Positions 1 to 59,445 of a stretch of DNA of 59,445 nt are shown one piece after another. Location of the stretch: contig JABDGP010000010.1 in assembly GCA_013285945.1 (NCBI GenBank), positions 1-59,445 on the forward strand, written 5' to 3'. Source of the stretch: Bacteroidota bacterium. Its GTDB lineage: Bacteria; Bacteroidota; Bacteroidia; Cytophagales; Cyclobacteriaceae. Each line of letters opens with the position of its first letter. Positions within the stretch are counted from its first letter, which is position 1. The translations under genes and the position numbers were made by a program. The notes under the pieces were generated by a model. The model saw only the letters and a program-made list of their open reading frames with translations. It was not told the DNA's origin and did not search any database.

Positions 1-344
1 GTTATGTGAATTAATTGATAATATGGAAACTCTACTAAGGTGCCCGTTATTACAATTCCTGCCAGCACACCAAGGATTACAATGATAAGCGCCCGACTAT
101 CAGTAAAATTGCGAAGCAAATCCCACAGCAAGAACGCGTAAGTAGCGCCAAAGAAAGAAAATACAGTAATGATCAGCTTTGAAACTTCACTTTTAGAATC
201 TTCAATCAATGGCTCTGAAAGCGTAAGCCCCAGCACGACAATGATTGCCTGAATCAAAACGATGTTACGGTAGTCTTTTAGCTTTTCGCGTTGCAGTTCG
301 CTGCGCGTGAGTAATTTTTTTAAGCTGAAGCCGGATATTCTCAT
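1..344 (-). CDS. Membrane protein, N-terminal part (cut by window edge)
   Basis: An open frame starts at an ATG read on the minus strand at 344-342 and continues to the window edge, giving about 114 residues. It opens MRISGFSLKKLL, followed by a basic stretch (RSELQREKLKDYRN) and three hydrophobic segments at roughly residues 27-42, 55-72 and 80-100. I do not recognise the family; the rest of the protein, and probably any soluble output domain, lies outside the window. It is transcribed divergently from the sensor kinase gene that starts at 433, so the 88 bases between them hold both promoters. Confidence 0.6.
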   Translation of the reverse strand, partial: MRISGFSLKKLLTRSELQREKLKDYRNIVLIQAIIVVLGLTLSEPLIEDSKSEVSKLIITVFSFFGATYAFLLWDLLRNFTDSRALIIVILGVLAGIVITGTLVEFPYYQLIHI

Positions 345-396
345 GAAACCTTTAAAATTAGATGTTTTAATTGAGAGTTGTTTTTGAGTTGTTCAG

Positions 397-428
397 TTTT
401 TAGCCAAAACAAATTTCACTTATCTTGG
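397..428 (+). promoter_or_regulatory. Candidate Bacteroidota-type promoter of the TPR sensor kinase
   Basis: A TTTT at 397-400 and TATCTTGG at 421-428 are separated by 20 bases, which fits the Bacteroidota -33 TTTG / -7 TAnnTTTG arrangement with one mismatch in each box. The ATG at 433 follows within a few bases, so transcription from here would give a leaderless or nearly leaderless message. This is a match by eye only. Confidence 0.35.
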
Positions 429-432
429 TTGG

Positions 433-3045
433 ATGAGGTTTGGTGTCAGTTATGTGATTTTGCTTGGGCTGCTGTTGGCAAAGCTTCAAATCAATGCGCA
501 AAAGCCATATACTGATAGCCTGAAACAAATTCTCATGCACACTGACGACCCGCAAAGGCGCGTGGACTTACTTTGTGACATTGCTTACGACTTAACCGAT
601 TTTGATGACGAGGCCGCCGAAAATTATGCCAATCAGGCAAGGAAACTAGCAGAGGAAAGTAATTACCAAGCGGGACTTAAGTATGCACTCACTGTCGTTG
701 GACTGGGCAATTTCAGTTCCGGAAATTATCAGGAAGCATTACAGAACCTTCATTCTTCGCGGAGGATAAAAGCAGAGCAAAAACCGGAGCTTACCGGATA
801 TAATTTAATGCTCATTGGTAGTACTTATCGTGATCTGGCATACTACGATTCGGCAGAACATTACTATAAACTGGCAATTCAAACCATTGGCGAAAAAGGG
901 GATCCTTATTATCTGGGTTTTTTTTACCGCGGTCTTGCCAATTTGAAATTAATATTATGGCAAAGTCAGGAAGCATTGACTTATTTGAAAAAGGCTGAAA
1001 GCTACGCTAAGAAGCGGCCCAGGGATTTTTATGTTTTGATGAATATCTGGGACTTGTATGGTCGTGTGTACCATCAACTACTTAAATATGATGAGTCCAA
1101 TGCCTACTTTAAAAAAATGTGCGACCAAGAGAAGCTCACGAAGGATTACTTGCAGGAGATAAAATGCCTCTTGCATGAATCCGATGTAGCTATAGACAAC
1201 GGAGATTTTGGCAATGCGCTTCAATATTCATTTAAGGCTCTGCAGATTTCTGATATTTACCGCTACCCTCAAGAACGTGTGGATGTTTACAGCAAGATTG
1301 GATACATCTACACTGAGCTTTCGCAATATTCCCTCGCTTCTCAATACTATTTTGAAGGACTAAAGATTGGCGAAAAATACGGTTTGCGATTTGAAACAGC
1401 GGATCTCTACGCCAAACTGGCCTGGATATATAAAGAGGAATCAAGCTATACAGTGGCACACGATTACCTGAACAAATCAGAAAGTTTACGAATAACCATT
1501 GGCGACCGGCATGGAGTATCCGAATGCCAGAATATTCGAGGCTTGGTTTATTATTTGCAAAAAGAGTATGATCGGTCCCTGGCCGAATTCAACAAGGCGC
1601 TGACAATACGCAAAACTGTAGGAAATGAGCTAAATATAACGGCTACTATATATAATATGTCGCTGGTATATGAGGCGCAGAATAAAAATGCGATAGCACT
1701 TGATTACCAAATGCAATCCATGGCAGTGGAAGAAAGGCTGAACAACATTGTGGGTATGGGTATTTCGTACAATAGTATTTCAGAGCTGATGATCAAATTA
1801 AACAGATTTAGTGAAGCCGATGCATACTTGAAAAAAGCGATGCGTCTTTCGGTGACTACCGGTTCTAAATTGTTGAGAAGAAATATTTATTCCAATTATG
1901 CCCGCTTTTACGAGGTGCAGGGCAACTACAAAATGGCGAACCAATACCATAAAAAATTTGAAACCCTTAATGATAGTATTTACTCAGAAAGTGGAAGTGT
2001 AAAACTGGCTGAGATGGAGGCGCTTTATCAGGTGGAGAAAAAAGAACTCGAGATCAGAGAACTTGACGAACAAAAGAAAATGCAGGGCAAAGAATTAGAG
2101 TCTCAACGACAACTTGCCCGGCAACAACGGTTTATTATAGCTATTTCGTTGACATCTATTGTTATGCTTTTGGTGGCGGGAGCCGTGGTGTTTCGGTATA
2201 GCAGAGAAAAAAGCAGGGATAATAAGAGTTTGCAGAAATTGAATCGTGCGATAAGCGAACAAAAGGAAGAAATTCAGGCACAATCGGAAGAGTTAATTGA
2301 AGCTTCTGAGACAATCACCAACATTAACAAAGAACTGGAGGTGAAGATTGAAGCTCGCACCACAGAATTGAAGCAAGCCTATAAAGAGTTGGATACTTTC
2401 TTTTATCGGGCATCACATGATTTCCGCAGGCCAATTACCACTTTTTTGGGATTGGCAGGAGTGGCAAAAATTACTGTAAAAGACCAGGTATCGCTCGAGC
2501 TTTTTGAAAAAGTAAGCGAAACCGCCGGAAGCCTGGATAAAATGCTGCAGAAATTACAGTCGATCAGCGACGTAGGCTCCCAGCAAATGGTATATAAGGA
2601 AGTCTTTTTGAAAGAACTGACAGAAGAAATATTAGACAGCTTTAGCAGGCAACTGCAGCAAAAGAAAATTGCTGTACATCAGGAGATGAACGAAAGCACT
2701 TCACTCGTATCATATCCTGCAATGGTCAAAATCATTATAGAGAACTTAATCGAAAACGCCATTCATTTTGCTGGTGTTGAAAATCCGTTTATTAATGTAA
2801 GGGCATCGGTGAACTCTGAGACTGCTACAATTGAGGTTGAAGACAACGGCCAGGGGATAATGGACGAATACAAATCGCGTATTTTCGAAATGTACTTTCG
2901 TGCCAACGAAAACTCAAAGGGAAACGGGCTGGGCCTGTACATTGCCAAAAAGGCCGCTGAAAAACTTAATGGTCACATTAATTTCTCCAGCAATTATGCC
3001 AAGGGGACTTTGTTTAGCGTGATACTTCCCAACCGCCAGAAATAA
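433..3045 (+). CDS. TPR-repeat sensor histidine kinase
   Basis: This 870-residue membrane histidine kinase begins with a signal-like segment (ILLGLLLAKLQINAQ). About 500 residues of tetratricopeptide repeats follow, predicted to lie outside the cytoplasmic membrane. A single transmembrane helix covers about 567-589, then a coiled coil to about 650. The kinase core is complete: H-box SHDFRRP with the phospho-accepting His662, N-box with Asn771 and Asn775, G1 box DNGQGI at 804-809 and G2 box GNGLGL at 830-835. No receiver or DNA-binding domain is fused and no response regulator is adjacent, so its partner is elsewhere. The TPR sensor architecture is common in Bacteroidota; the signal it reads cannot be inferred. 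Confidence 0.93.
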   Translation: MRFGVSYVILLGLLLAKLQINAQKPYTDSLKQILMHTDDPQRRVDLLCDIAYDLTDFDDEAAENYANQARKLAEESNYQAGLKYALTVVGLGNFSSGNYQEALQNLHSSRRIKAEQKPELTGYNLMLIGSTYRDLAYYDSAEHYYKLAIQTIGEKGDPYYLGFFYRGLANLKLILWQSQEALTYLKKAESYAKKRPRDFYVLMNIWDLYGRVYHQLLKYDESNAYFKKMCDQEKLTKDYLQEIKCLLHESDVAIDNGDFGNALQYSFKALQISDIYRYPQERVDVYSKIGYIYTELSQYSLASQYYFEGLKIGEKYGLRFETADLYAKLAWIYKEESSYTVAHDYLNKSESLRITIGDRHGVSECQNIRGLVYYLQKEYDRSLAEFNKALTIRKTVGNELNITATIYNMSLVYEAQNKNAIALDYQMQSMAVEERLNNIVGMGISYNSISELMIKLNRFSEADAYLKKAMRLSVTTGSKLLRRNIYSNYARFYEVQGNYKMANQYHKKFETLNDSIYSESGSVKLAEMEALYQVEKKELEIRELDEQKKMQGKELESQRQLARQQRFIIAISLTSIVMLLVAGAVVFRYSREKSRDNKSLQKLNRAISEQKEEIQAQSEELIEASETITNINKELEVKIEARTTELKQAYKELDTFFYRASHDFRRPITTFLGLAGVAKITVKDQVSLELFEKVSETAGSLDKMLQKLQSISDVGSQQMVYKEVFLKELTEEILDSFSRQLQQKKIAVHQEMNESTSLVSYPAMVKIIIENLIENAIHFAGVENPFINVRASVNSETATIEVEDNGQGIMDEYKSRIFEMYFRANENSKGNGLGLYIAKKAAEKLNGHINFSSNYAKGTLFSVILPNRQK

Positions 3046-3070
3046 AAAAAGCGATGCATATAGGCATCGC
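3044..3070 (-). terminator. Rho-independent terminator of the Lys-rich gene (possibly bidirectional)
   Basis: A 7-bp perfect stem GCGATGC / GCATCGC (3051-3057 with 3064-3070) encloses a six-base loop. Read on the minus strand it is followed by seven T residues (3050-3044), a strong intrinsic terminator for the gene ending at 3094. On the plus strand the same hairpin lies six bases past the kinase stop but lacks a proper T-run. Confidence 0.8.
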
Positions 3071-3093
3071 TTCAGTCAAAAACATCTTCAAGT

Positions 3094-3423
3094 CTACATT
3101 CCTGAGCCAGAGCCCGATCCTGAATTCCATGTTGGAGGCTCTGGTGCCGGTGTAGGCGCGGGAGCCGGTGCTGGTGCAGGAGTTGGTGCCGGAGCGGGTG
3201 TAGGAACTACTTTTGGTTGAGGTGCAGGTTTTTTAGCAACCGGTTTCTTTTTAGCAACTGGTTTTTTCTTGGCTACTGGTTTCTTAGCTGCTTTCTTAGC
3301 GACTTTTTTCTTGGCCGCTTTCTTAGCTACCTTTTTTACTACTTTCTTTTTGGCTGCTTTCTTGCTGGATTTTTTGGCTTTTGCTTTTCCTTTCTTCGCA
3401 GCTTTTTTCGCTTTCTTTGCCAT
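3094..3423 (-). CDS. Lys/Ala-rich histone H1-like protein with Pro/Ala tail
   Basis: The 109-residue product is extremely biased. Residues 1-70 are almost only Lys, Ala and Val in KKAAKK and KKPVAKK repeats, resembling the C-terminal tail of eukaryotic histone H1 and bacterial H1-like or AlgP-like proteins. Residues 71-95 are a Pro/Ala tract (PAPAPTPAPAP), and the end is a SGSGSGSGM tail. Such proteins bind DNA or RNA electrostatically and act in the nucleoid. It has its own terminator and no operon partner. The opposite-strand open frame here is a low-complexity mirror. Existence as a gene is well supported by the ordered domains; its precise role is inference. Confidence 0.8.
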   Translation of the reverse strand: MAKKAKKAAKKGKAKAKKSSKKAAKKKVVKKVAKKAAKKKVAKKAAKKPVAKKKPVAKKKPVAKKPAPQPKVVPTPAPAPTPAPAPAPAPTPAPEPPTWNSGSGSGSGM

Positions 3424-3623
3424 AGCACAATGGGGTTAAATTTTTTTTGGAGTTGAGACTTTTGGATTTCTTCTAAATCCACTGAAATTTAATTAAGAGT
3501 TTGCTTGGAATGACATTCGTTTGAAAAAATATTTCAAGCCTTTGACTCACCCAAAGAGCGATAGATGCGATAAGTGCGAGGTTGGGTTTAATAAATTCAT
3601 TTTTAAAAAATAACTGCCCCGAT

Positions 3624-3654
3624 TTTGTTTTTAGCAAAATACTAAATATTTTAG
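3624..3654 (+). promoter_or_regulatory. Candidate recA promoter
   Basis: TTTG at 3624-3627 and TATTTTAG at 3647-3654 are 19 bases apart, close to the Bacteroidota -33/-7 consensus, and would give a leader of roughly 20 bases before the ATG at 3679. I see no recognisable SOS operator in the 255 bases between the Lys-rich gene and recA. Confidence 0.4.
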
Positions 3655-3678
3655 CATTTAATTATAAAGAAAACCAAG

Positions 3679-4704
3679 ATGAATCCAGACGCAAAAGAGA
3701 AATTAAAAGCCCTTCAACTGACTATCGACAAACTAGAAAAGACCTACGGAAAGGGCACCGTAATGAAGTTAAGTGATGAAAAAATTATGGATGTTCCGGC
3801 TATTTCTACCGGCTCGCTGGGGCTGGATATTGCGCTGGGCATTGGCGGTATTCCACGAGGACGTGTTACTGAAATCTACGGCCCCGAATCTTCTGGTAAG
3901 ACAACGCTCACCATGCATTGCATAGCTCAGGCTCAAAAGAAGGGTGGCCTTGCTGCCTTTATTGATGCAGAGCATGCTTTTGATAAATCGTATGCCGAGA
4001 AACTAGGAATAGATACCGAAAACCTATTGATCTCCCAGCCCGATAATGGCGAACAGGCCCTGGAAATTGCTGAACATCTCATCCGCTCAGGAGCGATTGA
4101 TATCATTGTAATCGATTCTGTAGCTGCACTTGTGCCCAAGGCTGAATTGGAAGGAGAAATGGGCGAAAGCAAAATGGGCTTACAGGCTCGTTTGATGTCA
4201 CAGGCATTGCGGAAACTAACTGGTACTATTAGCAAAACGGGTTGTGCTTGTGTTTTTATCAACCAGCTGCGCGAAAAAATCGGGATTGTGTTTGGCAACC
4301 CTGAAACCACTACAGGCGGTAATGCACTGAAATTTTACGCTTCAGTGCGTCTCGATATCCGCAGGATTGGGCAGATCAAAGAAAGCTCTGACGATATTAC
4401 CGGTAACCGGGTAAAGGTGAAAGTGGTGAAAAACAAAGTCGCACCACCTTTTAAAGTAGTGGAGTTCGATATCATGTATGGTCGTGGGATTTCCAAATCG
4501 GGTGAAATTGTTGACATCGGAGTTGAATTAGACGTAATCCAGAAATCGGGCTCATGGTTCTCATACAGCGGAAATAAATTGGGTCAAGGCCGTGATGCTG
4601 TAAAACAGCTAATCGAAGACAATCCCGAATTGTCTGACGAACTGGAAAAGAAAATCAAGGAAAAACTTTCTACTGGTGGAGAACTGAAAAAGGAAGAGGA
4701 ATGA
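3679..4704 (+). CDS. recA: Recombinase RecA
   Basis: This 341-residue protein is a full-length RecA, the ATP-dependent strand-exchange protein of homologous recombination and co-protease of the SOS response. The Walker A motif GPESSGKTT lies at residues 68-76; the Walker B region ([12 protein letters not shown]), the L2-region motif [10 protein letters not shown] and the [18 protein letters not shown] segment are all intact. The C-terminus is short and acidic (KKEEE), as usual. The ATG at 3679 follows an A-rich stretch without a Shine-Dalgarno sequence. The gene is monocistronic, closed by the hairpin at 4738-4761. Confidence 0.99.
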
Positions 4705-4737
4705 TGTAAATCTGGTCTGATAAATATGATAAAGATT

Positions 4738-4768
4738 GAGGCTACCTGTTTGGGTGGCCTCTTTCGTT
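4738..4768 (+). terminator. recA terminator
   Basis: GAGGCTACC (4738-4746) pairs with GGTGGCCTC (4753-4761), nine pairs with one T-G wobble around a six-base loop, followed by TTTCGTTT. It lies 34 bases past the recA stop. It also rules out the long N-terminal extension of the next gene, which would start inside this region. Confidence 0.8.
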
Positions 4769-4818
4769 TAGGTCAATCCCACCAAAAAAATCACTACTTT
4801 TCGTTACAGATTATAGCT

Positions 4819-7800
4819 ATGAAAACACACAAACAGACCCTTTTCCTTGTATTGATTTTGATGGCATCGATCAAATCATTTGGTCAGCCCAAATACGACA
4901 AAATGGTGATGACTGCCGAGGCTTCATATGAGGCAGGTGATTACAAAAAGGCTATTTCCAATTTAGAGAAATTCAAGAAAAAGGCGTTCAAGAAATTGGG
5001 CCTCGAAAACGCGTATACACCTACTTATTACCTGTATCTGGCCAAGTATCATCGGGCGTCTGGCAAGATCAGGGATTTTGAAACGAATGTTTCGGCGGCC
5101 ATTTCCTCCAGCATTCTTAATAATAAAGAGAATAGTCAGAAGCATGGACAATTGCTGGCCGATGTTGGCGAACTGTACATCCTCAACGGCTCTTACAGGG
5201 TGGCGATTGACTACTTAAACCAGTCAAAAAAGATTTTGGATGCCGGTGCTTTCATGACCGATGCTATTAAAGCCCGATGGAACGTTTTATATGCAGAGGC
5301 GCTCATCGGTCAGGGATATTATAACGATGCAATTTCGGTGCTTCTCGAGCAAGAGAAATACTATGCCGGCAGGGCGGTAAAACAAGAGAGCTATGTGGAT
5401 GACAAAGGCAATTTGAAAAGCCGTAGGGTGCCAGATGATGAGTTGAAGGCACGATATCAGGAATATGCGCGGTGGATGACCGATGTAGCTAATGCATTTC
5501 GTAACCAAGGCAATTTCAATAGCGCTGACTCTGCTTTTTCTTCGGCTGCTCGCTGGATTGATAAAAACCTTGGCCGCTATGATATCACATATGCCAACAA
5601 TCAGTTTTTACATTCCAATCTTATTGTTGAAAATGGATTGGAGATTGATCGCGATTTCCCAAAGGGTACCGGGTATGATGAAGCTTTGAACAATCTTAAA
5701 GCATCTCATCGCAACACACATTACCTCGCTGCCGCCATCTATGAAGAATACTTAAAAAGGCTCTTGGCGGAAGGAGGCTCCGCGCGTTATCTCAATACTA
5801 AGCTTGAGTTTGAGAGAATGATCAATTCTAATTACAAGAATAGCGCTTATGTAGCACGCTTAAAGGCTGTCGAGTTTGATGCCAAATTGGACAAGGATAA
5901 AACCAAAAATTTGGAATCGAATGCGAATAAAATGCTGCTTGAGACTCCTGAGTTACCTCATAATAATATCGTTACGGCTCACGTACTGGAATTTCTATAT
6001 GGCCTTGCTATTTATAAGAAGAGCTACACTAATGCCGAAAAATACCTGACTGATATTGTTTCTATCAAAACTGATCTGTATGGCACGGCAGCTCCGGAAA
6101 CTCATTTGGCTAGAATCAAGCTTGCTAATTTTTATTTGGACTATACAAACAGGATTGTAGAAGCGGGGAAAATCTATGAAGAAAGCTTTACCAACGTAGT
6201 TGAAAAACAAATTGCCATTAGGCACAAAGACCAGCTTGAGATACTCAGCCACATGGCTAATTATTATGAGCTTACCGATAAGTATGATAAAGCCTCGGCC
6301 GCGCTTGAAAAGGCCAAAAACGCAGCAAGGGTAAAGTATGACTACAATGACTACCTCTATGGTGCCGGACTCACTAACAATGCCAAACTTCAGATTAAAC
6401 TTGGTCAATATGAACAGGCTGACCAAAGCCTTACTGACGCATTAAAAATTTTAGAAAACTTCCGTAAAGACGAAGACAAAAAAGGCTACCTCGTAGATGC
6501 GATTGAAACACAGGCTACTTTGATGGGCATCAAGGGTTTGTTTGACGATGCCGAAGACAACTTGGATCGTGCAGCAAAAATTATTTCCAAAGCAAACCGT
6601 CTGATCATTATTGACGAAGCGAGTACAGCACGTGAACTGTCCAGTCTCTTTATTCAGCTTGGGCGCTATTCGGCTACCGAAGAATTGCTTGAGGGTCTCA
6701 TTGCAGATTATGAAAAGACATATGGCCCAAATTCAATGCGGCTTATTGATCCCTTGGTAAATATGGGCAGGCTGTCGCTGGCAAAAGGTGATTATACAGA
6801 AGCGGAAAAAACCGCTTTGCGTGCAAAACAGATTGCCTTATCTGTGTATGGCGAAAAGTCGACGAAAACGGCATCTGTACTTTTATTAATGGGCGACTTG
6901 GATAATATCATTGGTGACTACGATGGTGCTGAAGAGAGTTTTCAAAAAGCATTGGAAAGTCAGGAGAAGCAGTTTGGTCATAACCATATCGAAGTTGCTA
7001 AATCTCTGTCGCGGCTTGCGTTAACGAAATTTTATAAAGGAGACCAGCCTGCTGAAGTTGAGAAGATGCTTCTCGACGCCCAAAACATCATGGGTACTCG
7101 ATTGGGTAAAGACAACCCACAATATGCTGATGTTTTGAAAAGTGTTGCCGTGCTGAATATTGCTCAAAAGAAATACAGCCAGGCCTTTAGCTCCCTTACA
7201 CAAGCAGAGGCCATTTGGCGTGCCAAGACCGGCAGTAAAAATAACATCAATGCGGCTAGCATCTACACGCTTACCGGTGATGTGTATTATCAAATGAAAT
7301 CCTATCCTAAGGCAGAGGAATTTTATAACAACGCCAAAAGCATTTATGAGAAATATTTTAGCCGGGCGCATCCCGAGTATGTGAAGATACTTTCTAAACT
7401 CGCGAAGGTTTATTACATGGAGCAGGATTACAAACACTCCAAGAAAAACATTGAGGAGGCCCTGAACGATTATGATTTATTCATCAAGCAATATTTTCCT
7501 GCACTAAGCGAACGAGAGAAAGCAAAATATTGGAACACCATGAAAGGCGACTTTGAATTTTATAACACTCTTGCCTTTGGTCAATTGGAAGATTTCCGTG
7601 ACTTGGCGGGCAAAGTGTACAACTATCAGTTGCTGACGAAAGCACTGCTCTTAAGTTCATCGATCAAAATCCGTGAGAGAATCCTTAACAGCACCGACGA
7701 AAACCTGAAAGCTTCTTATAACAATTGGGTGCAGAAAAAGGAATTTCTTACCAACGCACTTTCAATGAGCAGTGACCAGCTGGCGCAAAATGGAATTGAT

Positions 7801-9045
7801 CCGACAGCGCTTGGTGCCGAAGTAGAAAAACTTGAAAAGGAATTGAGTGAAAAGTCAGAGTTGTTTGGGCAGAGTTTTGAAAACAAAAAGATCACCTACG
7901 AGAACGTGCAAAAATCGCTGGGCAAAAACGATGTAGCGGTAGAGATGGTTCGCTATCGTTATTTCAAACACGACTTTACCGACTCTATCATATATGTGGC
8001 CATGTATGTGAAGAACGATAATGCGCGGCCCAAGGTGATTGAGCTACCTGAAGGGCATAAAATGGAAACGCGTTACTTCCGTTACTATCGTAATAGCATT
8101 ATTAGCAAGTTGCCGGATGTGTATTCATACAAAGTTTTCTGGGAGCCTATTCAAAAGGAAATCGGTCAGTATGCTACTATCTACCTTTCACCCGATGGTG
8201 TTTATAATCAAATCAACTTGGAAGCCGTTCCTACACCTGATGGAAAATACGTGATCGACAACTCGAACATTGTGATTGTAAGTAACACCAAGGACTTGTA
8301 TTTGCGCAAGCAACTCAAGCCCAAAGGACAAACCTCCAATACAGCCACGATGTTTGGTAATCCGCGCTTTTACCTGACGGCATCCGCAGGAAACTCAATT
8401 GCAGATTTGCCGGGTACAGAAAAAGAAGTGAACGAACTGGAAGAGTTGTTGAAACAAAAAGGTTGGAAAACCTCTGAGTTTGTAGAGTCAAAAGCCACCG
8501 AAGAGCAAGTGAAAGAACTGGAGAGTCCGAAGATTTTCCATATCGCTACGCATGGTTTTTATACGCCGGCTATCAGCGATGACGATGCCAAAAAAATGAC
8601 CGAGAGTGAAGCCCAGCTTACAGAGAATCCATTGATGAAAACCGGACTGTTGCTGAAGGGCGCTGGCGATTTGCTCAACAAAACCAAATACAACTACAAT
8701 CTGGAAAGTGGCATCCTCACCGCCTACGAAGCAATGAGTTTGAATCTCGATAAAACCGACCTTGTAGTATTAAGTGCTTGCGAAACAGGATTAGGAGAAG
8801 TTTCTAACGGAGAAGGTGTATATGGCTTGCAGCGTGCATTTTTGGTGGCTGGCGCAAAAGTTTTGATTATGAGTATGTTTAAAGTAGATGACGAAGCGAC
8901 TCAAAAACTCATTCTTACCTTTTATAAAAAGTGGCTCACCACAGGTAACATGCGCCAGAGCTTTGTAGATGCTAAAAAGGAATTGCGCCTAGATTATCCT
9001 GAGCCGATCTATTGGGGTGCATTTATGATGATCGGGTTGGATTGA
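4819..9045 (+). CDS. Secreted TPR-repeat protein with C-terminal CHAT protease domain
   Basis: From the ATG at 4819 the product has 1408 residues. I chose this start because it gives a clear signal peptide (MKTHKQTLFLVLILMASIKS...GQ) and because the upstream in-frame ATG at 4726 lies at the edge of the recA terminator. Residues about 25-950 are tandem tetratricopeptide repeats (for example GDYDGAEESFQKALESQEKQFG). The C-terminal 400 residues form a CHAT (caspase HetF-associated with TPRs) domain; the predicted catalytic dyad is His1245 in IATHGF and Cys1321 in LSACETG. The family cleaves proteins after caspase-like recognition, but the substrate here is unknown. The gene stands alone between two terminators. 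The signal peptide argues for a periplasmic or surface role rather than a cytoplasmic death protease. Confidence 0.92.
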   Translation: MKTHKQTLFLVLILMASIKSFGQPKYDKMVMTAEASYEAGDYKKAISNLEKFKKKAFKKLGLENAYTPTYYLYLAKYHRASGKIRDFETNVSAAISSSILNNKENSQKHGQLLADVGELYILNGSYRVAIDYLNQSKKILDAGAFMTDAIKARWNVLYAEALIGQGYYNDAISVLLEQEKYYAGRAVKQESYVDDKGNLKSRRVPDDELKARYQEYARWMTDVANAFRNQGNFNSADSAFSSAARWIDKNLGRYDITYANNQFLHSNLIVENGLEIDRDFPKGTGYDEALNNLKASHRNTHYLAAAIYEEYLKRLLAEGGSARYLNTKLEFERMINSNYKNSAYVARLKAVEFDAKLDKDKTKNLESNANKMLLETPELPHNNIVTAHVLEFLYGLAIYKKSYTNAEKYLTDIVSIKTDLYGTAAPETHLARIKLANFYLDYTNRIVEAGKIYEESFTNVVEKQIAIRHKDQLEILSHMANYYELTDKYDKASAALEKAKNAARVKYDYNDYLYGAGLTNNAKLQIKLGQYEQADQSLTDALKILENFRKDEDKKGYLVDAIETQATLMGIKGLFDDAEDNLDRAAKIISKANRLIIIDEASTARELSSLFIQLGRYSATEELLEGLIADYEKTYGPNSMRLIDPLVNMGRLSLAKGDYTEAEKTALRAKQIALSVYGEKSTKTASVLLLMGDLDNIIGDYDGAEESFQKALESQEKQFGHNHIEVAKSLSRLALTKFYKGDQPAEVEKMLLDAQNIMGTRLGKDNPQYADVLKSVAVLNIAQKKYSQAFSSLTQAEAIWRAKTGSKNNINAASIYTLTGDVYYQMKSYPKAEEFYNNAKSIYEKYFSRAHPEYVKILSKLAKVYYMEQDYKHSKKNIEEALNDYDLFIKQYFPALSEREKAKYWNTMKGDFEFYNTLAFGQLEDFRDLAGKVYNYQLLTKALLLSSSIKIRERILNSTDENLKASYNNWVQKKEFLTNALSMSSDQLAQNGIDPTALGAEVEKLEKELSEKSELFGQSFENKKITYENVQKSLGKNDVAVEMVRYRYFKHDFTDSIIYVAMYVKNDNARPKVIELPEGHKMETRYFRYYRNSIISKLPDVYSYKVFWEPIQKEIGQYATIYLSPDGVYNQINLEAVPTPDGKYVIDNSNIVIVSNTKDLYLRKQLKPKGQTSNTATMFGNPRFYLTASAGNSIADLPGTEKEVNELEELLKQKGWKTSEFVESKATEEQVKELESPKIFHIATHGFYTPAISDDDAKKMTESEAQLTENPLMKTGLLLKGAGDLLNKTKYNYNLESGILTAYEAMSLNLDKTDLVVLSACETGLGEVSNGEGVYGLQRAFLVAGAKVLIMSMFKVDDEATQKLILTFYKKWLTTGNMRQSFVDAKKELRLDYPEPIYWGAFMMIGLD

Positions 9046-9068
9046 TGTGACTATAAAGTTGAATAACC

Positions 9069-9106
9069 AAATGTCGCGGTCGTTTGATCTGCGACATTTG
9101 TTTTTT
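9069..9106 (+). terminator. Terminator of the CHAT gene
   Basis: AAATGTCGC (9069-9077) pairs perfectly with GCGACATTT (9091-9099), nine base pairs with a 13-base loop, followed by G and six T residues. It directly abuts repeat copy A, whose first bases follow the T-run. Confidence 0.88.
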
Positions 9107-9197
9107 GCGGCAGGGATAGTAGCGGAAAGCCCACAGCCTGCGTTGGGTTGTGTGGGGAGGCGAGGACTTGCAGCGAATAGCCCGCCCGGCCGCCCAA
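9107..9197 (+). repeat. Dispersed structured intergenic repeat, copy A
   Basis: This is one of four related elements in the window. Core 1 (GCAGGGATAGTAGCGGAAAG, from 9110) and core 2 (GGACTTGCAGCGAATAGCCC, from 9164) flank a variable, GC-rich middle able to form a CCACA/TGTGG stem. The outer ends GCGGC (9107-9111) and GCCGC (9189-9193) can pair. Core 1 and core 2 resemble each other. It occupies most of the gap before the sigma-factor gene. No coding potential is apparent. Confidence 0.75.
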
Positions 9198-9256
9198 AGT
9201 TTTCTTAACTTGCTCTTGTAACATCTCATTTATCATCCCGTCTTGCCTTTGATACG

Positions 9257-9766
9257 ATGAATCTCGAAGACTTTGAAACAAGGGTATTACCCGCCAAAAA
9301 CAAGCTTTACCGCTTTGCTTTCCGCTTGCTGGGTAGCAGTGAAGAGGCCAAAGACGTGGTGCAGGAGACAATGATCAAAGTATGGAACGGGCGCGACCTG
9401 GCCGAAGTGCAAAACATGGAGGCTTGGTGCATGCGCATCACTAAAAACCTGTCGCTCGACAAACTGCGTAGCAAGCAACGTAAGTCTACAAGCTCGATCG
9501 AAGATGGGTTTGAGGTTCGTCACGAAGGGTTGTCGCCTCATGATAAAACGGAATTAAAAGAAAGTATGAAACGAATAGATGAATTGATGACGTTGCTGCC
9601 CGACAAACAGCGGCAGGTGATGCACCTGCGCGACATCGAAGGTCACAGCTACAATGAAATTTGTGAAATACTGGAACTGGACATGAACCAGGTGAAAGTG
9701 AATTTGTTTCGCGCGCGTAATGCCGTGCGGGAAAAACTAATTAAACTCAATGCGTATGGACTCTAA
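9257..9766 (+). CDS. ECF-type RNA polymerase sigma factor
   Basis: This 169-residue sigma-70 family protein has the two-domain extracytoplasmic-function layout. Region 2 spans about residues 20-85 (FRLLGSSEEAKDVVQETMIKVW, MEAWCMRITKNLSLDKLR). Region 4 spans about 115-162 (LPDKQRQVMHLRDIEG with helix-turn-helix SYNEICEILELDMNQVKVNL). It directs RNA polymerase to a dedicated promoter set. Its last 17 bases overlap the next gene, which encodes an anti-sigma-like membrane protein, and two DUF4252 genes follow; sigma-antisigma-DUF4252 order is a recurring Bacteroidota arrangement. Its regulon and signal cannot be read from this sequence. Confidence 0.95.
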   Translation: MNLEDFETRVLPAKNKLYRFAFRLLGSSEEAKDVVQETMIKVWNGRDLAEVQNMEAWCMRITKNLSLDKLRSKQRKSTSSIEDGFEVRHEGLSPHDKTELKESMKRIDELMTLLPDKQRQVMHLRDIEGHSYNEICEILELDMNQVKVNLFRARNAVREKLIKLNAYGL

Positions 9767-10283
9767 GCATATAGAACAGTTGCTGGAAAAATACTGGAAC
9801 GCAGAAACCTCGCTGGAAGAAGAGCAGGAATTGCACCGGTTTTTTCAAGGCACGGATGTTCCTGAAAACCTGAAAGAGACGGCCGCACTCTTTCGCTATT
9901 TTGAAACTGAGAAGTCGCGCGGACTTAATGAAAATTTTGATGCGGCTGTAACAAAACAAATCAGGCAGCGTCATGGTGGAAAGATCGTTTCAATGACTAA
10001 CTGGTTTTCGATAGCACGTGTAGCAGCAGGAGTGGCAGTAATTGTAGCAGCAGTTTACATGATCGGGCATGAAGTGCGCAAGTCATCGCCCACAGAAATA
10101 GCTGATACGGAGAGCGACCCCAAGCTGGCCTTTGAAGAAACAAAGAAAGCGTTGCTGATGATTTCGAAAAATTTTCACAAGGCGCAACATGAAGCGAGCA
10201 AGATCAACTTGCTGAATGAAGCCGAAGAGAAGATCCAGCACAAGCCAAATGAACCGGAGAAAGAAAGAAAAGTAAACATTTAA
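9750..10283 (+). CDS. Anti-sigma-factor-like single-pass membrane protein
   Basis: The 177-residue product has a soluble N-terminal part (residues 1-85; KHIEQLLEKYWNAETSLEEEQELHRFFQG), one transmembrane helix (VAAGVAVIVAAVYMIG, about 90-106) and a charged, mostly helical tail. Coupling to the sigma gene by a 17-base overlap, together with the topology, points to an anti-sigma factor holding the sigma at the membrane. The HxxxCxxC zinc motif of the ZAS class is absent, so it would be a different anti-sigma type. A second in-frame ATG lies at 9756. Function is inferred from context and topology. Confidence 0.75.
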   Translation: MRMDSKHIEQLLEKYWNAETSLEEEQELHRFFQGTDVPENLKETAALFRYFETEKSRGLNENFDAAVTKQIRQRHGGKIVSMTNWFSIARVAAGVAVIVAAVYMIGHEVRKSSPTEIADTESDPKLAFEETKKALLMISKNFHKAQHEASKINLLNEAEEKIQHKPNEPEKERKVNI

Positions 10284-10311
10284 AAGATTTTTAAAACAAA
10301 ATAACAAGGCT

Positions 10312-10857
10312 ATGAAAAAGTTAATGATTGGTGCAGTGATGATGGTGTGGTCGGTAGTAGCTAATGCGCAAGGCGATGCCATTGCCAAGTTCTTCGCCAA
10401 ATACCAGGATGACGAGAGCTTCACACAAGTGAAAGTGAGTCAAAAAATGTTTGGTTTGTTTACCAACATGGATGTAGACAAACCCGAAGACAAAGAAGTG
10501 CTTGACGCCATAAGCAAAATTCAGGGCTTGCGCGTGCTTGCAAAACATGAAACCCGCGATTCGCGAGCATTGTACAAAGAAGCATTGGCAGTGATTCCTG
10601 CGAACACCTACGAGGAACTGATGAGCGTGCGCGACAAAGACAAAGACATGAAGTTCTTCATCAAAGAAATCAGCTCTGGCAAAATCGGTGAGTTAGTGAT
10701 GGTGATGGGTGGCAACGATGAATTTATGATGCTGAGCTTGTTTGGCGAGATTGATTTGAAGAAGATTTCAAGCATTGGCAAAAGAATGAACATTGAAGGG
10801 CTGGATAAGCTCGAAAAGATTAAGGACCACAAAGAGCGTAAAGACAAGAAGAATTGA
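10312..10857 (+). CDS. DUF4252 domain-containing secreted protein (first copy)
   Basis: This 181-residue protein has a signal peptide (MKKLMIGAVMMVWSVVANAQ) and matches DUF4252 by its pattern: DAIAKFFAKYQDDESFTQVKVSQKMFGLF near the start, a central segment TYEELMSVRDKDKDMKFFIKE, then GKIGELVMVMGGNDEFMMLSLFGEIDLKKIS. The biochemical role of DUF4252 is unknown. It lies 28 bases after the anti-sigma-like gene and is closed by a strong hairpin at 10873-10911. Co-location with the ECF sigma gene suggests it is part of that envelope-response unit. Confidence 0.85.
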   Translation: MKKLMIGAVMMVWSVVANAQGDAIAKFFAKYQDDESFTQVKVSQKMFGLFTNMDVDKPEDKEVLDAISKIQGLRVLAKHETRDSRALYKEALAVIPANTYEELMSVRDKDKDMKFFIKEISSGKIGELVMVMGGNDEFMMLSLFGEIDLKKISSIGKRMNIEGLDKLEKIKDHKERKDKKN

Positions 10858-10872
10858 TCGGTGAGGTTGTAT

Positions 10873-10912
10873 AAATTTCGAGCCAAGGGTTTAACTCAAG
10901 GCTCGAAATTTT
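10873..10912 (+). terminator. Terminator between the two DUF4252 genes
   Basis: A 12-bp perfect stem pairs 10873-10884 (AAATTTCGAGCC) with 10900-10911 around a 15-base loop; its 3' arm ends in TTTT. It separates the sigma/anti-sigma/DUF4252 unit from the second DUF4252 gene and includes the upstream in-frame start at 10911, which I therefore reject. Confidence 0.8.
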
Positions 10913-10937
10913 GGTGGTTCATCTAAAAAAATCAAAA

Positions 10938-11483
10938 ATGAAAACGTTATCCCTCTTATTACTTGCTGCAATTCCAGTATTTGTTTCTGCTCAGACCAAG
11001 ACAACGGAAGAACTGGATAAAAAATACGAAGGCCTTTCTTTGTATTTCTACAAAAACACATTGCGAATGCTAAACCAAACCGACGACAAAAATTTTGATG
11101 AACTGATCAGGGATATTGAAAAAATGAAGTTCATGATGATTGATAAGCCTAAAAGTAATTTTGGCGATGCGGACTATAAGAAACTGAAGAGCGGTTACCG
11201 ATCTGAATCTTATGAAGAGATGATGACTAGCCGCTTCCAGGGAAGAAATTTTGATGTGTACATCAAACAAAGCGATGGTAGAGTAAAAGGCACAGTAATT
11301 ATCGCCAGCGACTCAGCCAATTTATATGTGCTTGATATTATAGGCCGCGTAGCTTTGGACAAGGCTACTTCACTTTTTAGTACACTGAACCAAAGCACCG
11401 ACATTGGTCAGCGGATGAAAAGCTTTGTGAGTGATGGTGACAAGCCCAGGGACAAAAAGAAACATGGAGTAAAGATCGATTGA
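10938..11483 (+). CDS. DUF4252 domain-containing secreted protein (second copy)
   Basis: From the ATG at 10938 the product has 181 residues, the same length as its neighbour, and starts with a signal peptide (MKTLSLLLLAAIPVFVSAQ). The order of motifs follows the first copy: a helical YEGLSLYFYKNTLRMLN, a central SYEEMMTSRFQGRNFDVYIKQ, and GRVKGTVIIASDSANLYVLDIIGRVALDKATS. The two are divergent tandem duplicates. The upstream in-frame start at 10911 lies inside a terminator stem. The ABC transporter gene follows after 20 bases. Confidence 0.83.
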   Translation: MKTLSLLLLAAIPVFVSAQTKTTEELDKKYEGLSLYFYKNTLRMLNQTDDKNFDELIRDIEKMKFMMIDKPKSNFGDADYKKLKSGYRSESYEEMMTSRFQGRNFDVYIKQSDGRVKGTVIIASDSANLYVLDIIGRVALDKATSLFSTLNQSTDIGQRMKSFVSDGDKPRDKKKHGVKID

Positions 11484-11503
11484 CAAAATAAAAACACAGT
11501 TCA

Positions 11504-12409
11504 GTGGAAACAGTTTTATCAACCAGCAAGCTCACAAAAAATTTCGGAAGACTTTGTGCTGTCAACCGGCTGGATCTGGAAGTACAGCGCGGCCAGATCT
11601 TTGGCATGCTTGGCCCCAATGGCAGTGGCAAGACAACTACGCTCGGTATGCTGATGGGCGTAACAAATCCGACATCAGGGAGCTTTACCTGGTTTGGAGA
11701 ACAGGCCACTAATCTTACAAGAAAAAAAATTGGAGCAGTGTTAGAGCATCCGATTTTCTACCCTTACCTGAGCGGCCAAAAGAACCTTGAACTCAATGCC
11801 ATGATCAAAGGTGCTGATCCGGCAAACATTCCAAAAGTACTTGAGGTAGTGGAACTCACGGAACGAAAAGATCATAAGTACAAAACGTATTCGTTGGGTA
11901 TGAAGCAACGGCTGGCCATTGCGTCGGCTTTGGTGAGCAATCCTATTATTCTCATTTTGGATGAGCCGACCAACGGCCTTGATCCGATGGGCATTGCAGA
12001 GATTCGCGAGATTATCAAACGCATTGCTGCTGATGGAAAGACAATTATTCTTGCCAGCCACCTGCTGGATGAAGTACAGAAAGTATGCACCCACTTTGCC
12101 GTTTTGCGGAAAGGAAGTTTGATGCACTGCGGTCCGGTGGATGACGTAGGCAAAGGCGAAGAGACCGTAGAGGTTGTAGCTTTCCACGATGACCTAAGTC
12201 ATATTTTACATGAATTCCGCGGTTCACTTTCAGTGAAAACCGAAAACGGAAAATTTCAGGTGCGCATGCGCGAAGGATTTCACAGTATAGATCTAAACAA
12301 GTTTCTTTTTGAGAAAGGAATAGTAGCCTCGCACATTCTTACGCAGAAGAAAAGCCTGGAGAAACAGTTTTTGGAAATCCTTCAAGAGACACAAGAAGTA
12401 AAACACTAA
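11504..12409 (+). CDS. ABC transporter ATP-binding protein
   Basis: This 301-residue protein is a complete nucleotide-binding subunit of the BcrA/CcmA-like exporter class, using a GTG start at 11504. Walker A GPNGSGKTT is at residues 38-45 or so. The signature loop is the SLGMKQRLAIA variant typical of this class; Walker B with D-loop is LILDEPTNGLDP and the switch histidine lies in ILASHLLDE. The last 90 residues are a poorly conserved accessory region. It pairs with the permease gene starting 8 bases downstream. The substrate is unknown; lipids, peptides and antibiotics are all possible for the class. Confidence 0.95.
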   Translation: METVLSTSKLTKNFGRLCAVNRLDLEVQRGQIFGMLGPNGSGKTTTLGMLMGVTNPTSGSFTWFGEQATNLTRKKIGAVLEHPIFYPYLSGQKNLELNAMIKGADPANIPKVLEVVELTERKDHKYKTYSLGMKQRLAIASALVSNPIILILDEPTNGLDPMGIAEIREIIKRIAADGKTIILASHLLDEVQKVCTHFAVLRKGSLMHCGPVDDVGKGEETVEVVAFHDDLSHILHEFRGSLSVKTENGKFQVRMREGFHSIDLNKFLFEKGIVASHILTQKKSLEKQFLEILQETQEVKH

Positions 12410-12417
12410 GATTTAGT

Positions 12418-13221
12418 ATGTTGCATTTGCTGAAAATCGATTTAAAGAAACTCACCAGCTACCGCACCTTTTGGGTAGTATGTGGCTTATACTTTTTTAC
12501 GCTGGCCTTTGTTACTGCCAGCGGCATGGAAATTTTAAAATGGCTTGCAGGCAAGGGTGCTGAGTTTGGCGCCACAATTAACATCAATCGGATTCCGCTT
12601 TATCATTTCCCTGACGTTTGGCAGAATCTCGTTTTCATTAGCGGCATGTTCAAGATTGTGCTGGCAATTATGGTGGTAATCTCTGTTACAAACGAATATC
12701 AATACCGCACCATTAGACAGAACATCATCGACGGCATGAGCCGCTGGGAGTTTTTACTTTCCAAGATCCTTACCAATGGATTATTGAGTTTGATGAGTGT
12801 TGTGATGGTATTCGTAATTGCTCTGGTTACCGGAATGATCTATTCTCCGGAGATAATTCTGGCCGATGTATTTTCAGATCTGGAATTTTTTCCTGCTTAC
12901 TTTCTTGAGGTTTTTGCCTTCCTTTCCTATGCGCTGATGCTTGGCATTTTGGTACAACGCTCAGGCCTCACAATAATATTGTTGTTGCTATCACATATGA
13001 TTGAGACGATCATGAAAGTAAATATCCCCGGTACGGCAGCCGGCGTTAGAGATTTTTTCCCGATGCAGTCTATCACCAACCTTGTTGCTTTGCCTTTTGC
13101 ACGTTATGCGCTCCAGGAGATCCAAGATTATGTTGCTATCAGTGCTGTTGCCATTGCAGCCGCATGGACTTTCCTGTTCAATTATTTTGCCTATCTCAGG
13201 CTAAAGAAAGCTGATATTTGA
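12418..13221 (+). CDS. ABC-2 type transporter permease subunit
   Basis: The 267-residue product has six predicted transmembrane helices: TFWVVCGLYFFTLAFVTASG, LVFISGMFKIVLAIMVVISV, LLSLMSVVMVFVIALVTGMI, FLEVFAFLSYALMLGILVQ, LTIILLLLSHMIET and YVAISAVAIAAAWTFLFNYFAYLRL. The topology and the charged loop NEYQYRTIRQNIIDGMSRWEFLLSK after the second helix are typical of ABC-2 permeases; this loop couples to the ATPase encoded immediately upstream. Together they form a two-gene exporter. Repeat copy C begins one base after the stop. Confidence 0.88.
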   Translation: MLHLLKIDLKKLTSYRTFWVVCGLYFFTLAFVTASGMEILKWLAGKGAEFGATININRIPLYHFPDVWQNLVFISGMFKIVLAIMVVISVTNEYQYRTIRQNIIDGMSRWEFLLSKILTNGLLSLMSVVMVFVIALVTGMIYSPEIILADVFSDLEFFPAYFLEVFAFLSYALMLGILVQRSGLTIILLLLSHMIETIMKVNIPGTAAGVRDFFPMQSITNLVALPFARYALQEIQDYVAISAVAIAAAWTFLFNYFAYLRLKKADI

Positions 13222-13331
13222 TTGGCGGCCTGGCCAACGAAACGTCTGGCCACCGGGCTATACGCTACAATCTTTTTGCCCAACCCACTTCCATCAGGGT
13301 AAAAAGGATTTCCGCTGCTATCCCTGGCCGG
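13222..13331 (-). repeat. Dispersed structured intergenic repeat, copy C
   Basis: Read on the minus strand, core 1 (CCAGGGATAGCAGCGGAAAT, near 13328-13309) and core 2 (GATTGTAGCGTATAGCCCGG, near 13273-13254) flank a middle containing a TTTTT/AAAAA stem around an ACCCTGATGG loop region. A TGGCCA...TGGCCA palindrome lies outside core 2, and the element ends GGCCGCCAA. Its orientation is opposite to copies A and B. It fills the first 110 bases after the permease gene and could also act as its transcript end. Confidence 0.72.
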
Positions 13332-13412
13332 TGCACAGATTCAATTTAATTCAAACTCATAGCTCATAGTGCTCAACTTGCTTTCAATCCCCAGAATGGT
13401 TTTCTTCGGGCG

Positions 13413-13943
13413 ATGATTCGAAACCCACTGTTTAAAATCCCTTTTCGTTACGGACTTATTGGTGGCGCACTCGGGTGTGTCGTCATGGTGGCTTTGTATT
13501 CCATGGGCCGTCATCCGTTTTTGCTACCCGTGTTTGTCGACTTTCGCATCGCTATTTTCGCCGTCTTTATTTTTTTTAGCCTGAAAGAAGTCCGCGACTA
13601 TTATCAAAATGGCACTTTGTTCTTTTGGCAGGGAATGATTGGCAGCTATGTTTTCATTTTTACTTCCGCCCTGATCGGCTCAGTCTTTACATGGTGTCTT
13701 GTGAAGTGGAATGGGGCATTTCTTGCTTCATATATTGAGAAGCTGCAAAAGCAAATGCTCGGTTATAAGAAAGAGATTGTTGAAAGTGTAGGAGTGGAGG
13801 CCTACCAACAGCAGCTGGACAAGTTGCCGCGTACCACGGCATTGGATTTGGCCGGCGATTACTTTTTGAAAAGTATGATTATCGGCCTATTTTTGACAAT
13901 CATTATATCAGTGATTTTGCGCAAACAACCTAAAAACCTCTAA
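13413..13943 (+). CDS. DUF4199-like four-helix membrane protein
   Basis: The 176-residue product shows transmembrane segments at about 11-32 (YGLIGGALGCVVMVALYSMG), 38-55 (FVDFRIAIFAVFIFFSL), 70-93 (GMIGSYVFIFTSALIGSVFTWCLV) and 148-167 (FLKSMIIGLFLTIIISVIL). Between the third and fourth lies a charged extracytoplasmic loop of about 50 residues with a coiled-coil look (YIEKLQKQMLGYKKEIVESVG). This topology fits DUF4199. It lies two bases before a second gene of the same kind, so the pair is probably a tandem duplication. Function unknown. Confidence 0.75.
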   Translation: MIRNPLFKIPFRYGLIGGALGCVVMVALYSMGRHPFLLPVFVDFRIAIFAVFIFFSLKEVRDYYQNGTLFFWQGMIGSYVFIFTSALIGSVFTWCLVKWNGAFLASYIEKLQKQMLGYKKEIVESVGVEAYQQQLDKLPRTTALDLAGDYFLKSMIIGLFLTIIISVILRKQPKNL

Positions 13944-13945
13944 TC

Positions 13946-14467
13946 ATGGAAGAAACTACAACAAATCCCCCAAGTGTCCTTTCTACAGGCGTTAAATTCG
14001 GACTTATTATAGCTGCAGTTTCTATCGCCTGGTTTATCATCCAGGTCGTGATAGGTATAAACCCCTTTGTGAGAGACTGGAAGGGCTGGCTGAGCATGGC
14101 TGTTTCAATAGCGATTGTAGTTTTTGCTCATAAAAGTTTCAAAGATTCGGGAGACGGATATATGTCGTATGGACAAGGCCTTGGCATTGCTTTTATAGCC
14201 ATTATGGTTTCAGTTTTGTTAGGTTCTATTTTTAGCTACATCTATATCAACTTCATTGACCAAACCGTGATGGACGAAGTATGGGAAAAGGCTTTGGAAG
14301 AAGCTCAGTCAAAAGGACAGAATGAAGAAGCAGCTCAAATGGGTATTGAGTGGGGTAAGAAATTATTTTGGGTGTTCTATTTAGTTGGTGGCGCATTTGT
14401 AGCTTTAATTATAGGGTTACTTGTTCCAATTTTTACACAAAAGAAAAACCCGGAGCCCTTCGTTTAA
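13946..14467 (+). CDS. DUF4199 domain-containing membrane protein
   Basis: This 173-residue protein repeats the layout of its upstream neighbour: four hydrophobic segments (GVKFGLIIAAVSIAWFIIQVV; WLSMAVSIAIVVFAHKSF; GQGLGIAFIAIMVSVLLGSIFSYIY; VFYLVGGAFVALIIGLLVPIF) with a loop of about 50 residues (DQTVMDEVWEKALEEAQSKG) before the last one. The GDGYMSYGQGLGIAF segment before helix 3 is characteristic of DUF4199. It is two bases downstream of the first copy and 13 bases upstream of the probable start of the glycosyltransferase gene, so all three are likely co-transcribed. Confidence 0.82.
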   Translation: MEETTTNPPSVLSTGVKFGLIIAAVSIAWFIIQVVIGINPFVRDWKGWLSMAVSIAIVVFAHKSFKDSGDGYMSYGQGLGIAFIAIMVSVLLGSIFSYIYINFIDQTVMDEVWEKALEEAQSKGQNEEAAQMGIEWGKKLFWVFYLVGGAFVALIIGLLVPIFTQKKNPEPFV

Positions 14468-14480
14468 AAAATTTGCAGCA

Positions 14481-15434
14481 TTGGACATTTCGCTAATCAT
14501 TCCCGCCAAGGACGAAGAACAATCTATTCCCGAACTGACGCAATGGATAAGCCGTGTGATGCAATCGCATGGCTTTTCGTATGAAGTGATTTATATAGAT
14601 GATGGAAGTACTGATGGAACCTGGGAGCAAATAAAAAAAGCCGGTGAAGCGAATCCCTCCATCAAGGGATTGAAGTTCAATCGCAACTTTGGAAAGTCGG
14701 CAGCGCTGCACATGGGATTTAAGGCTGCTCAAGGCGATGTGGTTATAACCATGGATGCCGATCTGCAAGACAGTCCGGATGAGATTCCCGAGCTTTATAA
14801 ACTTATCAAAGAGCAGAAATTCCATTTGGTAAGCGGATGGAAGAAAAAACGTCACGATCCGATTTCGAAAACACTGCCGTCGAAGTTTTTTAATTATATC
14901 ACGCGAAGGATATCGGGCATACCACTCCATGATTTCAATTGTGGATTGAAGGCGTACGATGCGCAGGTAGTAAAAAACATAACTGTGTATGGCGAAATGC
15001 ATCGCTACATACCTGTGCTGGCCAAATGGGCTGGTTTCACTAAGATCACTGAAAAAGTTGTAGAACATCGCGAGCGAAAGTATGGCCACAGCAAATTTGG
15101 TTGGGAACGTTTTGTGCGTGGCTTTCTGGATTTACTCACAATTACGTTTGTGGGGCGGTTTGCCAGCCGACCAATGCATTTTTTCGGGTCGTGGGGAATT
15201 GTTTTCTTTTTGATGGGAACGGCCTTCACAGTAAAATTATTTTGGGACAAGATGGACGCGTTATTCATTTCCAAAATTCCATTGAAGCGCGATATCACTG
15301 AGCAGCCTTTCTTTTACCTCGCCCTGGTCACCGTGGTGATTGGTGTTCAACTTTTTGTAACTGGCTTTCTCGCTGAGCTGATTGCGCGGCAATCGGTGTC
15401 GAAAAAGGATTATCTGGTGATTGAGAAAATCTAG
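14481..15434 (+). CDS. Glycosyltransferase family 2, polyprenyl-phosphate sugar transferase type
   Basis: This GT-A enzyme resembles GtrB/DPM-type transferases, which move a sugar from a nucleotide donor to polyprenyl phosphate at the inner membrane. Visible motifs are SLIIPAKDEEQSIPEL, DDGSTDGTW, the metal-binding DADLQDSPDEIP and DFNCGLKAYD, then two C-terminal transmembrane helices (FGSWGIVFFLMGTAFTVKLF; PFFYLALVTVVIGVQLFVTGFLAELI). The start is uncertain: the frame extends up to an ATG at 14421, overlapping the preceding gene by 47 bases, but the conserved domain begins at DISLII, so I prefer the TTG at 14481 (317 residues). Confidence 0.9.
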   Translation: MDISLIIPAKDEEQSIPELTQWISRVMQSHGFSYEVIYIDDGSTDGTWEQIKKAGEANPSIKGLKFNRNFGKSAALHMGFKAAQGDVVITMDADLQDSPDEIPELYKLIKEQKFHLVSGWKKKRHDPISKTLPSKFFNYITRRISGIPLHDFNCGLKAYDAQVVKNITVYGEMHRYIPVLAKWAGFTKITEKVVEHRERKYGHSKFGWERFVRGFLDLLTITFVGRFASRPMHFFGSWGIVFFLMGTAFTVKLFWDKMDALFISKIPLKRDITEQPFFYLALVTVVIGVQLFVTGFLAELIARQSVSKKDYLVIEKI

Positions 15435-15495
15435 ACTTAATAATTTCTCTGATATAAATGCTCACCTCGGAGCGTCGTTTACTCATTTCTTAGAA

Positions 15496-16052
15496 ATGAT
15501 GTATCCCAATAGAGTAGCTTGTTCAAAAATTACTGAATTGTTACCCTCCAAAGTTTTTAGAAATTATTCACTGAGCGGCTATTATCTAATAAGCTTTTGC
15601 ATCCTGGCATTTCCGATTTACCTCTTTACCCATGGAATACCCTTTATTTTGCTCTCATTTATACTATTCCCTTACTGTATGTTTTTGCCTATATATTTTA
15701 CAGACGAGGTTTGTCTTTAATAGTAAAAAAAGACGCAATTACCATTAATTACCTCAACCCCTTTAAAAAGAGTATCATTATTCCCGGCGGAAGTATTTCG
15801 GCGATCACTGTTGAAAGTCCAACGTTTAGAAATGAAAGGAGTAACTACTATTTACTCTTTTTGATAGCAGCTATGTTTTCTGAAGGGCGCACGTTTTTTG
15901 GAAATCGGGATTTACTCCATTTGAAAATATCTGAGGCGGAAAGCGTTACGCTTATTTGGGGCTATGGCGATTCGTTCAAAGCTATGCTCCAAGCAATAGA
16001 GCGTGCGAGGAGTATTAATATTCGCAAATTGAATAATGAAGAGCCCTTGTAA
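15496..16052 (+). pseudogene. Small membrane protein gene split by an apparent frameshift
   Basis: Two overlapping frames look like pieces of one gene. Frame 1 from the ATG at 15496 encodes MMYPNRVACSKITEL and a hydrophobic stretch (GYYLISFCILAFPIYLF, then PFILLSFILFPY) and stops at 15720. Frame 2, open to 16052, continues with LYVFAYIFYRRGLSLIVKKD and a beta-rich domain (AITINYLNPFKKSIII, ISAITVES) resembling a membrane-anchored PH-like domain. A one-base change between about 15600 and 15705 would join them into a protein of about 185 residues. Alternatives are a sequencing error or independent use of the second frame from 15597 (151 residues). The family is not recognised. Confidence 0.5.
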
Positions 16053-16227
16053 CTAGCCACCAGAGAGTGGATATTCATCAAGGCAACCGAACCAGCCATT
16101 CAAAATACTCGATGACTTTTTACTTTTAACTCCCCAGAACTTATTTTCCCTTACTTTTGTCTCTCGTTTGTTATTCGTTCTTTGATTTGAGTTTATTATG
16201 GCGAGCTACACTTTGCAATTGCTCTGT
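16053..16227. other. Non-coding gap before repeat copy B
   Basis: No open frame of substance is seen on either strand. There is a small CCAC/GTGG hairpin at the start and T-rich DNA from about 16110 to 16190. With the repeat (16228-16345) and the short AT-rich tract up to 16390 (ACTATTGACTATTAACTAATGACTAAG), it makes up the longest gene-free stretch in the window, about 340 bases. I see nothing else in it. Confidence 0.5.
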
Positions 16228-16345
16228 GCGGCAGGGATAGAAGCAGAAGCGTCCCGAGTTATTCGGGAAGCCCGAAGCGCTGTGGATTGAGCGGTGCCGG
16301 AACTTGTAGCGTCCCGAAGCTTCGGGAAGCCCGTTAAGCCGCCCA
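16228..16345 (+). repeat. Dispersed structured intergenic repeat, copy B with nested palindromes
   Basis: The element starts GCGGCAGGGATAGAAGCAGA and ends GCCGCCCAAG; the terminal GCGGC (16228-16232) and GCCGC (16338-16342) can pair. Unlike the other copies, each core carries a short palindrome right after an AGCG: TCCCGAGTTATTCGGGA in core 1 (from about 16252) and TCCCGAAGCTTCGGGA in core 2 (from about 16312), both followed by AGCCCG. This suggests two parallel insertions of a TCCCGA/TCGGGA mini-palindrome at equivalent positions. It lies about 45 bases upstream of the tmRNA. Confidence 0.75.
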
Positions 16346-16390
16346 AGTATCTTACAAATAACTATTGACTATTAACTAATGACTAAGACT

Positions 16391-16781
16391 GGGGCTGACC
16401 GGTTTTGACAGGATGTGCGGGGGTGTATGCCAGCATGCAGGCTCATGGGATGAGAGCCTCAAAAGATAGTCCTACAATTTATGTGGCGAAAATACTTACG
16501 CCATGGCTGCTTAATCTGACCTAAGGTTAGATTAGCTTATCCGCTGATAAGATCGGTGGAGGCCATCATCGCCCACACTTCTGTTCAGCGGGTGTGGATA
16601 TGCGGTGTCGAATGCACGAACTGGGCCTCGTTGTGTTGCGCAGCGATGTCGAGATAACAGCAACTACGGAATAATTTAGGCTGTTGCCTGCCTTAGTGTT
16701 CCCGACAATTAAAGTCAACTAAGCATGTAGAACGTACACGTTCGTCTTCTCTGGACCAGGGTTCGATTCCCTGCAGCTCCA
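16391..16781 (+). ncRNA. ssrA: Transfer-messenger RNA (tmRNA)
   Basis: The 5' end GGGGCUG pairs with CAGCUCC at the 3' end and includes the G3-U pair recognised by alanyl-tRNA synthetase. The T-arm (GGTTCGATTCC) precedes it. The tag reading frame starts at GGC (16485) and ends with TAA (16512-16514), encoding GENTYAMAA, a variant of the Bacteroidota tag pattern. CCA is not encoded: the discriminator A at 16781 is followed by CTA. The RNA rescues stalled ribosomes together with SmpB, which is not in this window. A terminator follows at once. Confidence 0.97.
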
Positions 16782-16786
16782 CTAGA

Positions 16787-16819
16787 AAAGCCACTTGAAA
16801 GAGTGGCTTTCTGTTTTTT
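16787..16819 (+). terminator. tmRNA terminator
   Basis: AAAGCCACT (16787-16795) pairs perfectly with AGTGGCTTT (16802-16810) around a six-base loop, followed by CTG and six T residues (16814-16819). Confidence 0.9.
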
Positions 16820-16895
16820 GATTCCTGTCTTCTAGTTTTGGTATTTAGTAAATTTTAACTTTTCTTCGAATCGGTCACCGCAAGTAATCAAAAAT

Positions 16896-18365
16896 ATGGC
16901 ATTTGGCTTTTCTCCGAAGTTTGAGTCCGAGTTACCTCTGGGTGATTTAACAAGGGAGCAATTCCTATTGCTCGGAATTGAATCTGCAAAAAAACTTGGC
17001 TGGGATATTGGAACGGTTACGACAAACGGTTTTGTTGCATATAGCAAGTTTTCGATGAGCTCTTGGAGTGAAGAAATTATTGTTAAAGTTTATGAAGAAC
17101 GGATTTCTTTGAAAAGCGAATGTACTGGTAGTCAATTATTTGATTGGGGGAAAAACAGAAGTAATATTGAAAATTTCATTCGGATTCTTCGAGATTTGAA
17201 GCAACAATCAAGTGTTGAAGAATTAAATCGAAAACATGAAGAGTTAAGTTCAACTATTATTAAAGATGAAAATATAGTTTCTGCAACACTATATTCTGGA
17301 AAAGAGAGATTCAAAAATTTCTTCTCACTATTTTTACCCACCGACGGCTATTTCATTACGCCGATACTTATCGATTTAAACATTGCAGTTTTTATTGCAG
17401 TGGCATTGAGCGGAGTTTCTATTTTGTCGCCAGATGGTCAAGCTCTGGTTAATTGGGGTGCAAATTTTAGGCCTGTAACTCTTGATGGACAAGCGTGGCG
17501 GTTATTTACGAGTTGTTTTATTCACATTGGAATAATCCACTTATTAATGAATATGTACGCCCTTGCTTATGTTGGCGTACTTCTTGAGCCACGATTGGGC
17601 AGAATACGGTTTTCATTTACCTACTTGTTTACTGGACTAATCGCCAGCACTGCAAGTCTTTGGTGGCATGACGTAACAGTAAGTGCTGGGGCTTCAGGGG
17701 CAATTTTCGGATTGTACGGAATATTCCTTTCAATGTTGACAACCGATTTAATAGAGAAATCTGCCAGAAAAGCGTTATTAACTAGCGTAATAATTTTTGT
17801 TGGATACAATTTATTGAATGGGTTGAAGGAGGGAATTGATAATGCGGCCCATCTGGGTGGATTATTGAGTGGTATAATAATCGGATTTACGTTCATTCCG
17901 GGGTTGAGAGATCCCGACGAATTGGATAGAAAAATTAAGCCTGTTTTTTTTGTTGCGATATTCATTTTTGGAATTATTCTGGCTGCCTATAAAACAACCC
18001 CGAATGATATTGTAAAATATGATAAGCGAATCAATGAATTTATTGGAATGGAGGAAATGGCCTTAAGTTTTTATCAATTGCCGCCATCGGCCTCTTCAGA
18101 AGATAAGCTTTATGAGTTGAATGAAAGAGGTATTTATTATTGGAAGGAGTGTATAAAATTGACGATGGAGTTAGACAAGCTGGATTTACCCGAATTGGTA
18201 CACGGAAGGGACGAATTGCTTATTGAATATTGTCAGCTGCGGATAAAAAGTTATGAGTTTATAGCCCAATCTATTAGAGAGAATACAAATCAATATCAAC
18301 CGAAAATTGACAGTCTCAATAAGAGCATTGAAGGAGTGGTTGGTTTATTAAAGAAAAAGCAGTGA
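16896..18365 (+). CDS. Rhomboid family intramembrane serine protease with N-terminal soluble domain
   Basis: Of 489 residues, about 1-150 are a soluble N-terminal domain of unknown type. The rhomboid core (about 158-360) follows, then about 120 mostly helical C-terminal residues. The catalytic serine is Ser267 in GASGAIFG and the partner His319 in NAAHLGG; the conserved HLLMN of helix 2 (residues about 213-217) is also present. Rhomboids cut transmembrane substrates within the bilayer. The family is often a six-helix core; extra domains on both sides are common in Bacteroidota. It is transcribed after the tmRNA terminator and converges on the DUF502 gene 15 bases away. Substrates are unknown. 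Confidence 0.93.
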   Translation: MAFGFSPKFESELPLGDLTREQFLLLGIESAKKLGWDIGTVTTNGFVAYSKFSMSSWSEEIIVKVYEERISLKSECTGSQLFDWGKNRSNIENFIRILRDLKQQSSVEELNRKHEELSSTIIKDENIVSATLYSGKERFKNFFSLFLPTDGYFITPILIDLNIAVFIAVALSGVSILSPDGQALVNWGANFRPVTLDGQAWRLFTSCFIHIGIIHLLMNMYALAYVGVLLEPRLGRIRFSFTYLFTGLIASTASLWWHDVTVSAGASGAIFGLYGIFLSMLTTDLIEKSARKALLTSVIIFVGYNLLNGLKEGIDNAAHLGGLLSGIIIGFTFIPGLRDPDELDRKIKPVFFVAIFIFGIILAAYKTTPNDIVKYDKRINEFIGMEEMALSFYQLPPSASSEDKLYELNERGIYYWKECIKLTMELDKLDLPELVHGRDELLIEYCQLRIKSYEFIAQSIRENTNQYQPKIDSLNKSIEGVVGLLKKKQ

Positions 18366-18380
18366 GAGTTAAACTCTAGG

Positions 18381-18944
18381 TCAATCCTCTGAAAAACCAG
18401 AAACTCCACCTGAAATGATAAACTTCATAGCAACCGGCCCAGAGATATTGAGTGGCTTCACGTTTTCCTTGGGTACAACAAAATGATCGCCGGCAACGGC
18501 ATAAGATTGAGGAAAATAAACTACGACCATATCCTTCAGACCCAACTCGGACAAGTCGGATTGTGTGATGAAACCTATTCGATGAAGCTGATTTTCCTTA
18601 TTTATTGTAACCAGCACGGGCCGGTCAAATTTCTTTTTATCGCCAACAAATGCGGCCAGCAAATCTTTGATTGATGAATAAACCAGTTTTACAAGTGGGA
18701 TTCGGCTTACCAGATGATCAAACCATTCTCCCAATCTTCTGAATGCAAAGATGGACGAGAAATAACCGAAAATCGTTATGGCTGTTAATATGATAACAAA
18801 ACCCAATCCCGGATACGGCAGGTTCAGCCGGCTATCCAACCACAAGAATGATACGTAAATAAAATAGGCGGTAGCAATTAACGGAACTATGAAGATAGTA
18901 CCGCTGAAAAAATACCTGATTATCCTTCGAAAGAAACCATTCAT
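18381..18944 (-). CDS. DUF502 domain-containing inner membrane protein
   Basis: The 187-residue product has two transmembrane helices near the N-terminus (YFFSGTIFIVPLIATAYFIYVSFLW; PGLGFVIILTAITIFGYFSSIFA) and then a beta-rich soluble part. The DUF502 signature SRIPLVKLVYSSIKDLLAAFVGDKKKFDRPVLVTI and the TQSDLSELGLKDMVVVYFPQSYAVAGDHFVVP stretch are clear. The biochemical role is unknown. It lies 17 bases downstream of miaA on the same strand and is probably co-transcribed with it. Confidence 0.88.
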   Translation of the reverse strand: MNGFFRRIIRYFFSGTIFIVPLIATAYFIYVSFLWLDSRLNLPYPGLGFVIILTAITIFGYFSSIFAFRRLGEWFDHLVSRIPLVKLVYSSIKDLLAAFVGDKKKFDRPVLVTINKENQLHRIGFITQSDLSELGLKDMVVVYFPQSYAVAGDHFVVPKENVKPLNISGPVAMKFIISGGVSGFSED

Positions 18945-18961
18945 TGCATAAATGTAAGTGA

Positions 18962-19861
18962 TTAACGACTAACGATTATTTCGCTGAGAAAATTCAGAAT
19001 TTGGGTTTCATTTTCAAACCATTTTATTTCTGCATCACGTTGAAACCAAGTGAGCTGGCGCTTGGCATATCGCCTTGAGTTTCTTTTGAGCAAACGGACT
19101 GTTTCGTCGTAATCATTTAGTCCGTCGAAGTAGTCAAAGATTTCGCGGTAGCCAACGGTTTGAAGTGCGTTGAGATTTTTGGAAGAATGAAATTGCCTGG
19201 CTTCTTCAAATAATCCTGTTTCAATCATTTTGTCCATTCGCGAGTCGATCCGCTGATAAAGTTCCTCCCGTGGAAGGGTCAATCCGATTTTAATAATATT
19301 GAATGGATGCTCAATTTTTTTAGAAACACGTAAAGACTTCATTGATTTTCCAGACGACCGAAGCAATTCTAGGCCACGCATGAGGCGATGCGGGTTTTGT
19401 TGATCAACAGTTGAAAAAAAATCAGGATCAGCATCGGCCACTTGTTGCTGAAGCCAGCCCAACCCGTGAATTCGATATTCTTCAATAATTTCCTCACGTA
19501 ATCCTGTAGGAACGTTGGGCATTTCATCAAACCCTTCCAGCGCTGCTTTGACGTAAAGGCCGGAGCCGCCAACCAATACAACCCAATCGTAGCTTTCAAA
19601 CAATGAATTGATTAAAGAAATCGCATCTCGTCCATATTGTCCGGCATCGTAGGTATCGTGTATTGATTTATTTCCGACAAAATGGTGGGTAATTTTCTTC
19701 AATTCTTCAGGTGATGGTTTGGCCGTGCCAATCGTCAGTTCTTTAAAGATTTGCCGTGAATCTGCCGAAATGATTTCAGCACGGAGTTTTTCTGCCACCG
19801 AAATAGCCGCTGCGGTTTTACCCACAGCGGTTGGCCCTACAATGACAACTAACCTTTTCAC
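18962..19861 (-). CDS. miaA: tRNA dimethylallyltransferase
   Basis: This 299-residue enzyme transfers a dimethylallyl group to N6 of A37 in tRNAs reading UNN codons. The P-loop GPTAVGKT (residues 9-16), the substrate motif SADSRQIF (32-39), GGSGLYVKA, NPHRLMRGLE and the C-terminal KRNSRRYAKRQLTWFQRD are all diagnostic. Length is normal for the family. The start is the ATG at 19861, the end of a short divergent gap shared with the small gene at 19949. Confidence 0.97.
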   Translation of the reverse strand: MKRLVVIVGPTAVGKTAAAISVAEKLRAEIISADSRQIFKELTIGTAKPSPEELKKITHHFVGNKSIHDTYDAGQYGRDAISLINSLFESYDWVVLVGGSGLYVKAALEGFDEMPNVPTGLREEIIEEYRIHGLGWLQQQVADADPDFFSTVDQQNPHRLMRGLELLRSSGKSMKSLRVSKKIEHPFNIIKIGLTLPREELYQRIDSRMDKMIETGLFEEARQFHSSKNLNALQTVGYREIFDYFDGLNDYDETVRLLKRNSRRYAKRQLTWFQRDAEIKWFENETQILNFLSEIIVSR

Positions 19862-19948
19862 CGTGCAAAAGTAGGAATTCGCATTTGGTCATTTGCACTT
19901 TGAGTCTTCTGTTTTCATCCGTAACTTGCGCTTCAATCCACTACGAAA

Positions 19949-20221
19949 ATGATCAAATACACTAACCAGTTTCTGGCTAAACTTGAAGACCTGATAGCTG
20001 AATCGGATTATATCCTTCGCTACGAAAAGGGGAATTTCAAGGCCGGCTACTGTTTGCTGCGTGAGCAAAAAATTATGATCGTAAATAAGTTTTTCACCAT
20101 GGAAGGCAAAATCAATGCCCTATTGGATATCCTTAAAACTGTGCCGCTGGAGACAACCAAATTCTCTGAAAAGAATTTGAAGTTGTATGAAGAACTGACA
20201 AAAGCCGAAGTAAGTATTTGA
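19949..20221 (+). CDS. Small conserved hypothetical protein
   Basis: The 90-residue protein begins MIKYTNQFLAKLEDLIAESDY and continues with a two-strand-like segment (ILRYEKGNFKAGYCLLREQKIMIVNKFF) and a helical end (MEGKINALLDILKTV, NLKLYEELTKAEVS). I do not recognise a named family, although it has the look of a small conserved Bacteroidota protein. It has no signal peptide or membrane segment. It lies 26 bases upstream of the MBL-fold hydrolase gene and is probably in the same operon as that gene and the RqcH-like gene. Confidence 0.72.
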   Translation: MIKYTNQFLAKLEDLIAESDYILRYEKGNFKAGYCLLREQKIMIVNKFFTMEGKINALLDILKTVPLETTKFSEKNLKLYEELTKAEVSI

Positions 20222-20247
20222 TCTGATTCATTTCAATAGTTCTATCC

Positions 20248-21009
20248 TTGAAAATCACATTCCTCGGCACTGGCACTTCTCAGGGCGTGCCCGTGATCGG
20301 GTGTCAATGTGAGGTGTGCAGGTCTCTCGATTATCGCGATAAGCGACTACGTGTTTCAGTGTTCTTGGAGATCGGCGATAAAAACCTTGTGATTGATACC
20401 GGCCCTGATTTTCGCCAGCAAATGCTTCGGGAAAGGATCAATCGACTGGACGCTATTCTGCTTACGCATTCGCACAAAGATCATATCGCAGGATTGGACG
20501 ATGTGCGTGCATTTAATTTTTTGCAAAAGGAGGGGATGCCGATCTACGGTATGCCAAAAACATTGGAGCAGGTGCGAAAGGAGTTTTACTATGCTTTTGA
20601 AGGTGAAAAATATCCGGGTACTCCCGAATTGCAATTGCATGAAATTGATCAAGCCAAATTCTCGATCAATGGTATTTCAATCATCCCGTTGCCGGTAATG
20701 CACCTGCGAATGCCGGTGTTGGGATTTCGGATAGGAGATTTCAGCTATATCACCGATGCCAACTTTATTCCCGAAGAGACTTTTGAGAAATTGAAAGACA
20801 CACGGGTTTTAGTGTTGAATGCCTTGCAAAAAGACACTCATGTTTCTCATTTTACATTGGAACAGGCTATTGTGCAGGCCGAACGAATTGGAGCTGAACA
20901 AACATATTTCACCCATATCAGCCACAAAATGGGCTTACACCAACAGGTAAGTAAAGAGTTGCCACCATCAATGGCATTGGCACATGACGGCCTGACCGTA
21001 TCTTTGTAA
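20248..21009 (+). CDS. MBL-fold metal-dependent hydrolase (PhnP-like)
   Basis: This 253-residue metallo-beta-lactamase-fold protein uses a TTG start at 20248; the fold begins directly at KITFLGTGTSQGVPVIGC, so no upstream start is needed. The metal site THSHKDH covers residues 73-79, and GADQTYFTHISH-like His residues follow near the C-terminus (TYFTHISHKMG). Cys19, Cys21 and Cys24 (GCQCEVC) match the extra zinc-binding cysteines of PhnP-type phosphodiesterases, so a cyclic phosphodiester substrate is plausible; the exact substrate is not established. The next gene starts two bases after its stop. Confidence 0.88.
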   Translation: MKITFLGTGTSQGVPVIGCQCEVCRSLDYRDKRLRVSVFLEIGDKNLVIDTGPDFRQQMLRERINRLDAILLTHSHKDHIAGLDDVRAFNFLQKEGMPIYGMPKTLEQVRKEFYYAFEGEKYPGTPELQLHEIDQAKFSINGISIIPLPVMHLRMPVLGFRIGDFSYITDANFIPEETFEKLKDTRVLVLNALQKDTHVSHFTLEQAIVQAERIGAEQTYFTHISHKMGLHQQVSKELPPSMALAHDGLTVSL

Positions 21010-21011
21010 CA

Positions 21012-22562
21012 GTGCACAATAATTTTTATTTCCTTCGGCAGCTTAGCGCCCGGCTCAATGAGTCAATCATTGGTTATACACTGGTTTCCTGTTTTAGCCA
21101 GAATAAAGACGAACTGATCATTGAACTCAATAATTCAACCAATTCTTTTTTCATAAAAACTAATCTGGCACCCGGGTTTTGCTGCCTTTCGTTTCCAAAG
21201 AATTTTCATCGTGCAAGGAAAAACAGTATTGACCTTTTCAAAGATTTGATTTTGAAGAAAGTGATTTTAGTCACTCAATTTGAAAATGAACGAAGCTTTC
21301 TAATCCAACTAGAAGATCAGTATTCTTTGATTTTCAAAATGCATAACAACTTTGCGAATGTTTTGTTTTTAAAAGAAGACGCTGTAGTTGAGATTTTCAG
21401 AAACCATTTGCAGGCCGACTTTCAGATAAAGCCCGCCGACCTTAACCGCTCCATCGACTTTGGTAAGGACGGCTTCCTGCAAACGACTTCGTTAAGTTCA
21501 ACTTATTTCACCTTGGGAAAAGTAGTTTGGGATTATCTCGAGGAGAAGGGCTTTAAGCCACTGGAAAGACATGCTCAATGGAGATTGTTTGAACAGACTT
21601 TACAGCTTTTAGAGAAGCCAAAGTATTATCTTATTGAGCGGAAAGGTAAACTGATATTTAGCCTTCTTCCTTTTTCGGATAAAACCGAAGAATTCTCTGA
21701 TCCGATAACAGCAGTAAATGAATTCTCTGAAAGACAGGTTCATACAGACGTTTTTCAAAGGGAAAAGAATGAGATCACCAATCGGCTTCACATAAAACTG
21801 AAAGGCAGCAATAGCTATTTGAAAAAGAATGGCCAAAAGTTGAACGAATTGATCAACGATCATCATTATGAGCTGTGGGCGGATTTGATCATGGCCAACT
21901 TGAACTCTATCAAAACCGGGCAGGAGAAAGCTTCAATCCCGAGTTTTTATGATGAAAGCATTGTCGAGATAAAATTGAAAAGAGAACTGAGCCCGCAAAA
22001 GAACGCTGAAATCTTTTACCGTAAAGCAAAGAATCAGCAGATAGAAATCAACAAATTGAAGGAAGCTATTGCTCAGAAGGAAAATGAAATTAAAAACCTG
22101 GGCCGATGGATTGATTCAGTCGGAAAAACTGAAGATATAAAAGAGCTTAGAAAAGTAGGTGAAGAAGCTGGTCTTAATAGAAAAGCGCAAGGGCAGGTTG
22201 AGAATTTGCCATTTCACGAATTTGAGTTTAAGGGCTACAAAATTTTGGTGGGCAGGAATGCCGAGGCCAATGATAAACTGACCTTAAAATTTTCTTACAA
22301 GGATGATCTATGGCTTCATGCCAAAGATGTGGCCGGATCTCATGTACTTATTAAATGTCAATCCGGTAAAAGTTTCCCTAAAGATGTTATCGAATTTGCT
22401 GCTGGCTTGGCAGCCTACAATTCAAAACGTAAAAATGAATCACTTTGCCCCGTTGCCTTTACACAGAAAAAATATGTCCGCAAGCGCAAGGGCGATCCCG
22501 CAGGAATGGTGGTGGTAGAAAGAGAAGAAGTTATTTTGGTAGCGCCCTACATTAGTCAATAG
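21012..22562 (+). CDS. RqcH/NFACT-family ribosome quality-control protein
   Basis: The 516-residue protein starts with GTG at 21012, two bases after the upstream stop, implying translational coupling. It has the NFACT layout: an N-terminal domain (about 1-230), a helical coiled-coil middle (ELSPQKNAEIFYRKAKNQQ, about 325-390) and the NFACT-R (DUF814) domain in the last 120 residues, with FKGYKILVGRNAEANDKLT and DDLWLHAKDVAGSHVLIK. In bacteria RqcH binds obstructed 50S subunits and adds alanine tails that mark nascent chains for degradation. The N-terminal domain is more divergent than in Firmicutes. Older annotation as fibronectin-binding protein is misleading. Confidence 0.88.
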   Translation: MHNNFYFLRQLSARLNESIIGYTLVSCFSQNKDELIIELNNSTNSFFIKTNLAPGFCCLSFPKNFHRARKNSIDLFKDLILKKVILVTQFENERSFLIQLEDQYSLIFKMHNNFANVLFLKEDAVVEIFRNHLQADFQIKPADLNRSIDFGKDGFLQTTSLSSTYFTLGKVVWDYLEEKGFKPLERHAQWRLFEQTLQLLEKPKYYLIERKGKLIFSLLPFSDKTEEFSDPITAVNEFSERQVHTDVFQREKNEITNRLHIKLKGSNSYLKKNGQKLNELINDHHYELWADLIMANLNSIKTGQEKASIPSFYDESIVEIKLKRELSPQKNAEIFYRKAKNQQIEINKLKEAIAQKENEIKNLGRWIDSVGKTEDIKELRKVGEEAGLNRKAQGQVENLPFHEFEFKGYKILVGRNAEANDKLTLKFSYKDDLWLHAKDVAGSHVLIKCQSGKSFPKDVIEFAAGLAAYNSKRKNESLCPVAFTQKKYVRKRKGDPAGMVVVEREEVILVAPYISQ

Positions 22563-22577
22563 ACACAGGCATTGGGG

Positions 22578-22629
22578 AGTAGTCATTGGCCATGCGGCTA
22601 ATAACCAGTGCCCAATCCTAATGACTACT
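22578..22629. repeat. Inverted repeat between convergent genes
   Basis: AGTAGTCATT (22578-22587) and AATGACTACT (22620-22629) are perfect 10-bp inverted arms separated by 32 bases, lying between the RqcH stop and the pyruvate kinase stop and covering the last codons of the latter. No T-run follows, so a classical terminator is doubtful, but it may serve both convergent transcripts. Confidence 0.5.
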
Positions 22630-24052
22630 TAACAACATTCACTTTAATCGTATTGGTTCTGCCGCGTTCGTTGATTGGCATGCTGGCAAGTACAATAAAA
22701 ATATCTCCTGATTTCACGTGTCCGTCGCGCTTGAGGATCTCTTCAACATCAGCGATAGTTTCGTCGGTGCTTGAAGCTTTGTCGTAATGATAGGCGCGTG
22801 TAGCCCAGACTAAATTCATCGTGTTGATGATCTCCTTGTTGCTGGTGAATGCAAAAATATTTGTTTCCGGCCGATGTGACGCTGCTTTGTAGGCACTGTA
22901 TCCTTGCAATGTCATACCCACAATAGCTTTGGCTTTTACGTCTTTGGCAAGTTTACAGGCGGTAAGGATCAGGTTATCGTTAAAAAAATTGGGTGACTTC
23001 GGGTCCACATCGTGGAAGTGATAAAAGATGTTTCCCTGTTTTTCTACCGAACCGATGGTGCGTACCATACTTCGGATTACTTCGATTGGATATTTTCCAG
23101 CAGCAGTTTCAGCGGAAAGCATTAACGCATCGGCACCATCCATCACGGCATTGGCCACATCGTTGGTTTCTGCACGTGTGGGGCGAGGGTTTTCGATCAT
23201 GCTCTCCATCATCTGGGTAGCTACGATTACAGGTTTAGCTGCTTTATTGCATTTGTCGACAAGCATTTTCTGAACCATCGGTACTTCTTCCATCCAGATC
23301 TCAACGCCAAGGTCACCCCGTGCTACCATCACGGCATCGGTGGCTTCAATGATGGCGTCAATATTTTCGAGTGCCTCCGGTTTTTCGATTTTAGCTACAA
23401 CACGTGTGGTAGCCTTGCTTCTTTTAATGATGTCTTTAATAATCTCGATGTCGGCAGCTTTGCGTACAAAGGAAAGTGCTACCCAGTCAACATTGTGTTT
23501 TAAACCGAACTCGAGATCGGTCATATCTTTTTCCGTCAGCGAGGGTGCGGTCACTTTGGTGAAGGGCAAATTGATTCCTTTGCGCGGCTTAAGAGGACCG
23601 CCGTAGATCACAGTACATAACACCTCAGTTTTCCGGACTTCTTTTACCTTCAGTTCAATCTTCCCGTCATCGATAAGCACCATGTCACCTACTTTCACAT
23701 CGTGAGGAAGGTTTTCGTAAGACGTACTAACGATTTCATTGTTGCCAACCAATTGTTTGGTAGTGATGGTCAATTCCTGTCCTTGTTTCAGCTCAACACC
23801 TGGCTGCACATCATTCACTCGTATTTTTGGGCCTTGCAAATCTTGCAATAGCGCTACGGTAGTTCCCAGTTCTTGGTTCAATTCACGCACATAATTGATC
23901 ACTTTGAGGTGGTCTTCGTGAGTGCCGTGTGAGAAATTCAGACGAAAAACATCTACACCTTCTTTAAGTAAGGCGCGCAACATTTCTTTAGAGCTCGATG
24001 CGGGGCCTACGGTGGCTACTATTTTTGTTTTGTTGTAAGAGATGCGTTCCAT
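22625..24052 (-). CDS. pyk: Pyruvate kinase
   Basis: This 475-residue enzyme makes pyruvate and ATP from phosphoenolpyruvate in glycolysis. Diagnostic segments are KIVATVGPASSS at the N-terminus, FRLNFSHG, the active-site lysine in RVVAKIEKPEALENID, MVARGDLGVEIWMEEVP and KPVIVATQMMESMI. The C-terminal regulatory domain follows (IVGMTLQGYSAYKAASHRP). Length is normal. It is the second gene of a minus-strand pair, 16 bases after the IPExxxVDY gene. Confidence 0.98.
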   Translation of the reverse strand: MERISYNKTKIVATVGPASSSKEMLRALLKEGVDVFRLNFSHGTHEDHLKVINYVRELNQELGTTVALLQDLQGPKIRVNDVQPGVELKQGQELTITTKQLVGNNEIVSTSYENLPHDVKVGDMVLIDDGKIELKVKEVRKTEVLCTVIYGGPLKPRKGINLPFTKVTAPSLTEKDMTDLEFGLKHNVDWVALSFVRKAADIEIIKDIIKRSKATTRVVAKIEKPEALENIDAIIEATDAVMVARGDLGVEIWMEEVPMVQKMLVDKCNKAAKPVIVATQMMESMIENPRPTRAETNDVANAVMDGADALMLSAETAAGKYPIEVIRSMVRTIGSVEKQGNIFYHFHDVDPKSPNFFNDNLILTACKLAKDVKAKAIVGMTLQGYSAYKAASHRPETNIFAFTSNKEIINTMNLVWATRAYHYDKASSTDETIADVEEILKRDGHVKSGDIFIVLASMPINERGRTNTIKVNVVK

Positions 24053-24068
24053 TGAACAGGGTTGGGGG

Positions 24069-24491
24069 TTAAAAAATAAAGTGCTCTTTTGATTTTAAAG
24101 CGGCCAAAGGTATGAAAGCGGCTAATTCAATGGAAGGAATATTGTGCAAGAGTTCCTGCAAACGATTGTGGTCTGCAAAAGCCTCGCCCTGGGCCATTAA
24201 TATGAAATCAAAATGAGGATGTTCGGGTACGAGCAGGTCCTTGGCACTACCTTCTTCATTGGGTTTATTCCTAAATAGTTTAAGTAAATTGATCTCACTG
24301 CTTTGGGAATAGTACAGATAGGAATTTTTCGTTTTGTTTTTGCCCATCAATTCAAAGTCATCCATTTTTTTAAGCTTACTGCCAAGTGATTGGTTAATTT
24401 CCCAAGCCAGTTTATAGACTTTAACGGTAGAACTAATCCCAAATAAATCAAAGTCAAACGAGTACTCGATATCAAGCCTTTTTTTCTTCAT
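24069..24491 (-). CDS. IPExxxVDY family protein
   Basis: The 140-residue soluble protein (MKKKRLDIEYSFDFDLFGISSTVKVYKLAWEIN at the start) resembles a Bacteroidota family named for a conserved motif near the C-terminus; the corresponding segment here reads IPSIELAAFIPL, so the motif is degenerate. The family is usually encoded next to pyruvate kinase and acyl carrier protein genes, exactly as here, which strengthens the call. Function unknown. It is divergent from acpP and probably co-transcribed with pyk. Confidence 0.7.
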   Translation of the reverse strand: MKKKRLDIEYSFDFDLFGISSTVKVYKLAWEINQSLGSKLKKMDDFELMGKNKTKNSYLYYSQSSEINLLKLFRNKPNEEGSAKDLLVPEHPHFDFILMAQGEAFADHNRLQELLHNIPSIELAAFIPLAALKSKEHFIF

Positions 24492-24586
24492 TCAACACAG
24501 ATATTCAATTTTACGGATCGTTCCTGACCTCGAATTTTATGGTCATTTTTACCAAATTGCGCTATTGGCAGGGCAAAAGCAAAAAG

Positions 24587-24618
24587 TTTGACAATCTCCC
24601 CCCAAATCCCTTTCTTTG
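24587..24618 (+). promoter_or_regulatory. Candidate acpP promoter
   Basis: TTTG at 24587-24590 and TTTCTTTG at 24611-24618 are exactly 20 bases apart, a near-consensus Bacteroidota -33/-7 pair (the TA of the -7 box is TT). The ATG of acpP at 24651 would have a leader of about 28 bases. Confidence 0.5.
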
Positions 24619-24650
24619 CATCGTTTTTTGAATCTCTAAACCTTACAATC

Positions 24651-24890
24651 ATGTCTGAAATTGCACAAAAAGTAAAGCAGATCATCATCGACAAACTGGG
24701 CGTGGAAGAGTCGGAAGTTACCCCTGAGGCAAGCTTCACCAACGATCTTGGCGCTGATAGTCTTGACACCGTAGAACTCATTATGGAGTTCGAAAAAGAA
24801 TTCAACCTCTCCATTCCTGATGATCAGGCCGAGAACATCGCAACTGTAGGACAGGCGATTTCTTATTTGGAAGAGAACGTGAAGAAATAA
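24651..24890 (+). CDS. acpP: Acyl carrier protein
   Basis: The 79-residue acidic protein carries growing acyl chains in type II fatty acid synthesis. The phosphopantetheine site is Ser37 in [13 protein letters not shown]. The ATG at 24651 is chosen because it gives the canonical start [17 protein letters not shown]; the frame extends upstream, but that would read through the likely promoter. fabF follows after 20 bases and rnc after that, a conserved order in bacteria. Confidence 0.98.
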
Positions 24891-24910
24891 TTCCACTGTA
24901 TCGCCATCGC

Positions 24911-26161
24911 ATGACTTTCAAACGGGTTGTAATTACAGGCGCTGGCGCGCTTACTGCCATTGGCAACACGCTCCATGAATATTGGGACGGATTGAAGAAT
25001 GGGAAAAGTGGCGCTGCCGCAATTACCAAGTTTGATACGACCAAATTCAAAACCAAGTTTGCCTGCGAGGTAAGGGGTTTTGATCCTGAGAAATTTATTG
25101 ATCGTAAAGAATCCAGAAAGATGGATCCATTTACGCAATATGCTATGGCGGTAGTAGATGAAGCCATAAAAAATGCCAACCTTCCGCTGGCCGACTTAAA
25201 CCCTGACCGTGTAGGCGTGATCTGGGGTTCGGGCATCGGGGGGTTGCTTACTTTTCAGGAAGAAATGCGTGGCTATGCAGCCGGCGATGGCACTCCAAGG
25301 TTCAATCCTTTCTTCATTCCAAAGATGATCCCCGACCTCAGCGCAGGTCACATTTCCATTAAATATGGATTTCGGGGCCCCAACTATGTAACGGTTTCTG
25401 CATGCGCATCTTCTACCAATGCAATCTATGATGCTTATACCTATTTGAAATTAGGAAAGGCAGACATTATTGTCTCTGGCGGATCGGAAGCGGCAGTTTG
25501 TATTGCCGGTGTTGGTGGCTTTAATGCGTTGAAGGCACTTTCCGAACGTAATGACTCACCCGAGACGGCATCTCGTCCTTATGACAAAGACCGGGATGGT
25601 TTTGTCCTGGGCGAAGGCGCAGGAGCATTGATTCTGGAAGAATATGAACACGCAAAAAAACGCGGAGCGAAAATTTACGGCGAGATCATCGGCGGTGGAA
25701 TGAGCGCAGATGCCTATCACATCACAGCTCCGCATCCCGAAGGCGCAGGCATTATTAAAGTGATGGAGCACGCACTTGAAGAGGCTGGCATCAAGCCCGA
25801 AGAAGTTGACTACATCAATACGCATGGCACTTCTACACCGCTTGGCGATGTTGGCGAAATCAAAGCAATTCAAAAAGTATTTGGTGAGCATGCCTATAAA
25901 TTGAATATCAGTTCTACTAAGAGTATGACGGGTCACTTGCTGGGAGCAGCCGGTGCAGTTGAAACGATTGCCTGTTTGCTCGCGATCAACGAAAGTATTG
26001 TCCCCCCCACGATCAACCATTTTACCGACGATCCGGAGATTGACCCCAAACTCAACCTTACATTTAACAAAGCCCAGCACCGCAAAGTGAATGTTGCCTT
26101 GAGCAACACTTTCGGCTTTGGAGGTCACAACTTCTCGATTATCATCAGAAAAGCAGAGTAA
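24911..26161 (+). CDS. fabF: 3-oxoacyl-[acyl-carrier-protein] synthase II
   Basis: This 416-residue condensing enzyme elongates acyl-ACP with malonyl-ACP. The catalytic triad is Cys165 (VSACASSTNAI), His305 (NTHGTSTPLGD) and His342 (SMTGHLLGAAGAVE). The N-terminus (RVVITGAGALTAIGN) and the C-terminal GFGGHNFSIII are typical. It lies between acpP and rnc, its biosynthetic partner and its usual downstream neighbour. Confidence 0.98.
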   Translation: MTFKRVVITGAGALTAIGNTLHEYWDGLKNGKSGAAAITKFDTTKFKTKFACEVRGFDPEKFIDRKESRKMDPFTQYAMAVVDEAIKNANLPLADLNPDRVGVIWGSGIGGLLTFQEEMRGYAAGDGTPRFNPFFIPKMIPDLSAGHISIKYGFRGPNYVTVSACASSTNAIYDAYTYLKLGKADIIVSGGSEAAVCIAGVGGFNALKALSERNDSPETASRPYDKDRDGFVLGEGAGALILEEYEHAKKRGAKIYGEIIGGGMSADAYHITAPHPEGAGIIKVMEHALEEAGIKPEEVDYINTHGTSTPLGDVGEIKAIQKVFGEHAYKLNISSTKSMTGHLLGAAGAVETIACLLAINESIVPPTINHFTDDPEIDPKLNLTFNKAQHRKVNVALSNTFGFGGHNFSIIIRKAE

Positions 26162-26165
26162 GTTT

Positions 26166-26882
26166 GTGTGGAACTTGCTTACTTTATCCAAGCCCAATAG
26201 AAAAGAAGACAAGAAATTAATTACGGCCATCAAGACCATCGCAGGTTTTGCCCCCTCCAACCTGGCCATTTATAGGCTCGCAACGCTTCATAGTAGTAAA
26301 GCCAAAGACATTGATGGCTTTCGTGAATCCAATGAACGGCTCGAATATCTGGGAGATGCTATTTTAGGCGCGGCCGTTGCCGATTATCTTTTTAAAAAAT
26401 ATCCATTTAAAGATGAAGGTTTCCTTACGGAAATCCGCTCCCGCATTGTCAACCGGGAGTCGCTCAATAAACTGGCGCACAAAATCGGGATTGCTTCTAT
26501 AGTGCAATACGATAACCGGAATACGCAACTCCAAAAAGTAATTTTGGGCAACACGCTCGAAGCTCTTGTTGGTGCTGTCTATCTCGACAAAGGCTATTTG
26601 CGCTGCAAAAAATTTGTGATTGATAAATTAATACAACCCTATTTCGACCTTGAAGTGGTTGTCAACTCAGAATCTAACCACAAGAGCAAGGTAATTGAAT
26701 GGGCACAGCGGAACGCCACTGAAATCAAATTTGAGATTACCGAGGCAAAACGTGGTCGCAGTCGCGAATTTTCTGCTGAGGTTATCTTAGGAGGTCAGGT
26801 TTATGGACACGGATTTGGTCTTACCAAGAAAAAGGCCGAGCAAGATGCTGCCGAAAAGACTTGCGTGATGCTGAGTATTTAA
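26166..26882 (+). CDS. rnc: Ribonuclease III
   Basis: The enzyme cleaves double-stranded RNA in rRNA maturation and mRNA turnover. The nuclease signature ERLEYLGDAILGA carries the metal ligands Glu57 and Asp64 (counted from the GTG at 26166), with the second site in LGNTLEALVGAVYLDKG; a double-stranded-RNA-binding domain ends the protein (SREFSAEVILGGQVYGHGFGLTKKKAEQ-type). I prefer the GTG at 26166, four bases after the fabF stop (238 residues), to the ATG at 26118 that overlaps fabF by 44 bases. Confidence 0.95.
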   Translation: MWNLLTLSKPNRKEDKKLITAIKTIAGFAPSNLAIYRLATLHSSKAKDIDGFRESNERLEYLGDAILGAAVADYLFKKYPFKDEGFLTEIRSRIVNRESLNKLAHKIGIASIVQYDNRNTQLQKVILGNTLEALVGAVYLDKGYLRCKKFVIDKLIQPYFDLEVVVNSESNHKSKVIEWAQRNATEIKFEITEAKRGRSREFSAEVILGGQVYGHGFGLTKKKAEQDAAEKTCVMLSI

Positions 26883-26884
26883 CA

Positions 26885-27394
26885 TCATTTGGTCCTCATT
26901 ATCACAATTGATGATAACGCTTTCAGATTTCGTCTTCCCGTTTTTAAGTCTTTCGTAGACACAACCAGGATCGAATCATCCATCTCCGTAATCAATTTTC
27001 CATTTTTTTCGGTAACAACATACACAGATTCTCCAACCGCAGTATTGAACAACTCATTCCACGAATAGACGACCTTATATCCGTCTGAGGCGATAAGGAC
27101 GAAGTAGAATTCACTCAGCACTTTCGGGTTTTCCGACTTTATCTCTGCACTCTGCAAGATTTCTTTCATTAAAACACCCTTCAGGCCTTTTGACTCGCTT
27201 TTCTTTTCACCCAAATGGTTTGTAATCACTAAATCTCCGATCGCAACTTCTTTCCATTTTTTCAAATCGGCAATCTGAATGGTAAGCGGCGAAAACACCT
27301 CGCCTGAAATTGTAAAAGATGAAGTGGGCTTGATTTGTTGCGCGACAGTGAAACTTGTTGTAAACGTGAACAAGATGAAGATTAGCTTTTTCAT
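26885..27394 (-). CDS. Secreted protein with sulfite-oxidase-like molybdopterin-binding fold
   Basis: The 169-residue product has a signal peptide (MKKLIFILFTFTTSFTVAQ) followed by a small domain resembling the oxidoreductase molybdopterin-binding fold: SFTISGEVFSPLTIQIADLKKW, GLKGVLMKEIL, ASDGYKVVYSWNELFNT and a C-terminal LKALSSIVI. It is much shorter than a real sulfite oxidase and I see no conserved active-site cysteine, so it may use the fold without catalysis. It converges on rnc with a gap of two bases and lies downstream of arfB on the minus strand. Confidence 0.6.
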   Translation of the reverse strand: MKKLIFILFTFTTSFTVAQQIKPTSSFTISGEVFSPLTIQIADLKKWKEVAIGDLVITNHLGEKKSESKGLKGVLMKEILQSAEIKSENPKVLSEFYFVLIASDGYKVVYSWNELFNTAVGESVYVVTEKNGKLITEMDDSILVVSTKDLKTGRRNLKALSSIVIMRTK

Positions 27395-27450
27395 AATGTG
27401 AATCTATTAATTCCTTTCATTTGGTTACAACTAGGTCAGGTTAAGTGTCA

Positions 27451-27855
27451 TCACAGTTTCTTTCTCCATTGCTTCTTTTCTGCCATGTGTTTTTTTGTCT
27501 GGATCCGCTTTTGTTTGGATGTTTTCGTCGGCTTGGTGGCTTTACGTGGTTTTGTCACGGCAAAAGCTTTGACGAGCAACTCGTTCAATTTTTGTAATAC
27601 CTCTTCTTTGTTTTGCGTTTGTGACCGGCTCTCCTGAGCAACAAGCATTAGTATTCCGTCTTTGGTTACCCGCGATGCAAGTTTTCTTACCAGCAAGTCT
27701 TTTTGAGCCTGATCAAGAATAGATGAATTAACTACGTCAAACTGCAAAGTAACCTTCGAGTTTACTTTATTTACATTCTGCCCGCCTGGCCCACTGCTTC
27801 GCGAAGTAGTAAAAGTGATTTCGGGGAGAAGCTTCTGTGCCTGAATCATCGACAC
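27451..27855 (-). CDS. arfB: Alternative ribosome-rescue factor ArfB (peptidyl-tRNA hydrolase)
   Basis: This 134-residue protein is related to class I release factors but lacks the codon-recognition domain. The catalytic GGQ is present in SRSSGPGGQNVNKVNSKVTL (residues about 17-36) and the C-terminal tail is strongly basic (KPTKTSKQKRIQTKKHMAEKKQWRKKL region), as needed to enter the empty mRNA channel. ArfB hydrolyses peptidyl-tRNA on ribosomes stalled without a stop codon. Its start codon immediately follows the stop of the exonuclease III gene, so the two are translationally coupled. Confidence 0.95.
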   Translation of the reverse strand: MSMIQAQKLLPEITFTTSRSSGPGGQNVNKVNSKVTLQFDVVNSSILDQAQKDLLVRKLASRVTKDGILMLVAQESRSQTQNKEEVLQKLNELLVKAFAVTKPRKATKPTKTSKQKRIQTKKHMAEKKQWRKKL

Positions 27856-28617
27856 TCACAATTTTATGCCTACAGGGCAATGATCAGAGCCGTGGTATTC
27901 ATTATAAATGTATGCTTCCTTCACTTCGGGCAGAAACTTTGGGTTCACTAGAAAATGGTCAATACGCCAGCCTATATTTTTTTCACGACCGCTGATCACA
28001 AAATTCCAATAGGTGTATTTCACTTCCGTGGGATGAAAATGCCTGAACGTATCTACAAAGCCGGCATTTAATAAAGCGCTGAACGCGTCAATCTCTTGCT
28101 GAGTGTAGCCTGCGCTTTTGTTGTAATTTTCTTTTGGTCGTGCGATGTCAATCGCCTGATGAGCAACATTGAAGTCACCACAGGCAATAACAGGTTTTCT
28201 GCGCATTAACCATTGAAGATATTCGCAAAAAGCTACGTCCCACGTTTGGCGGTAATCGAGCCGCTTCAATCCTTCACCGGCATTGGGCGTGTAAACCGTT
28301 ACCAAAAAAAACTTTCCGTACTCAGCTGTGATTACGCGGCCTTCCTGGTCGTGTTCTTCCAACCCGAGATCGTATGAAACATTTATTGGTTCTTCCTTTG
28401 TAAATATGGCCGTACCTGAATAGCCCTTACGTGCTTTGGACGAGTTGGCAAAAACTTTGTACTCAGGAAGAAGTTCAGCCGTCGAATATACATCTTCGGT
28501 GGAGGCTTTTGTTTCTTGCAGGCACAACATATCAGGTGCCATTGTTCGCACACTGTTTACAAAATCCTTTTTAACAATGGCACGAATACCGTTTACATTC
28601 CAGGAGACCAGGTGCAT
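27856..28617 (-). CDS. xth: Exodeoxyribonuclease III / AP endonuclease
   Basis: The 253-residue enzyme of the exonuclease-endonuclease-phosphatase fold repairs abasic sites and removes 3' blocks. Diagnostic segments are SWNVNGIRA at the N-terminus, the metal ligand Glu in CLQETK, CGDFNVAHQAIDIARP, GWRIDHFLV and the catalytic SDHCPVGI at the C-terminus. The start is the ATG at 28617, divergent from the GSCFA gene at 28674; arfB follows without spacer. Confidence 0.96.
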   Translation of the reverse strand: MHLVSWNVNGIRAIVKKDFVNSVRTMAPDMLCLQETKASTEDVYSTAELLPEYKVFANSSKARKGYSGTAIFTKEEPINVSYDLGLEEHDQEGRVITAEYGKFFLVTVYTPNAGEGLKRLDYRQTWDVAFCEYLQWLMRRKPVIACGDFNVAHQAIDIARPKENYNKSAGYTQQEIDAFSALLNAGFVDTFRHFHPTEVKYTYWNFVISGREKNIGWRIDHFLVNPKFLPEVKEAYIYNEYHGSDHCPVGIKL

Positions 28618-28673
28618 AAGTTCATTTTACTTTTAAAAATAGATACTTTTACTTAAAGGCTTCAGTTTTTTAG

Positions 28674-29663
28674 ATGAAAGAATTTCGTACCGAGCTAATT
28701 CCCGCCAACGCTGCTTCACCCTTCAATTTGAGAGATGGAGTTTTTACCATTGGCTCTTGCTTTGCAGACGCGATAGGCAACCATCTGAGTGCAAACAAAT
28801 TTGACGTATGGAACAACCGCTTTGGCACGATTTATAATCCTGTTTCGATACACCAACTTCTTTCCTTTGTAACTGAAAAGGAATTTCCATCGTCTGAAAG
28901 CTACCTGCAAAACGAAGGGATTCATCTCAACTATCATTTTCATTCGACATTTTCGTCAGTCGCGAAAGACAAACTGGAAGACAAGATCAATGCGGCTGTA
29001 GCTGCTGCAAATGAATTTTTAAAAACTACCAACCGGATCGTTATTACCTATGGAACGGCATTTGTTTACCGGTTGAAGAGTAGCGGGGAAATTGTTGCTA
29101 ATTGCCATAAAGTTCCTTCGGCAAACTTTGATAAATCACTTTTATCAGAAAGCGAGATTACAAAGTCATTTCAGGAATTCTATTCAAAATTGAAGAGAGC
29201 AAACCCTAAATGCAAAATCATCCTGACGGTAAGCCCGGTCCGGCATTTGAAGGATACGTTGGAGTTAAATGCAGTAAGCAAATCTATTTTAAGACTAGCA
29301 TGTCATTCGATAATAAGTCAATTTTCTGACGTTGAATATTTCCCGGCTTATGAAATTTTGCTTGATGACCTGCGAGACTACCGGTTTTATAAGTCAGATC
29401 GCCTTCACCCGACGGATGAGGCAGTAGAATATATTTGGGAGAAATTTGTTGCCGCTTATATTGATAATTCTTCACAACAGTTTATCAAAAGCTGGACAGA
29501 AATCAAGAAGGATTTAGAACATAAACCTTTTCATCCTGAATCAGATCGGCACCGGAGATTTTTAAAGTCTGTGGTAAGTAAGTTAGAGAACTTGCAAACC
29601 GTTACTGACGTATCAAAAGAAATTCAGGAAGTGCAGTTCTTGATCCAAAATCATAAATCCTAA
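28674..29663 (+). CDS. GSCFA domain-containing protein
   Basis: The 329-residue protein carries the eponymous GSCFA motif in [12 protein letters not shown] (residues about 24-35), followed by [27 protein letters not shown] and the C-terminal [18 protein letters not shown] with the Asp-x-x-His pattern. The block layout is that of SGNH-hydrolase-like enzymes (Ser, Gly, Asn, His), so an esterase role is plausible, but no substrate is established. No signal peptide is seen. It is 14 bases upstream of the DUF255 gene and probably co-transcribed with it. Confidence 0.92.
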
Positions 29664-29677
29664 TTTTAAAATCTAAA

Positions 29678-31690
29678 ATGCCTAACAAACTCATTCATTC
29701 CACTTCGCCTTACCTTTTGCAGCATGCGCACAACCCGGTGGATTGGCAGGAATGGGGAACAGAAGCTCTGGCAGATGCAAAAAAAACTGACAAGCCTATT
29801 TTAGTGAGTATCGGTTACTCTTCATGTCACTGGTGTCATGTGATGGAACGCGAATCGTTTGAGAACAAAGATGTAGCGAAGGTGATGAACGAAAGTTTCA
29901 TTTGCATTAAAGTTGATCGTGAAGAGCGGCCGGATATTGATCAAATTTATATGGATGCGGTGCAGGCGATGGGTGTGCATGGTGGCTGGCCATTGAATGT
30001 TTTTCTTACACCCGATCAAAAACCTTTTTATGGCGGTACCTATTTTCCCTCGCAGAATTGGGTAAGGCTATTGGCACAAATTGCCAAAACATTTGAAGTG
30101 AAGCGAGATGAGATCAACCAATCAGCCAATGATTTAACAAATCATCTTCAGACAAGTGACCTTCAGCGTTTCGCGAAAAATAAGCACAAAAATTTTGATC
30201 AGACTCAACTCGATCAAATGTTCGGTATTCTTCAATCCAAGTTCGACAAGACTTGGGGAGGAATAGAAAAAGCACCAAAATTTGTAATGCCCACGGTGTG
30301 GCTTTGGTTGCTGCGCTATCATTTTGTCTCGAAGAATAATGAGGCGCTTGATATGGTTTTGCTTACGCTAAAGAAAATGACTCAAGGCGGATTGTATGAT
30401 CAATTAGGTGGAGGGTTCTCTCGCTACTCGGTGGACGGCGAATGGTTTGCGCCTCACTTTGAGAAAATGTTGTACGACAATGCACAGCTTTTGAGTTTGT
30501 ATGCTGAGGCTTATGCTGTTACGAAAGACGAGGAATTTAAGTCTGTAGTTTATGAAACGGTAGGATGGCTTGGGCGTGAGATGACACACCCGGATGGTGG
30601 ATTTTATTCTGCGCTTGATGCAGACAGCGAAGGCATAGAAGGGAAATTCTATGCATGGACACACCAAGAAATCGCTGAAGCTGTAAGTGATGAGCATTCG
30701 GTGATGCCCGAATATTTTAATACTACGAAAGAAGGTAATTGGGAACATGGACTAAATATTTTATTGCGCAGCGATACAGACGAGCAGTTTTCACAAAGCC
30801 ATGACAGCAAGCAAGAATTCGTTGCTTTAGTAAAATCAGGAAAGGAAAAAATGTTTGCTTATCGCGAAAGGAAAATCCGACCAACATTGGATGATAAGAT
30901 CCTAACCGGATGGAATATGATGACTGTGCATGGGCTACTTGATTGCTACAAAGCTTTTGGTGACTCCATGTTTCTTGAGTTGGCTTTGAAAAATATTTTC
31001 TTCATTGAAAAAAATTTGATCCATGATGGCCGTGCCTTTCGCGCTTTCAAAAATAATCGGTCGGCTACCGAAGGATTTCTTGAGGATTATGCTTTTTTAA
31101 TTCAGGCGTATACTTCTTTGTACCAAGTTACTTTTAATGAAAAGTTTCTGAGCGAAGCTGAACGATGGATGGATTATGTCTTGAAAAATTTCTGGGATCA
31201 GGACGAATTGTATTTTCATTTTACTTCCAAAACAGCAGAACACCTTATTGCAAAAAAGAAAGAAGTATTTGATAATGTGATTCCATCGTCCAATTCGGTG
31301 ATGGCTCGAAATCTTTTTCATTTGGGTATTATACTCGATAAGGATGAATGGAAACAGATGGCCATCGAAATGACTTCTAAACTGTCTTCGATCATTTCTT
31401 CAGAGCCTGTTTATATGTCAAACTGGGGAATCTTATTTTCTGAAATAACGCAGGGCATGAATGAGGTTGTTATTGTTGGTGATGAGGTTGAGAAAACCAG
31501 AAAGGAAATTCAGGAGCATTATTTCCCTTTTGCATTGAATCTTGGAACCAAATCTAAAAGCAACCTTGCCTTGTTCGAGGGCCGCGAACCTAAAGCTGGA
31601 CGAACGATGATTTACGTTTGTCGCGATAAAGTTTGTCAGTTGCCTGTAACCACTGTGAAAGACGCTGTCGAGCAAATCTTGTCAGAATGA
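29678..31690 (+). CDS. Thioredoxin-domain protein of the YyaL/DUF255 family
   Basis: The 670-residue protein begins with a DUF255 thioredoxin-like domain: [17 protein letters not shown], then the CxxC pair Cys50/Cys53 in [14 protein letters not shown], and [23 protein letters not shown]. The remaining 500 residues form an alpha/alpha toroid related to glycoside hydrolases and N-acylglucosamine epimerases ([34 protein letters not shown]). It is homologous to human SPATA20. The cellular role in bacteria is not established. It is cytoplasmic by sequence. Confidence 0.95.
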
Positions 31691-31698
31691 GAAATTTT

Positions 31699-31717
31699 AA
31701 TTTCAACTATTGAAATT
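31699..31717 (+). repeat. Short AT-rich hairpin between genes
   Basis: AATTTCAA (31699-31706) and TTGAAATT (31710-31717) form a perfect 8-bp stem with a three-base loop, eight bases after the DUF255 stop and eight before the next start. No T-run follows; a processing or weak attenuation role is possible but unproven. Confidence 0.4.
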
Positions 31718-31725
31718 TATTAGGA

Positions 31726-33300
31726 ATGGAAGAAAACAGGATCGATAGAACTACTAAAGCAGTTTTTTGGCTCATTTTTTTAGCTACTGCAGTTCGGCTG
31801 TTTTTGGCTACACAGCTTGAACTTGGCAATGACGAAGTGTATTATTGGACATACGCGTTGTATCCCGACTGGAGTCACTTTGATCACCCGCCCATGATTG
31901 GAATAATGACTCAGCTTTTTTCACTGAATCTTTTTCTGTCTAATGATTTTTTTCTTCGGCTGGGGCCGATTGTCTTATCGGCGGCCAGTACATGGATAAT
32001 TTATAAGATTGGCACAAAAATTAAAAACCCAAAGGCTGGACTTTACGCGGCTTTTCTTTTTACCGGATCAATTTATTGTTCGATCATCAGCGGGTTCTCG
32101 CTCACACCCGATGCACCGCTGGTTTTCTTTTGGCTACTCGCGATGTTATTGATGATTGACTTTTTGCCTAGCAAGGAGATTACAAATAGAGAGCGAAAAA
32201 AAATTGCTTTGTTTGGATTGATAGCCGGCCTCGCTATGCTTTCAAAATATCAGGCAGCATTTTTATGGATTGGAGTTTTTATCTACGTCATTTTATATAG
32301 TCGTCAGTGGCTGAAAGAATACTCGTTTTATCTTGCGGGATTTATCTCAGCCATCGTTCTTACCCCACTCTTGATTTGGAATGTTGAAAACAACTTTATC
32401 AGTTTCACTTTTCATACAGCTCGTGTGGCTCCCACATTTGAGTTTCGACTTGATTATTTTCTTACCGAAATTTTAGGACAGGTAGCATACAATAATCCGG
32501 TTAACTATGTGCTTATTGTTGTCGCATTAATCTCTCTTTTTAAAAAGAGAGATTTGATTGAATCCGAATATCTGAGGATTCTATTATTAATGGCCGCACC
32601 ACTTTGGCTTGTGTTCACCAGTTTTTCAATCTTTAGAGCAACGTTGCCCCATTGGACTAGCCCGGCATTTCTTCCGCTGATTTTGATAGCGGCTGTTTAT
32701 TGGAGCAATCGCCCGATTGAAAATCAAAAGAGAGTTTTTTTCTGGATTAAGCTTCCTTCTTATTTCCTTGGTACGTTGTTGATCATTGCTCTTTGGCTGA
32801 TCAATTATTCACCATTGCAGTTAGGAAAGAAATCGAGTGTAACTGATTTTGGCGAAGATGATTTCACCCAAGATCTTTACGGATGGAATCAGGTTGGAAA
32901 CGCATTTGAGAATATTTCAAGTAGTGAAGAAAAGCTTGGGACGATGCCAAAAGACGCGGGCATCGTTTCATTTAAATGGTTTCCTGGTGCTCACCTCGAC
33001 TTCTACGTTGCGCATCCGAGAAAGCGAAATTTATTTTTAATCGGAGAGATGAATGACATTCATAAATATGGATGGATCAACAATAAGCGTGGAGGCTTGC
33101 AGAAAGGGAGCGATTATTACCATATTGCCGTAAGCAATCTTTACAAAGACCCTAATGAGCTATTTAAAAACTACTTCGAAAAAATCGAACCCATTGACAC
33201 CGTTGAAATAAAACGTGCAGGAAAGACAATGCGCTATGCGTTTTTTTATAGATTGAAAAATTATAATGGAGGCTTTACCAACCCGTTACCCAGCCCATGA
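31726..33300 (+). CDS. Glycosyltransferase family 39 / ArnT-like membrane protein
   Basis: The 524-residue protein has about 11-12 transmembrane helices and the GT-C motif of dolichyl-phosphate-mannose/ArnT-type transferases in the first loop: LGNDEVYYWTYALYPDWSHFDHPPMIG, with catalytic acidic residues in the NDE. These enzymes take a sugar from a polyprenyl-phosphate donor and act on the outer face of the inner membrane. A soluble C-terminal part of about 130 residues follows. Its stop overlaps the start of the gtrA-like gene by four bases, a known flippase/transferase pairing. Confidence 0.92.
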   Translation: MEENRIDRTTKAVFWLIFLATAVRLFLATQLELGNDEVYYWTYALYPDWSHFDHPPMIGIMTQLFSLNLFLSNDFFLRLGPIVLSAASTWIIYKIGTKIKNPKAGLYAAFLFTGSIYCSIISGFSLTPDAPLVFFWLLAMLLMIDFLPSKEITNRERKKIALFGLIAGLAMLSKYQAAFLWIGVFIYVILYSRQWLKEYSFYLAGFISAIVLTPLLIWNVENNFISFTFHTARVAPTFEFRLDYFLTEILGQVAYNNPVNYVLIVVALISLFKKRDLIESEYLRILLLMAAPLWLVFTSFSIFRATLPHWTSPAFLPLILIAAVYWSNRPIENQKRVFFWIKLPSYFLGTLLIIALWLINYSPLQLGKKSSVTDFGEDDFTQDLYGWNQVGNAFENISSSEEKLGTMPKDAGIVSFKWFPGAHLDFYVAHPRKRNLFLIGEMNDIHKYGWINNKRGGLQKGSDYYHIAVSNLYKDPNELFKNYFEKIEPIDTVEIKRAGKTMRYAFFYRLKNYNGGFTNPLPSP

Positions 33301-33689
33301 TTGAGCACAACGAAGCGCTTCTGTTGAAATTTCTAAAGTTTGGGTCGGTTGGTCTCTCGGGAATGGCCGTTGATTTTGGAGTTACTATCTTGTTCAAGGA
33401 GAAACTCAATGTTAATAAATACGCAGCGAACACGCTGGGATTTTTTTCGGCAGCGACAAGCAATTTTTTTCTAAATCGCTTGTGGACATTTCAAAGCAAC
33501 GATCCTGATGTAGCGCTTCAGTATTTTAAATTCTTGACCATGTCGACCGTTGGCGTTTTACTGAGCAATGCCATCATTTACTTGTTGCACGGCCGGATGA
33601 AGTGGAACTTCTATTTTGCAAAACTGATATCCATAGCGCTGGTTCTCTTTTGGAATTTTTTTGCCAGCTATTTCTTCACTTTCAAATAA
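33297..33689 (+). CDS. GtrA family membrane protein
   Basis: This 130-residue protein has four transmembrane helices and the GtrA pattern: LLKFLKFGSVGLSGMAVDFGVTILF, NKYAANTLGFFSAATSNFFLNRLWTF and the C-terminal ALVLFWNFFASYFFTFK. GtrA proteins are thought to flip or handle polyprenyl-phosphate sugars. The four-base ATGA overlap with the ArnT-like gene shows translational coupling and supports a shared glycan-modification role, with the GT2 enzyme at 14.5 kb as a possible donor-making partner (inference). Confidence 0.93.
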   Translation: MIEHNEALLLKFLKFGSVGLSGMAVDFGVTILFKEKLNVNKYAANTLGFFSAATSNFFLNRLWTFQSNDPDVALQYFKFLTMSTVGVLLSNAIIYLLHGRMKWNFYFAKLISIALVLFWNFFASYFFTFK

Positions 33690-33690
33690 A

Positions 33691-33719
33691 AAAGCTACCT
33701 GCCTGAACGCAGATAGCTT
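33691..33719 (-). terminator. Terminator between convergent gtrA-like and SRPBCC genes
   Basis: GCTACCTGC (33694-33702) pairs with GCAGATAGC (33709-33717) with one C-A mismatch and a six-base loop. Read on the minus strand, the stem is followed by a run of six T residues, so it mainly ends the SRPBCC transcript; it may also work in the other direction. Confidence 0.75.
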
Positions 33720-33741
33720 CATTTGAATTCTTGAATCTAAA

Positions 33742-34347
33742 TTACTTTGTAGTCTTAGTGGAGTCTGCTGGTGCCGGACTTTCAGTCTTTGGCTGGCTTT
33801 CGGCTACTGACTTTAATTTATTCAGTCCCTTTTCATAGTCAGGACCGATCATTCCATCCATAAACATACCAACTACTTTATACATGGCTGCAGAAGTCAT
33901 TCCTACTTCACTTACATCACCATCATAAGTCCAGGTTACTTTAGTGCCGCCTTCAGCCGGCTCCAGATTAATATCGCTGGTATATGTTCCTGCCATATCA
34001 CCAAACTGCAAGCCGGTTTTCAGGTGCTTATCTTGTACACTTTCGATGATCCATTGTGCACCGTTCCCTACGTTATCGTTTTCACTAGTCCAACTCATTT
34101 TAGCGCCTACGCCAGTCTCAGGTCCTTCAAATGAGTATTTTGCATTAGGATCAATTTCGGCCCAGGGCGACCATTTTTTGAAATTCTTGAAACTGTTAAT
34201 TTCCTGAAAGATAGCCGCCGGCTGTGCGTTGATAACAATAGAGCGTTCCACATGAGATTTAGGTGAGAGAAAAGCTGCAACGATAGCGATGAGGGCAACA
34301 AGACCCACGATTACTATACCTACAATTTTAAGGGCTTTTGTTTTCAT
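33742..34347 (-). CDS. Membrane-anchored SRPBCC (START-like) protein
   Basis: The 201-residue protein has an N-terminal membrane anchor (LKIVGIVIVGLVALIAIVAAFL, about 5-27), then a polyketide-cyclase-like SRPBCC domain: SHVERSIVINAQPAAIFQEINSFKNFKKWSPWAEIDPNAKYSFEG is the classic start, and GGTKVTWTYDGDV the later strand pair. A low-complexity Ser/Pro/Thr/Lys tail ends it. SRPBCC domains bind hydrophobic ligands; none can be named here. It converges on the GtrA gene and is divergent from the membrane gene at 34457. Confidence 0.88.
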   Translation of the reverse strand: MKTKALKIVGIVIVGLVALIAIVAAFLSPKSHVERSIVINAQPAAIFQEINSFKNFKKWSPWAEIDPNAKYSFEGPETGVGAKMSWTSENDNVGNGAQWIIESVQDKHLKTGLQFGDMAGTYTSDINLEPAEGGTKVTWTYDGDVSEVGMTSAAMYKVVGMFMDGMIGPDYEKGLNKLKSVAESQPKTESPAPADSTKTTK

Positions 34348-34456
34348 GGTTAAGATTGTTTGTGTATGAGTTCGAAGATAGGAAAATAATTACCTCCTAA
34401 AAAATTGGATGTGAATGCAAAAATTTCAAAATTCGAGCAAGCTAAACCCTAACTAC

Positions 34457-34909
34457 ATGAGCTTTTTTGACAATCCAAATCGCATTCCCGAAAATTATGG
34501 CTTGCGTATCGCAGTCGGCTTGATCGTTTATTTTATGGCGATGCATTTTGCCGGGCTTGGCCACCATGTGGAACTTCGTTTGCTCAACTTGTTTATCCTT
34601 GCCGCGGGAATTTACTTCGGTCTGAAGAAATTCAAAGAGACTCATGGCCAGCATATGAATTATTTTCGTGCGTTGGTGACTGGCGTTGCTATTGGCGCTA
34701 TTGGCTCTTTGGTATTTGCCTTGTTCATGTTTATCTATATGAAAGCCGATGCAAACATGATGCAATCGATCATTGATAATGAACCTATGGGTCGTTACCT
34801 CAATGCGTATATGGCTTCTTTTATTATTGCCCTCGAAGGAGTTTTCTCAGGTCTGCTGGTAACCTTTGTGTTGCTAAACTACTTTTCGACCGATGAAGTA
34901 GGGCAGTAG
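34457..34909 (+). CDS. DUF4199-like membrane protein
   Basis: From the ATG at 34457 the product has 150 residues with four transmembrane segments (YGLRIAVGLIVYFMAMHFAG; LRLLNLFILAAGIYFGLKKF; FRALVTGVAIGAIGSLVFALFMFIYM; FIIALEGVFSGLLVTFVLLNYF). The helix layout and the loop between helices 3 and 4 resemble DUF4199 and the two tandem genes at 13.4-14.5 kb, but similarity is by pattern only. An in-frame ATG at 34415 would add 14 polar residues and is less likely. Function unknown. Confidence 0.72.
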   Translation: MSFFDNPNRIPENYGLRIAVGLIVYFMAMHFAGLGHHVELRLLNLFILAAGIYFGLKKFKETHGQHMNYFRALVTGVAIGAIGSLVFALFMFIYMKADANMMQSIIDNEPMGRYLNAYMASFIIALEGVFSGLLVTFVLLNYFSTDEVGQ

Positions 34910-35030
34910 CCGATAAGTCAATCGTTAATTGGTAATAGGAATTTGACTGAACTGACGCTTATTTAGCCAGTAACTTTTAGCTATTAACCAAGGCCTAAAA
35001 TCCCTAAATTGCGCCCTCATTTTTCATACT

Positions 35031-38000
35031 GTGGGCAAATACAACGAATTTAAAGAACTCAACCTTTCCAAGGCTGCAACAGAAATCCTTGAATTTTGGA
35101 AGAAGGAAAGGATTTTTGAAAAGTCGGTAAGCAATAGGGACGGTAAAAAGCCATTTACTTTTTATGAAGGGCCGCCTTCGGCCAATGGTACACCCGGCAT
35201 TCACCACGTCATGGCCCGCACGGTGAAAGATATCTTTTGCCGGTATAAAACGCTGCAAGGATTTCAGGTAAAACGTAAAGGCGGCTGGGATACTCACGGC
35301 CTGCCGGTGGAACTACAAGTTGAGAAGCAGCTCGGCATCACCAAAGACGATATTGGCAAAACGATTTCGATAGAAGCCTACAACCAGAAGTGCCGCGAAA
35401 CGGTGATGATGTATAAAGACCAGTGGGATGATCTCACAGAGAAGATGGGCTACTGGGTAGATTTGAAGAATCCGTACATCACTTATAATAACGACTACAT
35501 TGAAACGGTGTGGTGGATACTTAAACAATTCTATCAAAAAGGATTGCTTTATAAAGGCTACACCATTCAGCCGTATTCACCATCTGATGGCACCGGATTA
35601 AGTTCACATGAACTGAACCAGCCAGGCTGTTACAAAGAGGTGAAAGATACTTCGGTAGTAGCACAGTTTAAGGTGAAGCGTGATTCAAAGTCGGAGTTTT
35701 TGTTTAAAGCAATAAGCTCAGGTGATTTATACATTTTAGCCTGGACAACAACACCGTGGACGTTGCCATCGAATACAGCTTTGGCGGTCGGTGATAAAAT
35801 CGAATACCTATTAGTTAAAGCCTTCAATAAGTACACTCAAAAGCCGATTAATGTTGTAATCGCAAAAGATAGATTTACAAGTTTCTTTAATGTCGGTTCT
35901 AAAGAGAACGCGGATAATTTATTTGCGAATCCTAACAGTTTTGAAACAGGCTGGAGTGATTTTGAATTAATTCAAATTTATCAACACCCTGAAGTTTCTC
36001 CACTTCTTTCCGCTCATTTGGTGAAAGGGAGAGATTTAACTGGAATTCGCTACGAACAATTGATGCCTTATCTTCCACCGCTAACCGATGTAGATAAAGC
36101 CTTCCACGTTATTTCTGGGGATTTTGTTACTACCGAAGACGGAACGGGTATCGTTCACATCTCACCAACCTTTGGTGCCGATGACTTTCGTGCTGCAAAG
36201 CAAAATGGGATTCCTGCGCTTACGCTAAAAGACGAAGCCGGTAATGAAGTACCCACCGTCGATAAGAAAGGAAAATTTGTAAAAGAGATTGGAGCGAAAC
36301 TGAAAGAAGGAGTTGCTCAATACAAAATCAAAACTCACAAGCCACTTGGTGAAAATGATTTTTATGTAAAGAATTATACAGATGAAGATGAAAGCAATCC
36401 GGATTACAAAAACACGGATGTGATTATCTCGATCATTTTAAAAGAAGAAAACAAGGCCTTTGATGTGCGCAAGTATGAGCATACGTATCCGCATTCGTGG
36501 CGCACAGATAAACCCGTTTTGTATTATCCGCTCGATGCGTGGTTTATCAAGACAACGGCAAAGAAAGATCAGTTAGTAGCCTTGAATAAAACGATCAACT
36601 GGAAACCAGAGAGCACTGGCACTGGCCGCTTTGGAAACTGGCTTGAGAACTTGGTGGACTGGAATTTGTCACGCTCACGTTTTTGGGGAACACCACTTCC
36701 GATCTGGAGAACCAAAGATGGCAAAGAAGAAATTTGTATCGGCTCGATTGATGAATTAAAGTCTGAAGTAGAAAAAGCAAAAAAGGTCCTGAGTCCCGAG
36801 TTGTTAGCCCCGAGTACTAAGGACTCAACACTTGATACTCAAGACTTACATCGCCCTTATGTGGATAATATTGTTTTGGTAAGCTCATCGGGCCAGCCGA
36901 TGTATCGCGAGACAGACTTGATTGATGTTTGGTTTGATTCTGGTGCGATGCCGTATGCACAGTGGGGATTGGACAAAGAGAAACTTAAAGCCAACAATCC
37001 GATGCCTTTTGGTGAAGGATGGGATGGAGCGTATCCTGCCGATTACATTGCCGAAGGTGTTGATCAAACCCGCGGCTGGTTTTTCACGCTTCATGCTATC
37101 GCCGGATTGCTTTACGATAGTGTCGCTTTCAAAAATGTAATCTCCAACGGACTGGTACTTGATAAGTTTGGAGAGAAGATGAGCAAGCGCAAAGGCAACG
37201 TTGTCAATCCGTTTGAGACGCTTGAAAAATACGGGCCTGATGTGGTGCGCTGGTACATGATCGAAAATGCACCCCCGTGGGACAACCTGAAATTTGATCT
37301 TGCCGGAATAGAAGAAACGCAACGAAGATTTTTTGGTACTCTTCAAAATACCTATTCGTTCTTTGCCTTGTATGCCAACATCGACAGTTTCCAGAAAGAT
37401 GAAATGAACAACGTGCCTTATGATAGACTCACGCACCTCGATCGTTGGATTATTTCGAAACTTCAATCGCTGGTTATAGAAGTCACAGCTGCCTATGAAG
37501 ATTATGAACCTACAAAAGCAGCGCGTGCTATTCAGGAATTTGTAAACGATCATTTGAGTAACTGGTATGTACGCTTGAATCGTAAGAGATTCTGGCAACC
37601 TTCTTCCGCCGTAGTTTCGGCAAAGGCGGACAACTCTCATATTCCTGAAAATAAAAAAGCTGCTTACGAAACGTTGTATGAATGTTTGATGGTGACCGCC
37701 CAACTGATGTCGCCCATTGCACCTTTCTTTTCGGATTGGCTTTATAAAAACCTGACTGATAACATTCGTGATAAGGCGAAGAAGAATAATACGCCCTTGC
37801 AATTTGAATCAGTGCACCATACCGATTTGGTAAAGCCTGAAAGTAACCGCATGGATAAGGAATTGGAACTTTCGATGCATTACGCGCAGCGCATTTGCTC
37901 CTTGGTTCACTCCATCCGCAAGAATAGTAAGATCAAAGTTCGCACGCCATTGCAGCGGGTGTTGCTTCCTGTGCTCGATGAAAAATTTTCGAAGCGGATT

Positions 38001-38591
38001 AAAAGCGTCGATGACATTATCAAATCGGAAGTGAATGTAAAATCGATTGAATACATTGATGATGCGTCGGGCTTGTTGGTGAAAAATGTAAAGCCAAACC
38101 TTCCCAAACTTGGCAAACAGTATGGGCCGAAGATGAAGGAGGTTTCGGCGGTGATTAATTCATTCACCAAAGAAGACATTAGTCAGATTGAAAAGACTGG
38201 AGCTCTTTCTAAAGGTGGATTTGATCTGGTGTTAGAAGATGTACTGATCTCGTCTCAAGATATTCCCGGCTGGTCTGTTGCCAACGAAGGCGGCATTACT
38301 GTAGCGCTTGATATTACCATCACCCCAGAGTTGAAACGCGAGGGTGTGGCACGTGATTTTGTGAACCGGGTTCAAAACCTGCGTAAGGATATGGGCCTCG
38401 AAGTACTGGATAAAATTAACATTGAAGTGGAGCAGGACGGCGAATTAGCTACTTCTTCATTAAATGAATTCAAGGACTACATCTGTACAGAAACCCAGGC
38501 GCTCAGTTTGGAGTTAAAAGAAAAGGTAGCCGATGGAACTGAAGTGGATATGGACGAGTTTGTGTTGAAGGTGAGAATTAAAAAGAATTAA
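35031..38591 (+). CDS. ileS: Isoleucyl-tRNA synthetase (long Bacteroidota-type)
   Basis: This 1186-residue class I synthetase charges tRNA-Ile. The signature segment is GTPGIHHVMARTVKDIF (HIGH box in its GIHH form, usual for this long type), the editing domain lies at about 200-420 and the KMSKR box covers residues 716-720. The anticodon-binding and long C-terminal domains (TPELKREGVARDFVNRVQNLRKDMG) follow. It starts with GTG at 35031. Two stretches look like repeat DNA read in frame: about residues 587-606 and 858-869 (see findings). lspA follows after 23 bases, a common pairing. Confidence 0.97.
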   Translation: MGKYNEFKELNLSKAATEILEFWKKERIFEKSVSNRDGKKPFTFYEGPPSANGTPGIHHVMARTVKDIFCRYKTLQGFQVKRKGGWDTHGLPVELQVEKQLGITKDDIGKTISIEAYNQKCRETVMMYKDQWDDLTEKMGYWVDLKNPYITYNNDYIETVWWILKQFYQKGLLYKGYTIQPYSPSDGTGLSSHELNQPGCYKEVKDTSVVAQFKVKRDSKSEFLFKAISSGDLYILAWTTTPWTLPSNTALAVGDKIEYLLVKAFNKYTQKPINVVIAKDRFTSFFNVGSKENADNLFANPNSFETGWSDFELIQIYQHPEVSPLLSAHLVKGRDLTGIRYEQLMPYLPPLTDVDKAFHVISGDFVTTEDGTGIVHISPTFGADDFRAAKQNGIPALTLKDEAGNEVPTVDKKGKFVKEIGAKLKEGVAQYKIKTHKPLGENDFYVKNYTDEDESNPDYKNTDVIISIILKEENKAFDVRKYEHTYPHSWRTDKPVLYYPLDAWFIKTTAKKDQLVALNKTINWKPESTGTGRFGNWLENLVDWNLSRSRFWGTPLPIWRTKDGKEEICIGSIDELKSEVEKAKKVLSPELLAPSTKDSTLDTQDLHRPYVDNIVLVSSSGQPMYRETDLIDVWFDSGAMPYAQWGLDKEKLKANNPMPFGEGWDGAYPADYIAEGVDQTRGWFFTLHAIAGLLYDSVAFKNVISNGLVLDKFGEKMSKRKGNVVNPFETLEKYGPDVVRWYMIENAPPWDNLKFDLAGIEETQRRFFGTLQNTYSFFALYANIDSFQKDEMNNVPYDRLTHLDRWIISKLQSLVIEVTAAYEDYEPTKAARAIQEFVNDHLSNWYVRLNRKRFWQPSSAVVSAKADNSHIPENKKAAYETLYECLMVTAQLMSPIAPFFSDWLYKNLTDNIRDKAKKNNTPLQFESVHHTDLVKPESNRMDKELELSMHYAQRICSLVHSIRKNSKIKVRTPLQRVLLPVLDEKFSKRIKSVDDIIKSEVNVKSIEYIDDASGLLVKNVKPNLPKLGKQYGPKMKEVSAVINSFTKEDISQIEKTGALSKGGFDLVLEDVLISSQDIPGWSVANEGGITVALDITITPELKREGVARDFVNRVQNLRKDMGLEVLDKINIEVEQDGELATSSLNEFKDYICTETQALSLELKEKVADGTEVDMDEFVLKVRIKKN
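36790..36847 (+). repeat. In-frame repeat-like tract inside ileS
   Basis: A stretch of short GAGT/ACTC units (GAGTCCCGAG at 36791-36800, GAGTACTAAGGACTC further on, then TTGATACTCAAGACTT) encodes a low-complexity linker LSPELLAPSTKDSTLDTQDL between conserved ileS segments. It shares GTCCCGAGTT with the palindromes of repeat copy B. It resembles AT-rich intergenic tracts rather than coding sequence. Confidence 0.45.
37604..37630 (+). repeat. Palindromic insertion-like element inside ileS
   Basis: TCCGCC (37605-37610) and GGCGGA (37625-37630) are inverted arms around 14 bases. The encoded stretch QPSSAVVSAKADNSHIPEN separates the conserved segments LNRKRFW and KKAAYETLY and is about a dozen residues longer than the short linker I would expect at this position. 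Confidence 0.5.
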
Positions 38592-38614
38592 TCAATTACT
38601 AAGTTTAGCCCAGG

Positions 38615-39307
38615 ATGAAACCTTACAAATATTTTCTTATTGCATTCGTTGTTATAGTTATAGATCAAACCAGCAAATTACTGGTGCATCAACACATGTA
38701 TATTCATCAGGAATTGAATGTAATTGGTGAATGGTTTCGACTGCACTATTTGCTCAATCCAGGCATGGCCTTCGGTATCCGGTGGGAAAATGAATTCGGA
38801 AAACTAGCTCTGACTATTTTTAGAATTGGGGCGATGTTTGGTATAGCGTATTATTTAATCAGGTCAGCAAGGAGGAATTCTTCTCCAGGTTTTATGATCT
38901 GCCTGGCGTTGATATTAGGTGGTGCGATTGGTAATGTGATCGATAGCACTTTTTATGGAGTGTTTCTTGACAATGCTCCCATGGAATCACCCACAAAATG
39001 GTTTCACGGGCAAGTGATTGACATGCTCTTTTTCCCGTTAGTTGAATTTAGCTGGCCTGATTGGGTTCCGGGTGTAGGTGGAGAATATTTTTTGTTTTTT
39101 AGTCCGGTCTTCAACATAGCGGATTCATCCATTTTTGTGGGTGTAGTTTCAATTCTCATATTTCAAAAATCCTTTTTTCCTCATTCCGACAAAATCGAAT
39201 CTGCCCATGAGAGCGAAATACAAATTAAAGAGGAGGGCAGTGAAAACACTTCACCCATAGTTGTAACAGAAGTGGCGACGAAACCCGAGGCAGAGAATAA
39301 TTCATAA
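38615..39307 (+). CDS. lspA: Lipoprotein signal peptidase
   Basis: This 230-residue inner-membrane aspartyl protease removes signal peptides from diacylated prolipoproteins. It has four transmembrane helices; the catalytic aspartates are Asp110 (IGNVIDS) and Asp170 (FNIADSSI). The N-terminal VVIDQTSKLLV and HYLLNPGMAFG motifs are intact. The protein is longer than the classical 160-170 residues because of a loop around FLDNAPMESPTKWFHG and an acidic C-terminal tail, as seen in other Bacteroidota. It follows ileS by 23 bases. Its substrates in this window include the two lipoproteins at 53.7-57.7 kb. Confidence 0.96.
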   Translation: MKPYKYFLIAFVVIVIDQTSKLLVHQHMYIHQELNVIGEWFRLHYLLNPGMAFGIRWENEFGKLALTIFRIGAMFGIAYYLIRSARRNSSPGFMICLALILGGAIGNVIDSTFYGVFLDNAPMESPTKWFHGQVIDMLFFPLVEFSWPDWVPGVGGEYFLFFSPVFNIADSSIFVGVVSILIFQKSFFPHSDKIESAHESEIQIKEEGSENTSPIVVTEVATKPEAENNS

Positions 39308-39318
39308 TCGATAAGAGT

Positions 39319-39801
39319 ATGGCTGAAAATCTTTCAATAGCAGTATCAACAAAGAAGGAAGAACGGTATGAAATGCTTCTTCCACAAATTGAATCGTTGG
39401 TAGCTGGTGAACCGGATGCGGTAGCCAATTTGTCAAATATAGCCGCAGCATTAAAACAAACATTTAATTTTTTCTGGGTAGGTTTTTATCTTGTTAAAGA
39501 AAATGAATTGGTACTAGGCCCGTTTCAGGGGCCTATTGCCTGCACGCGGATTGGATTGGGAAAAGGGGTTTGTGGCACAAGCTGGAAAGAAAAGAGGACA
39601 ATCATTGTTCCCAACGTAGACGAATTTCCAGGGCACATTGCTTGCAGTTCAGATTCAAAATCCGAAATTGTTTTGCCGGCTTATAAAAACGGCAGAGTGC
39701 TTCTAGTGCTTGACGTAGATAGCGACAAGCTCAATGATTTTGACGAGACGGATGCTCTCTATCTTGAACGCCTGATTAAGGTAATTGAGAGTTTCACCTA
39801 A
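39319..39801 (+). CDS. GAF-domain free methionine-(R)-sulfoxide reductase
   Basis: The 160-residue protein is a single GAF domain of the fRMsr type, which reduces free methionine-R-sulfoxide. Cys75, Cys85 and Cys109 (ACTRIGLGKGVCGTSW ... GHIACSSDSKSEIVLP) have the same spacing as the three functional cysteines of the characterised yeast enzyme, and the IVLP and LDVDSD segments are conserved. It lies 11 bases after lspA and may share its transcript. Confidence 0.9.
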   Translation: MAENLSIAVSTKKEERYEMLLPQIESLVAGEPDAVANLSNIAAALKQTFNFFWVGFYLVKENELVLGPFQGPIACTRIGLGKGVCGTSWKEKRTIIVPNVDEFPGHIACSSDSKSEIVLPAYKNGRVLLVLDVDSDKLNDFDETDALYLERLIKVIESFT

Positions 39802-39863
39802 ATAATTTCTCTTTTATTCGTTACCGGATTTTAGTATTTTCGGATACTTAAAAATTCCTAGGT

Positions 39864-41006
39864 ATGAAAACTCAACTTTCTCGTCGGGATTGGTTTAAAT
39901 CTACGGTAGCACTGTCTGCCGGCCTCACGCTCTCTACTTCACTTGTCGACCGCTTGTTAGCATCACCGATGAGCCTAGCCGAACAAGATTTTAATTTCAA
40001 AGCACTTAACGGAAAAGTCAGGCTGAATGCCAACGAAAACCCGTATGGCCCCTCATCGAAAGCGAAGGAAGCTGTAATGCAGATTTTATCGGAAGGCAAT
40101 CGCTATCCGTTTGATGCTATCAATGAATTCAAAGCTGTTCTTGCCAAGAAAGAGGGTGTACCCGTAGAATATCTTCACGTAGGTGCCGGCTCTGGCGATT
40201 TGTTATGCCAGGCGGGTACCGCATTTGGGATTGAAGGCATGCGAATCGCTTCGGGCTATCCGACATTTGCCTTGTTGATGAGCTACTCACAAGTGTTTAA
40301 TGCCACCTGGGATAAAGTCGACCTTAACGAGAAATTGGAATACGATTATGAAGCGCTGGCTCGTGCGATCAAAACTGACACAAGACTTGTTTTCATTTGT
40401 AACCCTAACAATCCAACGGGCACACTGGTCGATCCGCAGAAAGTAAAATCTTTTTGCGAAGAGGTATCTAAAAATACCCCAGTCTACGCTGATGAGGCTT
40501 ACCTGGAATTTCTTGAGCCGGCTCAGCAAGTTTCAATGGTTGATTTGGTTAAGAAGGATATGAATGTGATTGTCTCACGCACATTCTCTAAAGTGTATGG
40601 ATTGGCCGGCCTTCGCATCGGTTATATCGTTGCAAAACCGGATCTTATCAAAAAGATTTCAAAATATGGTGGGGATTTTCCTTTCAGTCAAACCGCGATA
40701 GCTGCAGCTAAAGCGAGCTTAGGCGATGAAAATTTCATGGCAATGGTGCGTGCTAAAAACGCAGATGCAAGAAAAGTGCTCACAGACTATCTGGCTCAGA
40801 ATAAAATCACCTGCGGAAAATCATTGACCAATTTTGTGTTCTTCCCTGCACCTAAAGATGGCAAAACTATTTTGACCAAGATGGAAGAGCGGGGTTATCT
40901 CATGCGCATTTGGGATTACCAACAAAAAGAATGGTGTCGTGTAAGTATAGGAACCGAAGACGAGATGAAAGGTTTTGTGAAAGCATTTGGTGATGTTGTT
41001 TCATAA
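39864..41006 (+). CDS. Tat-exported PLP-dependent aminotransferase (HisC-like)
   Basis: The 380-residue protein is a class I/II aminotransferase related to histidinol-phosphate aminotransferase. The PLP-binding lysine is Lys243 in SRTFSKVYGLAGLRIGY; NENPYGPS, HVGAGSGDLL and CNPNNPTG are typical of the family. Unusually it starts with a twin-arginine signal (MKTQLSRRDWFKSTVALSAG), so the folded, cofactor-loaded enzyme is predicted to be periplasmic. No his genes are adjacent, which argues against histidine biosynthesis. The true amino donor and acceptor are unknown. Confidence 0.9.
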   Translation: MKTQLSRRDWFKSTVALSAGLTLSTSLVDRLLASPMSLAEQDFNFKALNGKVRLNANENPYGPSSKAKEAVMQILSEGNRYPFDAINEFKAVLAKKEGVPVEYLHVGAGSGDLLCQAGTAFGIEGMRIASGYPTFALLMSYSQVFNATWDKVDLNEKLEYDYEALARAIKTDTRLVFICNPNNPTGTLVDPQKVKSFCEEVSKNTPVYADEAYLEFLEPAQQVSMVDLVKKDMNVIVSRTFSKVYGLAGLRIGYIVAKPDLIKKISKYGGDFPFSQTAIAAAKASLGDENFMAMVRAKNADARKVLTDYLAQNKITCGKSLTNFVFFPAPKDGKTILTKMEERGYLMRIWDYQQKEWCRVSIGTEDEMKGFVKAFGDVVS

Positions 41007-41069
41007 AGACTGTTCCTGCCTGTTTTGACCTCGTAGTACAACTTTCCTTTTAATTGAATCGTTGTAATT

Positions 41070-41090
41070 CATACAAACCAAATTTGTATG
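41070..41090 (+). promoter_or_regulatory. Inverted repeat across the start codon of the following gene
   Basis: CATACAAA (41070-41077) and TTTGTATG (41083-41090) are perfect 8-bp inverted arms around CCAAA; the second arm ends with the ATG start at 41088. As RNA this would hide the start codon in a hairpin; as DNA it is a possible operator. Could be chance in AT-rich sequence. Confidence 0.4.
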
Positions 41091-41579
41091 AAATCTGCAA
41101 TGGTTTTTATTTTGTTTTTTTCGCTGGCTTCCGCAGCAACTGCTCAACGTGGAATTCGATTAACAAGCCGATTTTCAAAACGACAAAAATTCCTGACAGA
41201 AGGTAGTCGTGTGGTTTATTCATCCATTAATCGCAATGGTGGTATGTCCTATTTGGGATACTTGCGGAACATCTCTGGTGTTGGTATTCTTAAAATCGTG
41301 AATGACAGTACCATTCAAGTAGACCAGCAAGTGATTAGAACTACAGATTTGCTCTTGATTGGCCGGAGAAATAAAGGCGCAGGAGTGGGAGCGGCTATTT
41401 TAATTCTTGGCGGCTTTGTAATAGTTGCCACAAGCCACACAACAAACGACGCTGGTCAGGTAACACCGGAACCGGGTGGAATTGTCTTAGGTTTTGCCTG
41501 TGAAACGATTGGCCTGGTTGATGCATTCAGCCGCGCACCAAAGTACATGAGCAGATGGCAGGTTGATGTAGTAAAATAA
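41088..41579 (+). CDS. Hypothetical secreted or membrane-attached protein
   Basis: The 163-residue product has a signal peptide (MKSAMVFILFFSLASAATAQ). A short beta-rich region follows (GSRVVYSSINRNGGMSYLGYLRNI, GILKIVNDSTIQVDQQVIRTTDLLLIGRR), then a hydrophobic glycine-rich segment (GAGVGAAILILGGFVIVATSH) that may insert in a membrane, and a C-terminal segment with GGIVLGFACETIGLVDAFSR. I do not recognise the family. It stands alone between the Tat aminotransferase and galM. Confidence 0.7.
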   Translation: MKSAMVFILFFSLASAATAQRGIRLTSRFSKRQKFLTEGSRVVYSSINRNGGMSYLGYLRNISGVGILKIVNDSTIQVDQQVIRTTDLLLIGRRNKGAGVGAAILILGGFVIVATSHTTNDAGQVTPEPGGIVLGFACETIGLVDAFSRAPKYMSRWQVDVVK

Positions 41580-41604
41580 GGCGTCACTGTTCGATTTTCT
41601 GCCT

Positions 41605-41672
41605 CTTTAGTTTTTTTTACCTTGCAAAAGGAAAGAAGTTAGCTTCCATTCTTATTCAAAAAAAAACTAAAG
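41605..41672 (+). promoter_or_regulatory. Long inverted repeat and candidate promoter upstream of galM
   Basis: CTTTAGTTTTTTTT (41605-41618) and AAAAAAAACTAAAG (41659-41672) are 14-bp perfect inverted arms; the second ends immediately before the ATG at 41673. TACCTTGC at 41618-41625 with TTTT at 41595-41598, 19 bases upstream, could be a promoter, in which case only the second arm would be transcribed. Confidence 0.4.
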
Positions 41673-42707
41673 ATGAGTGACACTAAGAGGACTTTGCCCG
41701 GCGCTTTAAAATCATACGCCCTCACCAATTCCAATGGCATAAGTGTAGAAGTAGCCAACTATGGTGCTCGTATTATTTCTTTGCTTGTCCCGGACAAAAA
41801 TGGAAAGCTTGCCGACGTAGTACTAGGCTACGATTCGTTGGAAGAATATCTGAAGGGTAACTTGTATTTCGGTGTAACTATCGGTCGCTATAGTAACCGA
41901 ATCGCGAAGGGAAAATTTTCATTGAATGGAAAAGAATATCAACTCGCAAAAAACAATGAGGAGAATTCATTGCATGGAGGAGTGAATACATTTCACAATG
42001 CTTTTTGGGAAACAATATCATCGGATGACGCTTCAGTGACATTTGGTTACTTAAGCCCTGATGGCGAGGAGGGTTTTCCCGGCAACTTGAATGTCTCGCT
42101 GCGGTATTCATTGACAAATGATAACGAGATAATTATTGAATACAAAGCAACTACCGATCAGGAAACAGTTATTAGCCTAACTCATCACTCGTTTTTTAAT
42201 TTGGCAGGAGCTGGTCATGGAGATGTTCTGGATCATGAAATATTAATAAACGCTGATAAGTTTATTCCTGTAGATGAAACATTAATTCCATTCGGTGAAC
42301 TTCGCAATGTAAAAGGTACCCCTTTTGATTTCCGGACACCATTCAAAATTGGTCAGCGGATAAACAACAACGATGAGCAACTGAAATTCGGGATAGGTTA
42401 CGATCACACGTATGTTTTAAATAAGATGGGAAACGAACTGTCGCTGGCTGCAACTGTGAAGGAGCCTGCCAGCGGAAGAGTTATGGAGGTATTAACAACA
42501 GAGCCTGGACTACAATTCTATTCAGGCAATTTCCTGGATGGGAGTGATGTAGGCAAGCAAGGGAAGTCGTATGCCTCACGCTCTGCATTTTGTCTCGAAG
42601 CGCAACATTTTCCAGATTCTCCAAATCAACCTCGTTTTCCTACTACTGTTCTCAAACTTGGAGAAGTCTACGCCCAGAAGACGATATATAAATTCCCACG
42701 AAACTGA
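41673..42707 (+). CDS. galM: Aldose 1-epimerase
   Basis: The 344-residue mutarotase interconverts alpha and beta anomers of hexoses. The substrate-contacting segments are visible: YFGVTIGRYSNRIAKGKF, NSLHGGVNTFHNAFWE (with the conserved His), ISLTHHSFFNLAG (catalytic His), GYDHTYVL and the C-terminal EPGLQFYSGNFLDG with the catalytic Glu. No signal peptide is present. The pxpB start lies five bases after its stop, so this sugar gene heads the 5-oxoprolinase operon, an unexpected partner. Confidence 0.95.
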   Translation: MSDTKRTLPGALKSYALTNSNGISVEVANYGARIISLLVPDKNGKLADVVLGYDSLEEYLKGNLYFGVTIGRYSNRIAKGKFSLNGKEYQLAKNNEENSLHGGVNTFHNAFWETISSDDASVTFGYLSPDGEEGFPGNLNVSLRYSLTNDNEIIIEYKATTDQETVISLTHHSFFNLAGAGHGDVLDHEILINADKFIPVDETLIPFGELRNVKGTPFDFRTPFKIGQRINNNDEQLKFGIGYDHTYVLNKMGNELSLAATVKEPASGRVMEVLTTEPGLQFYSGNFLDGSDVGKQGKSYASRSAFCLEAQHFPDSPNQPRFPTTVLKLGEVYAQKTIYKFPRN

Positions 42708-42712
42708 AATCA

Positions 42713-43423
42713 TTGTTTCATCATTCGTACACGATAACATCCCTCAATGAAAATGCTGTGCTTATTTCATTTGGGAATGACATTGATGAAGAGGTCAATC
42801 AAGTCGCAATTGCCATTCATCGTGAGTTAGGTAGTCAGTCATTTGAAGGCTTTGTGGAATCAGTGCCAGCTTACTCTTCAGTTGGTATCTTTTACAATGG
42901 AGAAATTGTAAAGCAGAGTAACCCAACCTGCAAAACGGCATTTGAGTTTGTAGAGCGCTATCTTAAAAACATCCTGGATAAACTAAGTCTCAATGATTTG
43001 AAGAACATCAACTCCGCGATTGATGTGCCGGTGTTTTATCGGGGTGAAGATTTAGGGTTCGTAGCGCAACAGCACCAGCTGACAACCGATGAGGTTATTG
43101 CATTGCATACGGGAAGAACTTACAAAGTTTTTATGATCGGCTTTTTACCAGGCTTTGCTTACATGGGAAGTGTAGATAGCCGCCTGGCAACTCCCCGAAA
43201 AGATTCTCCCCGAAAAATTGTACCCGTGGGAAGTGTTGGTATTGCTGGCTTTCAAACAGGCATCTATCCTCAATCATCACCTGGTGGCTGGCAATTGATT
43301 GGGCAGACACCAATCAGGATTTTCGATATCACGAAAGATTGGCCTTGTCTATTTAATCCAGGCGACATCGTGAGATTTCATTCTATCAGCGAATCAGAAT
43401 TTGCAGAATTGAATGAGTATTAA
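42713..43423 (+). CDS. pxpB: 5-oxoprolinase subunit PxpB
   Basis: The 236-residue protein, with a TTG start at 42713, is the KipI-type subunit (allophanate hydrolase subunit 1 fold) of the ATP-dependent 5-oxoprolinase PxpABC, which opens 5-oxoproline to glutamate. Typical segments are ENAVLISFGNDIDEEVN, VPVFYRGEDLGFVA and the glycine-rich FLPGFAYMGSVDSRLATPRK ... VPVGSVGIAGFQTGIYP. Its 3' end overlaps pxpC by 11 bases, consistent with a fixed-stoichiometry complex. Confidence 0.95.
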   Translation: MFHHSYTITSLNENAVLISFGNDIDEEVNQVAIAIHRELGSQSFEGFVESVPAYSSVGIFYNGEIVKQSNPTCKTAFEFVERYLKNILDKLSLNDLKNINSAIDVPVFYRGEDLGFVAQQHQLTTDEVIALHTGRTYKVFMIGFLPGFAYMGSVDSRLATPRKDSPRKIVPVGSVGIAGFQTGIYPQSSPGGWQLIGQTPIRIFDITKDWPCLFNPGDIVRFHSISESEFAELNEY

Positions 43424-44393
43424 AATTTTAAAACCTGGAATACTTGCCACCCTTGTAGCAGATGAACGGAAGGGGTTTCGCAGTATAGGCGTTGGGCCGG
43501 GCGGTGCTATGGATAATTTTGCGATGACTGCTGGAAATTATCTGTTGGGCAACTCTGAACGCGAAGCCTCAATAGAATTTTGGTTCCCTGCCATTGAGAT
43601 ACTATTTCAACGGGGTCTTGTGGCTTGTTTTACTGGAAAGGGTTTTGAATTAAGAATAGACGATGTGCCGTTGCCTTTGTGGAAGCCAATTGAAATCAGA
43701 GAAGGCTCCACCATCAAGCTGGTTAAATCTTCTTCTGGCGCCTGTGTTTATCTGGCCGTGCGCAGTGGATGGAAGGCTCAAAATTGGCTGGGAAGTTTTG
43801 GCACTCATTTGGGTGTGAAGGCCGGTGGTTACAAAGGAAGATCTCTTCAAATTAACGATATCGTCGAAACGAATTTTAGTGAAACTGAAGTTGGCGAAAC
43901 GAAAGCATTGCCTTGGGGAATATCAGATCATGAACTGCGCAAAGTTTATTCTCCATCGAGCGAAATTCGAATCACACCCTGCATAGAAACAGAGTTGCTC
44001 ACTAGCCTTTCGACTGATAGACTATTATCGGACAGCTTTGTAATAAATAGTCAGAGCAACCGAATGGGATATCGCTTAAATGGATTGCCACTTTCACTTA
44101 GCCGACCAATGGAATTGATTTCATCTCCTGTAGATTATGGAACTATTCAACTTTTACCCGATGGCAATCTTATCATTTTAATGGCTGATCATCAAACAAC
44201 CGGAGGCTATCCGCGAATAGCTTCGGTGATCAAAGCTGACTTGCCAAAATTGGCTCAAATTATGCCGGGAGAAAAAATTAACTTTAAGATGGTTTCATTA
44301 CCTGAGGCCGAAACAGAATTATGTTCAAGAGCAAATCAATTGGCAGAACTGAAAACAGGTTGTCAACTTCGTTTCAACGATTATTTTAAATGA
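43413..44393 (+). CDS. pxpC: 5-oxoprolinase subunit PxpC
   Basis: The 326-residue protein is the KipA-type subunit (biotin-dependent carboxyltransferase-like, allophanate hydrolase subunit 2 fold) that works with PxpB. Recognisable segments are KPGILATLVADERKGFRSIGVGPGGAMDNFAM near the start and SNRMGYRLNGLPLS in the second half, then LMADHQTTGGYPRIASVI. It overlaps pxpB by 11 bases and pxpA by four, so the three are translated as one coupled unit. Confidence 0.95.
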   Translation: MSIKILKPGILATLVADERKGFRSIGVGPGGAMDNFAMTAGNYLLGNSEREASIEFWFPAIEILFQRGLVACFTGKGFELRIDDVPLPLWKPIEIREGSTIKLVKSSSGACVYLAVRSGWKAQNWLGSFGTHLGVKAGGYKGRSLQINDIVETNFSETEVGETKALPWGISDHELRKVYSPSSEIRITPCIETELLTSLSTDRLLSDSFVINSQSNRMGYRLNGLPLSLSRPMELISSPVDYGTIQLLPDGNLIILMADHQTTGGYPRIASVIKADLPKLAQIMPGEKINFKMVSLPEAETELCSRANQLAELKTGCQLRFNDYFK

Positions 44394-45139
44394 GTCTGCA
44401 AACAATCGATATCAATTGCGATATGGCCGAAGGTATTGGCAATGAAGCTGAATTAATGCCATGGATAAGCTCGGCAAATATTGCATGCGGGTTTCATGCA
44501 GGTAATGAAGATTTAATGAAAAGCACAATTGAACTTTGCCAAAAATATCAGGTTGCTGTTGGTGCTCATCCTTCGTTTCCTGACAAGGAAAATTTTGGAA
44601 GAACAAATATGAACTTGCCCGCTGATCAGATTTATGAAATGGTTTCAGCACAAATTCATCTCTTAAAAAAAATAGCGCGCGTGCAGGGCATTCGGGTTCA
44701 CCACGTTAAGCCTCACGGGGCACTTTATAACATGGCAGCGAAAGATGCAGCTCTGGCGGGCAACATAGCAAGAGCGGTAAAAGACTTGGATAGCACTTTG
44801 GTTTTCTATGGCCTTTCTCAGAGTGTAATGATTGATGCGGCAAAGAAATTAGACCTGAGAGTTGCCAATGAAGTATTTGCAGACAGGACTTATCAACCAG
44901 ACGGATCGCTTACGCCAAGGACACAGCCTAATGCTTTGATTATTGACGAGGAAGAGGCGATTCAGCAGACTATCCGACTGACAAAAGAGGGAAAAGTGAT
45001 GACTGCTTCTGGTGAAGACATTCAATTGAGAGCGGATACACTTTGTTTGCATGGCGATGGGAAGCATGCAGTAGCTTTCGCGAAATTGATTCATGCCCGT
45101 TTGAGATTAGAGAAAATTAAGATTGCAACCATTGAGTAA
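44390..45139 (+). CDS. pxpA: 5-oxoprolinase subunit PxpA (LamB/YcsF family)
   Basis: The 249-residue YcsF-family protein is the third PxpABC subunit. The family pattern is clear: IDINCDMAEGIGNEAELMPWISSANIACGFHAGNE, GAHPSFPDKENFGRTNMNL, VHHVKPHGALYNMAAKD and EVFADRTYQPDGSLTPR. The gene overlaps pxpC by four bases and the transporter gene by 17, giving a contiguous galM-pxpB-pxpC-pxpA-transporter operon. Confidence 0.96.
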   Translation: MSLQTIDINCDMAEGIGNEAELMPWISSANIACGFHAGNEDLMKSTIELCQKYQVAVGAHPSFPDKENFGRTNMNLPADQIYEMVSAQIHLLKKIARVQGIRVHHVKPHGALYNMAAKDAALAGNIARAVKDLDSTLVFYGLSQSVMIDAAKKLDLRVANEVFADRTYQPDGSLTPRTQPNALIIDEEEAIQQTIRLTKEGKVMTASGEDIQLRADTLCLHGDGKHAVAFAKLIHARLRLEKIKIATIE

Positions 45140-46310
45140 ATTCAAAATACTTTCAGGGCCACTGGCCGGCGCGGCCTTCTTGATGGCAACCTCGGCAATA
45201 GGTCCGGGATTCATCACACAAACCACAACATTTACTGAGCGACTTAAAGGGAGCTTTGGGTTTGTGATTTTAATTTCGATTCTGCTTGATATTGGTGCTC
45301 AGCTTAACATTTGGCGGCTGATAAGTGTAAGCAGAATGTATGCTCAGGACCTTGCCAACAAAGTAGTGCCTGGTGCCGGATACTTTTTGACGGCATTGAT
45401 TATTTTGGGCGGACTTGCCTTTAACATTGGAAATATCGCCGGAGCCGGACTGGGTTTTCAGGTATTGTTTGGATGGAGTGTGCAAACAGGGGCAATAGTC
45501 AGTTGTATCATCGCCGCAGTTATTTTTCTCGTAAAGGAAGCTGGCAAGGCGATGGATGTTTTTGCTAAAACATTGGGCTTCGTGATGATTGCGTTAACCT
45601 TCTATGTTGCGTTTCAAGCAAACCCTCCGATAGCGGAAGCTGTTATGAAAACGTTTCTGCCAGACCAAATTGATGAGCTGGTAATCCTTACCATTGTGGG
45701 TGGCACTGTGGGTGGTTACATTAGTTTTGCGGGCGCTCATCGCCTGTTGGATGCAGGGATTTCTGGTAAAGAAAATTTAAGACAGGTTTCTCAAAGTTCG
45801 GTCTCAGCTATTTTGATTGCTTCACTTATGCGTACGATTTTATTTATTGCGGCCTTAGGTATAGTGTGGCAAGGAATTTCGCTGGGTAATGAAAATCCCG
45901 CAGTTGTGGTTTTTGAAAGTGCCGCAGGACGAATTGGCTATAAGATTTTTGGATTGGTATTGTGGAGTGCTGCTATCACTTCGGTAGTCGGTTCAGCGTT
46001 TACTTCAATTTCTTTTGCGAAATCGATTCATCCTTCTGTTGAAAAGTATTTCCGTCATCTGATCATCGTGTTCATTCTCCTATCTACGATTATTTTTTTG
46101 ATCGTAGGCGAACCTGTAAAAGTGTTGGTAGCTGCGGGTGCAATTAACGGATTGGTTCTGCCGTTTGCTCTGGCAATTATTCTTTCATCAACTTTTAAGA
46201 AAGACATTTTATTAAACTATAAACATCCGCTTTGGCTGTCAATTCTCGGATGGATAGTAGTTATAGTAATGACTTATATCGGCGTGCAGGGCCTGATACA
46301 CTTTACTTAG
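45123..46310 (+). CDS. Nramp-superfamily transporter without canonical metal-binding motifs
   Basis: The 395-residue protein has about 11 transmembrane helices and the Nramp fold, and begins with TTG at 45123 inside the pxpA gene (TTG at 45132 is an alternative). In true manganese/iron Nramps helix 1 carries DPGN; here the aligned stretch reads AIGPGFITQ (residues 25-33), lacking both the Asp and the Asn. Helix 6 lacks the MPH pair and reads GGYISFAGAHR. It is therefore unlikely to carry divalent metals. Because it is fused into the pxp operon, as the Nramp-like ycsG is in the Bacillus ycsF-kip cluster, I infer 5-oxoproline or a related substrate. Confidence 0.85.
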   Translation: MQPLSKFKILSGPLAGAAFLMATSAIGPGFITQTTTFTERLKGSFGFVILISILLDIGAQLNIWRLISVSRMYAQDLANKVVPGAGYFLTALIILGGLAFNIGNIAGAGLGFQVLFGWSVQTGAIVSCIIAAVIFLVKEAGKAMDVFAKTLGFVMIALTFYVAFQANPPIAEAVMKTFLPDQIDELVILTIVGGTVGGYISFAGAHRLLDAGISGKENLRQVSQSSVSAILIASLMRTILFIAALGIVWQGISLGNENPAVVVFESAAGRIGYKIFGLVLWSAAITSVVGSAFTSISFAKSIHPSVEKYFRHLIIVFILLSTIIFLIVGEPVKVLVAAGAINGLVLPFALAIILSSTFKKDILLNYKHPLWLSILGWIVVIVMTYIGVQGLIHFT

Positions 46311-46326
46311 CTATTTGTAATAGTAT

Positions 46327-46764
46327 TCACCAGCTCACGCTAAAGAATCCACGGTGACTTTGTGCTATCGTCACGAAAATAACAACTAGGGCAATCACAT
46401 TGAGAATAAACATGCGTTTATGCTTAGCTGTGCCATCAGCAAGTTTTTTGGCAGAAATACGAGCAACCGAGATCAATACGATAGCGATCAGCATGCCTGT
46501 GAAATGTTCAACCAACCAGTAACGCGCAACAGAATCCTTCATTGATGCTCCGCTGAAAATGACAATCGGGCTTACAAAATAAAGAATCAAGCCAAGTAGT
46601 AATTGTGTGTGTGTCGAGATAAAAAGGAAAAGACTCAATTTATCGTCAGCTTTTTCAAAGGGAGATTTGTTTAGCCAGCCCGTCAGTGACTTTCCAATCA
46701 CAACCAATAACAGGATTAGTAATACATAGCGATTGAGTGAGTGAAGGACAACAAGTATTTGCAT
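46327..46764 (-). CDS. Four-helix membrane protein with conserved-looking histidines
   Basis: The 145-residue product has four hydrophobic segments (YVLLILLLVVIGKSLTGWL; LFLFISTHTQLLLGLILYFV; LVEHFTGMLIAIVLISVARI; MFILNVIALVVIFVTIA). Histidines lie at or near the helix ends (LHSLNR, STHTQ, VEHFTG, QSHRG), reminiscent of heme-binding cytochrome b-like four-helix proteins, but no family can be asserted. It converges on the Nramp-like gene and is divergent from the ion-channel gene. Confidence 0.7.
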   Translation of the reverse strand: MQILVVLHSLNRYVLLILLLVVIGKSLTGWLNKSPFEKADDKLSLFLFISTHTQLLLGLILYFVSPIVIFSGASMKDSVARYWLVEHFTGMLIAIVLISVARISAKKLADGTAKHKRMFILNVIALVVIFVTIAQSHRGFFSVSW

Positions 46765-46876
46765 GGCTCTAATTTTTCGGAAAATTACAACTTAGCTCTA
46801 AACAAAACTAAGACCTTAAACTCTAAAGTTGAAAAAATTTGAGAAGTGGCGGGTTGTTGTTTACTTTGAGTTGTTT

Positions 46877-47821
46877 ATGAAGCGATACTTACTCCTTCTT
46901 GCCTTGGCGGTTCTATGCCCGCCAGCACAGGCAGCACCTGACACCGTGAAGGTTGGCGCGTATGTGATGAGCGTGCATGATATCAACTTTCACGACAAGG
47001 AGTACACCGCTCGTTTCTGGCTGTGGTTCCTGTACAATGATAGAAAATTTGACTTTGTAAAGCAGCTGGACATCACTAATGCCAAAACCATTGACACGCC
47101 TCAACTATTACAAGATAGTATTGGAACACAGCAATGGTCAATGCTGAAGATGAAATGTATCATGAAAGAAAACTGGAATGTACTCGACTTTCCATTCGAC
47201 AAACAACATCTGAGAATACATATCGAAAACTCTCTGTTTGATAGAAATGATTTGATATTCAAGCCAGACGTGAGAGGGAGCAAATTTGATCCCGATGAAA
47301 CACTGGCAGGCTGGAAGATTAAAAACTTTAATGTAAACGCAAGCGAGAAGTTATACGAAACGGGATTTGGTGACTACAGGCCGGGCAAAGATCATCAGGT
47401 ATTCTCAGCGTTTAATATTGAAATGGATATTGAGCGAAATGCATGGGGACTGTTTTTAAAAATATTCATCGGTATGTATATCTCATTCCTGATTGCGATG
47501 GTTGGTTTTGCCCCACATCCATCAGAAGTCGAGCCACGTTTTGGATTACCGGTAGGCGGACTGTTTGCGGCTGTGGGTAACAAATATATAATAGATTCAA
47601 TCTTACCAGAATCTGCTTCTTTTACCTTGGTTGATACTCTTCATTCGATTACCTTCTTTACAATTTTTGCCATTCTGGTAGTTTCAGCTATTTGCCTGAA
47701 ACTTCACGATATGGAAAAGGTAGAAGAAAGTGTACGAGTAAACAGAATTGGCTCTAAAATGGTAGCGAGTATTTACGTGCTGGCCAACGTTATCCTGGTA
47801 TGGGCGGCAGCGGCTTCTTAA
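46877..47821 (+). CDS. Pentameric ligand-gated ion channel homologue (Cys-loop receptor type)
   Basis: From the ATG at 46877 the product has 314 residues with a signal peptide (MKRYLLLLALAVLCPPAQAA); an in-frame TTG at 46829 would put charged residues before it. The N-terminal beta-sandwich (DTVKVGAYVMSVHDINFHDKEYTARFW) contains the superfamily hallmark FPFDKQ at residues 105-110; as in other bacterial members the loop lacks the cysteine pair. Four transmembrane helices follow: M1 (FLKIFIGMYISFLIAMVGFA), a pore-lining M2 rich in Gly and Ala (about 222-238), M3 (FFTIFAILVVSAICL) and M4 (VASIYVLANVILVWAAAAS). It stands alone; ligand and ion selectivity are unknown. Confidence 0.88.
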   Translation: MKRYLLLLALAVLCPPAQAAPDTVKVGAYVMSVHDINFHDKEYTARFWLWFLYNDRKFDFVKQLDITNAKTIDTPQLLQDSIGTQQWSMLKMKCIMKENWNVLDFPFDKQHLRIHIENSLFDRNDLIFKPDVRGSKFDPDETLAGWKIKNFNVNASEKLYETGFGDYRPGKDHQVFSAFNIEMDIERNAWGLFLKIFIGMYISFLIAMVGFAPHPSEVEPRFGLPVGGLFAAVGNKYIIDSILPESASFTLVDTLHSITFFTIFAILVVSAICLKLHDMEKVEESVRVNRIGSKMVASIYVLANVILVWAAAAS

Positions 47822-47823
47822 GC

Positions 47824-48276
47824 TCAGACTTTATTCTTAGTATCAATAAGTATCGTTACGGGGCCATCGTTCAGCAAATTCACTTTCATATCAGCACCAA
47901 ACTCTCCTGTCTGTACGGGTTTTCCCAGGGCGTCTGAAATGACTGAAACAAATTTCTCATAAAGCGGAACTGCTATTTCGGGCTTGGCGGCTTTGATATA
48001 ACTAGGCCGGTTTCCTTTTTTAGTACTGGCATGTAAAGTAAATTGACTGACCACAATAATATCTCCGCTGTTGTCTTTCACGCTCACATTCATCACGCCA
48101 TTGCTATCGTTGAAAATACGAAGATTCACAATCTTACCGGCAAGCCACTCGATATCTTCAGAATTATCTGCGTCCTCTATTCCAAGCAGAACCAATAATC
48201 CCTTTTCTATTTTTGATTTTATTTTTCCATCAATCGTGACGGAGGCTTCAGCGACTCGTTGAATAACGGCAATCAT
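47824..48276 (-). CDS. dtd: D-aminoacyl-tRNA deacylase
   Basis: The 150-residue enzyme removes D-amino acids from mischarged tRNAs. Diagnostic segments are MIAVIQRVAEASVTIDG at the start, the SQFTLHASTKKGNRPSY block with the conserved SQFTL, and the C-terminal GEFGADMKVNLLNDGPVTI. Length is normal. It converges on the ion-channel gene with two bases between stops and lies downstream of the gene at 48321-48842 on the same strand. Confidence 0.97.
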   Translation of the reverse strand: MIAVIQRVAEASVTIDGKIKSKIEKGLLVLLGIEDADNSEDIEWLAGKIVNLRIFNDSNGVMNVSVKDNSGDIIVVSQFTLHASTKKGNRPSYIKAAKPEIAVPLYEKFVSVISDALGKPVQTGEFGADMKVNLLNDGPVTILIDTKNKV

Positions 48277-48320
48277 CGTTTATGCTTTTCGATGAATAAA
48301 TTCAATTGAACTGCTGTCAA

Positions 48321-48842
48321 TTAAAAAGTTTGCTGAATTTCCTTTTTCACCTCGCTAAGAGCATGACCAATCGGATCCGTTTTCTTGTCCATCGTCATCT
48401 CAAAAATCTTCTTTGACAAGTCAATGCCCGTAGACTCAGCCGCCACCTGTCCAGCCGATTCATTGATAGTGATAATCAAGTCCTCTTTGGCATTGCGTAC
48501 CTGATTCCAAACTTCTTCAGTCATGTAGACTTGTTGAGAGACGTTGTGGTTATATTCATTACGAATTTCATCCAGCAACACCTTTTGAAAATCACGCGCG
48601 GTATATGCAGGGTTGTTCAGTCGAATCAGCAAGTTTTGTGGAGAGATTCGTTCCAAAAAAAGTGTTACCCGCTCATACGCCTGTAAACGAGCCGGCAGGA
48701 TCGTTTCGATGCTACGAGACCTCACTTCAAGTTTTTTCAACTCGATCTCGCGAGCAACGAAAGTACGTACCATCAAATACACAGCATAAAGCACTACCGA
48801 GGCTGGTACAAGTATTTTTATAAACTCTATTATTGCTTCCAT
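48321..48842 (-). CDS. Conserved hypothetical membrane-anchored protein
   Basis: From the ATG read at 48842 the product has 173 residues; a GTG five codons upstream (48857) is possible. One transmembrane helix near the N-terminus (IIEFIKILVPASVVLYAVYLMV) is followed by a basic, charged helix (RTFVAREIELKKLEVRSRS) and a soluble helical domain (LPARLQAYERVTLFLERISPQNLLIRLN, VLLDEIRNEYNHNVSQQVYM). It looks like a conserved Bacteroidota family but I cannot name a function. It is divergent from the IscA-like gene. Confidence 0.75.
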   Translation of the reverse strand: MEAIIEFIKILVPASVVLYAVYLMVRTFVAREIELKKLEVRSRSIETILPARLQAYERVTLFLERISPQNLLIRLNNPAYTARDFQKVLLDEIRNEYNHNVSQQVYMTEEVWNQVRNAKEDLIITINESAGQVAAESTGIDLSKKIFEMTMDKKTDPIGHALSEVKKEIQQTF

Positions 48843-48896
48843 GGGAATTATTTGCACGAAAATTAACTATTTTTCAATCACCTTTGTTTGAATATC

Positions 48897-49235
48897 ATGT
48901 TTGATTCTCTCAAACCAGTACTACTTACCCCGCTTGCGGCTGCCGAAGCTCGCAAGATCATGCAAACTAAAAACATCCCCGAAGGATATGGCTTGCGAAT
49001 AGGTGCGCGTGGCGGAAATGGCTGCGGAGGAGTTTCTCTTATTATTGGCTTCGACAAGCAAAAGTCTTCCGATCTTTCCTATGAAGCTGAAGGCATTACA
49101 ATCTTTATTGATAAAAAGCACACCATGTACTTGATTGGCAAAGCGGTAGATTTCTATGAAGGTGCCGATGCACGCGGGTTTGTCTTCATCGAACAAGAAG
49201 CCATCGAACGTGGAGGCTGGCACAAATCAAGTTGA
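48897..49235 (+). CDS. HesB/IscA-like protein lacking the C-terminal cysteine pair
   Basis: The 112-residue protein (ATG at 48897; a TTG at 48888 is also in frame) has the A-type iron-sulfur carrier fold: LLTPLAAAEARKIMQTKNIPEGYGLRIGARGGNGCGGVSLIIGFD, then DKKHTMYLIGKAVDFYE. Normal members have one Cys in this first motif and a CxC near the C-terminus; here only the first remains (NGCGG), and the end reads ARGFVFIEQEAIERGG. It is probably not a standard cluster carrier. No isc or suf genes are nearby. Confidence 0.88.
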   Translation: MFDSLKPVLLTPLAAAEARKIMQTKNIPEGYGLRIGARGGNGCGGVSLIIGFDKQKSSDLSYEAEGITIFIDKKHTMYLIGKAVDFYEGADARGFVFIEQEAIERGGWHKSS

Positions 49236-49280
49236 TCTTGCGCATTAATAGCTTAAGTCTTACAATTTGATACTTATGTC

Positions 49281-49643
49281 TTAACTCTTACCTCTCGTCA
49301 CTACCACGCTAGCTTTTTTGCAGACACCACCAATCGGTGGGTTGAACTTTGAAATCTTTACCTCTACGTTAATTGCGCTGGCAAATGTTTTTAAAATTAT
49401 TTCCGCGATCGCGTGCCCCACGGTTTCCAGCAACTTCGAGGGTTTGCTCATTTCAGTTTTTACAAGCGCGTAAAGATCTTCATAATTAATAGTACCACTG
49501 AGATCATCCCGGAAGGCCGTATTTTGAAATTCAGTCTCCACAATTACGTCCACTTCAAATTTATTTCCCGAAGATCGTTCGTGCGGATAAACTCCATGAT
49601 ACGCATGAAACTCCAACCCTTCGAGCGCTATCTTTCCATTCAT
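49281..49643 (-). CDS. folB: Dihydroneopterin aldolase
   Basis: The 120-residue enzyme makes 6-hydroxymethyl-dihydropterin in folate synthesis. The family pattern is clear: ALEGLEFHAYHGVYPHERSSGNKFEVDVIVE with the catalytic-site Glu and the tyrosine nearby, NYEDLYALVKTEMSKPSKLLETVGHAIAEII and the C-terminal VEVKISKFNPPIGG. Its start overlaps the divIVA-like stop by four bases, so the two are co-translated. Confidence 0.95.
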   Translation of the reverse strand: MNGKIALEGLEFHAYHGVYPHERSSGNKFEVDVIVETEFQNTAFRDDLSGTINYEDLYALVKTEMSKPSKLLETVGHAIAEIILKTFASAINVEVKISKFNPPIGGVCKKASVVVTRGKS

Positions 49644-50350
49644 TGAATTTCGTCAAAGAATGAGCGCTGATTTTTCATCACCTCAGCCATTGATGGAGGA
49701 GCAACAGGTTCTGTTTCTGCTGATGGCTGTTGAGTTGGCTTTTTTAATTCTGCTTCAACTTCCGCATTTGGGAAGAGCGATCTTTTTGTTTCACGCATGG
49801 CCAAGGCGAGGTGTTGATCGGGGTCGAAATCACGGCTTGCTGCTTTCGCACGTTCCATCCGGTCGATGGTTTCGTTGGCTAAACGCTTAAGATCCGACAA
49901 AAGATTTTCTTTGTGAAGCTCCAAATTTCTATAATGCTGACCAAGCATTTTCAGGCGTTCTTCCATTTCGGCCAACATTTGTTTAGAAATAGATTCGGCT
50001 TCTTCAATTGTGTTCTTGGCCTTGGTCTTTGCTTCATTCAGCATCGCGTCAGCATTCAATTGGCTTTCGCGCAAAATCAGCGCGGCTGTTTTATTAGCCT
50101 GATCAATAACATTGGCACCAGTGTCTTCGGCAGTCTTCAATGTTTTAAAAAGCGAGCTTTCCACTTCGCGCAGTTTGTTCACTTCGCGTTCGGTAGCTTC
50201 CATTTTGATTCGCATTTCTTTCGTCTCGTCCAGCGTGCGCTCCCACTCTTGCGAGAGGGATTGCAGAAATGCACTCACTTCATCTTTGTCGTAGCCACGC
50301 AAAGCTTTTTCAAAGGCCTTTTGACGAATTTCCAGTGGTGTGATTTTCAT
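49640..50350 (-). CDS. DivIVA domain-containing protein
   Basis: The 236-residue protein begins with the DivIVA membrane-binding segment ITPLEIRQKAFEKALRGYDKDEVSAFLQSL, then a long coiled coil (about 30-180, KMEATEREVNKLREVESSLF onward) and a Pro/Glu-rich tail. DivIVA proteins sense membrane curvature and recruit partners at poles or division sites; in Bacteroidota their role is little studied. The opposite-strand open frame is a mirror of the coiled coil. It is followed by folB with a four-base overlap. Confidence 0.92.
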   Translation of the reverse strand: MKITPLEIRQKAFEKALRGYDKDEVSAFLQSLSQEWERTLDETKEMRIKMEATEREVNKLREVESSLFKTLKTAEDTGANVIDQANKTAALILRESQLNADAMLNEAKTKAKNTIEEAESISKQMLAEMEERLKMLGQHYRNLELHKENLLSDLKRLANETIDRMERAKAASRDFDPDQHLALAMRETKRSLFPNAEVEAELKKPTQQPSAETEPVAPPSMAEVMKNQRSFFDEIQ

Positions 50351-50407
50351 ACAGCGGTTTTTTTAAAGTTTAAAAAATGGTCAACGAATAAGTTTAAAAA
50401 ATATTTT

Positions 50408-50503
50408 GGGGACTGGTGTGAGACACACCACCGGGCTGTTCGTTACAAGTCCGTCCAGCACACACGCAGCGCGCTTCGGGCTTTTCACTTCCATCCCTGC
50501 CCC
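50408..50503 (-). repeat. Dispersed structured intergenic repeat, copy D
   Basis: On the minus strand core 1 (GGGGCAGGGATGGAAGTGAA, from 50503) and core 2 (GGACTTGTAACGAACAGCCC, from about 50452) flank a GC-rich variable middle. A GGTGTG/CACACC hairpin lies outside core 2, and the outer ends GGGG/CCCC (50500-50503 and 50408-50411) can pair. It fills the gap between the WD40 gene and the divIVA-like gene, both minus strand. Confidence 0.72.
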
Positions 50504-50530
50504 GGTTCGTTAGTACTTAAAAGAACGACT

Positions 50531-51445
50531 TTACAAAAATAGTAAATCCCAGACAGAAATGGTACGGTCATCGCTGGCGCTTATTAACTGATTGTTATAC
50601 GAGGTCCAGAGTAGTTTGTTCACAGAAGTGCCATGCCCGGCATGCCTGCCTTTGTCAATGACTTTTAGTAACTGTAAATCGTCTGCACGCCAGACCTTAA
50701 TCGACTTATCCATGCTGCAAGTCGCAAAATGTTTCCCGTCGGGTGCAAACGTGAGGTGGTTGATCGCGTACAAATGCGCAGCTACCTCTTCAGTCTGTGT
50801 GTAGCTACTCAGAACATCCCACGCTTTGAGTTTTGCGTCGCGCGCTCCGCTGAGTAATAATTTACCATCGGGAGAATAGCTCAACGCAAAAATTGAATTG
50901 GTATGTGCTTTTATCTCTTGTTTCAATTCAAAATCGCGTAAGCTGAAAATGCGAATACAATGATCACTAAACCCAACGGCCATCTCTCCCGTTTTTTCAT
51001 TGATAGCTATCGTTCTAGCGCTTTTTTCAGACGTTGCTATCCTTTTTTTTACCGCCCATTTCTCCAGATCAACAATAGTTAGCAATCCGTCACCAGTTGC
51101 AATGATAAGGTCGTTTTCAAAATGTTGAACATCAAAAATCGCAGACGTTGTGAGCTGAAGCGAGGCAAGTTCCTTTTTATTTTCGTAATCGATCAAATGA
51201 ATGCCCGAATAGTTTTCCCCAGCGATTAATATTTTTTTATCGGCAATGTGGAGCAAAGAGTAAATCGAGCTGTTTAGTTTGGCTATCAATTCACCATCGC
51301 CAAGTTGTTGCAAATCCCATTGCACAACCATGCCATCGCCTCCACCAGAGAAAAATAGATTAGGTTTGCTTCCCGGTTGCAAGGTGTAAACACAATCGCG
51401 GTGACCTGCAAACGTGTGGAGTTTGGTAACTTGTACTTTGCTCAA
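50531..51445 (-). CDS. WD40 repeat protein
   Basis: The 304-residue protein is a beta-propeller of about seven WD40 repeats; clear ones are AGHRDCVYTLQPG ... DGMVVQWDL, KAHTNSIFALSYSPDGKLLLSGARDAKLKAWDV, AAHLYAINHLTFAPDGKHFATCSMDKSIKVWR and the final NQLISASDDRTISVWDL. There is no signal peptide or other domain, so it is probably a cytoplasmic interaction scaffold. Such stand-alone propellers are conserved in Bacteroidota; partners are unknown. It is divergent from the phosphopantetheinyl transferase gene. Confidence 0.93.
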   Translation of the reverse strand: MSKVQVTKLHTFAGHRDCVYTLQPGSKPNLFFSGGGDGMVVQWDLQQLGDGELIAKLNSSIYSLLHIADKKILIAGENYSGIHLIDYENKKELASLQLTTSAIFDVQHFENDLIIATGDGLLTIVDLEKWAVKKRIATSEKSARTIAINEKTGEMAVGFSDHCIRIFSLRDFELKQEIKAHTNSIFALSYSPDGKLLLSGARDAKLKAWDVLSSYTQTEEVAAHLYAINHLTFAPDGKHFATCSMDKSIKVWRADDLQLLKVIDKGRHAGHGTSVNKLLWTSYNNQLISASDDRTISVWDLLFL

Positions 51446-51498
51446 GGTTTTAGAATGGGAGTATTTTTACAAAATTGAACGATAAAGACCGAATACCA

Positions 51499-52125
51499 AT
51501 GCCTTTAAAGGAATTTCATAAAACGGGAGAACAGAGCGGCTGGGCAGTATGGCGCATTGATGAGACAGAAGCCCAACTCACCAGCGGCATTACTGGCACT
51601 CCTCCTCATGAGATTACCCACGAAAAGAAAAAACTGGAATGGCTCGCTGGCCGCCAGCTTTTGATCTCTCTTTCCAATCATCTTGGCTTGCGTTTCTTTG
51701 GCATTATTAAAGACAATTTCGGAAAACCTTTTTTGGAAAAATACCCTCATCACATTTCGCTTTCACATTCGTATCCCTTTGTAGCTGCCCAGATTGATAT
51801 GTATCAGTCGGTTGGCATTGATTTGGAACAGCCCAAAGAAAAACTTTTGAAAATAGCATCACGTATTTTATCGCCGATAGAACTTGCCGATGCGGGAGCC
51901 GACAGAATAAAACATTGTGTGTACTGGTGTGCTAAAGAAACGATGTACAAAATCCACGGTTTGGGTGGCCTTCATTTCTCCAACCAATTGAACATAGCGC
52001 CATTTCTTTTGCAAGAAGAAGGAAATCTCAACGGAGTGATTTCATCGGATGGCCAAAAGAGAGACGTGAGATTAGGCTATCAGCTGTGTCCGGATTATGT
52101 ACTGGTTTTCACTTTAACAGTATAA
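51499..52125 (+). CDS. 4'-phosphopantetheinyl transferase superfamily protein
   Basis: The protein transfers the phosphopantetheine arm from coenzyme A to a carrier-protein serine. The magnesium-binding GIDLEQ (equivalent of GVDIE), FLxP-like ILSPIELA and the WCAKETMYKIHG motif (equivalent of W-x-x-KEA-x-x-K) are in order, in the larger Sfp-type layout. I prefer the ATG at 51499 (208 residues, MPLKEFHKTG); a TTG at 51475 would add eight residues. The target could be AcpP at 24.7 kb or another carrier protein. It converges on the DUF5723 gene with one base between stops. Confidence 0.9.
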   Translation: MPLKEFHKTGEQSGWAVWRIDETEAQLTSGITGTPPHEITHEKKKLEWLAGRQLLISLSNHLGLRFFGIIKDNFGKPFLEKYPHHISLSHSYPFVAAQIDMYQSVGIDLEQPKEKLLKIASRILSPIELADAGADRIKHCVYWCAKETMYKIHGLGGLHFSNQLNIAPFLLQEEGNLNGVISSDGQKRDVRLGYQLCPDYVLVFTLTV

Positions 52126-52126
52126 A

Positions 52127-53689
52127 TCAAGAATCTGTTTTGGGCTGTGGTTTTTTCTTATTCTTTTTTCTACCCTTCTTCTTAAAATCAGAAGCCTTTG
52201 CAGTGTTTTTGGCAATGCTCTTACCTTTTTTGGTTTGAAAATCGCCGCCACTCACGCCTGTTGAAACTGCTTGTTTTCCATTTTTCGTTTGAAATTGTTC
52301 GGCGGTAGGATCTCCTTTGATGTCATGTTTTTTATCCCATCCAAACACAAAATTCATTCCGACCCTGACATTAAAAAATTGAGTAGAATTGGCAAATGTA
52401 TTTAGGTTACCTCCCGAAAACGGGATTCGTAAAAGATTGTCGCCTACCATAAACAATTGAACAGGAGTAAGGTTGAGGGAGACTCCAGCACCAATGTTGT
52501 TATAGGAATTATTAGACACCGTATAACTTCCCGCCAGGCTAAGAATACTTCCGAAATGTTTGTTAGCACCAACGGTAATTCCGGTGGACATTCGTCCTTT
52601 GAAAATCTCGGAAAATAACACGGCCGCCAGCGTAAGCTGACGATTCAATGTATAGCTACCATTCACATACATGTGCGCTGGGATTGGCGTGCGATAACTG
52701 CCAATTGGTGCCTGCTGAACTTTGAAGTTTTTTTGAATGGAATCGCCCTGAGCTTGCAGATAATTATTATTCGATTTAATTATTTGACTCAAATCCACAC
52801 CTTGAAAATTGTATTTGGCTTTTGATGGATCAAGTGAATATCCATAGGTATTGTTTTTCCAATTTATACTTCCAAGGTCAATAATGCTTGCGGCCACGGT
52901 AAGTTTGGGAGTCACTTTGTAGGTGGCACCAAGGTCAAGAGCAAACCCGTTATTTTTTAAGTAGTCATTTAACTTAAATGAATAACCGGATTGTGTGAAA
53001 TTATAAATTCCTGAAGTGCGCACGTCCATCCCCGCAGTTGCTGTCAGAGCATAAGTAGAATTATCTGTCGTTAAATTAAAAGATGAGTTCTGCGTTGTCA
53101 CATTTTCAAGGCCCTTGAGGTATTTGATTCGCGCACCAAAAGTCAACGCACTGGTCGGGGAGTAAGCTGCACCGATTGAAGTTTGTAAGTAGGTCAATGA
53201 CTCGGCTTTGGGGCTCATTGAAAGAGTAGTGGTTCCGGTGGCACCTGCGACAGGAGCATTCCCATTAATAAAAATACCCAACAGGTCTTTAGGTAGCATC
53301 AGGCGATTGTAGGTTTTTGCTTGGGCATTAAGCGTGAGATAAAATTGTTTGTGGACGCGTAAACCCAATCGCAGCAAATCAACCGCGAGAGCCTGTGTGA
53401 TATAGTTCTTTGGCTTTATTTTACTATTCAGTTTGGTAAGGTCGGCATTTACTGTTCCATCGGGCTGTTTGCTGATCACATCATTATAGGAAAACCCATT
53501 GTTGGCATAATATGCCATTACCGAGCTCGCTGGTAGGCCAAAAGAAAAACTGTATTTCGGGATGGCAGACGGGTTGTTGTCGTTGGTCTGAGGTAAGCTA
53601 TTCATGAAAGTCAGGGTGCCTTCATTTTGTGAATATCCTGTGGATGCCCCTAATAAAATGATCACCCCGATTAGCCAGCTATTTTTCAT
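52127..53689 (-). CDS. DUF5723 family outer-membrane beta-barrel protein
   Basis: The 520-residue protein has a signal peptide (MKNSWLIGVIILLGASTGYSQ), then the DUF5723 start (GTLTFMNSLPQTNDNNPSAIPKYSFSFGLPASSVMAYYANNG). The body has many alternating-hydrophobicity strands of a barrel (LTVAASIIDLGSINWKNN, SLAGSYTVSNNSYNNIGAGVSL). Beyond the barrel lies a lysine-rich disordered tail of about 70 residues (KKGKSIAKN, KKKGRKKNKKKPQPK). Its start overlaps the stop of the lipoprotein gene by one base. Family function is unknown; surface location is inferred. Confidence 0.88.
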   Translation of the reverse strand: MKNSWLIGVIILLGASTGYSQNEGTLTFMNSLPQTNDNNPSAIPKYSFSFGLPASSVMAYYANNGFSYNDVISKQPDGTVNADLTKLNSKIKPKNYITQALAVDLLRLGLRVHKQFYLTLNAQAKTYNRLMLPKDLLGIFINGNAPVAGATGTTTLSMSPKAESLTYLQTSIGAAYSPTSALTFGARIKYLKGLENVTTQNSSFNLTTDNSTYALTATAGMDVRTSGIYNFTQSGYSFKLNDYLKNNGFALDLGATYKVTPKLTVAASIIDLGSINWKNNTYGYSLDPSKAKYNFQGVDLSQIIKSNNNYLQAQGDSIQKNFKVQQAPIGSYRTPIPAHMYVNGSYTLNRQLTLAAVLFSEIFKGRMSTGITVGANKHFGSILSLAGSYTVSNNSYNNIGAGVSLNLTPVQLFMVGDNLLRIPFSGGNLNTFANSTQFFNVRVGMNFVFGWDKKHDIKGDPTAEQFQTKNGKQAVSTGVSGGDFQTKKGKSIAKNTAKASDFKKKGRKKNKKKPQPKTDS

Positions 53690-55251
53690 CAGAAGGTGGT
53701 AGTAAGTTTGAGTTTTATGAGCATGCCGATCTTGGCTGTGAGAGTATATTGTGATTTAAATTTTACATCGGTAGAAGTGCTGCTACTTCCTGAGGTATTC
53801 ATTCGAGCGACTAAAATCATTTTAGATGCTTGAAATAATTTGTTGATTTTATTAGTATCTAAATCCAAATTCTGATCATATACCCCGGCCGATTGTAAAG
53901 CTCCTGAGGTGTCAACTGTACTCCCTTTAACAATTGGATTCTGGCTGCTGGAAAGAAGAGAATCAAGTACTTTGTTGTTTTTATCCAATAAATACAATTG
54001 CAGGCTTGCACTTAACGGTATTTGGTTGGTGATTGAAGTTTGTAAAGTCGCCACATCAACCAGGGTCTGATTTATTGTAGACAGATTCAAAGTCACGGTG
54101 TCTGTGAGCAAGATATTCGAGGCACTCCCGTATAACGGAATTTCGATATGCATTTTTACCCTGAGTTGACTTGTGTCAGCCATGTAATTTGTGCCGCCTG
54201 TAAGCCCGGCGTTAATTCTCCCACTTACCTGATAGGCTAGTTGTGTAGGAGCAAAGTTGAGCACCTCAGGTACATTGGTGACAGTCACAGTAGTTGTCGC
54301 TGATGTTCCTAAAACTATTGGATAATTTGTTTGTACCGGATTTGAAGGCGTGATAGTAATAGGAATTGATCCGCTCGGCTTCTTGGCCAAGAGTGTTATA
54401 AAATTAACTTGTAGCGGAACCACATAATCATTGATTGCCGTCAAATTGATGATGGGCTGCTTGAAGCTAACCTGAGTTCCATTAATTAATGAATTGCCAA
54501 ATGCACCCAGGTTTATAGTTTGAATAGGAGGTGTGACTGTCTGATCTCCAAAAAAACCTTTGATGTAAGTAAAGTCGAGGCCTGTAAGTGACAAATCGAC
54601 TTTTACGTTTGTTCCTGAAGGAATTGTAACGGTATTCGAATTTTGTTTTATTACCAAGGTTAATTGCAAGGTGAACCGGTTTGCTACAACGCTTTTGAAT
54701 GTATAACCGACCAGGGAAATAGCGCCCGTTCCACTGGCTTCTACATTAAAGAAGTTACCGTTTGAATCGAGAAATTCAGGAATAGACATCAAGACTGAAT
54801 ATTTGAAACCCGGATTTTGGGGCGCCAAACTCATGTCATAATTTAATACTCCACTTTTAAAACCGATTTCATTAAGCAACTCTGGCGAGATTGGAAGGCT
54901 TACAGGAGAGCTGGTTATAGTGGAGTTATAGTCCGACGGAACAGGAGGGAAGGTTCCAGAAGGTACTCCGAGAAAGTGGGTCGTAGTTACATCAGGAATC
55001 ACCACAAGGTTGCGTATATCACGAGATTCCAATTCCTGATCATAAGAAAGATAAATCAGCCCGTCGGGGTAAACCTTTACATAAGTTGAATCTTGTTGTG
55101 AAAAAAGATCTGTAAGGCCAATGCTCCCCTGTAATAATGGCAAGGCTACCGTCGGCTGTGAAGAAAGGCCTTTGATGTTATAATCGTTGTTATTAATCGA
55201 ACATCCTGTTATGACAAGCAGGCAAAGAAAGTAGGTAAAGGGTCTGGTCAT
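53689..55251 (-). CDS. Lipoprotein of unknown function
   Basis: The 520-residue product has a lipoprotein signal (MTRPFTYFLCLLVITGC) with lipobox VITGC and acylated Cys17. The mature part is beta-rich with Thr/Ser/Asn-rich strands (LTLQLTLVIKQNSNTVTIPSGTNVKVDLSL-type, VTVTNVPEVLNFAPTQLAYQVSGRI), suggesting an extracellular beta-sandwich array. I do not recognise a family. It is the first gene of a two-gene operon with the DUF5723 barrel, a lipoprotein-barrel pairing typical of Bacteroidota surface systems. Confidence 0.8.
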   Translation of the reverse strand: MTRPFTYFLCLLVITGCSINNNDYNIKGLSSQPTVALPLLQGSIGLTDLFSQQDSTYVKVYPDGLIYLSYDQELESRDIRNLVVIPDVTTTHFLGVPSGTFPPVPSDYNSTITSSPVSLPISPELLNEIGFKSGVLNYDMSLAPQNPGFKYSVLMSIPEFLDSNGNFFNVEASGTGAISLVGYTFKSVVANRFTLQLTLVIKQNSNTVTIPSGTNVKVDLSLTGLDFTYIKGFFGDQTVTPPIQTINLGAFGNSLINGTQVSFKQPIINLTAINDYVVPLQVNFITLLAKKPSGSIPITITPSNPVQTNYPIVLGTSATTTVTVTNVPEVLNFAPTQLAYQVSGRINAGLTGGTNYMADTSQLRVKMHIEIPLYGSASNILLTDTVTLNLSTINQTLVDVATLQTSITNQIPLSASLQLYLLDKNNKVLDSLLSSSQNPIVKGSTVDTSGALQSAGVYDQNLDLDTNKINKLFQASKMILVARMNTSGSSSTSTDVKFKSQYTLTAKIGMLIKLKLTTTF

Positions 55252-55369
55252 TAAATTGTTCGTTTCGGAATAAATAATCTACTAGCATAAAAGGTAACTT
55301 ATATTACGCCCCACTCTCATATCCTATGGTGAAAGTAGCATAATTTTATTTAAACAATTCAACTGAGAA

Positions 55370-55389
55370 CCTAGGCTTTAGAGCCCAGG
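55370..55389. other. Hairpin in the gap between the lipoprotein gene and tRNA-Arg
   Basis: CCTAGGCT (55370-55377) pairs with AGCCCAGG (55382-55389), one mismatch and a four-base loop; flanking CAAC/GTTG can extend it. It lies in a 261-base gap upstream of the lipoprotein operon in which I see no gene. Purpose unknown. Confidence 0.35.
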
Positions 55390-55512
55390 CTGTTGAAGTA
55401 ATGAGGAGAGTAAAGTTAGGGGAGTTATTTACACCATTTTCCTAACTGAAAAAGACCTTGACAAAATGTCCACCTTCGACAATGATATCATGAAAATAAT
55501 ATTTCCATTTTG

Positions 55513-55584
55513 TAGCCCCGGTAGGAATCGAACCTACATCTTCAGAATCGGAATCTGAAATTCTATCCATTGAAATACGGAGCC
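55513..55584 (-). tRNA. tRNA-Arg (CCG anticodon)
   Basis: Read on the minus strand the 72-base sequence folds as a cloverleaf: acceptor GGCTCCG with CGGGGCT, D-arm TTTCAATGGATAGAA, anticodon stem TCAGA/TCTGA with loop TTCCGAT giving anticodon CCG, and T-arm TGTAGGTTCGATTCCTACC with discriminator A. It reads the rare CGG codon. CCA is not encoded. Confidence 0.95.
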
Positions 55585-55661
55585 AATTTGATTACTTCGA
55601 TGCAAAAATAGAGAAAGGTCAACAGGGGAAAAAATTTATTTCGCCATCCAATCTATAAGCC

Positions 55662-56378
55662 ATGAGCATCCAGTCACTTCATCAAGCGCTTCTTACCGAA
55701 ATCAAGAAGAATTCAGGGCAAGCCACGCAACATACTTTTCAAGACAATTACCTTGGCAATAGCCACCCTCGCTATGCAATCAGCACGCCCAAACTGCGAA
55801 GTGTCGGCAAGGCGTGGATAAAAGCTAACGTTCTTTCGCCTAAAGAATTTCTTGGGTTGATAACGGCATTGATGAAAGCTCCGTCAGGTACAGAAAAAAT
55901 GATGGCAGGCATTCTGCTTGATTATTCAGGCAAGGAACGGATGTCTTTCGATCCGAAAATTCTCAACCAATGGCTAAATAATCTGGAGGGCTGGGCCGAA
56001 ATAGATACCGTTTGCTATGGCCACTTCAGCGCAGATCAGATTTTGGAAGATTGGTTGCGTTGGACAAAACTTTTATCACAATTGAACAAAAGCAAGAATA
56101 TCAATAAGCGCAGAGCTTCTTTGGTTTTGCTATGCAAAGCGCTTACGCGATCAGACGACAAACGACTTGCAGCCTTGACATTTCAATTCATAGAAGAGCT
56201 CAAACATGAAAAAGAAATCCTCATTACAAAAGCTGTCTCGTGGACATTGCGTAGCATGGTGAAATTGCACCGCGCTGCACTGAAAAAGTATGTTGAAGAA
56301 AACAAAGCTACGCTACCGGCAATAGCCGTGCGTGAGACTCTGACAAAATTGAAAACAGGAAGGAAGACGGCGAAATAG
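55662..56378 (+). CDS. AlkD-like DNA alkylation repair protein
   Basis: The 238-residue protein has the all-helical HEAT-like architecture of AlkD glycosylases, which excise alkylated bases. Conserved stretches include NYLGNSHPRYAISTPKLRSVGKAW, MMAGILLDYSGKER, and the DNA-contacting segment WAEIDTVCYGHF with the tryptophan-aspartate region, then SKNINKRRASLVLLCKAL and ITKAVSWTLRSMVKLHRAAL. The lesion spectrum cannot be inferred. It stands between tRNA-Arg and the DUF2007 gene. Confidence 0.9.
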   Translation: MSIQSLHQALLTEIKKNSGQATQHTFQDNYLGNSHPRYAISTPKLRSVGKAWIKANVLSPKEFLGLITALMKAPSGTEKMMAGILLDYSGKERMSFDPKILNQWLNNLEGWAEIDTVCYGHFSADQILEDWLRWTKLLSQLNKSKNINKRRASLVLLCKALTRSDDKRLAALTFQFIEELKHEKEILITKAVSWTLRSMVKLHRAALKKYVEENKATLPAIAVRETLTKLKTGRKTAK

Positions 56379-56431
56379 CTCAAATCATCCTTTGTTCTTA
56401 AAATCACTTTTATTAATTGTAACTTGATGGG

Positions 56432-56677
56432 ATGTACCTCGAAGTACCCGATTCACAAGAAAAGATAATCGTCTTTCGCGCATATCACATAGCCGTGGAG
56501 GCCAACTTGGCCAAAACTAAACTAGATGCATATGGCATTCCCTGTTTTCTTTCTGGGGAGAACTTCGGTAATCTTTACCCTATTAGCAACGATGTGTTCC
56601 CGGGAGTACGGCTTCACCTGTTTGAAGTAGACTCAGCGCAGGCCACCGAAATATTGAAAGATGAAACTGAAAGCTAA
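56432..56677 (+). CDS. DUF2007 domain-containing protein
   Basis: The 81-residue protein (EKIIVFRAYHIAVEANLAKTKLDAYGIPCFLSGENFGNLYP) carries the DUF2007 pattern, thought to be a small regulatory domain related to PII-like folds, with VFPGVRLHLFEVDSAQATEIL at the end. The ATG at 56432 gives a full-length domain. It ends four bases inside the stop region of the convergent metal-binding lipoprotein gene. Role unknown. Confidence 0.88.
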   Translation: MYLEVPDSQEKIIVFRAYHIAVEANLAKTKLDAYGIPCFLSGENFGNLYPISNDVFPGVRLHLFEVDSAQATEILKDETES

Positions 56678-57672
56678 TGATGATGAGCGTCTTCTTTAGC
56701 TCCTGGTGTCATCCCTTCTTGAACATTAATTACAAAATCTGCGGTGTGAACTTGCCCCTCGGTCTTAAATTGTAACCAGCCTCGAAAAATACCAGCCTTG
56801 CCAAATGTTGTATGTAAGTCGAGCCTGCCCTTGGCTACGTTTGGGTGAACATGCAAATAATTTTGGGTGTCTTCGCTAATCACAACTATGTGAGCCTTTG
56901 CTGATAAATAATCTTCAAGCTGATCGGCAGGAATTTCTTTTCCGCCCTTTTTTACAATTGCCGAAATATGAGACGTGCCCTCACTGAAAAAATTCCCGCT
57001 CTCAGTTACCAGAGAGACTTCATATCCGTCGGTTGTACTTGTTAATTTTTCAGTAGTATAATGTTGGTCTTTAAAAGGAGTTCCTGCTACATGCAACTCA
57101 CTCCTGTCCAGTTGATGATCTGCACCGCTTGGTAAATAGTCGGCAAACAAGACGTAATCCCCGCCTTGATTGAAACGAGTTTCACTTTGAAATTTTCCTT
57201 TGGAATAGTTCTCATCTTTTGCCAAAACCTTAATGTGATAAGATCCATCGGCCTGAGGTTCGGGATGAATATGATCAAAGTAAGAAAGGTCTTTGCTAAC
57301 TACTATCAAATGGATTTTCTTATCATGCTGAACGTCTAAAGAGACAGTTTCATTTTCGTGACCTTTAATAGAAGGGGTAAGTGAAAGTATTGCCGGCTTA
57401 TTGGCTTCTATTTCTGGTATTGCTTTGAAGATCATGAAATATTCATTCACTTCTTTACTTTCGGCTACTAGTTCTAGTTTCATGCCACACTTAGGGCAAG
57501 TGTCTCCACTTTTACCTGTTACGTCCGGATGCATCGGACAAACATATTTGTCGGCTTCTGGGCCGGTAACTTCGATGGCTTGATCGTGTGTTTTTTTATG
57601 GTCGCAGGAAGAAATTAAAAATGCTGAACTTGTCAGAGCAATCAGTACTATAGACCTAAGTAGTTTCTTCAT
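56674..57672 (-). CDS. Heavy-metal-binding-domain lipoprotein
   Basis: The 332-residue lipoprotein starts MKKLLRSIVLIALTSSAFL with lipobox ISSC and acylated Cys23. Residues about 43-66 form a small heavy-metal-binding domain (YVCPMHPDVTGKSGDTCPKCGMKL) with Cys, Met and His ligands, as in copper and zinc proteins. Two beta-sandwich repeats follow with conserved His motifs (SYFDHIHPEPQADGSYHI and NYLHVHPNVAKGRLDLHTTFGKAG), and a His-rich end (KEDAHHH). It is divergent from the DUF2911/barrel gene at 57758, which points to a shared metal-handling role at the outer envelope (inference). Confidence 0.88.
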   Translation of the reverse strand: MKKLLRSIVLIALTSSAFLISSCDHKKTHDQAIEVTGPEADKYVCPMHPDVTGKSGDTCPKCGMKLELVAESKEVNEYFMIFKAIPEIEANKPAILSLTPSIKGHENETVSLDVQHDKKIHLIVVSKDLSYFDHIHPEPQADGSYHIKVLAKDENYSKGKFQSETRFNQGGDYVLFADYLPSGADHQLDRSELHVAGTPFKDQHYTTEKLTSTTDGYEVSLVTESGNFFSEGTSHISAIVKKGGKEIPADQLEDYLSAKAHIVVISEDTQNYLHVHPNVAKGRLDLHTTFGKAGIFRGWLQFKTEGQVHTADFVINVQEGMTPGAKEDAHHH

Positions 57673-57757
57673 CAGTATGATATTTTTTGAATACGGCTTT
57701 TCGAAATTAACATTTCATTCACAGCCAAATATAGGATTTGATCGTTAATTGCTCATC

Positions 57758-59445
57758 ATGAAAAAAATTACTTCTATTTTAAATTTGATATTGATGCTTG
57801 GGTCAATAGTTGGGTTTTCACAAACTCAGGATACTACACGCGGCAGCATTCCGTCGGTGGCAGATTTGGCTATTGGAAAAGTACGTTTCCGCATAGGTTA
57901 TTATTCACCTTCCGTCCGCGGCCGGGTAATCTGGGGAGGATTAGTTCCTTATGATCAAGTTTGGGTAACAGGTGCTCATAGTGCCACAGCCATTGAGCTG
58001 AGCGTGCCAGTTGAAGTTAATGGCAAAGAAATAAAAGCAGGTAAGTACGCCTTGTTTACTATTCCCTCAAAAGATCGCTGGACGATTATTCTTAATAAAA
58101 ACTTCGAACAACATCTGACCGATGATTATTCGGAGAAAGAGGATGTTGTCCGCCTTACTGTGCCGGTGACTGAATCGCCTCATCATGAACGGTTGCGATA
58201 TTATTGGCGTCAGATTGACGAAACGAATGTTGAGATAATTATTGTTTGGGAGAAAATTAAAGTGTCCTTTCCACTTAAACTTTTGTCGGCCAAGCCAACG
58301 TATAAAATATCAAAATCAAAAATACTTGGCGCAATTGACAAGCCGATGAATATGCCAGGCATGAAGATGATGACGCATGCATTCTCGAAGAGTTTGCCAA
58401 TGAACCGCAACGGCTCCGGCACTGGCTGGCTACCCGATGCCACACCAATGTACGCGTGGATGAAAAGTAAGAATTCGTGGAACTACATGTATCATGGCGC
58501 GTTGTTTGTCCGCCAGAATTGGCAAAACCTGAATAATAATTTTAATAGTGGGGGTAAGCAATTTGATGCGACAGGTTGGGCTATGGGTATGGCCCAAAAA
58601 CAGGTGGGAGGAAACGGACTGTTGTTATTGCGTGGAATGTTTTCCATCGACCCCATAACCGAAGGAGGTAATGGCTATCCACTGTTGTTTCAAACCGGCG
58701 AATCGTATAATGGCAAGCCTTTGGTAAACCGACAGCACCCGCATGATTTATTTTCTGAACTAGCAGTAGCTTACACGCAAAGAATTAACAACGACATTGA
58801 TGTATCGGTTTATGTTGGATATCCGGGAGAACCTGCACTCGGGCCAACGGCATTCATGCATCGTATTTCAGCTATCAACAATCCTGATGCGCCATTGGGT
58901 CATCACTGGCAAGATGCAACCCATATTACTTTTGGTGTGGCAACGTTTGGTATTCGCTACAAGAAATTCAAAATAGAGACATCCTCATTTACCGGCCAGG
59001 AGCCAGATGAAAACCGCTATAATTTTGATAAGCCGCGATTTGACAGTTACAGCTATAGACTTTCTTACGCCCCCTCCCAAAATTTTGTACTGCAAGCATC
59101 ACATGCGTTCATTAAGAATCCCGAGGCTTTGGTACCAGCACAAAATGTTAATCGATCAACTGCCTCCGTTATTTATTCGAAAAAAAGGACGGGAAATAAC
59201 TTATTAACAGCCGCATTGGTCTGGGGATATAACAATGAAGGAGCAAACCATCAGGAGCAATCTATCCTTGCTGAAGGTAATTACCAGTTAAAAACAACAA
59301 CAGTGTACAGCCGGTATGAATGGGTGAATAAATCTACCGAAGAATTAAAACTGACTTCGCTGGGAGATCAAATCTTAGCCATTCAATCTTTCACTGTGGG
59401 TGTCAATCGAAGTATATCTTCTTGGCTCAAAACTAATATCGCAAT
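57758..59445 (+). CDS. DUF2911 domain fused to an outer-membrane beta-barrel (cut by window edge)
   Basis: An open frame runs from the ATG at 57758 to the window end, at least 562 codons with no stop. A signal peptide (MKKITSILNLILMLGSIVGFSQ) is followed by a DUF2911 domain (residues about 27-155; GKVRFRIGYYSPSVRGRVIWGGLVPYDQVWVTGAHSAT, NGKEIKAGKYALFTIPSKDRWTIILNK). From about residue 185 a Met-rich segment (DKPMNMPGMKMMTH) leads into a second domain (TPMYAWM, GMAQKQVGGNGLLLLRGMFS, VNRQHPHDLFSELAVAY, LGPTAFMHRISA) typical of a family of outer-membrane proteins often found beside copper-resistance genes. The C-terminus is not seen. Confidence 0.85.
   Translation, partial: MKKITSILNLILMLGSIVGFSQTQDTTRGSIPSVADLAIGKVRFRIGYYSPSVRGRVIWGGLVPYDQVWVTGAHSATAIELSVPVEVNGKEIKAGKYALFTIPSKDRWTIILNKNFEQHLTDDYSEKEDVVRLTVPVTESPHHERLRYYWRQIDETNVEIIIVWEKIKVSFPLKLLSAKPTYKISKSKILGAIDKPMNMPGMKMMTHAFSKSLPMNRNGSGTGWLPDATPMYAWMKSKNSWNYMYHGALFVRQNWQNLNNNFNSGGKQFDATGWAMGMAQKQVGGNGLLLLRGMFSIDPITEGGNGYPLLFQTGESYNGKPLVNRQHPHDLFSELAVAYTQRINNDIDVSVYVGYPGEPALGPTAFMHRISAINNPDAPLGHHWQDATHITFGVATFGIRYKKFKIETSSFTGQEPDENRYNFDKPRFDSYSYRLSYAPSQNFVLQASHAFIKNPEALVPAQNVNRSTASVIYSKKRTGNNLLTAALVWGYNNEGANHQEQSILAEGNYQLKTTTVYSRYEWVNKSTEELKLTSLGDQILAIQSFTVGVNRSISSWLKTNIA

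Follow-up and report, generated by a model that had tools for sequence, protein, structure and literature searches.

Flavo-1 elements of Bacteroidota may consist of a fixed folded base and hairpin arms swapped like cassettes

Introduction

Several families of short structured repeats, among them BOX, ERIC and NEMIS/Correia, lie between genes in both orientations and lack coding capacity, and BOX repeats are modular. REP and REPIN sequences, which are linked to RAYT transposases, also occur as many intergenic copies with hairpins. The folded strand of an integron attC site pairs two boxes, leaves spacers unpaired and ends in a variable terminal structure.

Flavo-1 RNA is included in the list of Weinberg et al. 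2010 (PMC2864571). As far as the parts of the papers available to us go, the motif has been named since 2010 without a function and is counted with abundant sRNA families (PMC2864571, PMC9029176). Rfam holds it as RF01705 (Flavo-1), a gene of type sRNA. Among titles and the beginnings of abstracts on Flavo-1, RF01705, Bacteroidetes RAYT and Flavobacterium repeats, we found none that had the arms of Flavo-1, their exchange or its function as a topic. Here, we analyze four copies in a window of 59,445 nucleotides from a Bacteroidota draft genome (GCA_013285945.1, contig JABDGP010000010.1) and compare them with copies from across the phylum.

Results

The original prediction described a dispersed repeat with twin cores and pairing ends in this window, and all four copies were found where, and on the strands on which, it had placed them, with the named cores and ends (Table 1). 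The kinship with Flavo-1 that it raised was borne out by cmscan with RF01705, which matched three of the four copies, one of them above the Rfam gathering score of 42 bits. Copy 2 reached 54.2 bits (13247-13333, minus strand; E 5.3e-9), and copies 1 and 4 matched the whole model under the gathering score, at 32.5 and 29.0 bits. The matches to copies 1, 2 and 4 ran through model positions 1-76 in order with core-core pairing. Copy 3 gave no RF01705 match at E ≤5 and a partial R1 match (20.4 bits, E 0.024). It was assigned to Flavo-1 only by its orthologous place, which holds a clear Flavo-1 in some related species (for example, 73.9 bits in G334). Apparently, the Rfam model missed copy 3 because both of its cores bear an inserted palindrome. 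The two palindromes sit at the equivalent point of their cores, and 0.04 such palindromes were expected in the window. Judged by sequence comparison, the four are copies of Flavo-1, a folding intergenic element of Bacteroidota.

Table 1. Flavo-1 copies and associated features in the window
Feature	Position	Strand	Context
Copy 1, Flavo-1-type	9107..9193	+	Between CHAT/TPR gene and ECF sigma-factor gene; outer stem GCGGC/GCCGC (9107-9111 / 9189-9193)
Copy 2, Flavo-1	13226..13330	-	Antisense to both neighbours; ABC-2 permease stop codon only a few bases before its start; outer stem CGGCC/GGCCG and 3' arm
Promoter-like box TAnnTTTG	16152..16159	+	Upstream of copy 3 and ssrA
boxA-like motif GTTCTTTGA	16177..16186	+	Between promoter box and copy 3
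Copy 3, divergent element	16228..16342	+	Presumed 5' leader of ssrA; outer stem GCGGC/GCCGC (16228-16232 / 16338-16342)
Palindromic insert TCCCGA..TCGGGA (copy 3, core 1)	16252..16268	+	
Palindromic insert TCCCGA..TCGGGA (copy 3, core 2)	16312..16327	+	
tmRNA gene ssrA	16391..16784	+	RF00023, 120.3 bits
Copy 4	50408..50503	-	Between WD40 gene and DivIVA gene, co-directional; outer stem GGGG/CCCC and 3' arm

Copy 3 is preceded by a TAnnTTTG sequence, which we take to be a promoter box, and by GTTCTTTGA, which presumably resembles boxA. In the upstream stretches checked at 15 ssrA sites, the pattern TAnnTTTGT was found in all 15 and exact GTTCTTTGA in 11. The leader element was present in 10 of the 15 genomes read, downstream of the promoter-like box and always in the identical orientation. 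With a promoter-like sequence upstream of it, the ssrA copy is probably transcribed.

At the base of Flavo-1, a variable outer stem is followed by a GGG/CCC-type stem, and two 3x3 internal loops, mostly GNA opposite GNA, flank a two-pair core. The inner stem is capped by a variable hairpin. A second arm is often present on the 3' side, and the strand can then be folded as a three-way junction. The twin cores resemble each other because they pair with each other. The covariation proposed as a check on the repeat was found in nine copies of the source genome, where 5 of 12 pairs had changed on both sides. The percentage paired, the number of cells changed on both sides and the covariation score each exceeded all 500 shuffles; the number of pairs changed on both sides was matched by 1 of the 500 and the number of further pair types by 63. 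The outer stem was found in 42 of 50 copies with 14 different 5-mers, while ends re-paired in 2000 permutations gave a mean of 11.3% and at most 27%. Together with the many copies and the Rfam match, this covariation supports the proposed selection on a shape.

Without use of covariation, minimum-energy folds gave the full three-way junction in copies 2 and 4 and did not show the core-core pairing in copies 1 and 3. The middles had been called always foldable, but their energy alone is not unusual: z-scores for copies 1 to 4 were 0.35, 0.15, -1.76 and -2.12 with RNA folding, 0.91, -1.02, -1.83 and -0.62 on the complement strand, and 0.19, -1.39, -3.49 and -1.25 with DNA parameters. Energy z-scores, weak for the window's family, were set aside as proof of structure.

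With RF01705, the source draft genome yielded 10 matches at E ≤1, two of them above the cut-off; matches at this threshold also occurred in 5 of 14 control genomes, none above it. The genome search suggested with the original prediction, conducted with a covariance model built here, returned 16 matches at E ≤0.01, nine of which were the building set. A scan of the phylum, in which at most the best 15 candidates were scored per genome, found matches at E ≤0.01 in 46 of 296 genomes (36 above the cut-off) and in none of the 14 controls. When the best 150 candidates were scored in each of four single-contig genomes, at least 41, 33, 107 and 20 matches were found. Of viral contigs, one pattern scan picked out 7 and another 13; by eye, a whole element is present in about 14 of these 20. 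Exact cores were rare in viral contigs, and a phage element was rejected as a reading.

Orthologous sites were compared between relatives. At the copy 1 site, seven relatives were read: the element was kept in G368, variant in G346, a remnant in G362 and not seen in G336, G333, G334 and G364. At the copy 2 site, it was absent from all four relatives read (G362, G364, G334 and G336). Empty relatives at this site and at another (L188) differ by more than the element, and no clean insertion footprint with target duplication was found, the flanks of the empty relatives being too diverged. Place and orientation were kept in 14 groups of orthologous Flavobacterium loci, which were picked by flank matches with pairs of short or one-sided matches excluded, and at least 8 of the 14 had swapped arms or classes by eye. 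One orthologous site, readable in 27 of 29 relatives, held three core classes, with an additional arm in five of the relatives; another four relatives comprised two with a different variant and two that were cut. The same pattern of core classes and arms was seen at a second site (25 sequences). As an exact pattern, the variant core class GGGATGGAGGCA..GAGTGCCGA of the relatives was not found in the source genome. Since many of the compared copies are orthologues, the counts are not independent. At the orthologous sites examined, as read from these alignments, the base has a constant orientation, and arms and core class vary block by block. This suggests that in Flavo-1 the folded base is fixed and the hairpin arms are exchanged in the manner of cassettes. 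Both the core-core pairing and the block exchange of arms are new relative to the original prediction.

Flavo-1 copies were structured, non-coding and intergenic and lay in both orientations. Based on simple ORFs as gene calls, 76 Flavobacterium copies lay sense to both neighbours in 18 cases, antisense to both in 27, between divergent genes in 14 and between convergent genes in 10; four were inside an ORF and three at an edge. Orientation to genes was thus random in this larger sample. The window's family (51 copies) had a sense bias: among the 37 placeable copies, 25 had the upstream gene in sense and 12 in antisense orientation. Five of these 51 copies lay between divergent genes, and 12 overlapped an ORF. 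In the three single-contig genomes analyzed for it, replication-strand bias was not found among the matches listed (p 0.17, 0.35 and 0.99 on 91, 29 and 25 matches).

A 5' motif like TTCTTTTGAAAAC preceded 28 of the 76 copies, in 18 of them 8 bases before TAGCC. The downstream gene was sense in 15 and antisense in 11 of the 26 placeable copies with this motif. A directional promoter was rejected as its role, the spacing being fixed and the orientation bias not clear. The Flavo-1 strand folded slightly better than its complement in the Flavobacterium set, being ahead in 51 of the 76 copies (mean 1.1 kcal/mol, p 0.0007), and this preference was absent in the window's family (26 of 51, p 0.53). 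G-U outnumbered A-C by 6:1 without two class-dependent pairs (30 C-A cells, 1 G-U). Strand preference and G-U excess lean to RNA, but the sets were chosen by RNA models that reward both.

Discussion

We give about even chances to Flavo-1 being an intergenic element similar to BOX, in which the folded base is retained and the arms are exchanged at the DNA level. Arms would pass between copies by template switching or short-homology exchange, which the hairpins themselves would make likely. The part retained by selection would be the base, serving for recognition or docking in nascent RNA or in DNA that is single-stranded or extruded, and it would work largely irrespective of transcription direction, like BOX- or ERIC-type repeats. 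The element may first have spread via a putative enzyme supplied in trans. More tentatively, and with some doubt, we propose that Flavo-1 is an open scaffold: its base would have GNA loops, a tip and a 3' junction that serve as fixed sockets for hairpin modules, interchanged at each locus over evolutionary time by recombination on folded single strands, and the cell or an enzyme would read this base rather than the arms.

Another possible explanation, although an unlikely one, is that Flavo-1 acts as RNA, either as a transcribed sRNA or in cis, within leaders and 3' regions. Covariation, the folding preference in Flavobacterium, the ssrA-leader element in its single orientation, the TTCTTTTGAAAAC-like motif with its spacing and the sense bias of the window's family all point this way. 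Against it stand the random gene orientation in Flavobacterium, the lack of a clear sense bias among copies with the motif, and a published transcriptome in which, in the part available to us, Flavo-1 matches were sense or antisense indistinctly and many were untranscribed (PMC9723704). A role between genes as a terminator, as an insulator or in antitermination seems improbable. The copies are mostly intergenic and rich in hairpins, inspection by eye shows a terminator-like hairpin before copy 1 and the boxA-like motif lies before the ssrA copy, but copies also lie between divergent genes, and termination inside the presumed ssrA leader would be harmful.

It is very improbable that Flavo-1 is a REPIN-like element whose folded single-stranded DNA is the substrate of a mobilising Y1/HuH (RAYT) transposase. 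It does have a folded base, TAG-containing cores and many copies, and Y1_Tnp is widespread, being present in 209 of 296 genomes of the phylum. Y1_Tnp was not found in the source draft genome (77.7% complete) and was absent from 9 of the 46 Flavo-1-positive genomes, four of them with at least 15 matches. Only 1 of 30 Y1 loci (L050) had a copy, about 1 kb away; both covariance models were used here, since a fuzzy text scan recovers just 12 of 30 known Flavo-1 loci. No neighbour gene was enriched among 83 diverse flanking ORFs (from 100 of 227 listed), each Pfam family occurring in at most three. We rejected the transposase link as unsupported; a mobilising enzyme was not found in the source genome, the phylum Y1_Tnp scan, the Y1 loci or the flanking ORFs. 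Finally, there is next to no likelihood that chance likeness of GC-rich intergenic sequence explains the copies. The folding energy of the window copies is unremarkable on its own, but the E value of copy 2, the covariation and the conserved orthologous places led us to reject it.

If Flavo-1 is a modular scaffold with arm exchange at the DNA level, the covariance model covers one class only, there are more copies than have been counted and the search for a target-binding sRNA function asks the wrong question. Swapped arms would change how its function is to be sought, and the series of orthologous sites already offers a natural experiment that can reveal which parts are under constraint.

The copies share with RF01705 the core order, the paired cores with 3x3 loops, the variable terminal hairpin and their occurrence in Bacteroidota. 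They also have an outer stem, a 3' arm, alternative core classes and arm insertions, which are not in that model, and its cut-off is reached by one of the four window copies. Compared by description, Flavo-1 resembles BOX, ERIC and NEMIS/Correia repeats in its structure, its intergenic places in both orientations and its lack of coding capacity, and differs in that neither a target-site duplication nor a footprint of terminal inverted repeats was found at the sites read. It shares many intergenic copies with hairpins with REP and REPIN sequences, but no Y1 link was found in the genomes and loci scanned, and its two cores, as direct repeats, pair between themselves. Also by description, it is like integron attC sites in its folded strand, two paired boxes, unpaired spacers and variable terminal structure.

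Results

The four repeat copies were confirmed at the positions originally predicted, and comparison with Rfam 15 firmly identified copy 2 as a member of Flavo-1 (RF01705): its 54.2 bits exceed the gathering score of 42. For copies 1 and 4 the full-length matches score 32.5 and 29.0 bits, both below the cut-off, and support membership at that level. Copy 3 has no RF01705 match at E up to 5, and its orthologous place supports its assignment as a probable member. In the draft genome containing the window (2.93 Mb, 77.7% complete), RF01705 matched 10 times at E up to 1, twice above the cut-off; at this loose limit 5 of 14 control genomes also responded, with 0/14 above the cut-off. A covariance model (R1) trained on nine copies from this genome returned 16 matches there at E up to 0.01, nine being the building set. 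R1 matches were found patchily, in 16 of 39 family genomes including this one. With E limited to 0.01, a Flavo-1 match was present in 46/296 genomes of the phylum sample, 36 of which scored above the cut-off, and in 0/14 controls.

Core 1 and core 2, originally described as similar direct repeats, resemble each other because they pair with each other. Among the nine training copies, 95.3% of cells pair, and neither this percentage nor the covariation score was reached in 500 shuffles. Five pairs changed on both sides (equalled in 1/500 shuffles), as did eight cells (0/500); the number of further pair types was reached by 63/500. The 53 R1 matches are model-selected and hence biased towards pairing, with a few copies counted twice from overlapping or duplicated loci; their central pairs were GC 36, AT 14, GT 2 and CG 41, TA 9, TG 3, with no A-C. 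There were 31 A-C cells overall, 30 of them C-A in two columns whose alignment differs for the AATCCTTTTT class; with those two class-dependent columns set aside, G-U exceeded A-C 6 to 1. In 76 Flavobacterium copies, a biased sample of top-scoring matches, one pair column held CG 42, TA 32, GC 2 and another AT 50, GC 13, TA 12, CG 1, both without intermediates.

An outer stem encloses the core. In 42 of 50 family copies (51 less one tandem duplicate), the 5-mer directly 5' of the core recurs as its exact complement on the element's 3' side, with 14 different 5-mers, whereas re-pairing ends between copies gave a mean of 11.3% and a maximum of 27% in 2000 permutations. The eight misses include window copies 3 and 4, where the stem is present by eye, either offset by a single base or four pairs in length. 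When folded by energy, copies 2 and 4 each form one three-way junction, in which the outer stem and a 3' arm meet a core helix that has two 3x3 loops and a hairpin at its tip; the folds of copies 1 and 3 differ from this. Folding energies of the window copies are not exceptional (z of 0.35, 0.15, -1.76 and -2.12), and mean z was 0.1 for the 51 family copies and -2.3 for the 76 Flavobacterium copies (25 shuffles each). The outer stem and 3' arm are missing from the Rfam model, and no paper on the outer stem, arms or arm exchange of Flavo-1 was found in the literature searched.

Fourteen orthologous groups were chosen from the Flavobacterium copies through flank matches, omitting pairs whose flanks matched over a short length or on one side only. 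The element and its relative orientation were kept in 14/14, and by eye the hairpin or the core class differs within at least 8/14. The hairpin of L225 corresponds to another one inverted, its loop reading AAAGA instead of TCTTT. Of the 29 relatives fetched for the L204 site, 27 were readable and fell by eye into three core classes (16, 7 and 4); in five there is an extra arm that terminates with GTTCAGTGAACTTCGTTT or a close variant, and of four further relatives two have another variant and two are cut. The L188 site (25 sequences) shows the same pattern of differing classes and arms, and depending on the species the extra arm lies in core 1 or core 2; some relatives there have no recognisable element. 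A similar arm is inserted into Flavo-1 loops at two loci. Separately, a TTCTTTTGAAAAC-like motif lies upstream of 28/76 elements (L181-L240), 8 bases before TAGCC in 18/28, and lengthens the 5' head in one subfamily.

Copy 3 carries a TCCCGA..TCGGGA palindrome at the equivalent point of each core (two in the window vs 0.04 expected). The stretch upstream of ssrA was read in 15 of 40 genus genomes searched, including that of the window, and 10/15 have an element there in one shared orientation; none was seen in G362, G365 or G341. R1 recovers 7/10 of these elements at E up to 0.1, and three are weak (19.8 to 24.4 bits). The ten differ in core class, G333, G355 and G344 having a GA/GA variant. 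A second element class, GGGATNGAGGCA..GGCGAGTGCCGA.AGCCC, has a GA/GA 2x2 loop replacing GNA/GNA and occupies places that hold Flavo-1 in other species. Two motifs, one promoter-like (TAnnTTTGT) and one boxA-like (GTTCTTTGA), occur in 15/15 and 11/15 upstream stretches and lie upstream of the element where read, so the ssrA leader is probably transcribed through the element. Their recurrence suggests a putative antitermination signal in the tmRNA leader.

Copy 1 is kept at its site in G368, is a variant in G346 and a remnant in G362, and was not seen there in G336, G333, G334 or G364. Copy 2 is absent from all four relatives read (G362, G364, G334, G336), where the intergenic gap is much shorter. 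No insertion footprint is visible at either site, the flanks being too diverged.

Features located in the window and in related loci
Feature	Location	Remark
Promoter-like TACTTTTG and boxA-like GTTCTTTGAT	window 16152-16186	before ssrA
Stretch containing copy 3 plus an ORF of 151 aa that has no Pfam match	window 15430-16390	~0.95 kb before ssrA; ~90 bases in G362
CRISPR direct-repeat family match	window 54645-54670	26.7 vs 45 bits, below threshold; probably chance
Element before ssrA	window genome, G334, G364, G336, G351, G333, G349, G370, G355, G344	
Remnant before ssrA	G358, G367	2/15
GGGATNGAGGCA..GGCGAGTGCCGA.AGCCC class	L165:8391-8470; L170:972-1050; L174, L178	L174, L178 before ssrA
ACTTCAC..GTTCAGTGAACTTCGTTT-type arm (or near)	L248, L262, L266, L268, L269; also L272, L276, L278, L288, L294, L296	
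Tandem duplication	L105:2607-3003	~330 bases; doubles one Flavo-1 copy and flanks
Acido-Lenti-1 (RF01687)	L054:1313-1358	36.6 bits, below cut-off 37
Acido-Lenti-1 (RF01687)	L062:1965-2010	27.5 bits, below cut-off 37

Discussion

Gene placement, by simple ORF calls, was sense-sense for 17 of the 51 family copies, convergent for 8, anti-anti for 7 and divergent for 5, with 12 overlapping ORFs and 2 at edges. The corresponding numbers for the 76 Flavobacterium copies were 18, 10, 27, 14, 4 and 3. The window's family thus has a sense bias relative to the upstream gene (25 to 12), and the Flavobacterium copies show no such bias (28 to 41, p 0.15). Among the positions listed for three genomes there was no bias with respect to replication, and the flanking genes are diverse, no Pfam family occurring more than three times among 83 flanking ORFs.

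Mobilization by a Y1 transposase was considered and is not supported. The transposase is absent from the window's draft genome (77.7% complete) and from 9 of the 46 Flavo-1-positive genomes; it occurs in 209/296 phylum genomes vs 46 for Flavo-1, and only 1 of 30 Y1 loci has a Flavo-1 copy nearby by either covariance model. Few viral contigs carry exact cores. As a side observation, Acido-Lenti-1, an 'sRNA' in Rfam, directly adjoins the Y1 gene in 2/30 of these loci and may represent a REP that belongs to a RAYT instead of an RNA.

Flavo-1 is most likely a structured intergenic repeat with a base under constraint and exchangeable arms. The listing of Weinberg et al. enters it for Bacteroidetes as an RNA, neither cis-regulatory nor a switch (PMC2864571), and it is counted among abundant families in a passage that gives no function (PMC9029176). 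The transcriptome account of Flavobacterium psychrophilum describes Flavo-1 hits as lying indistinctly sense or antisense to transcribed regions, with many falling outside them (PMC9723704).
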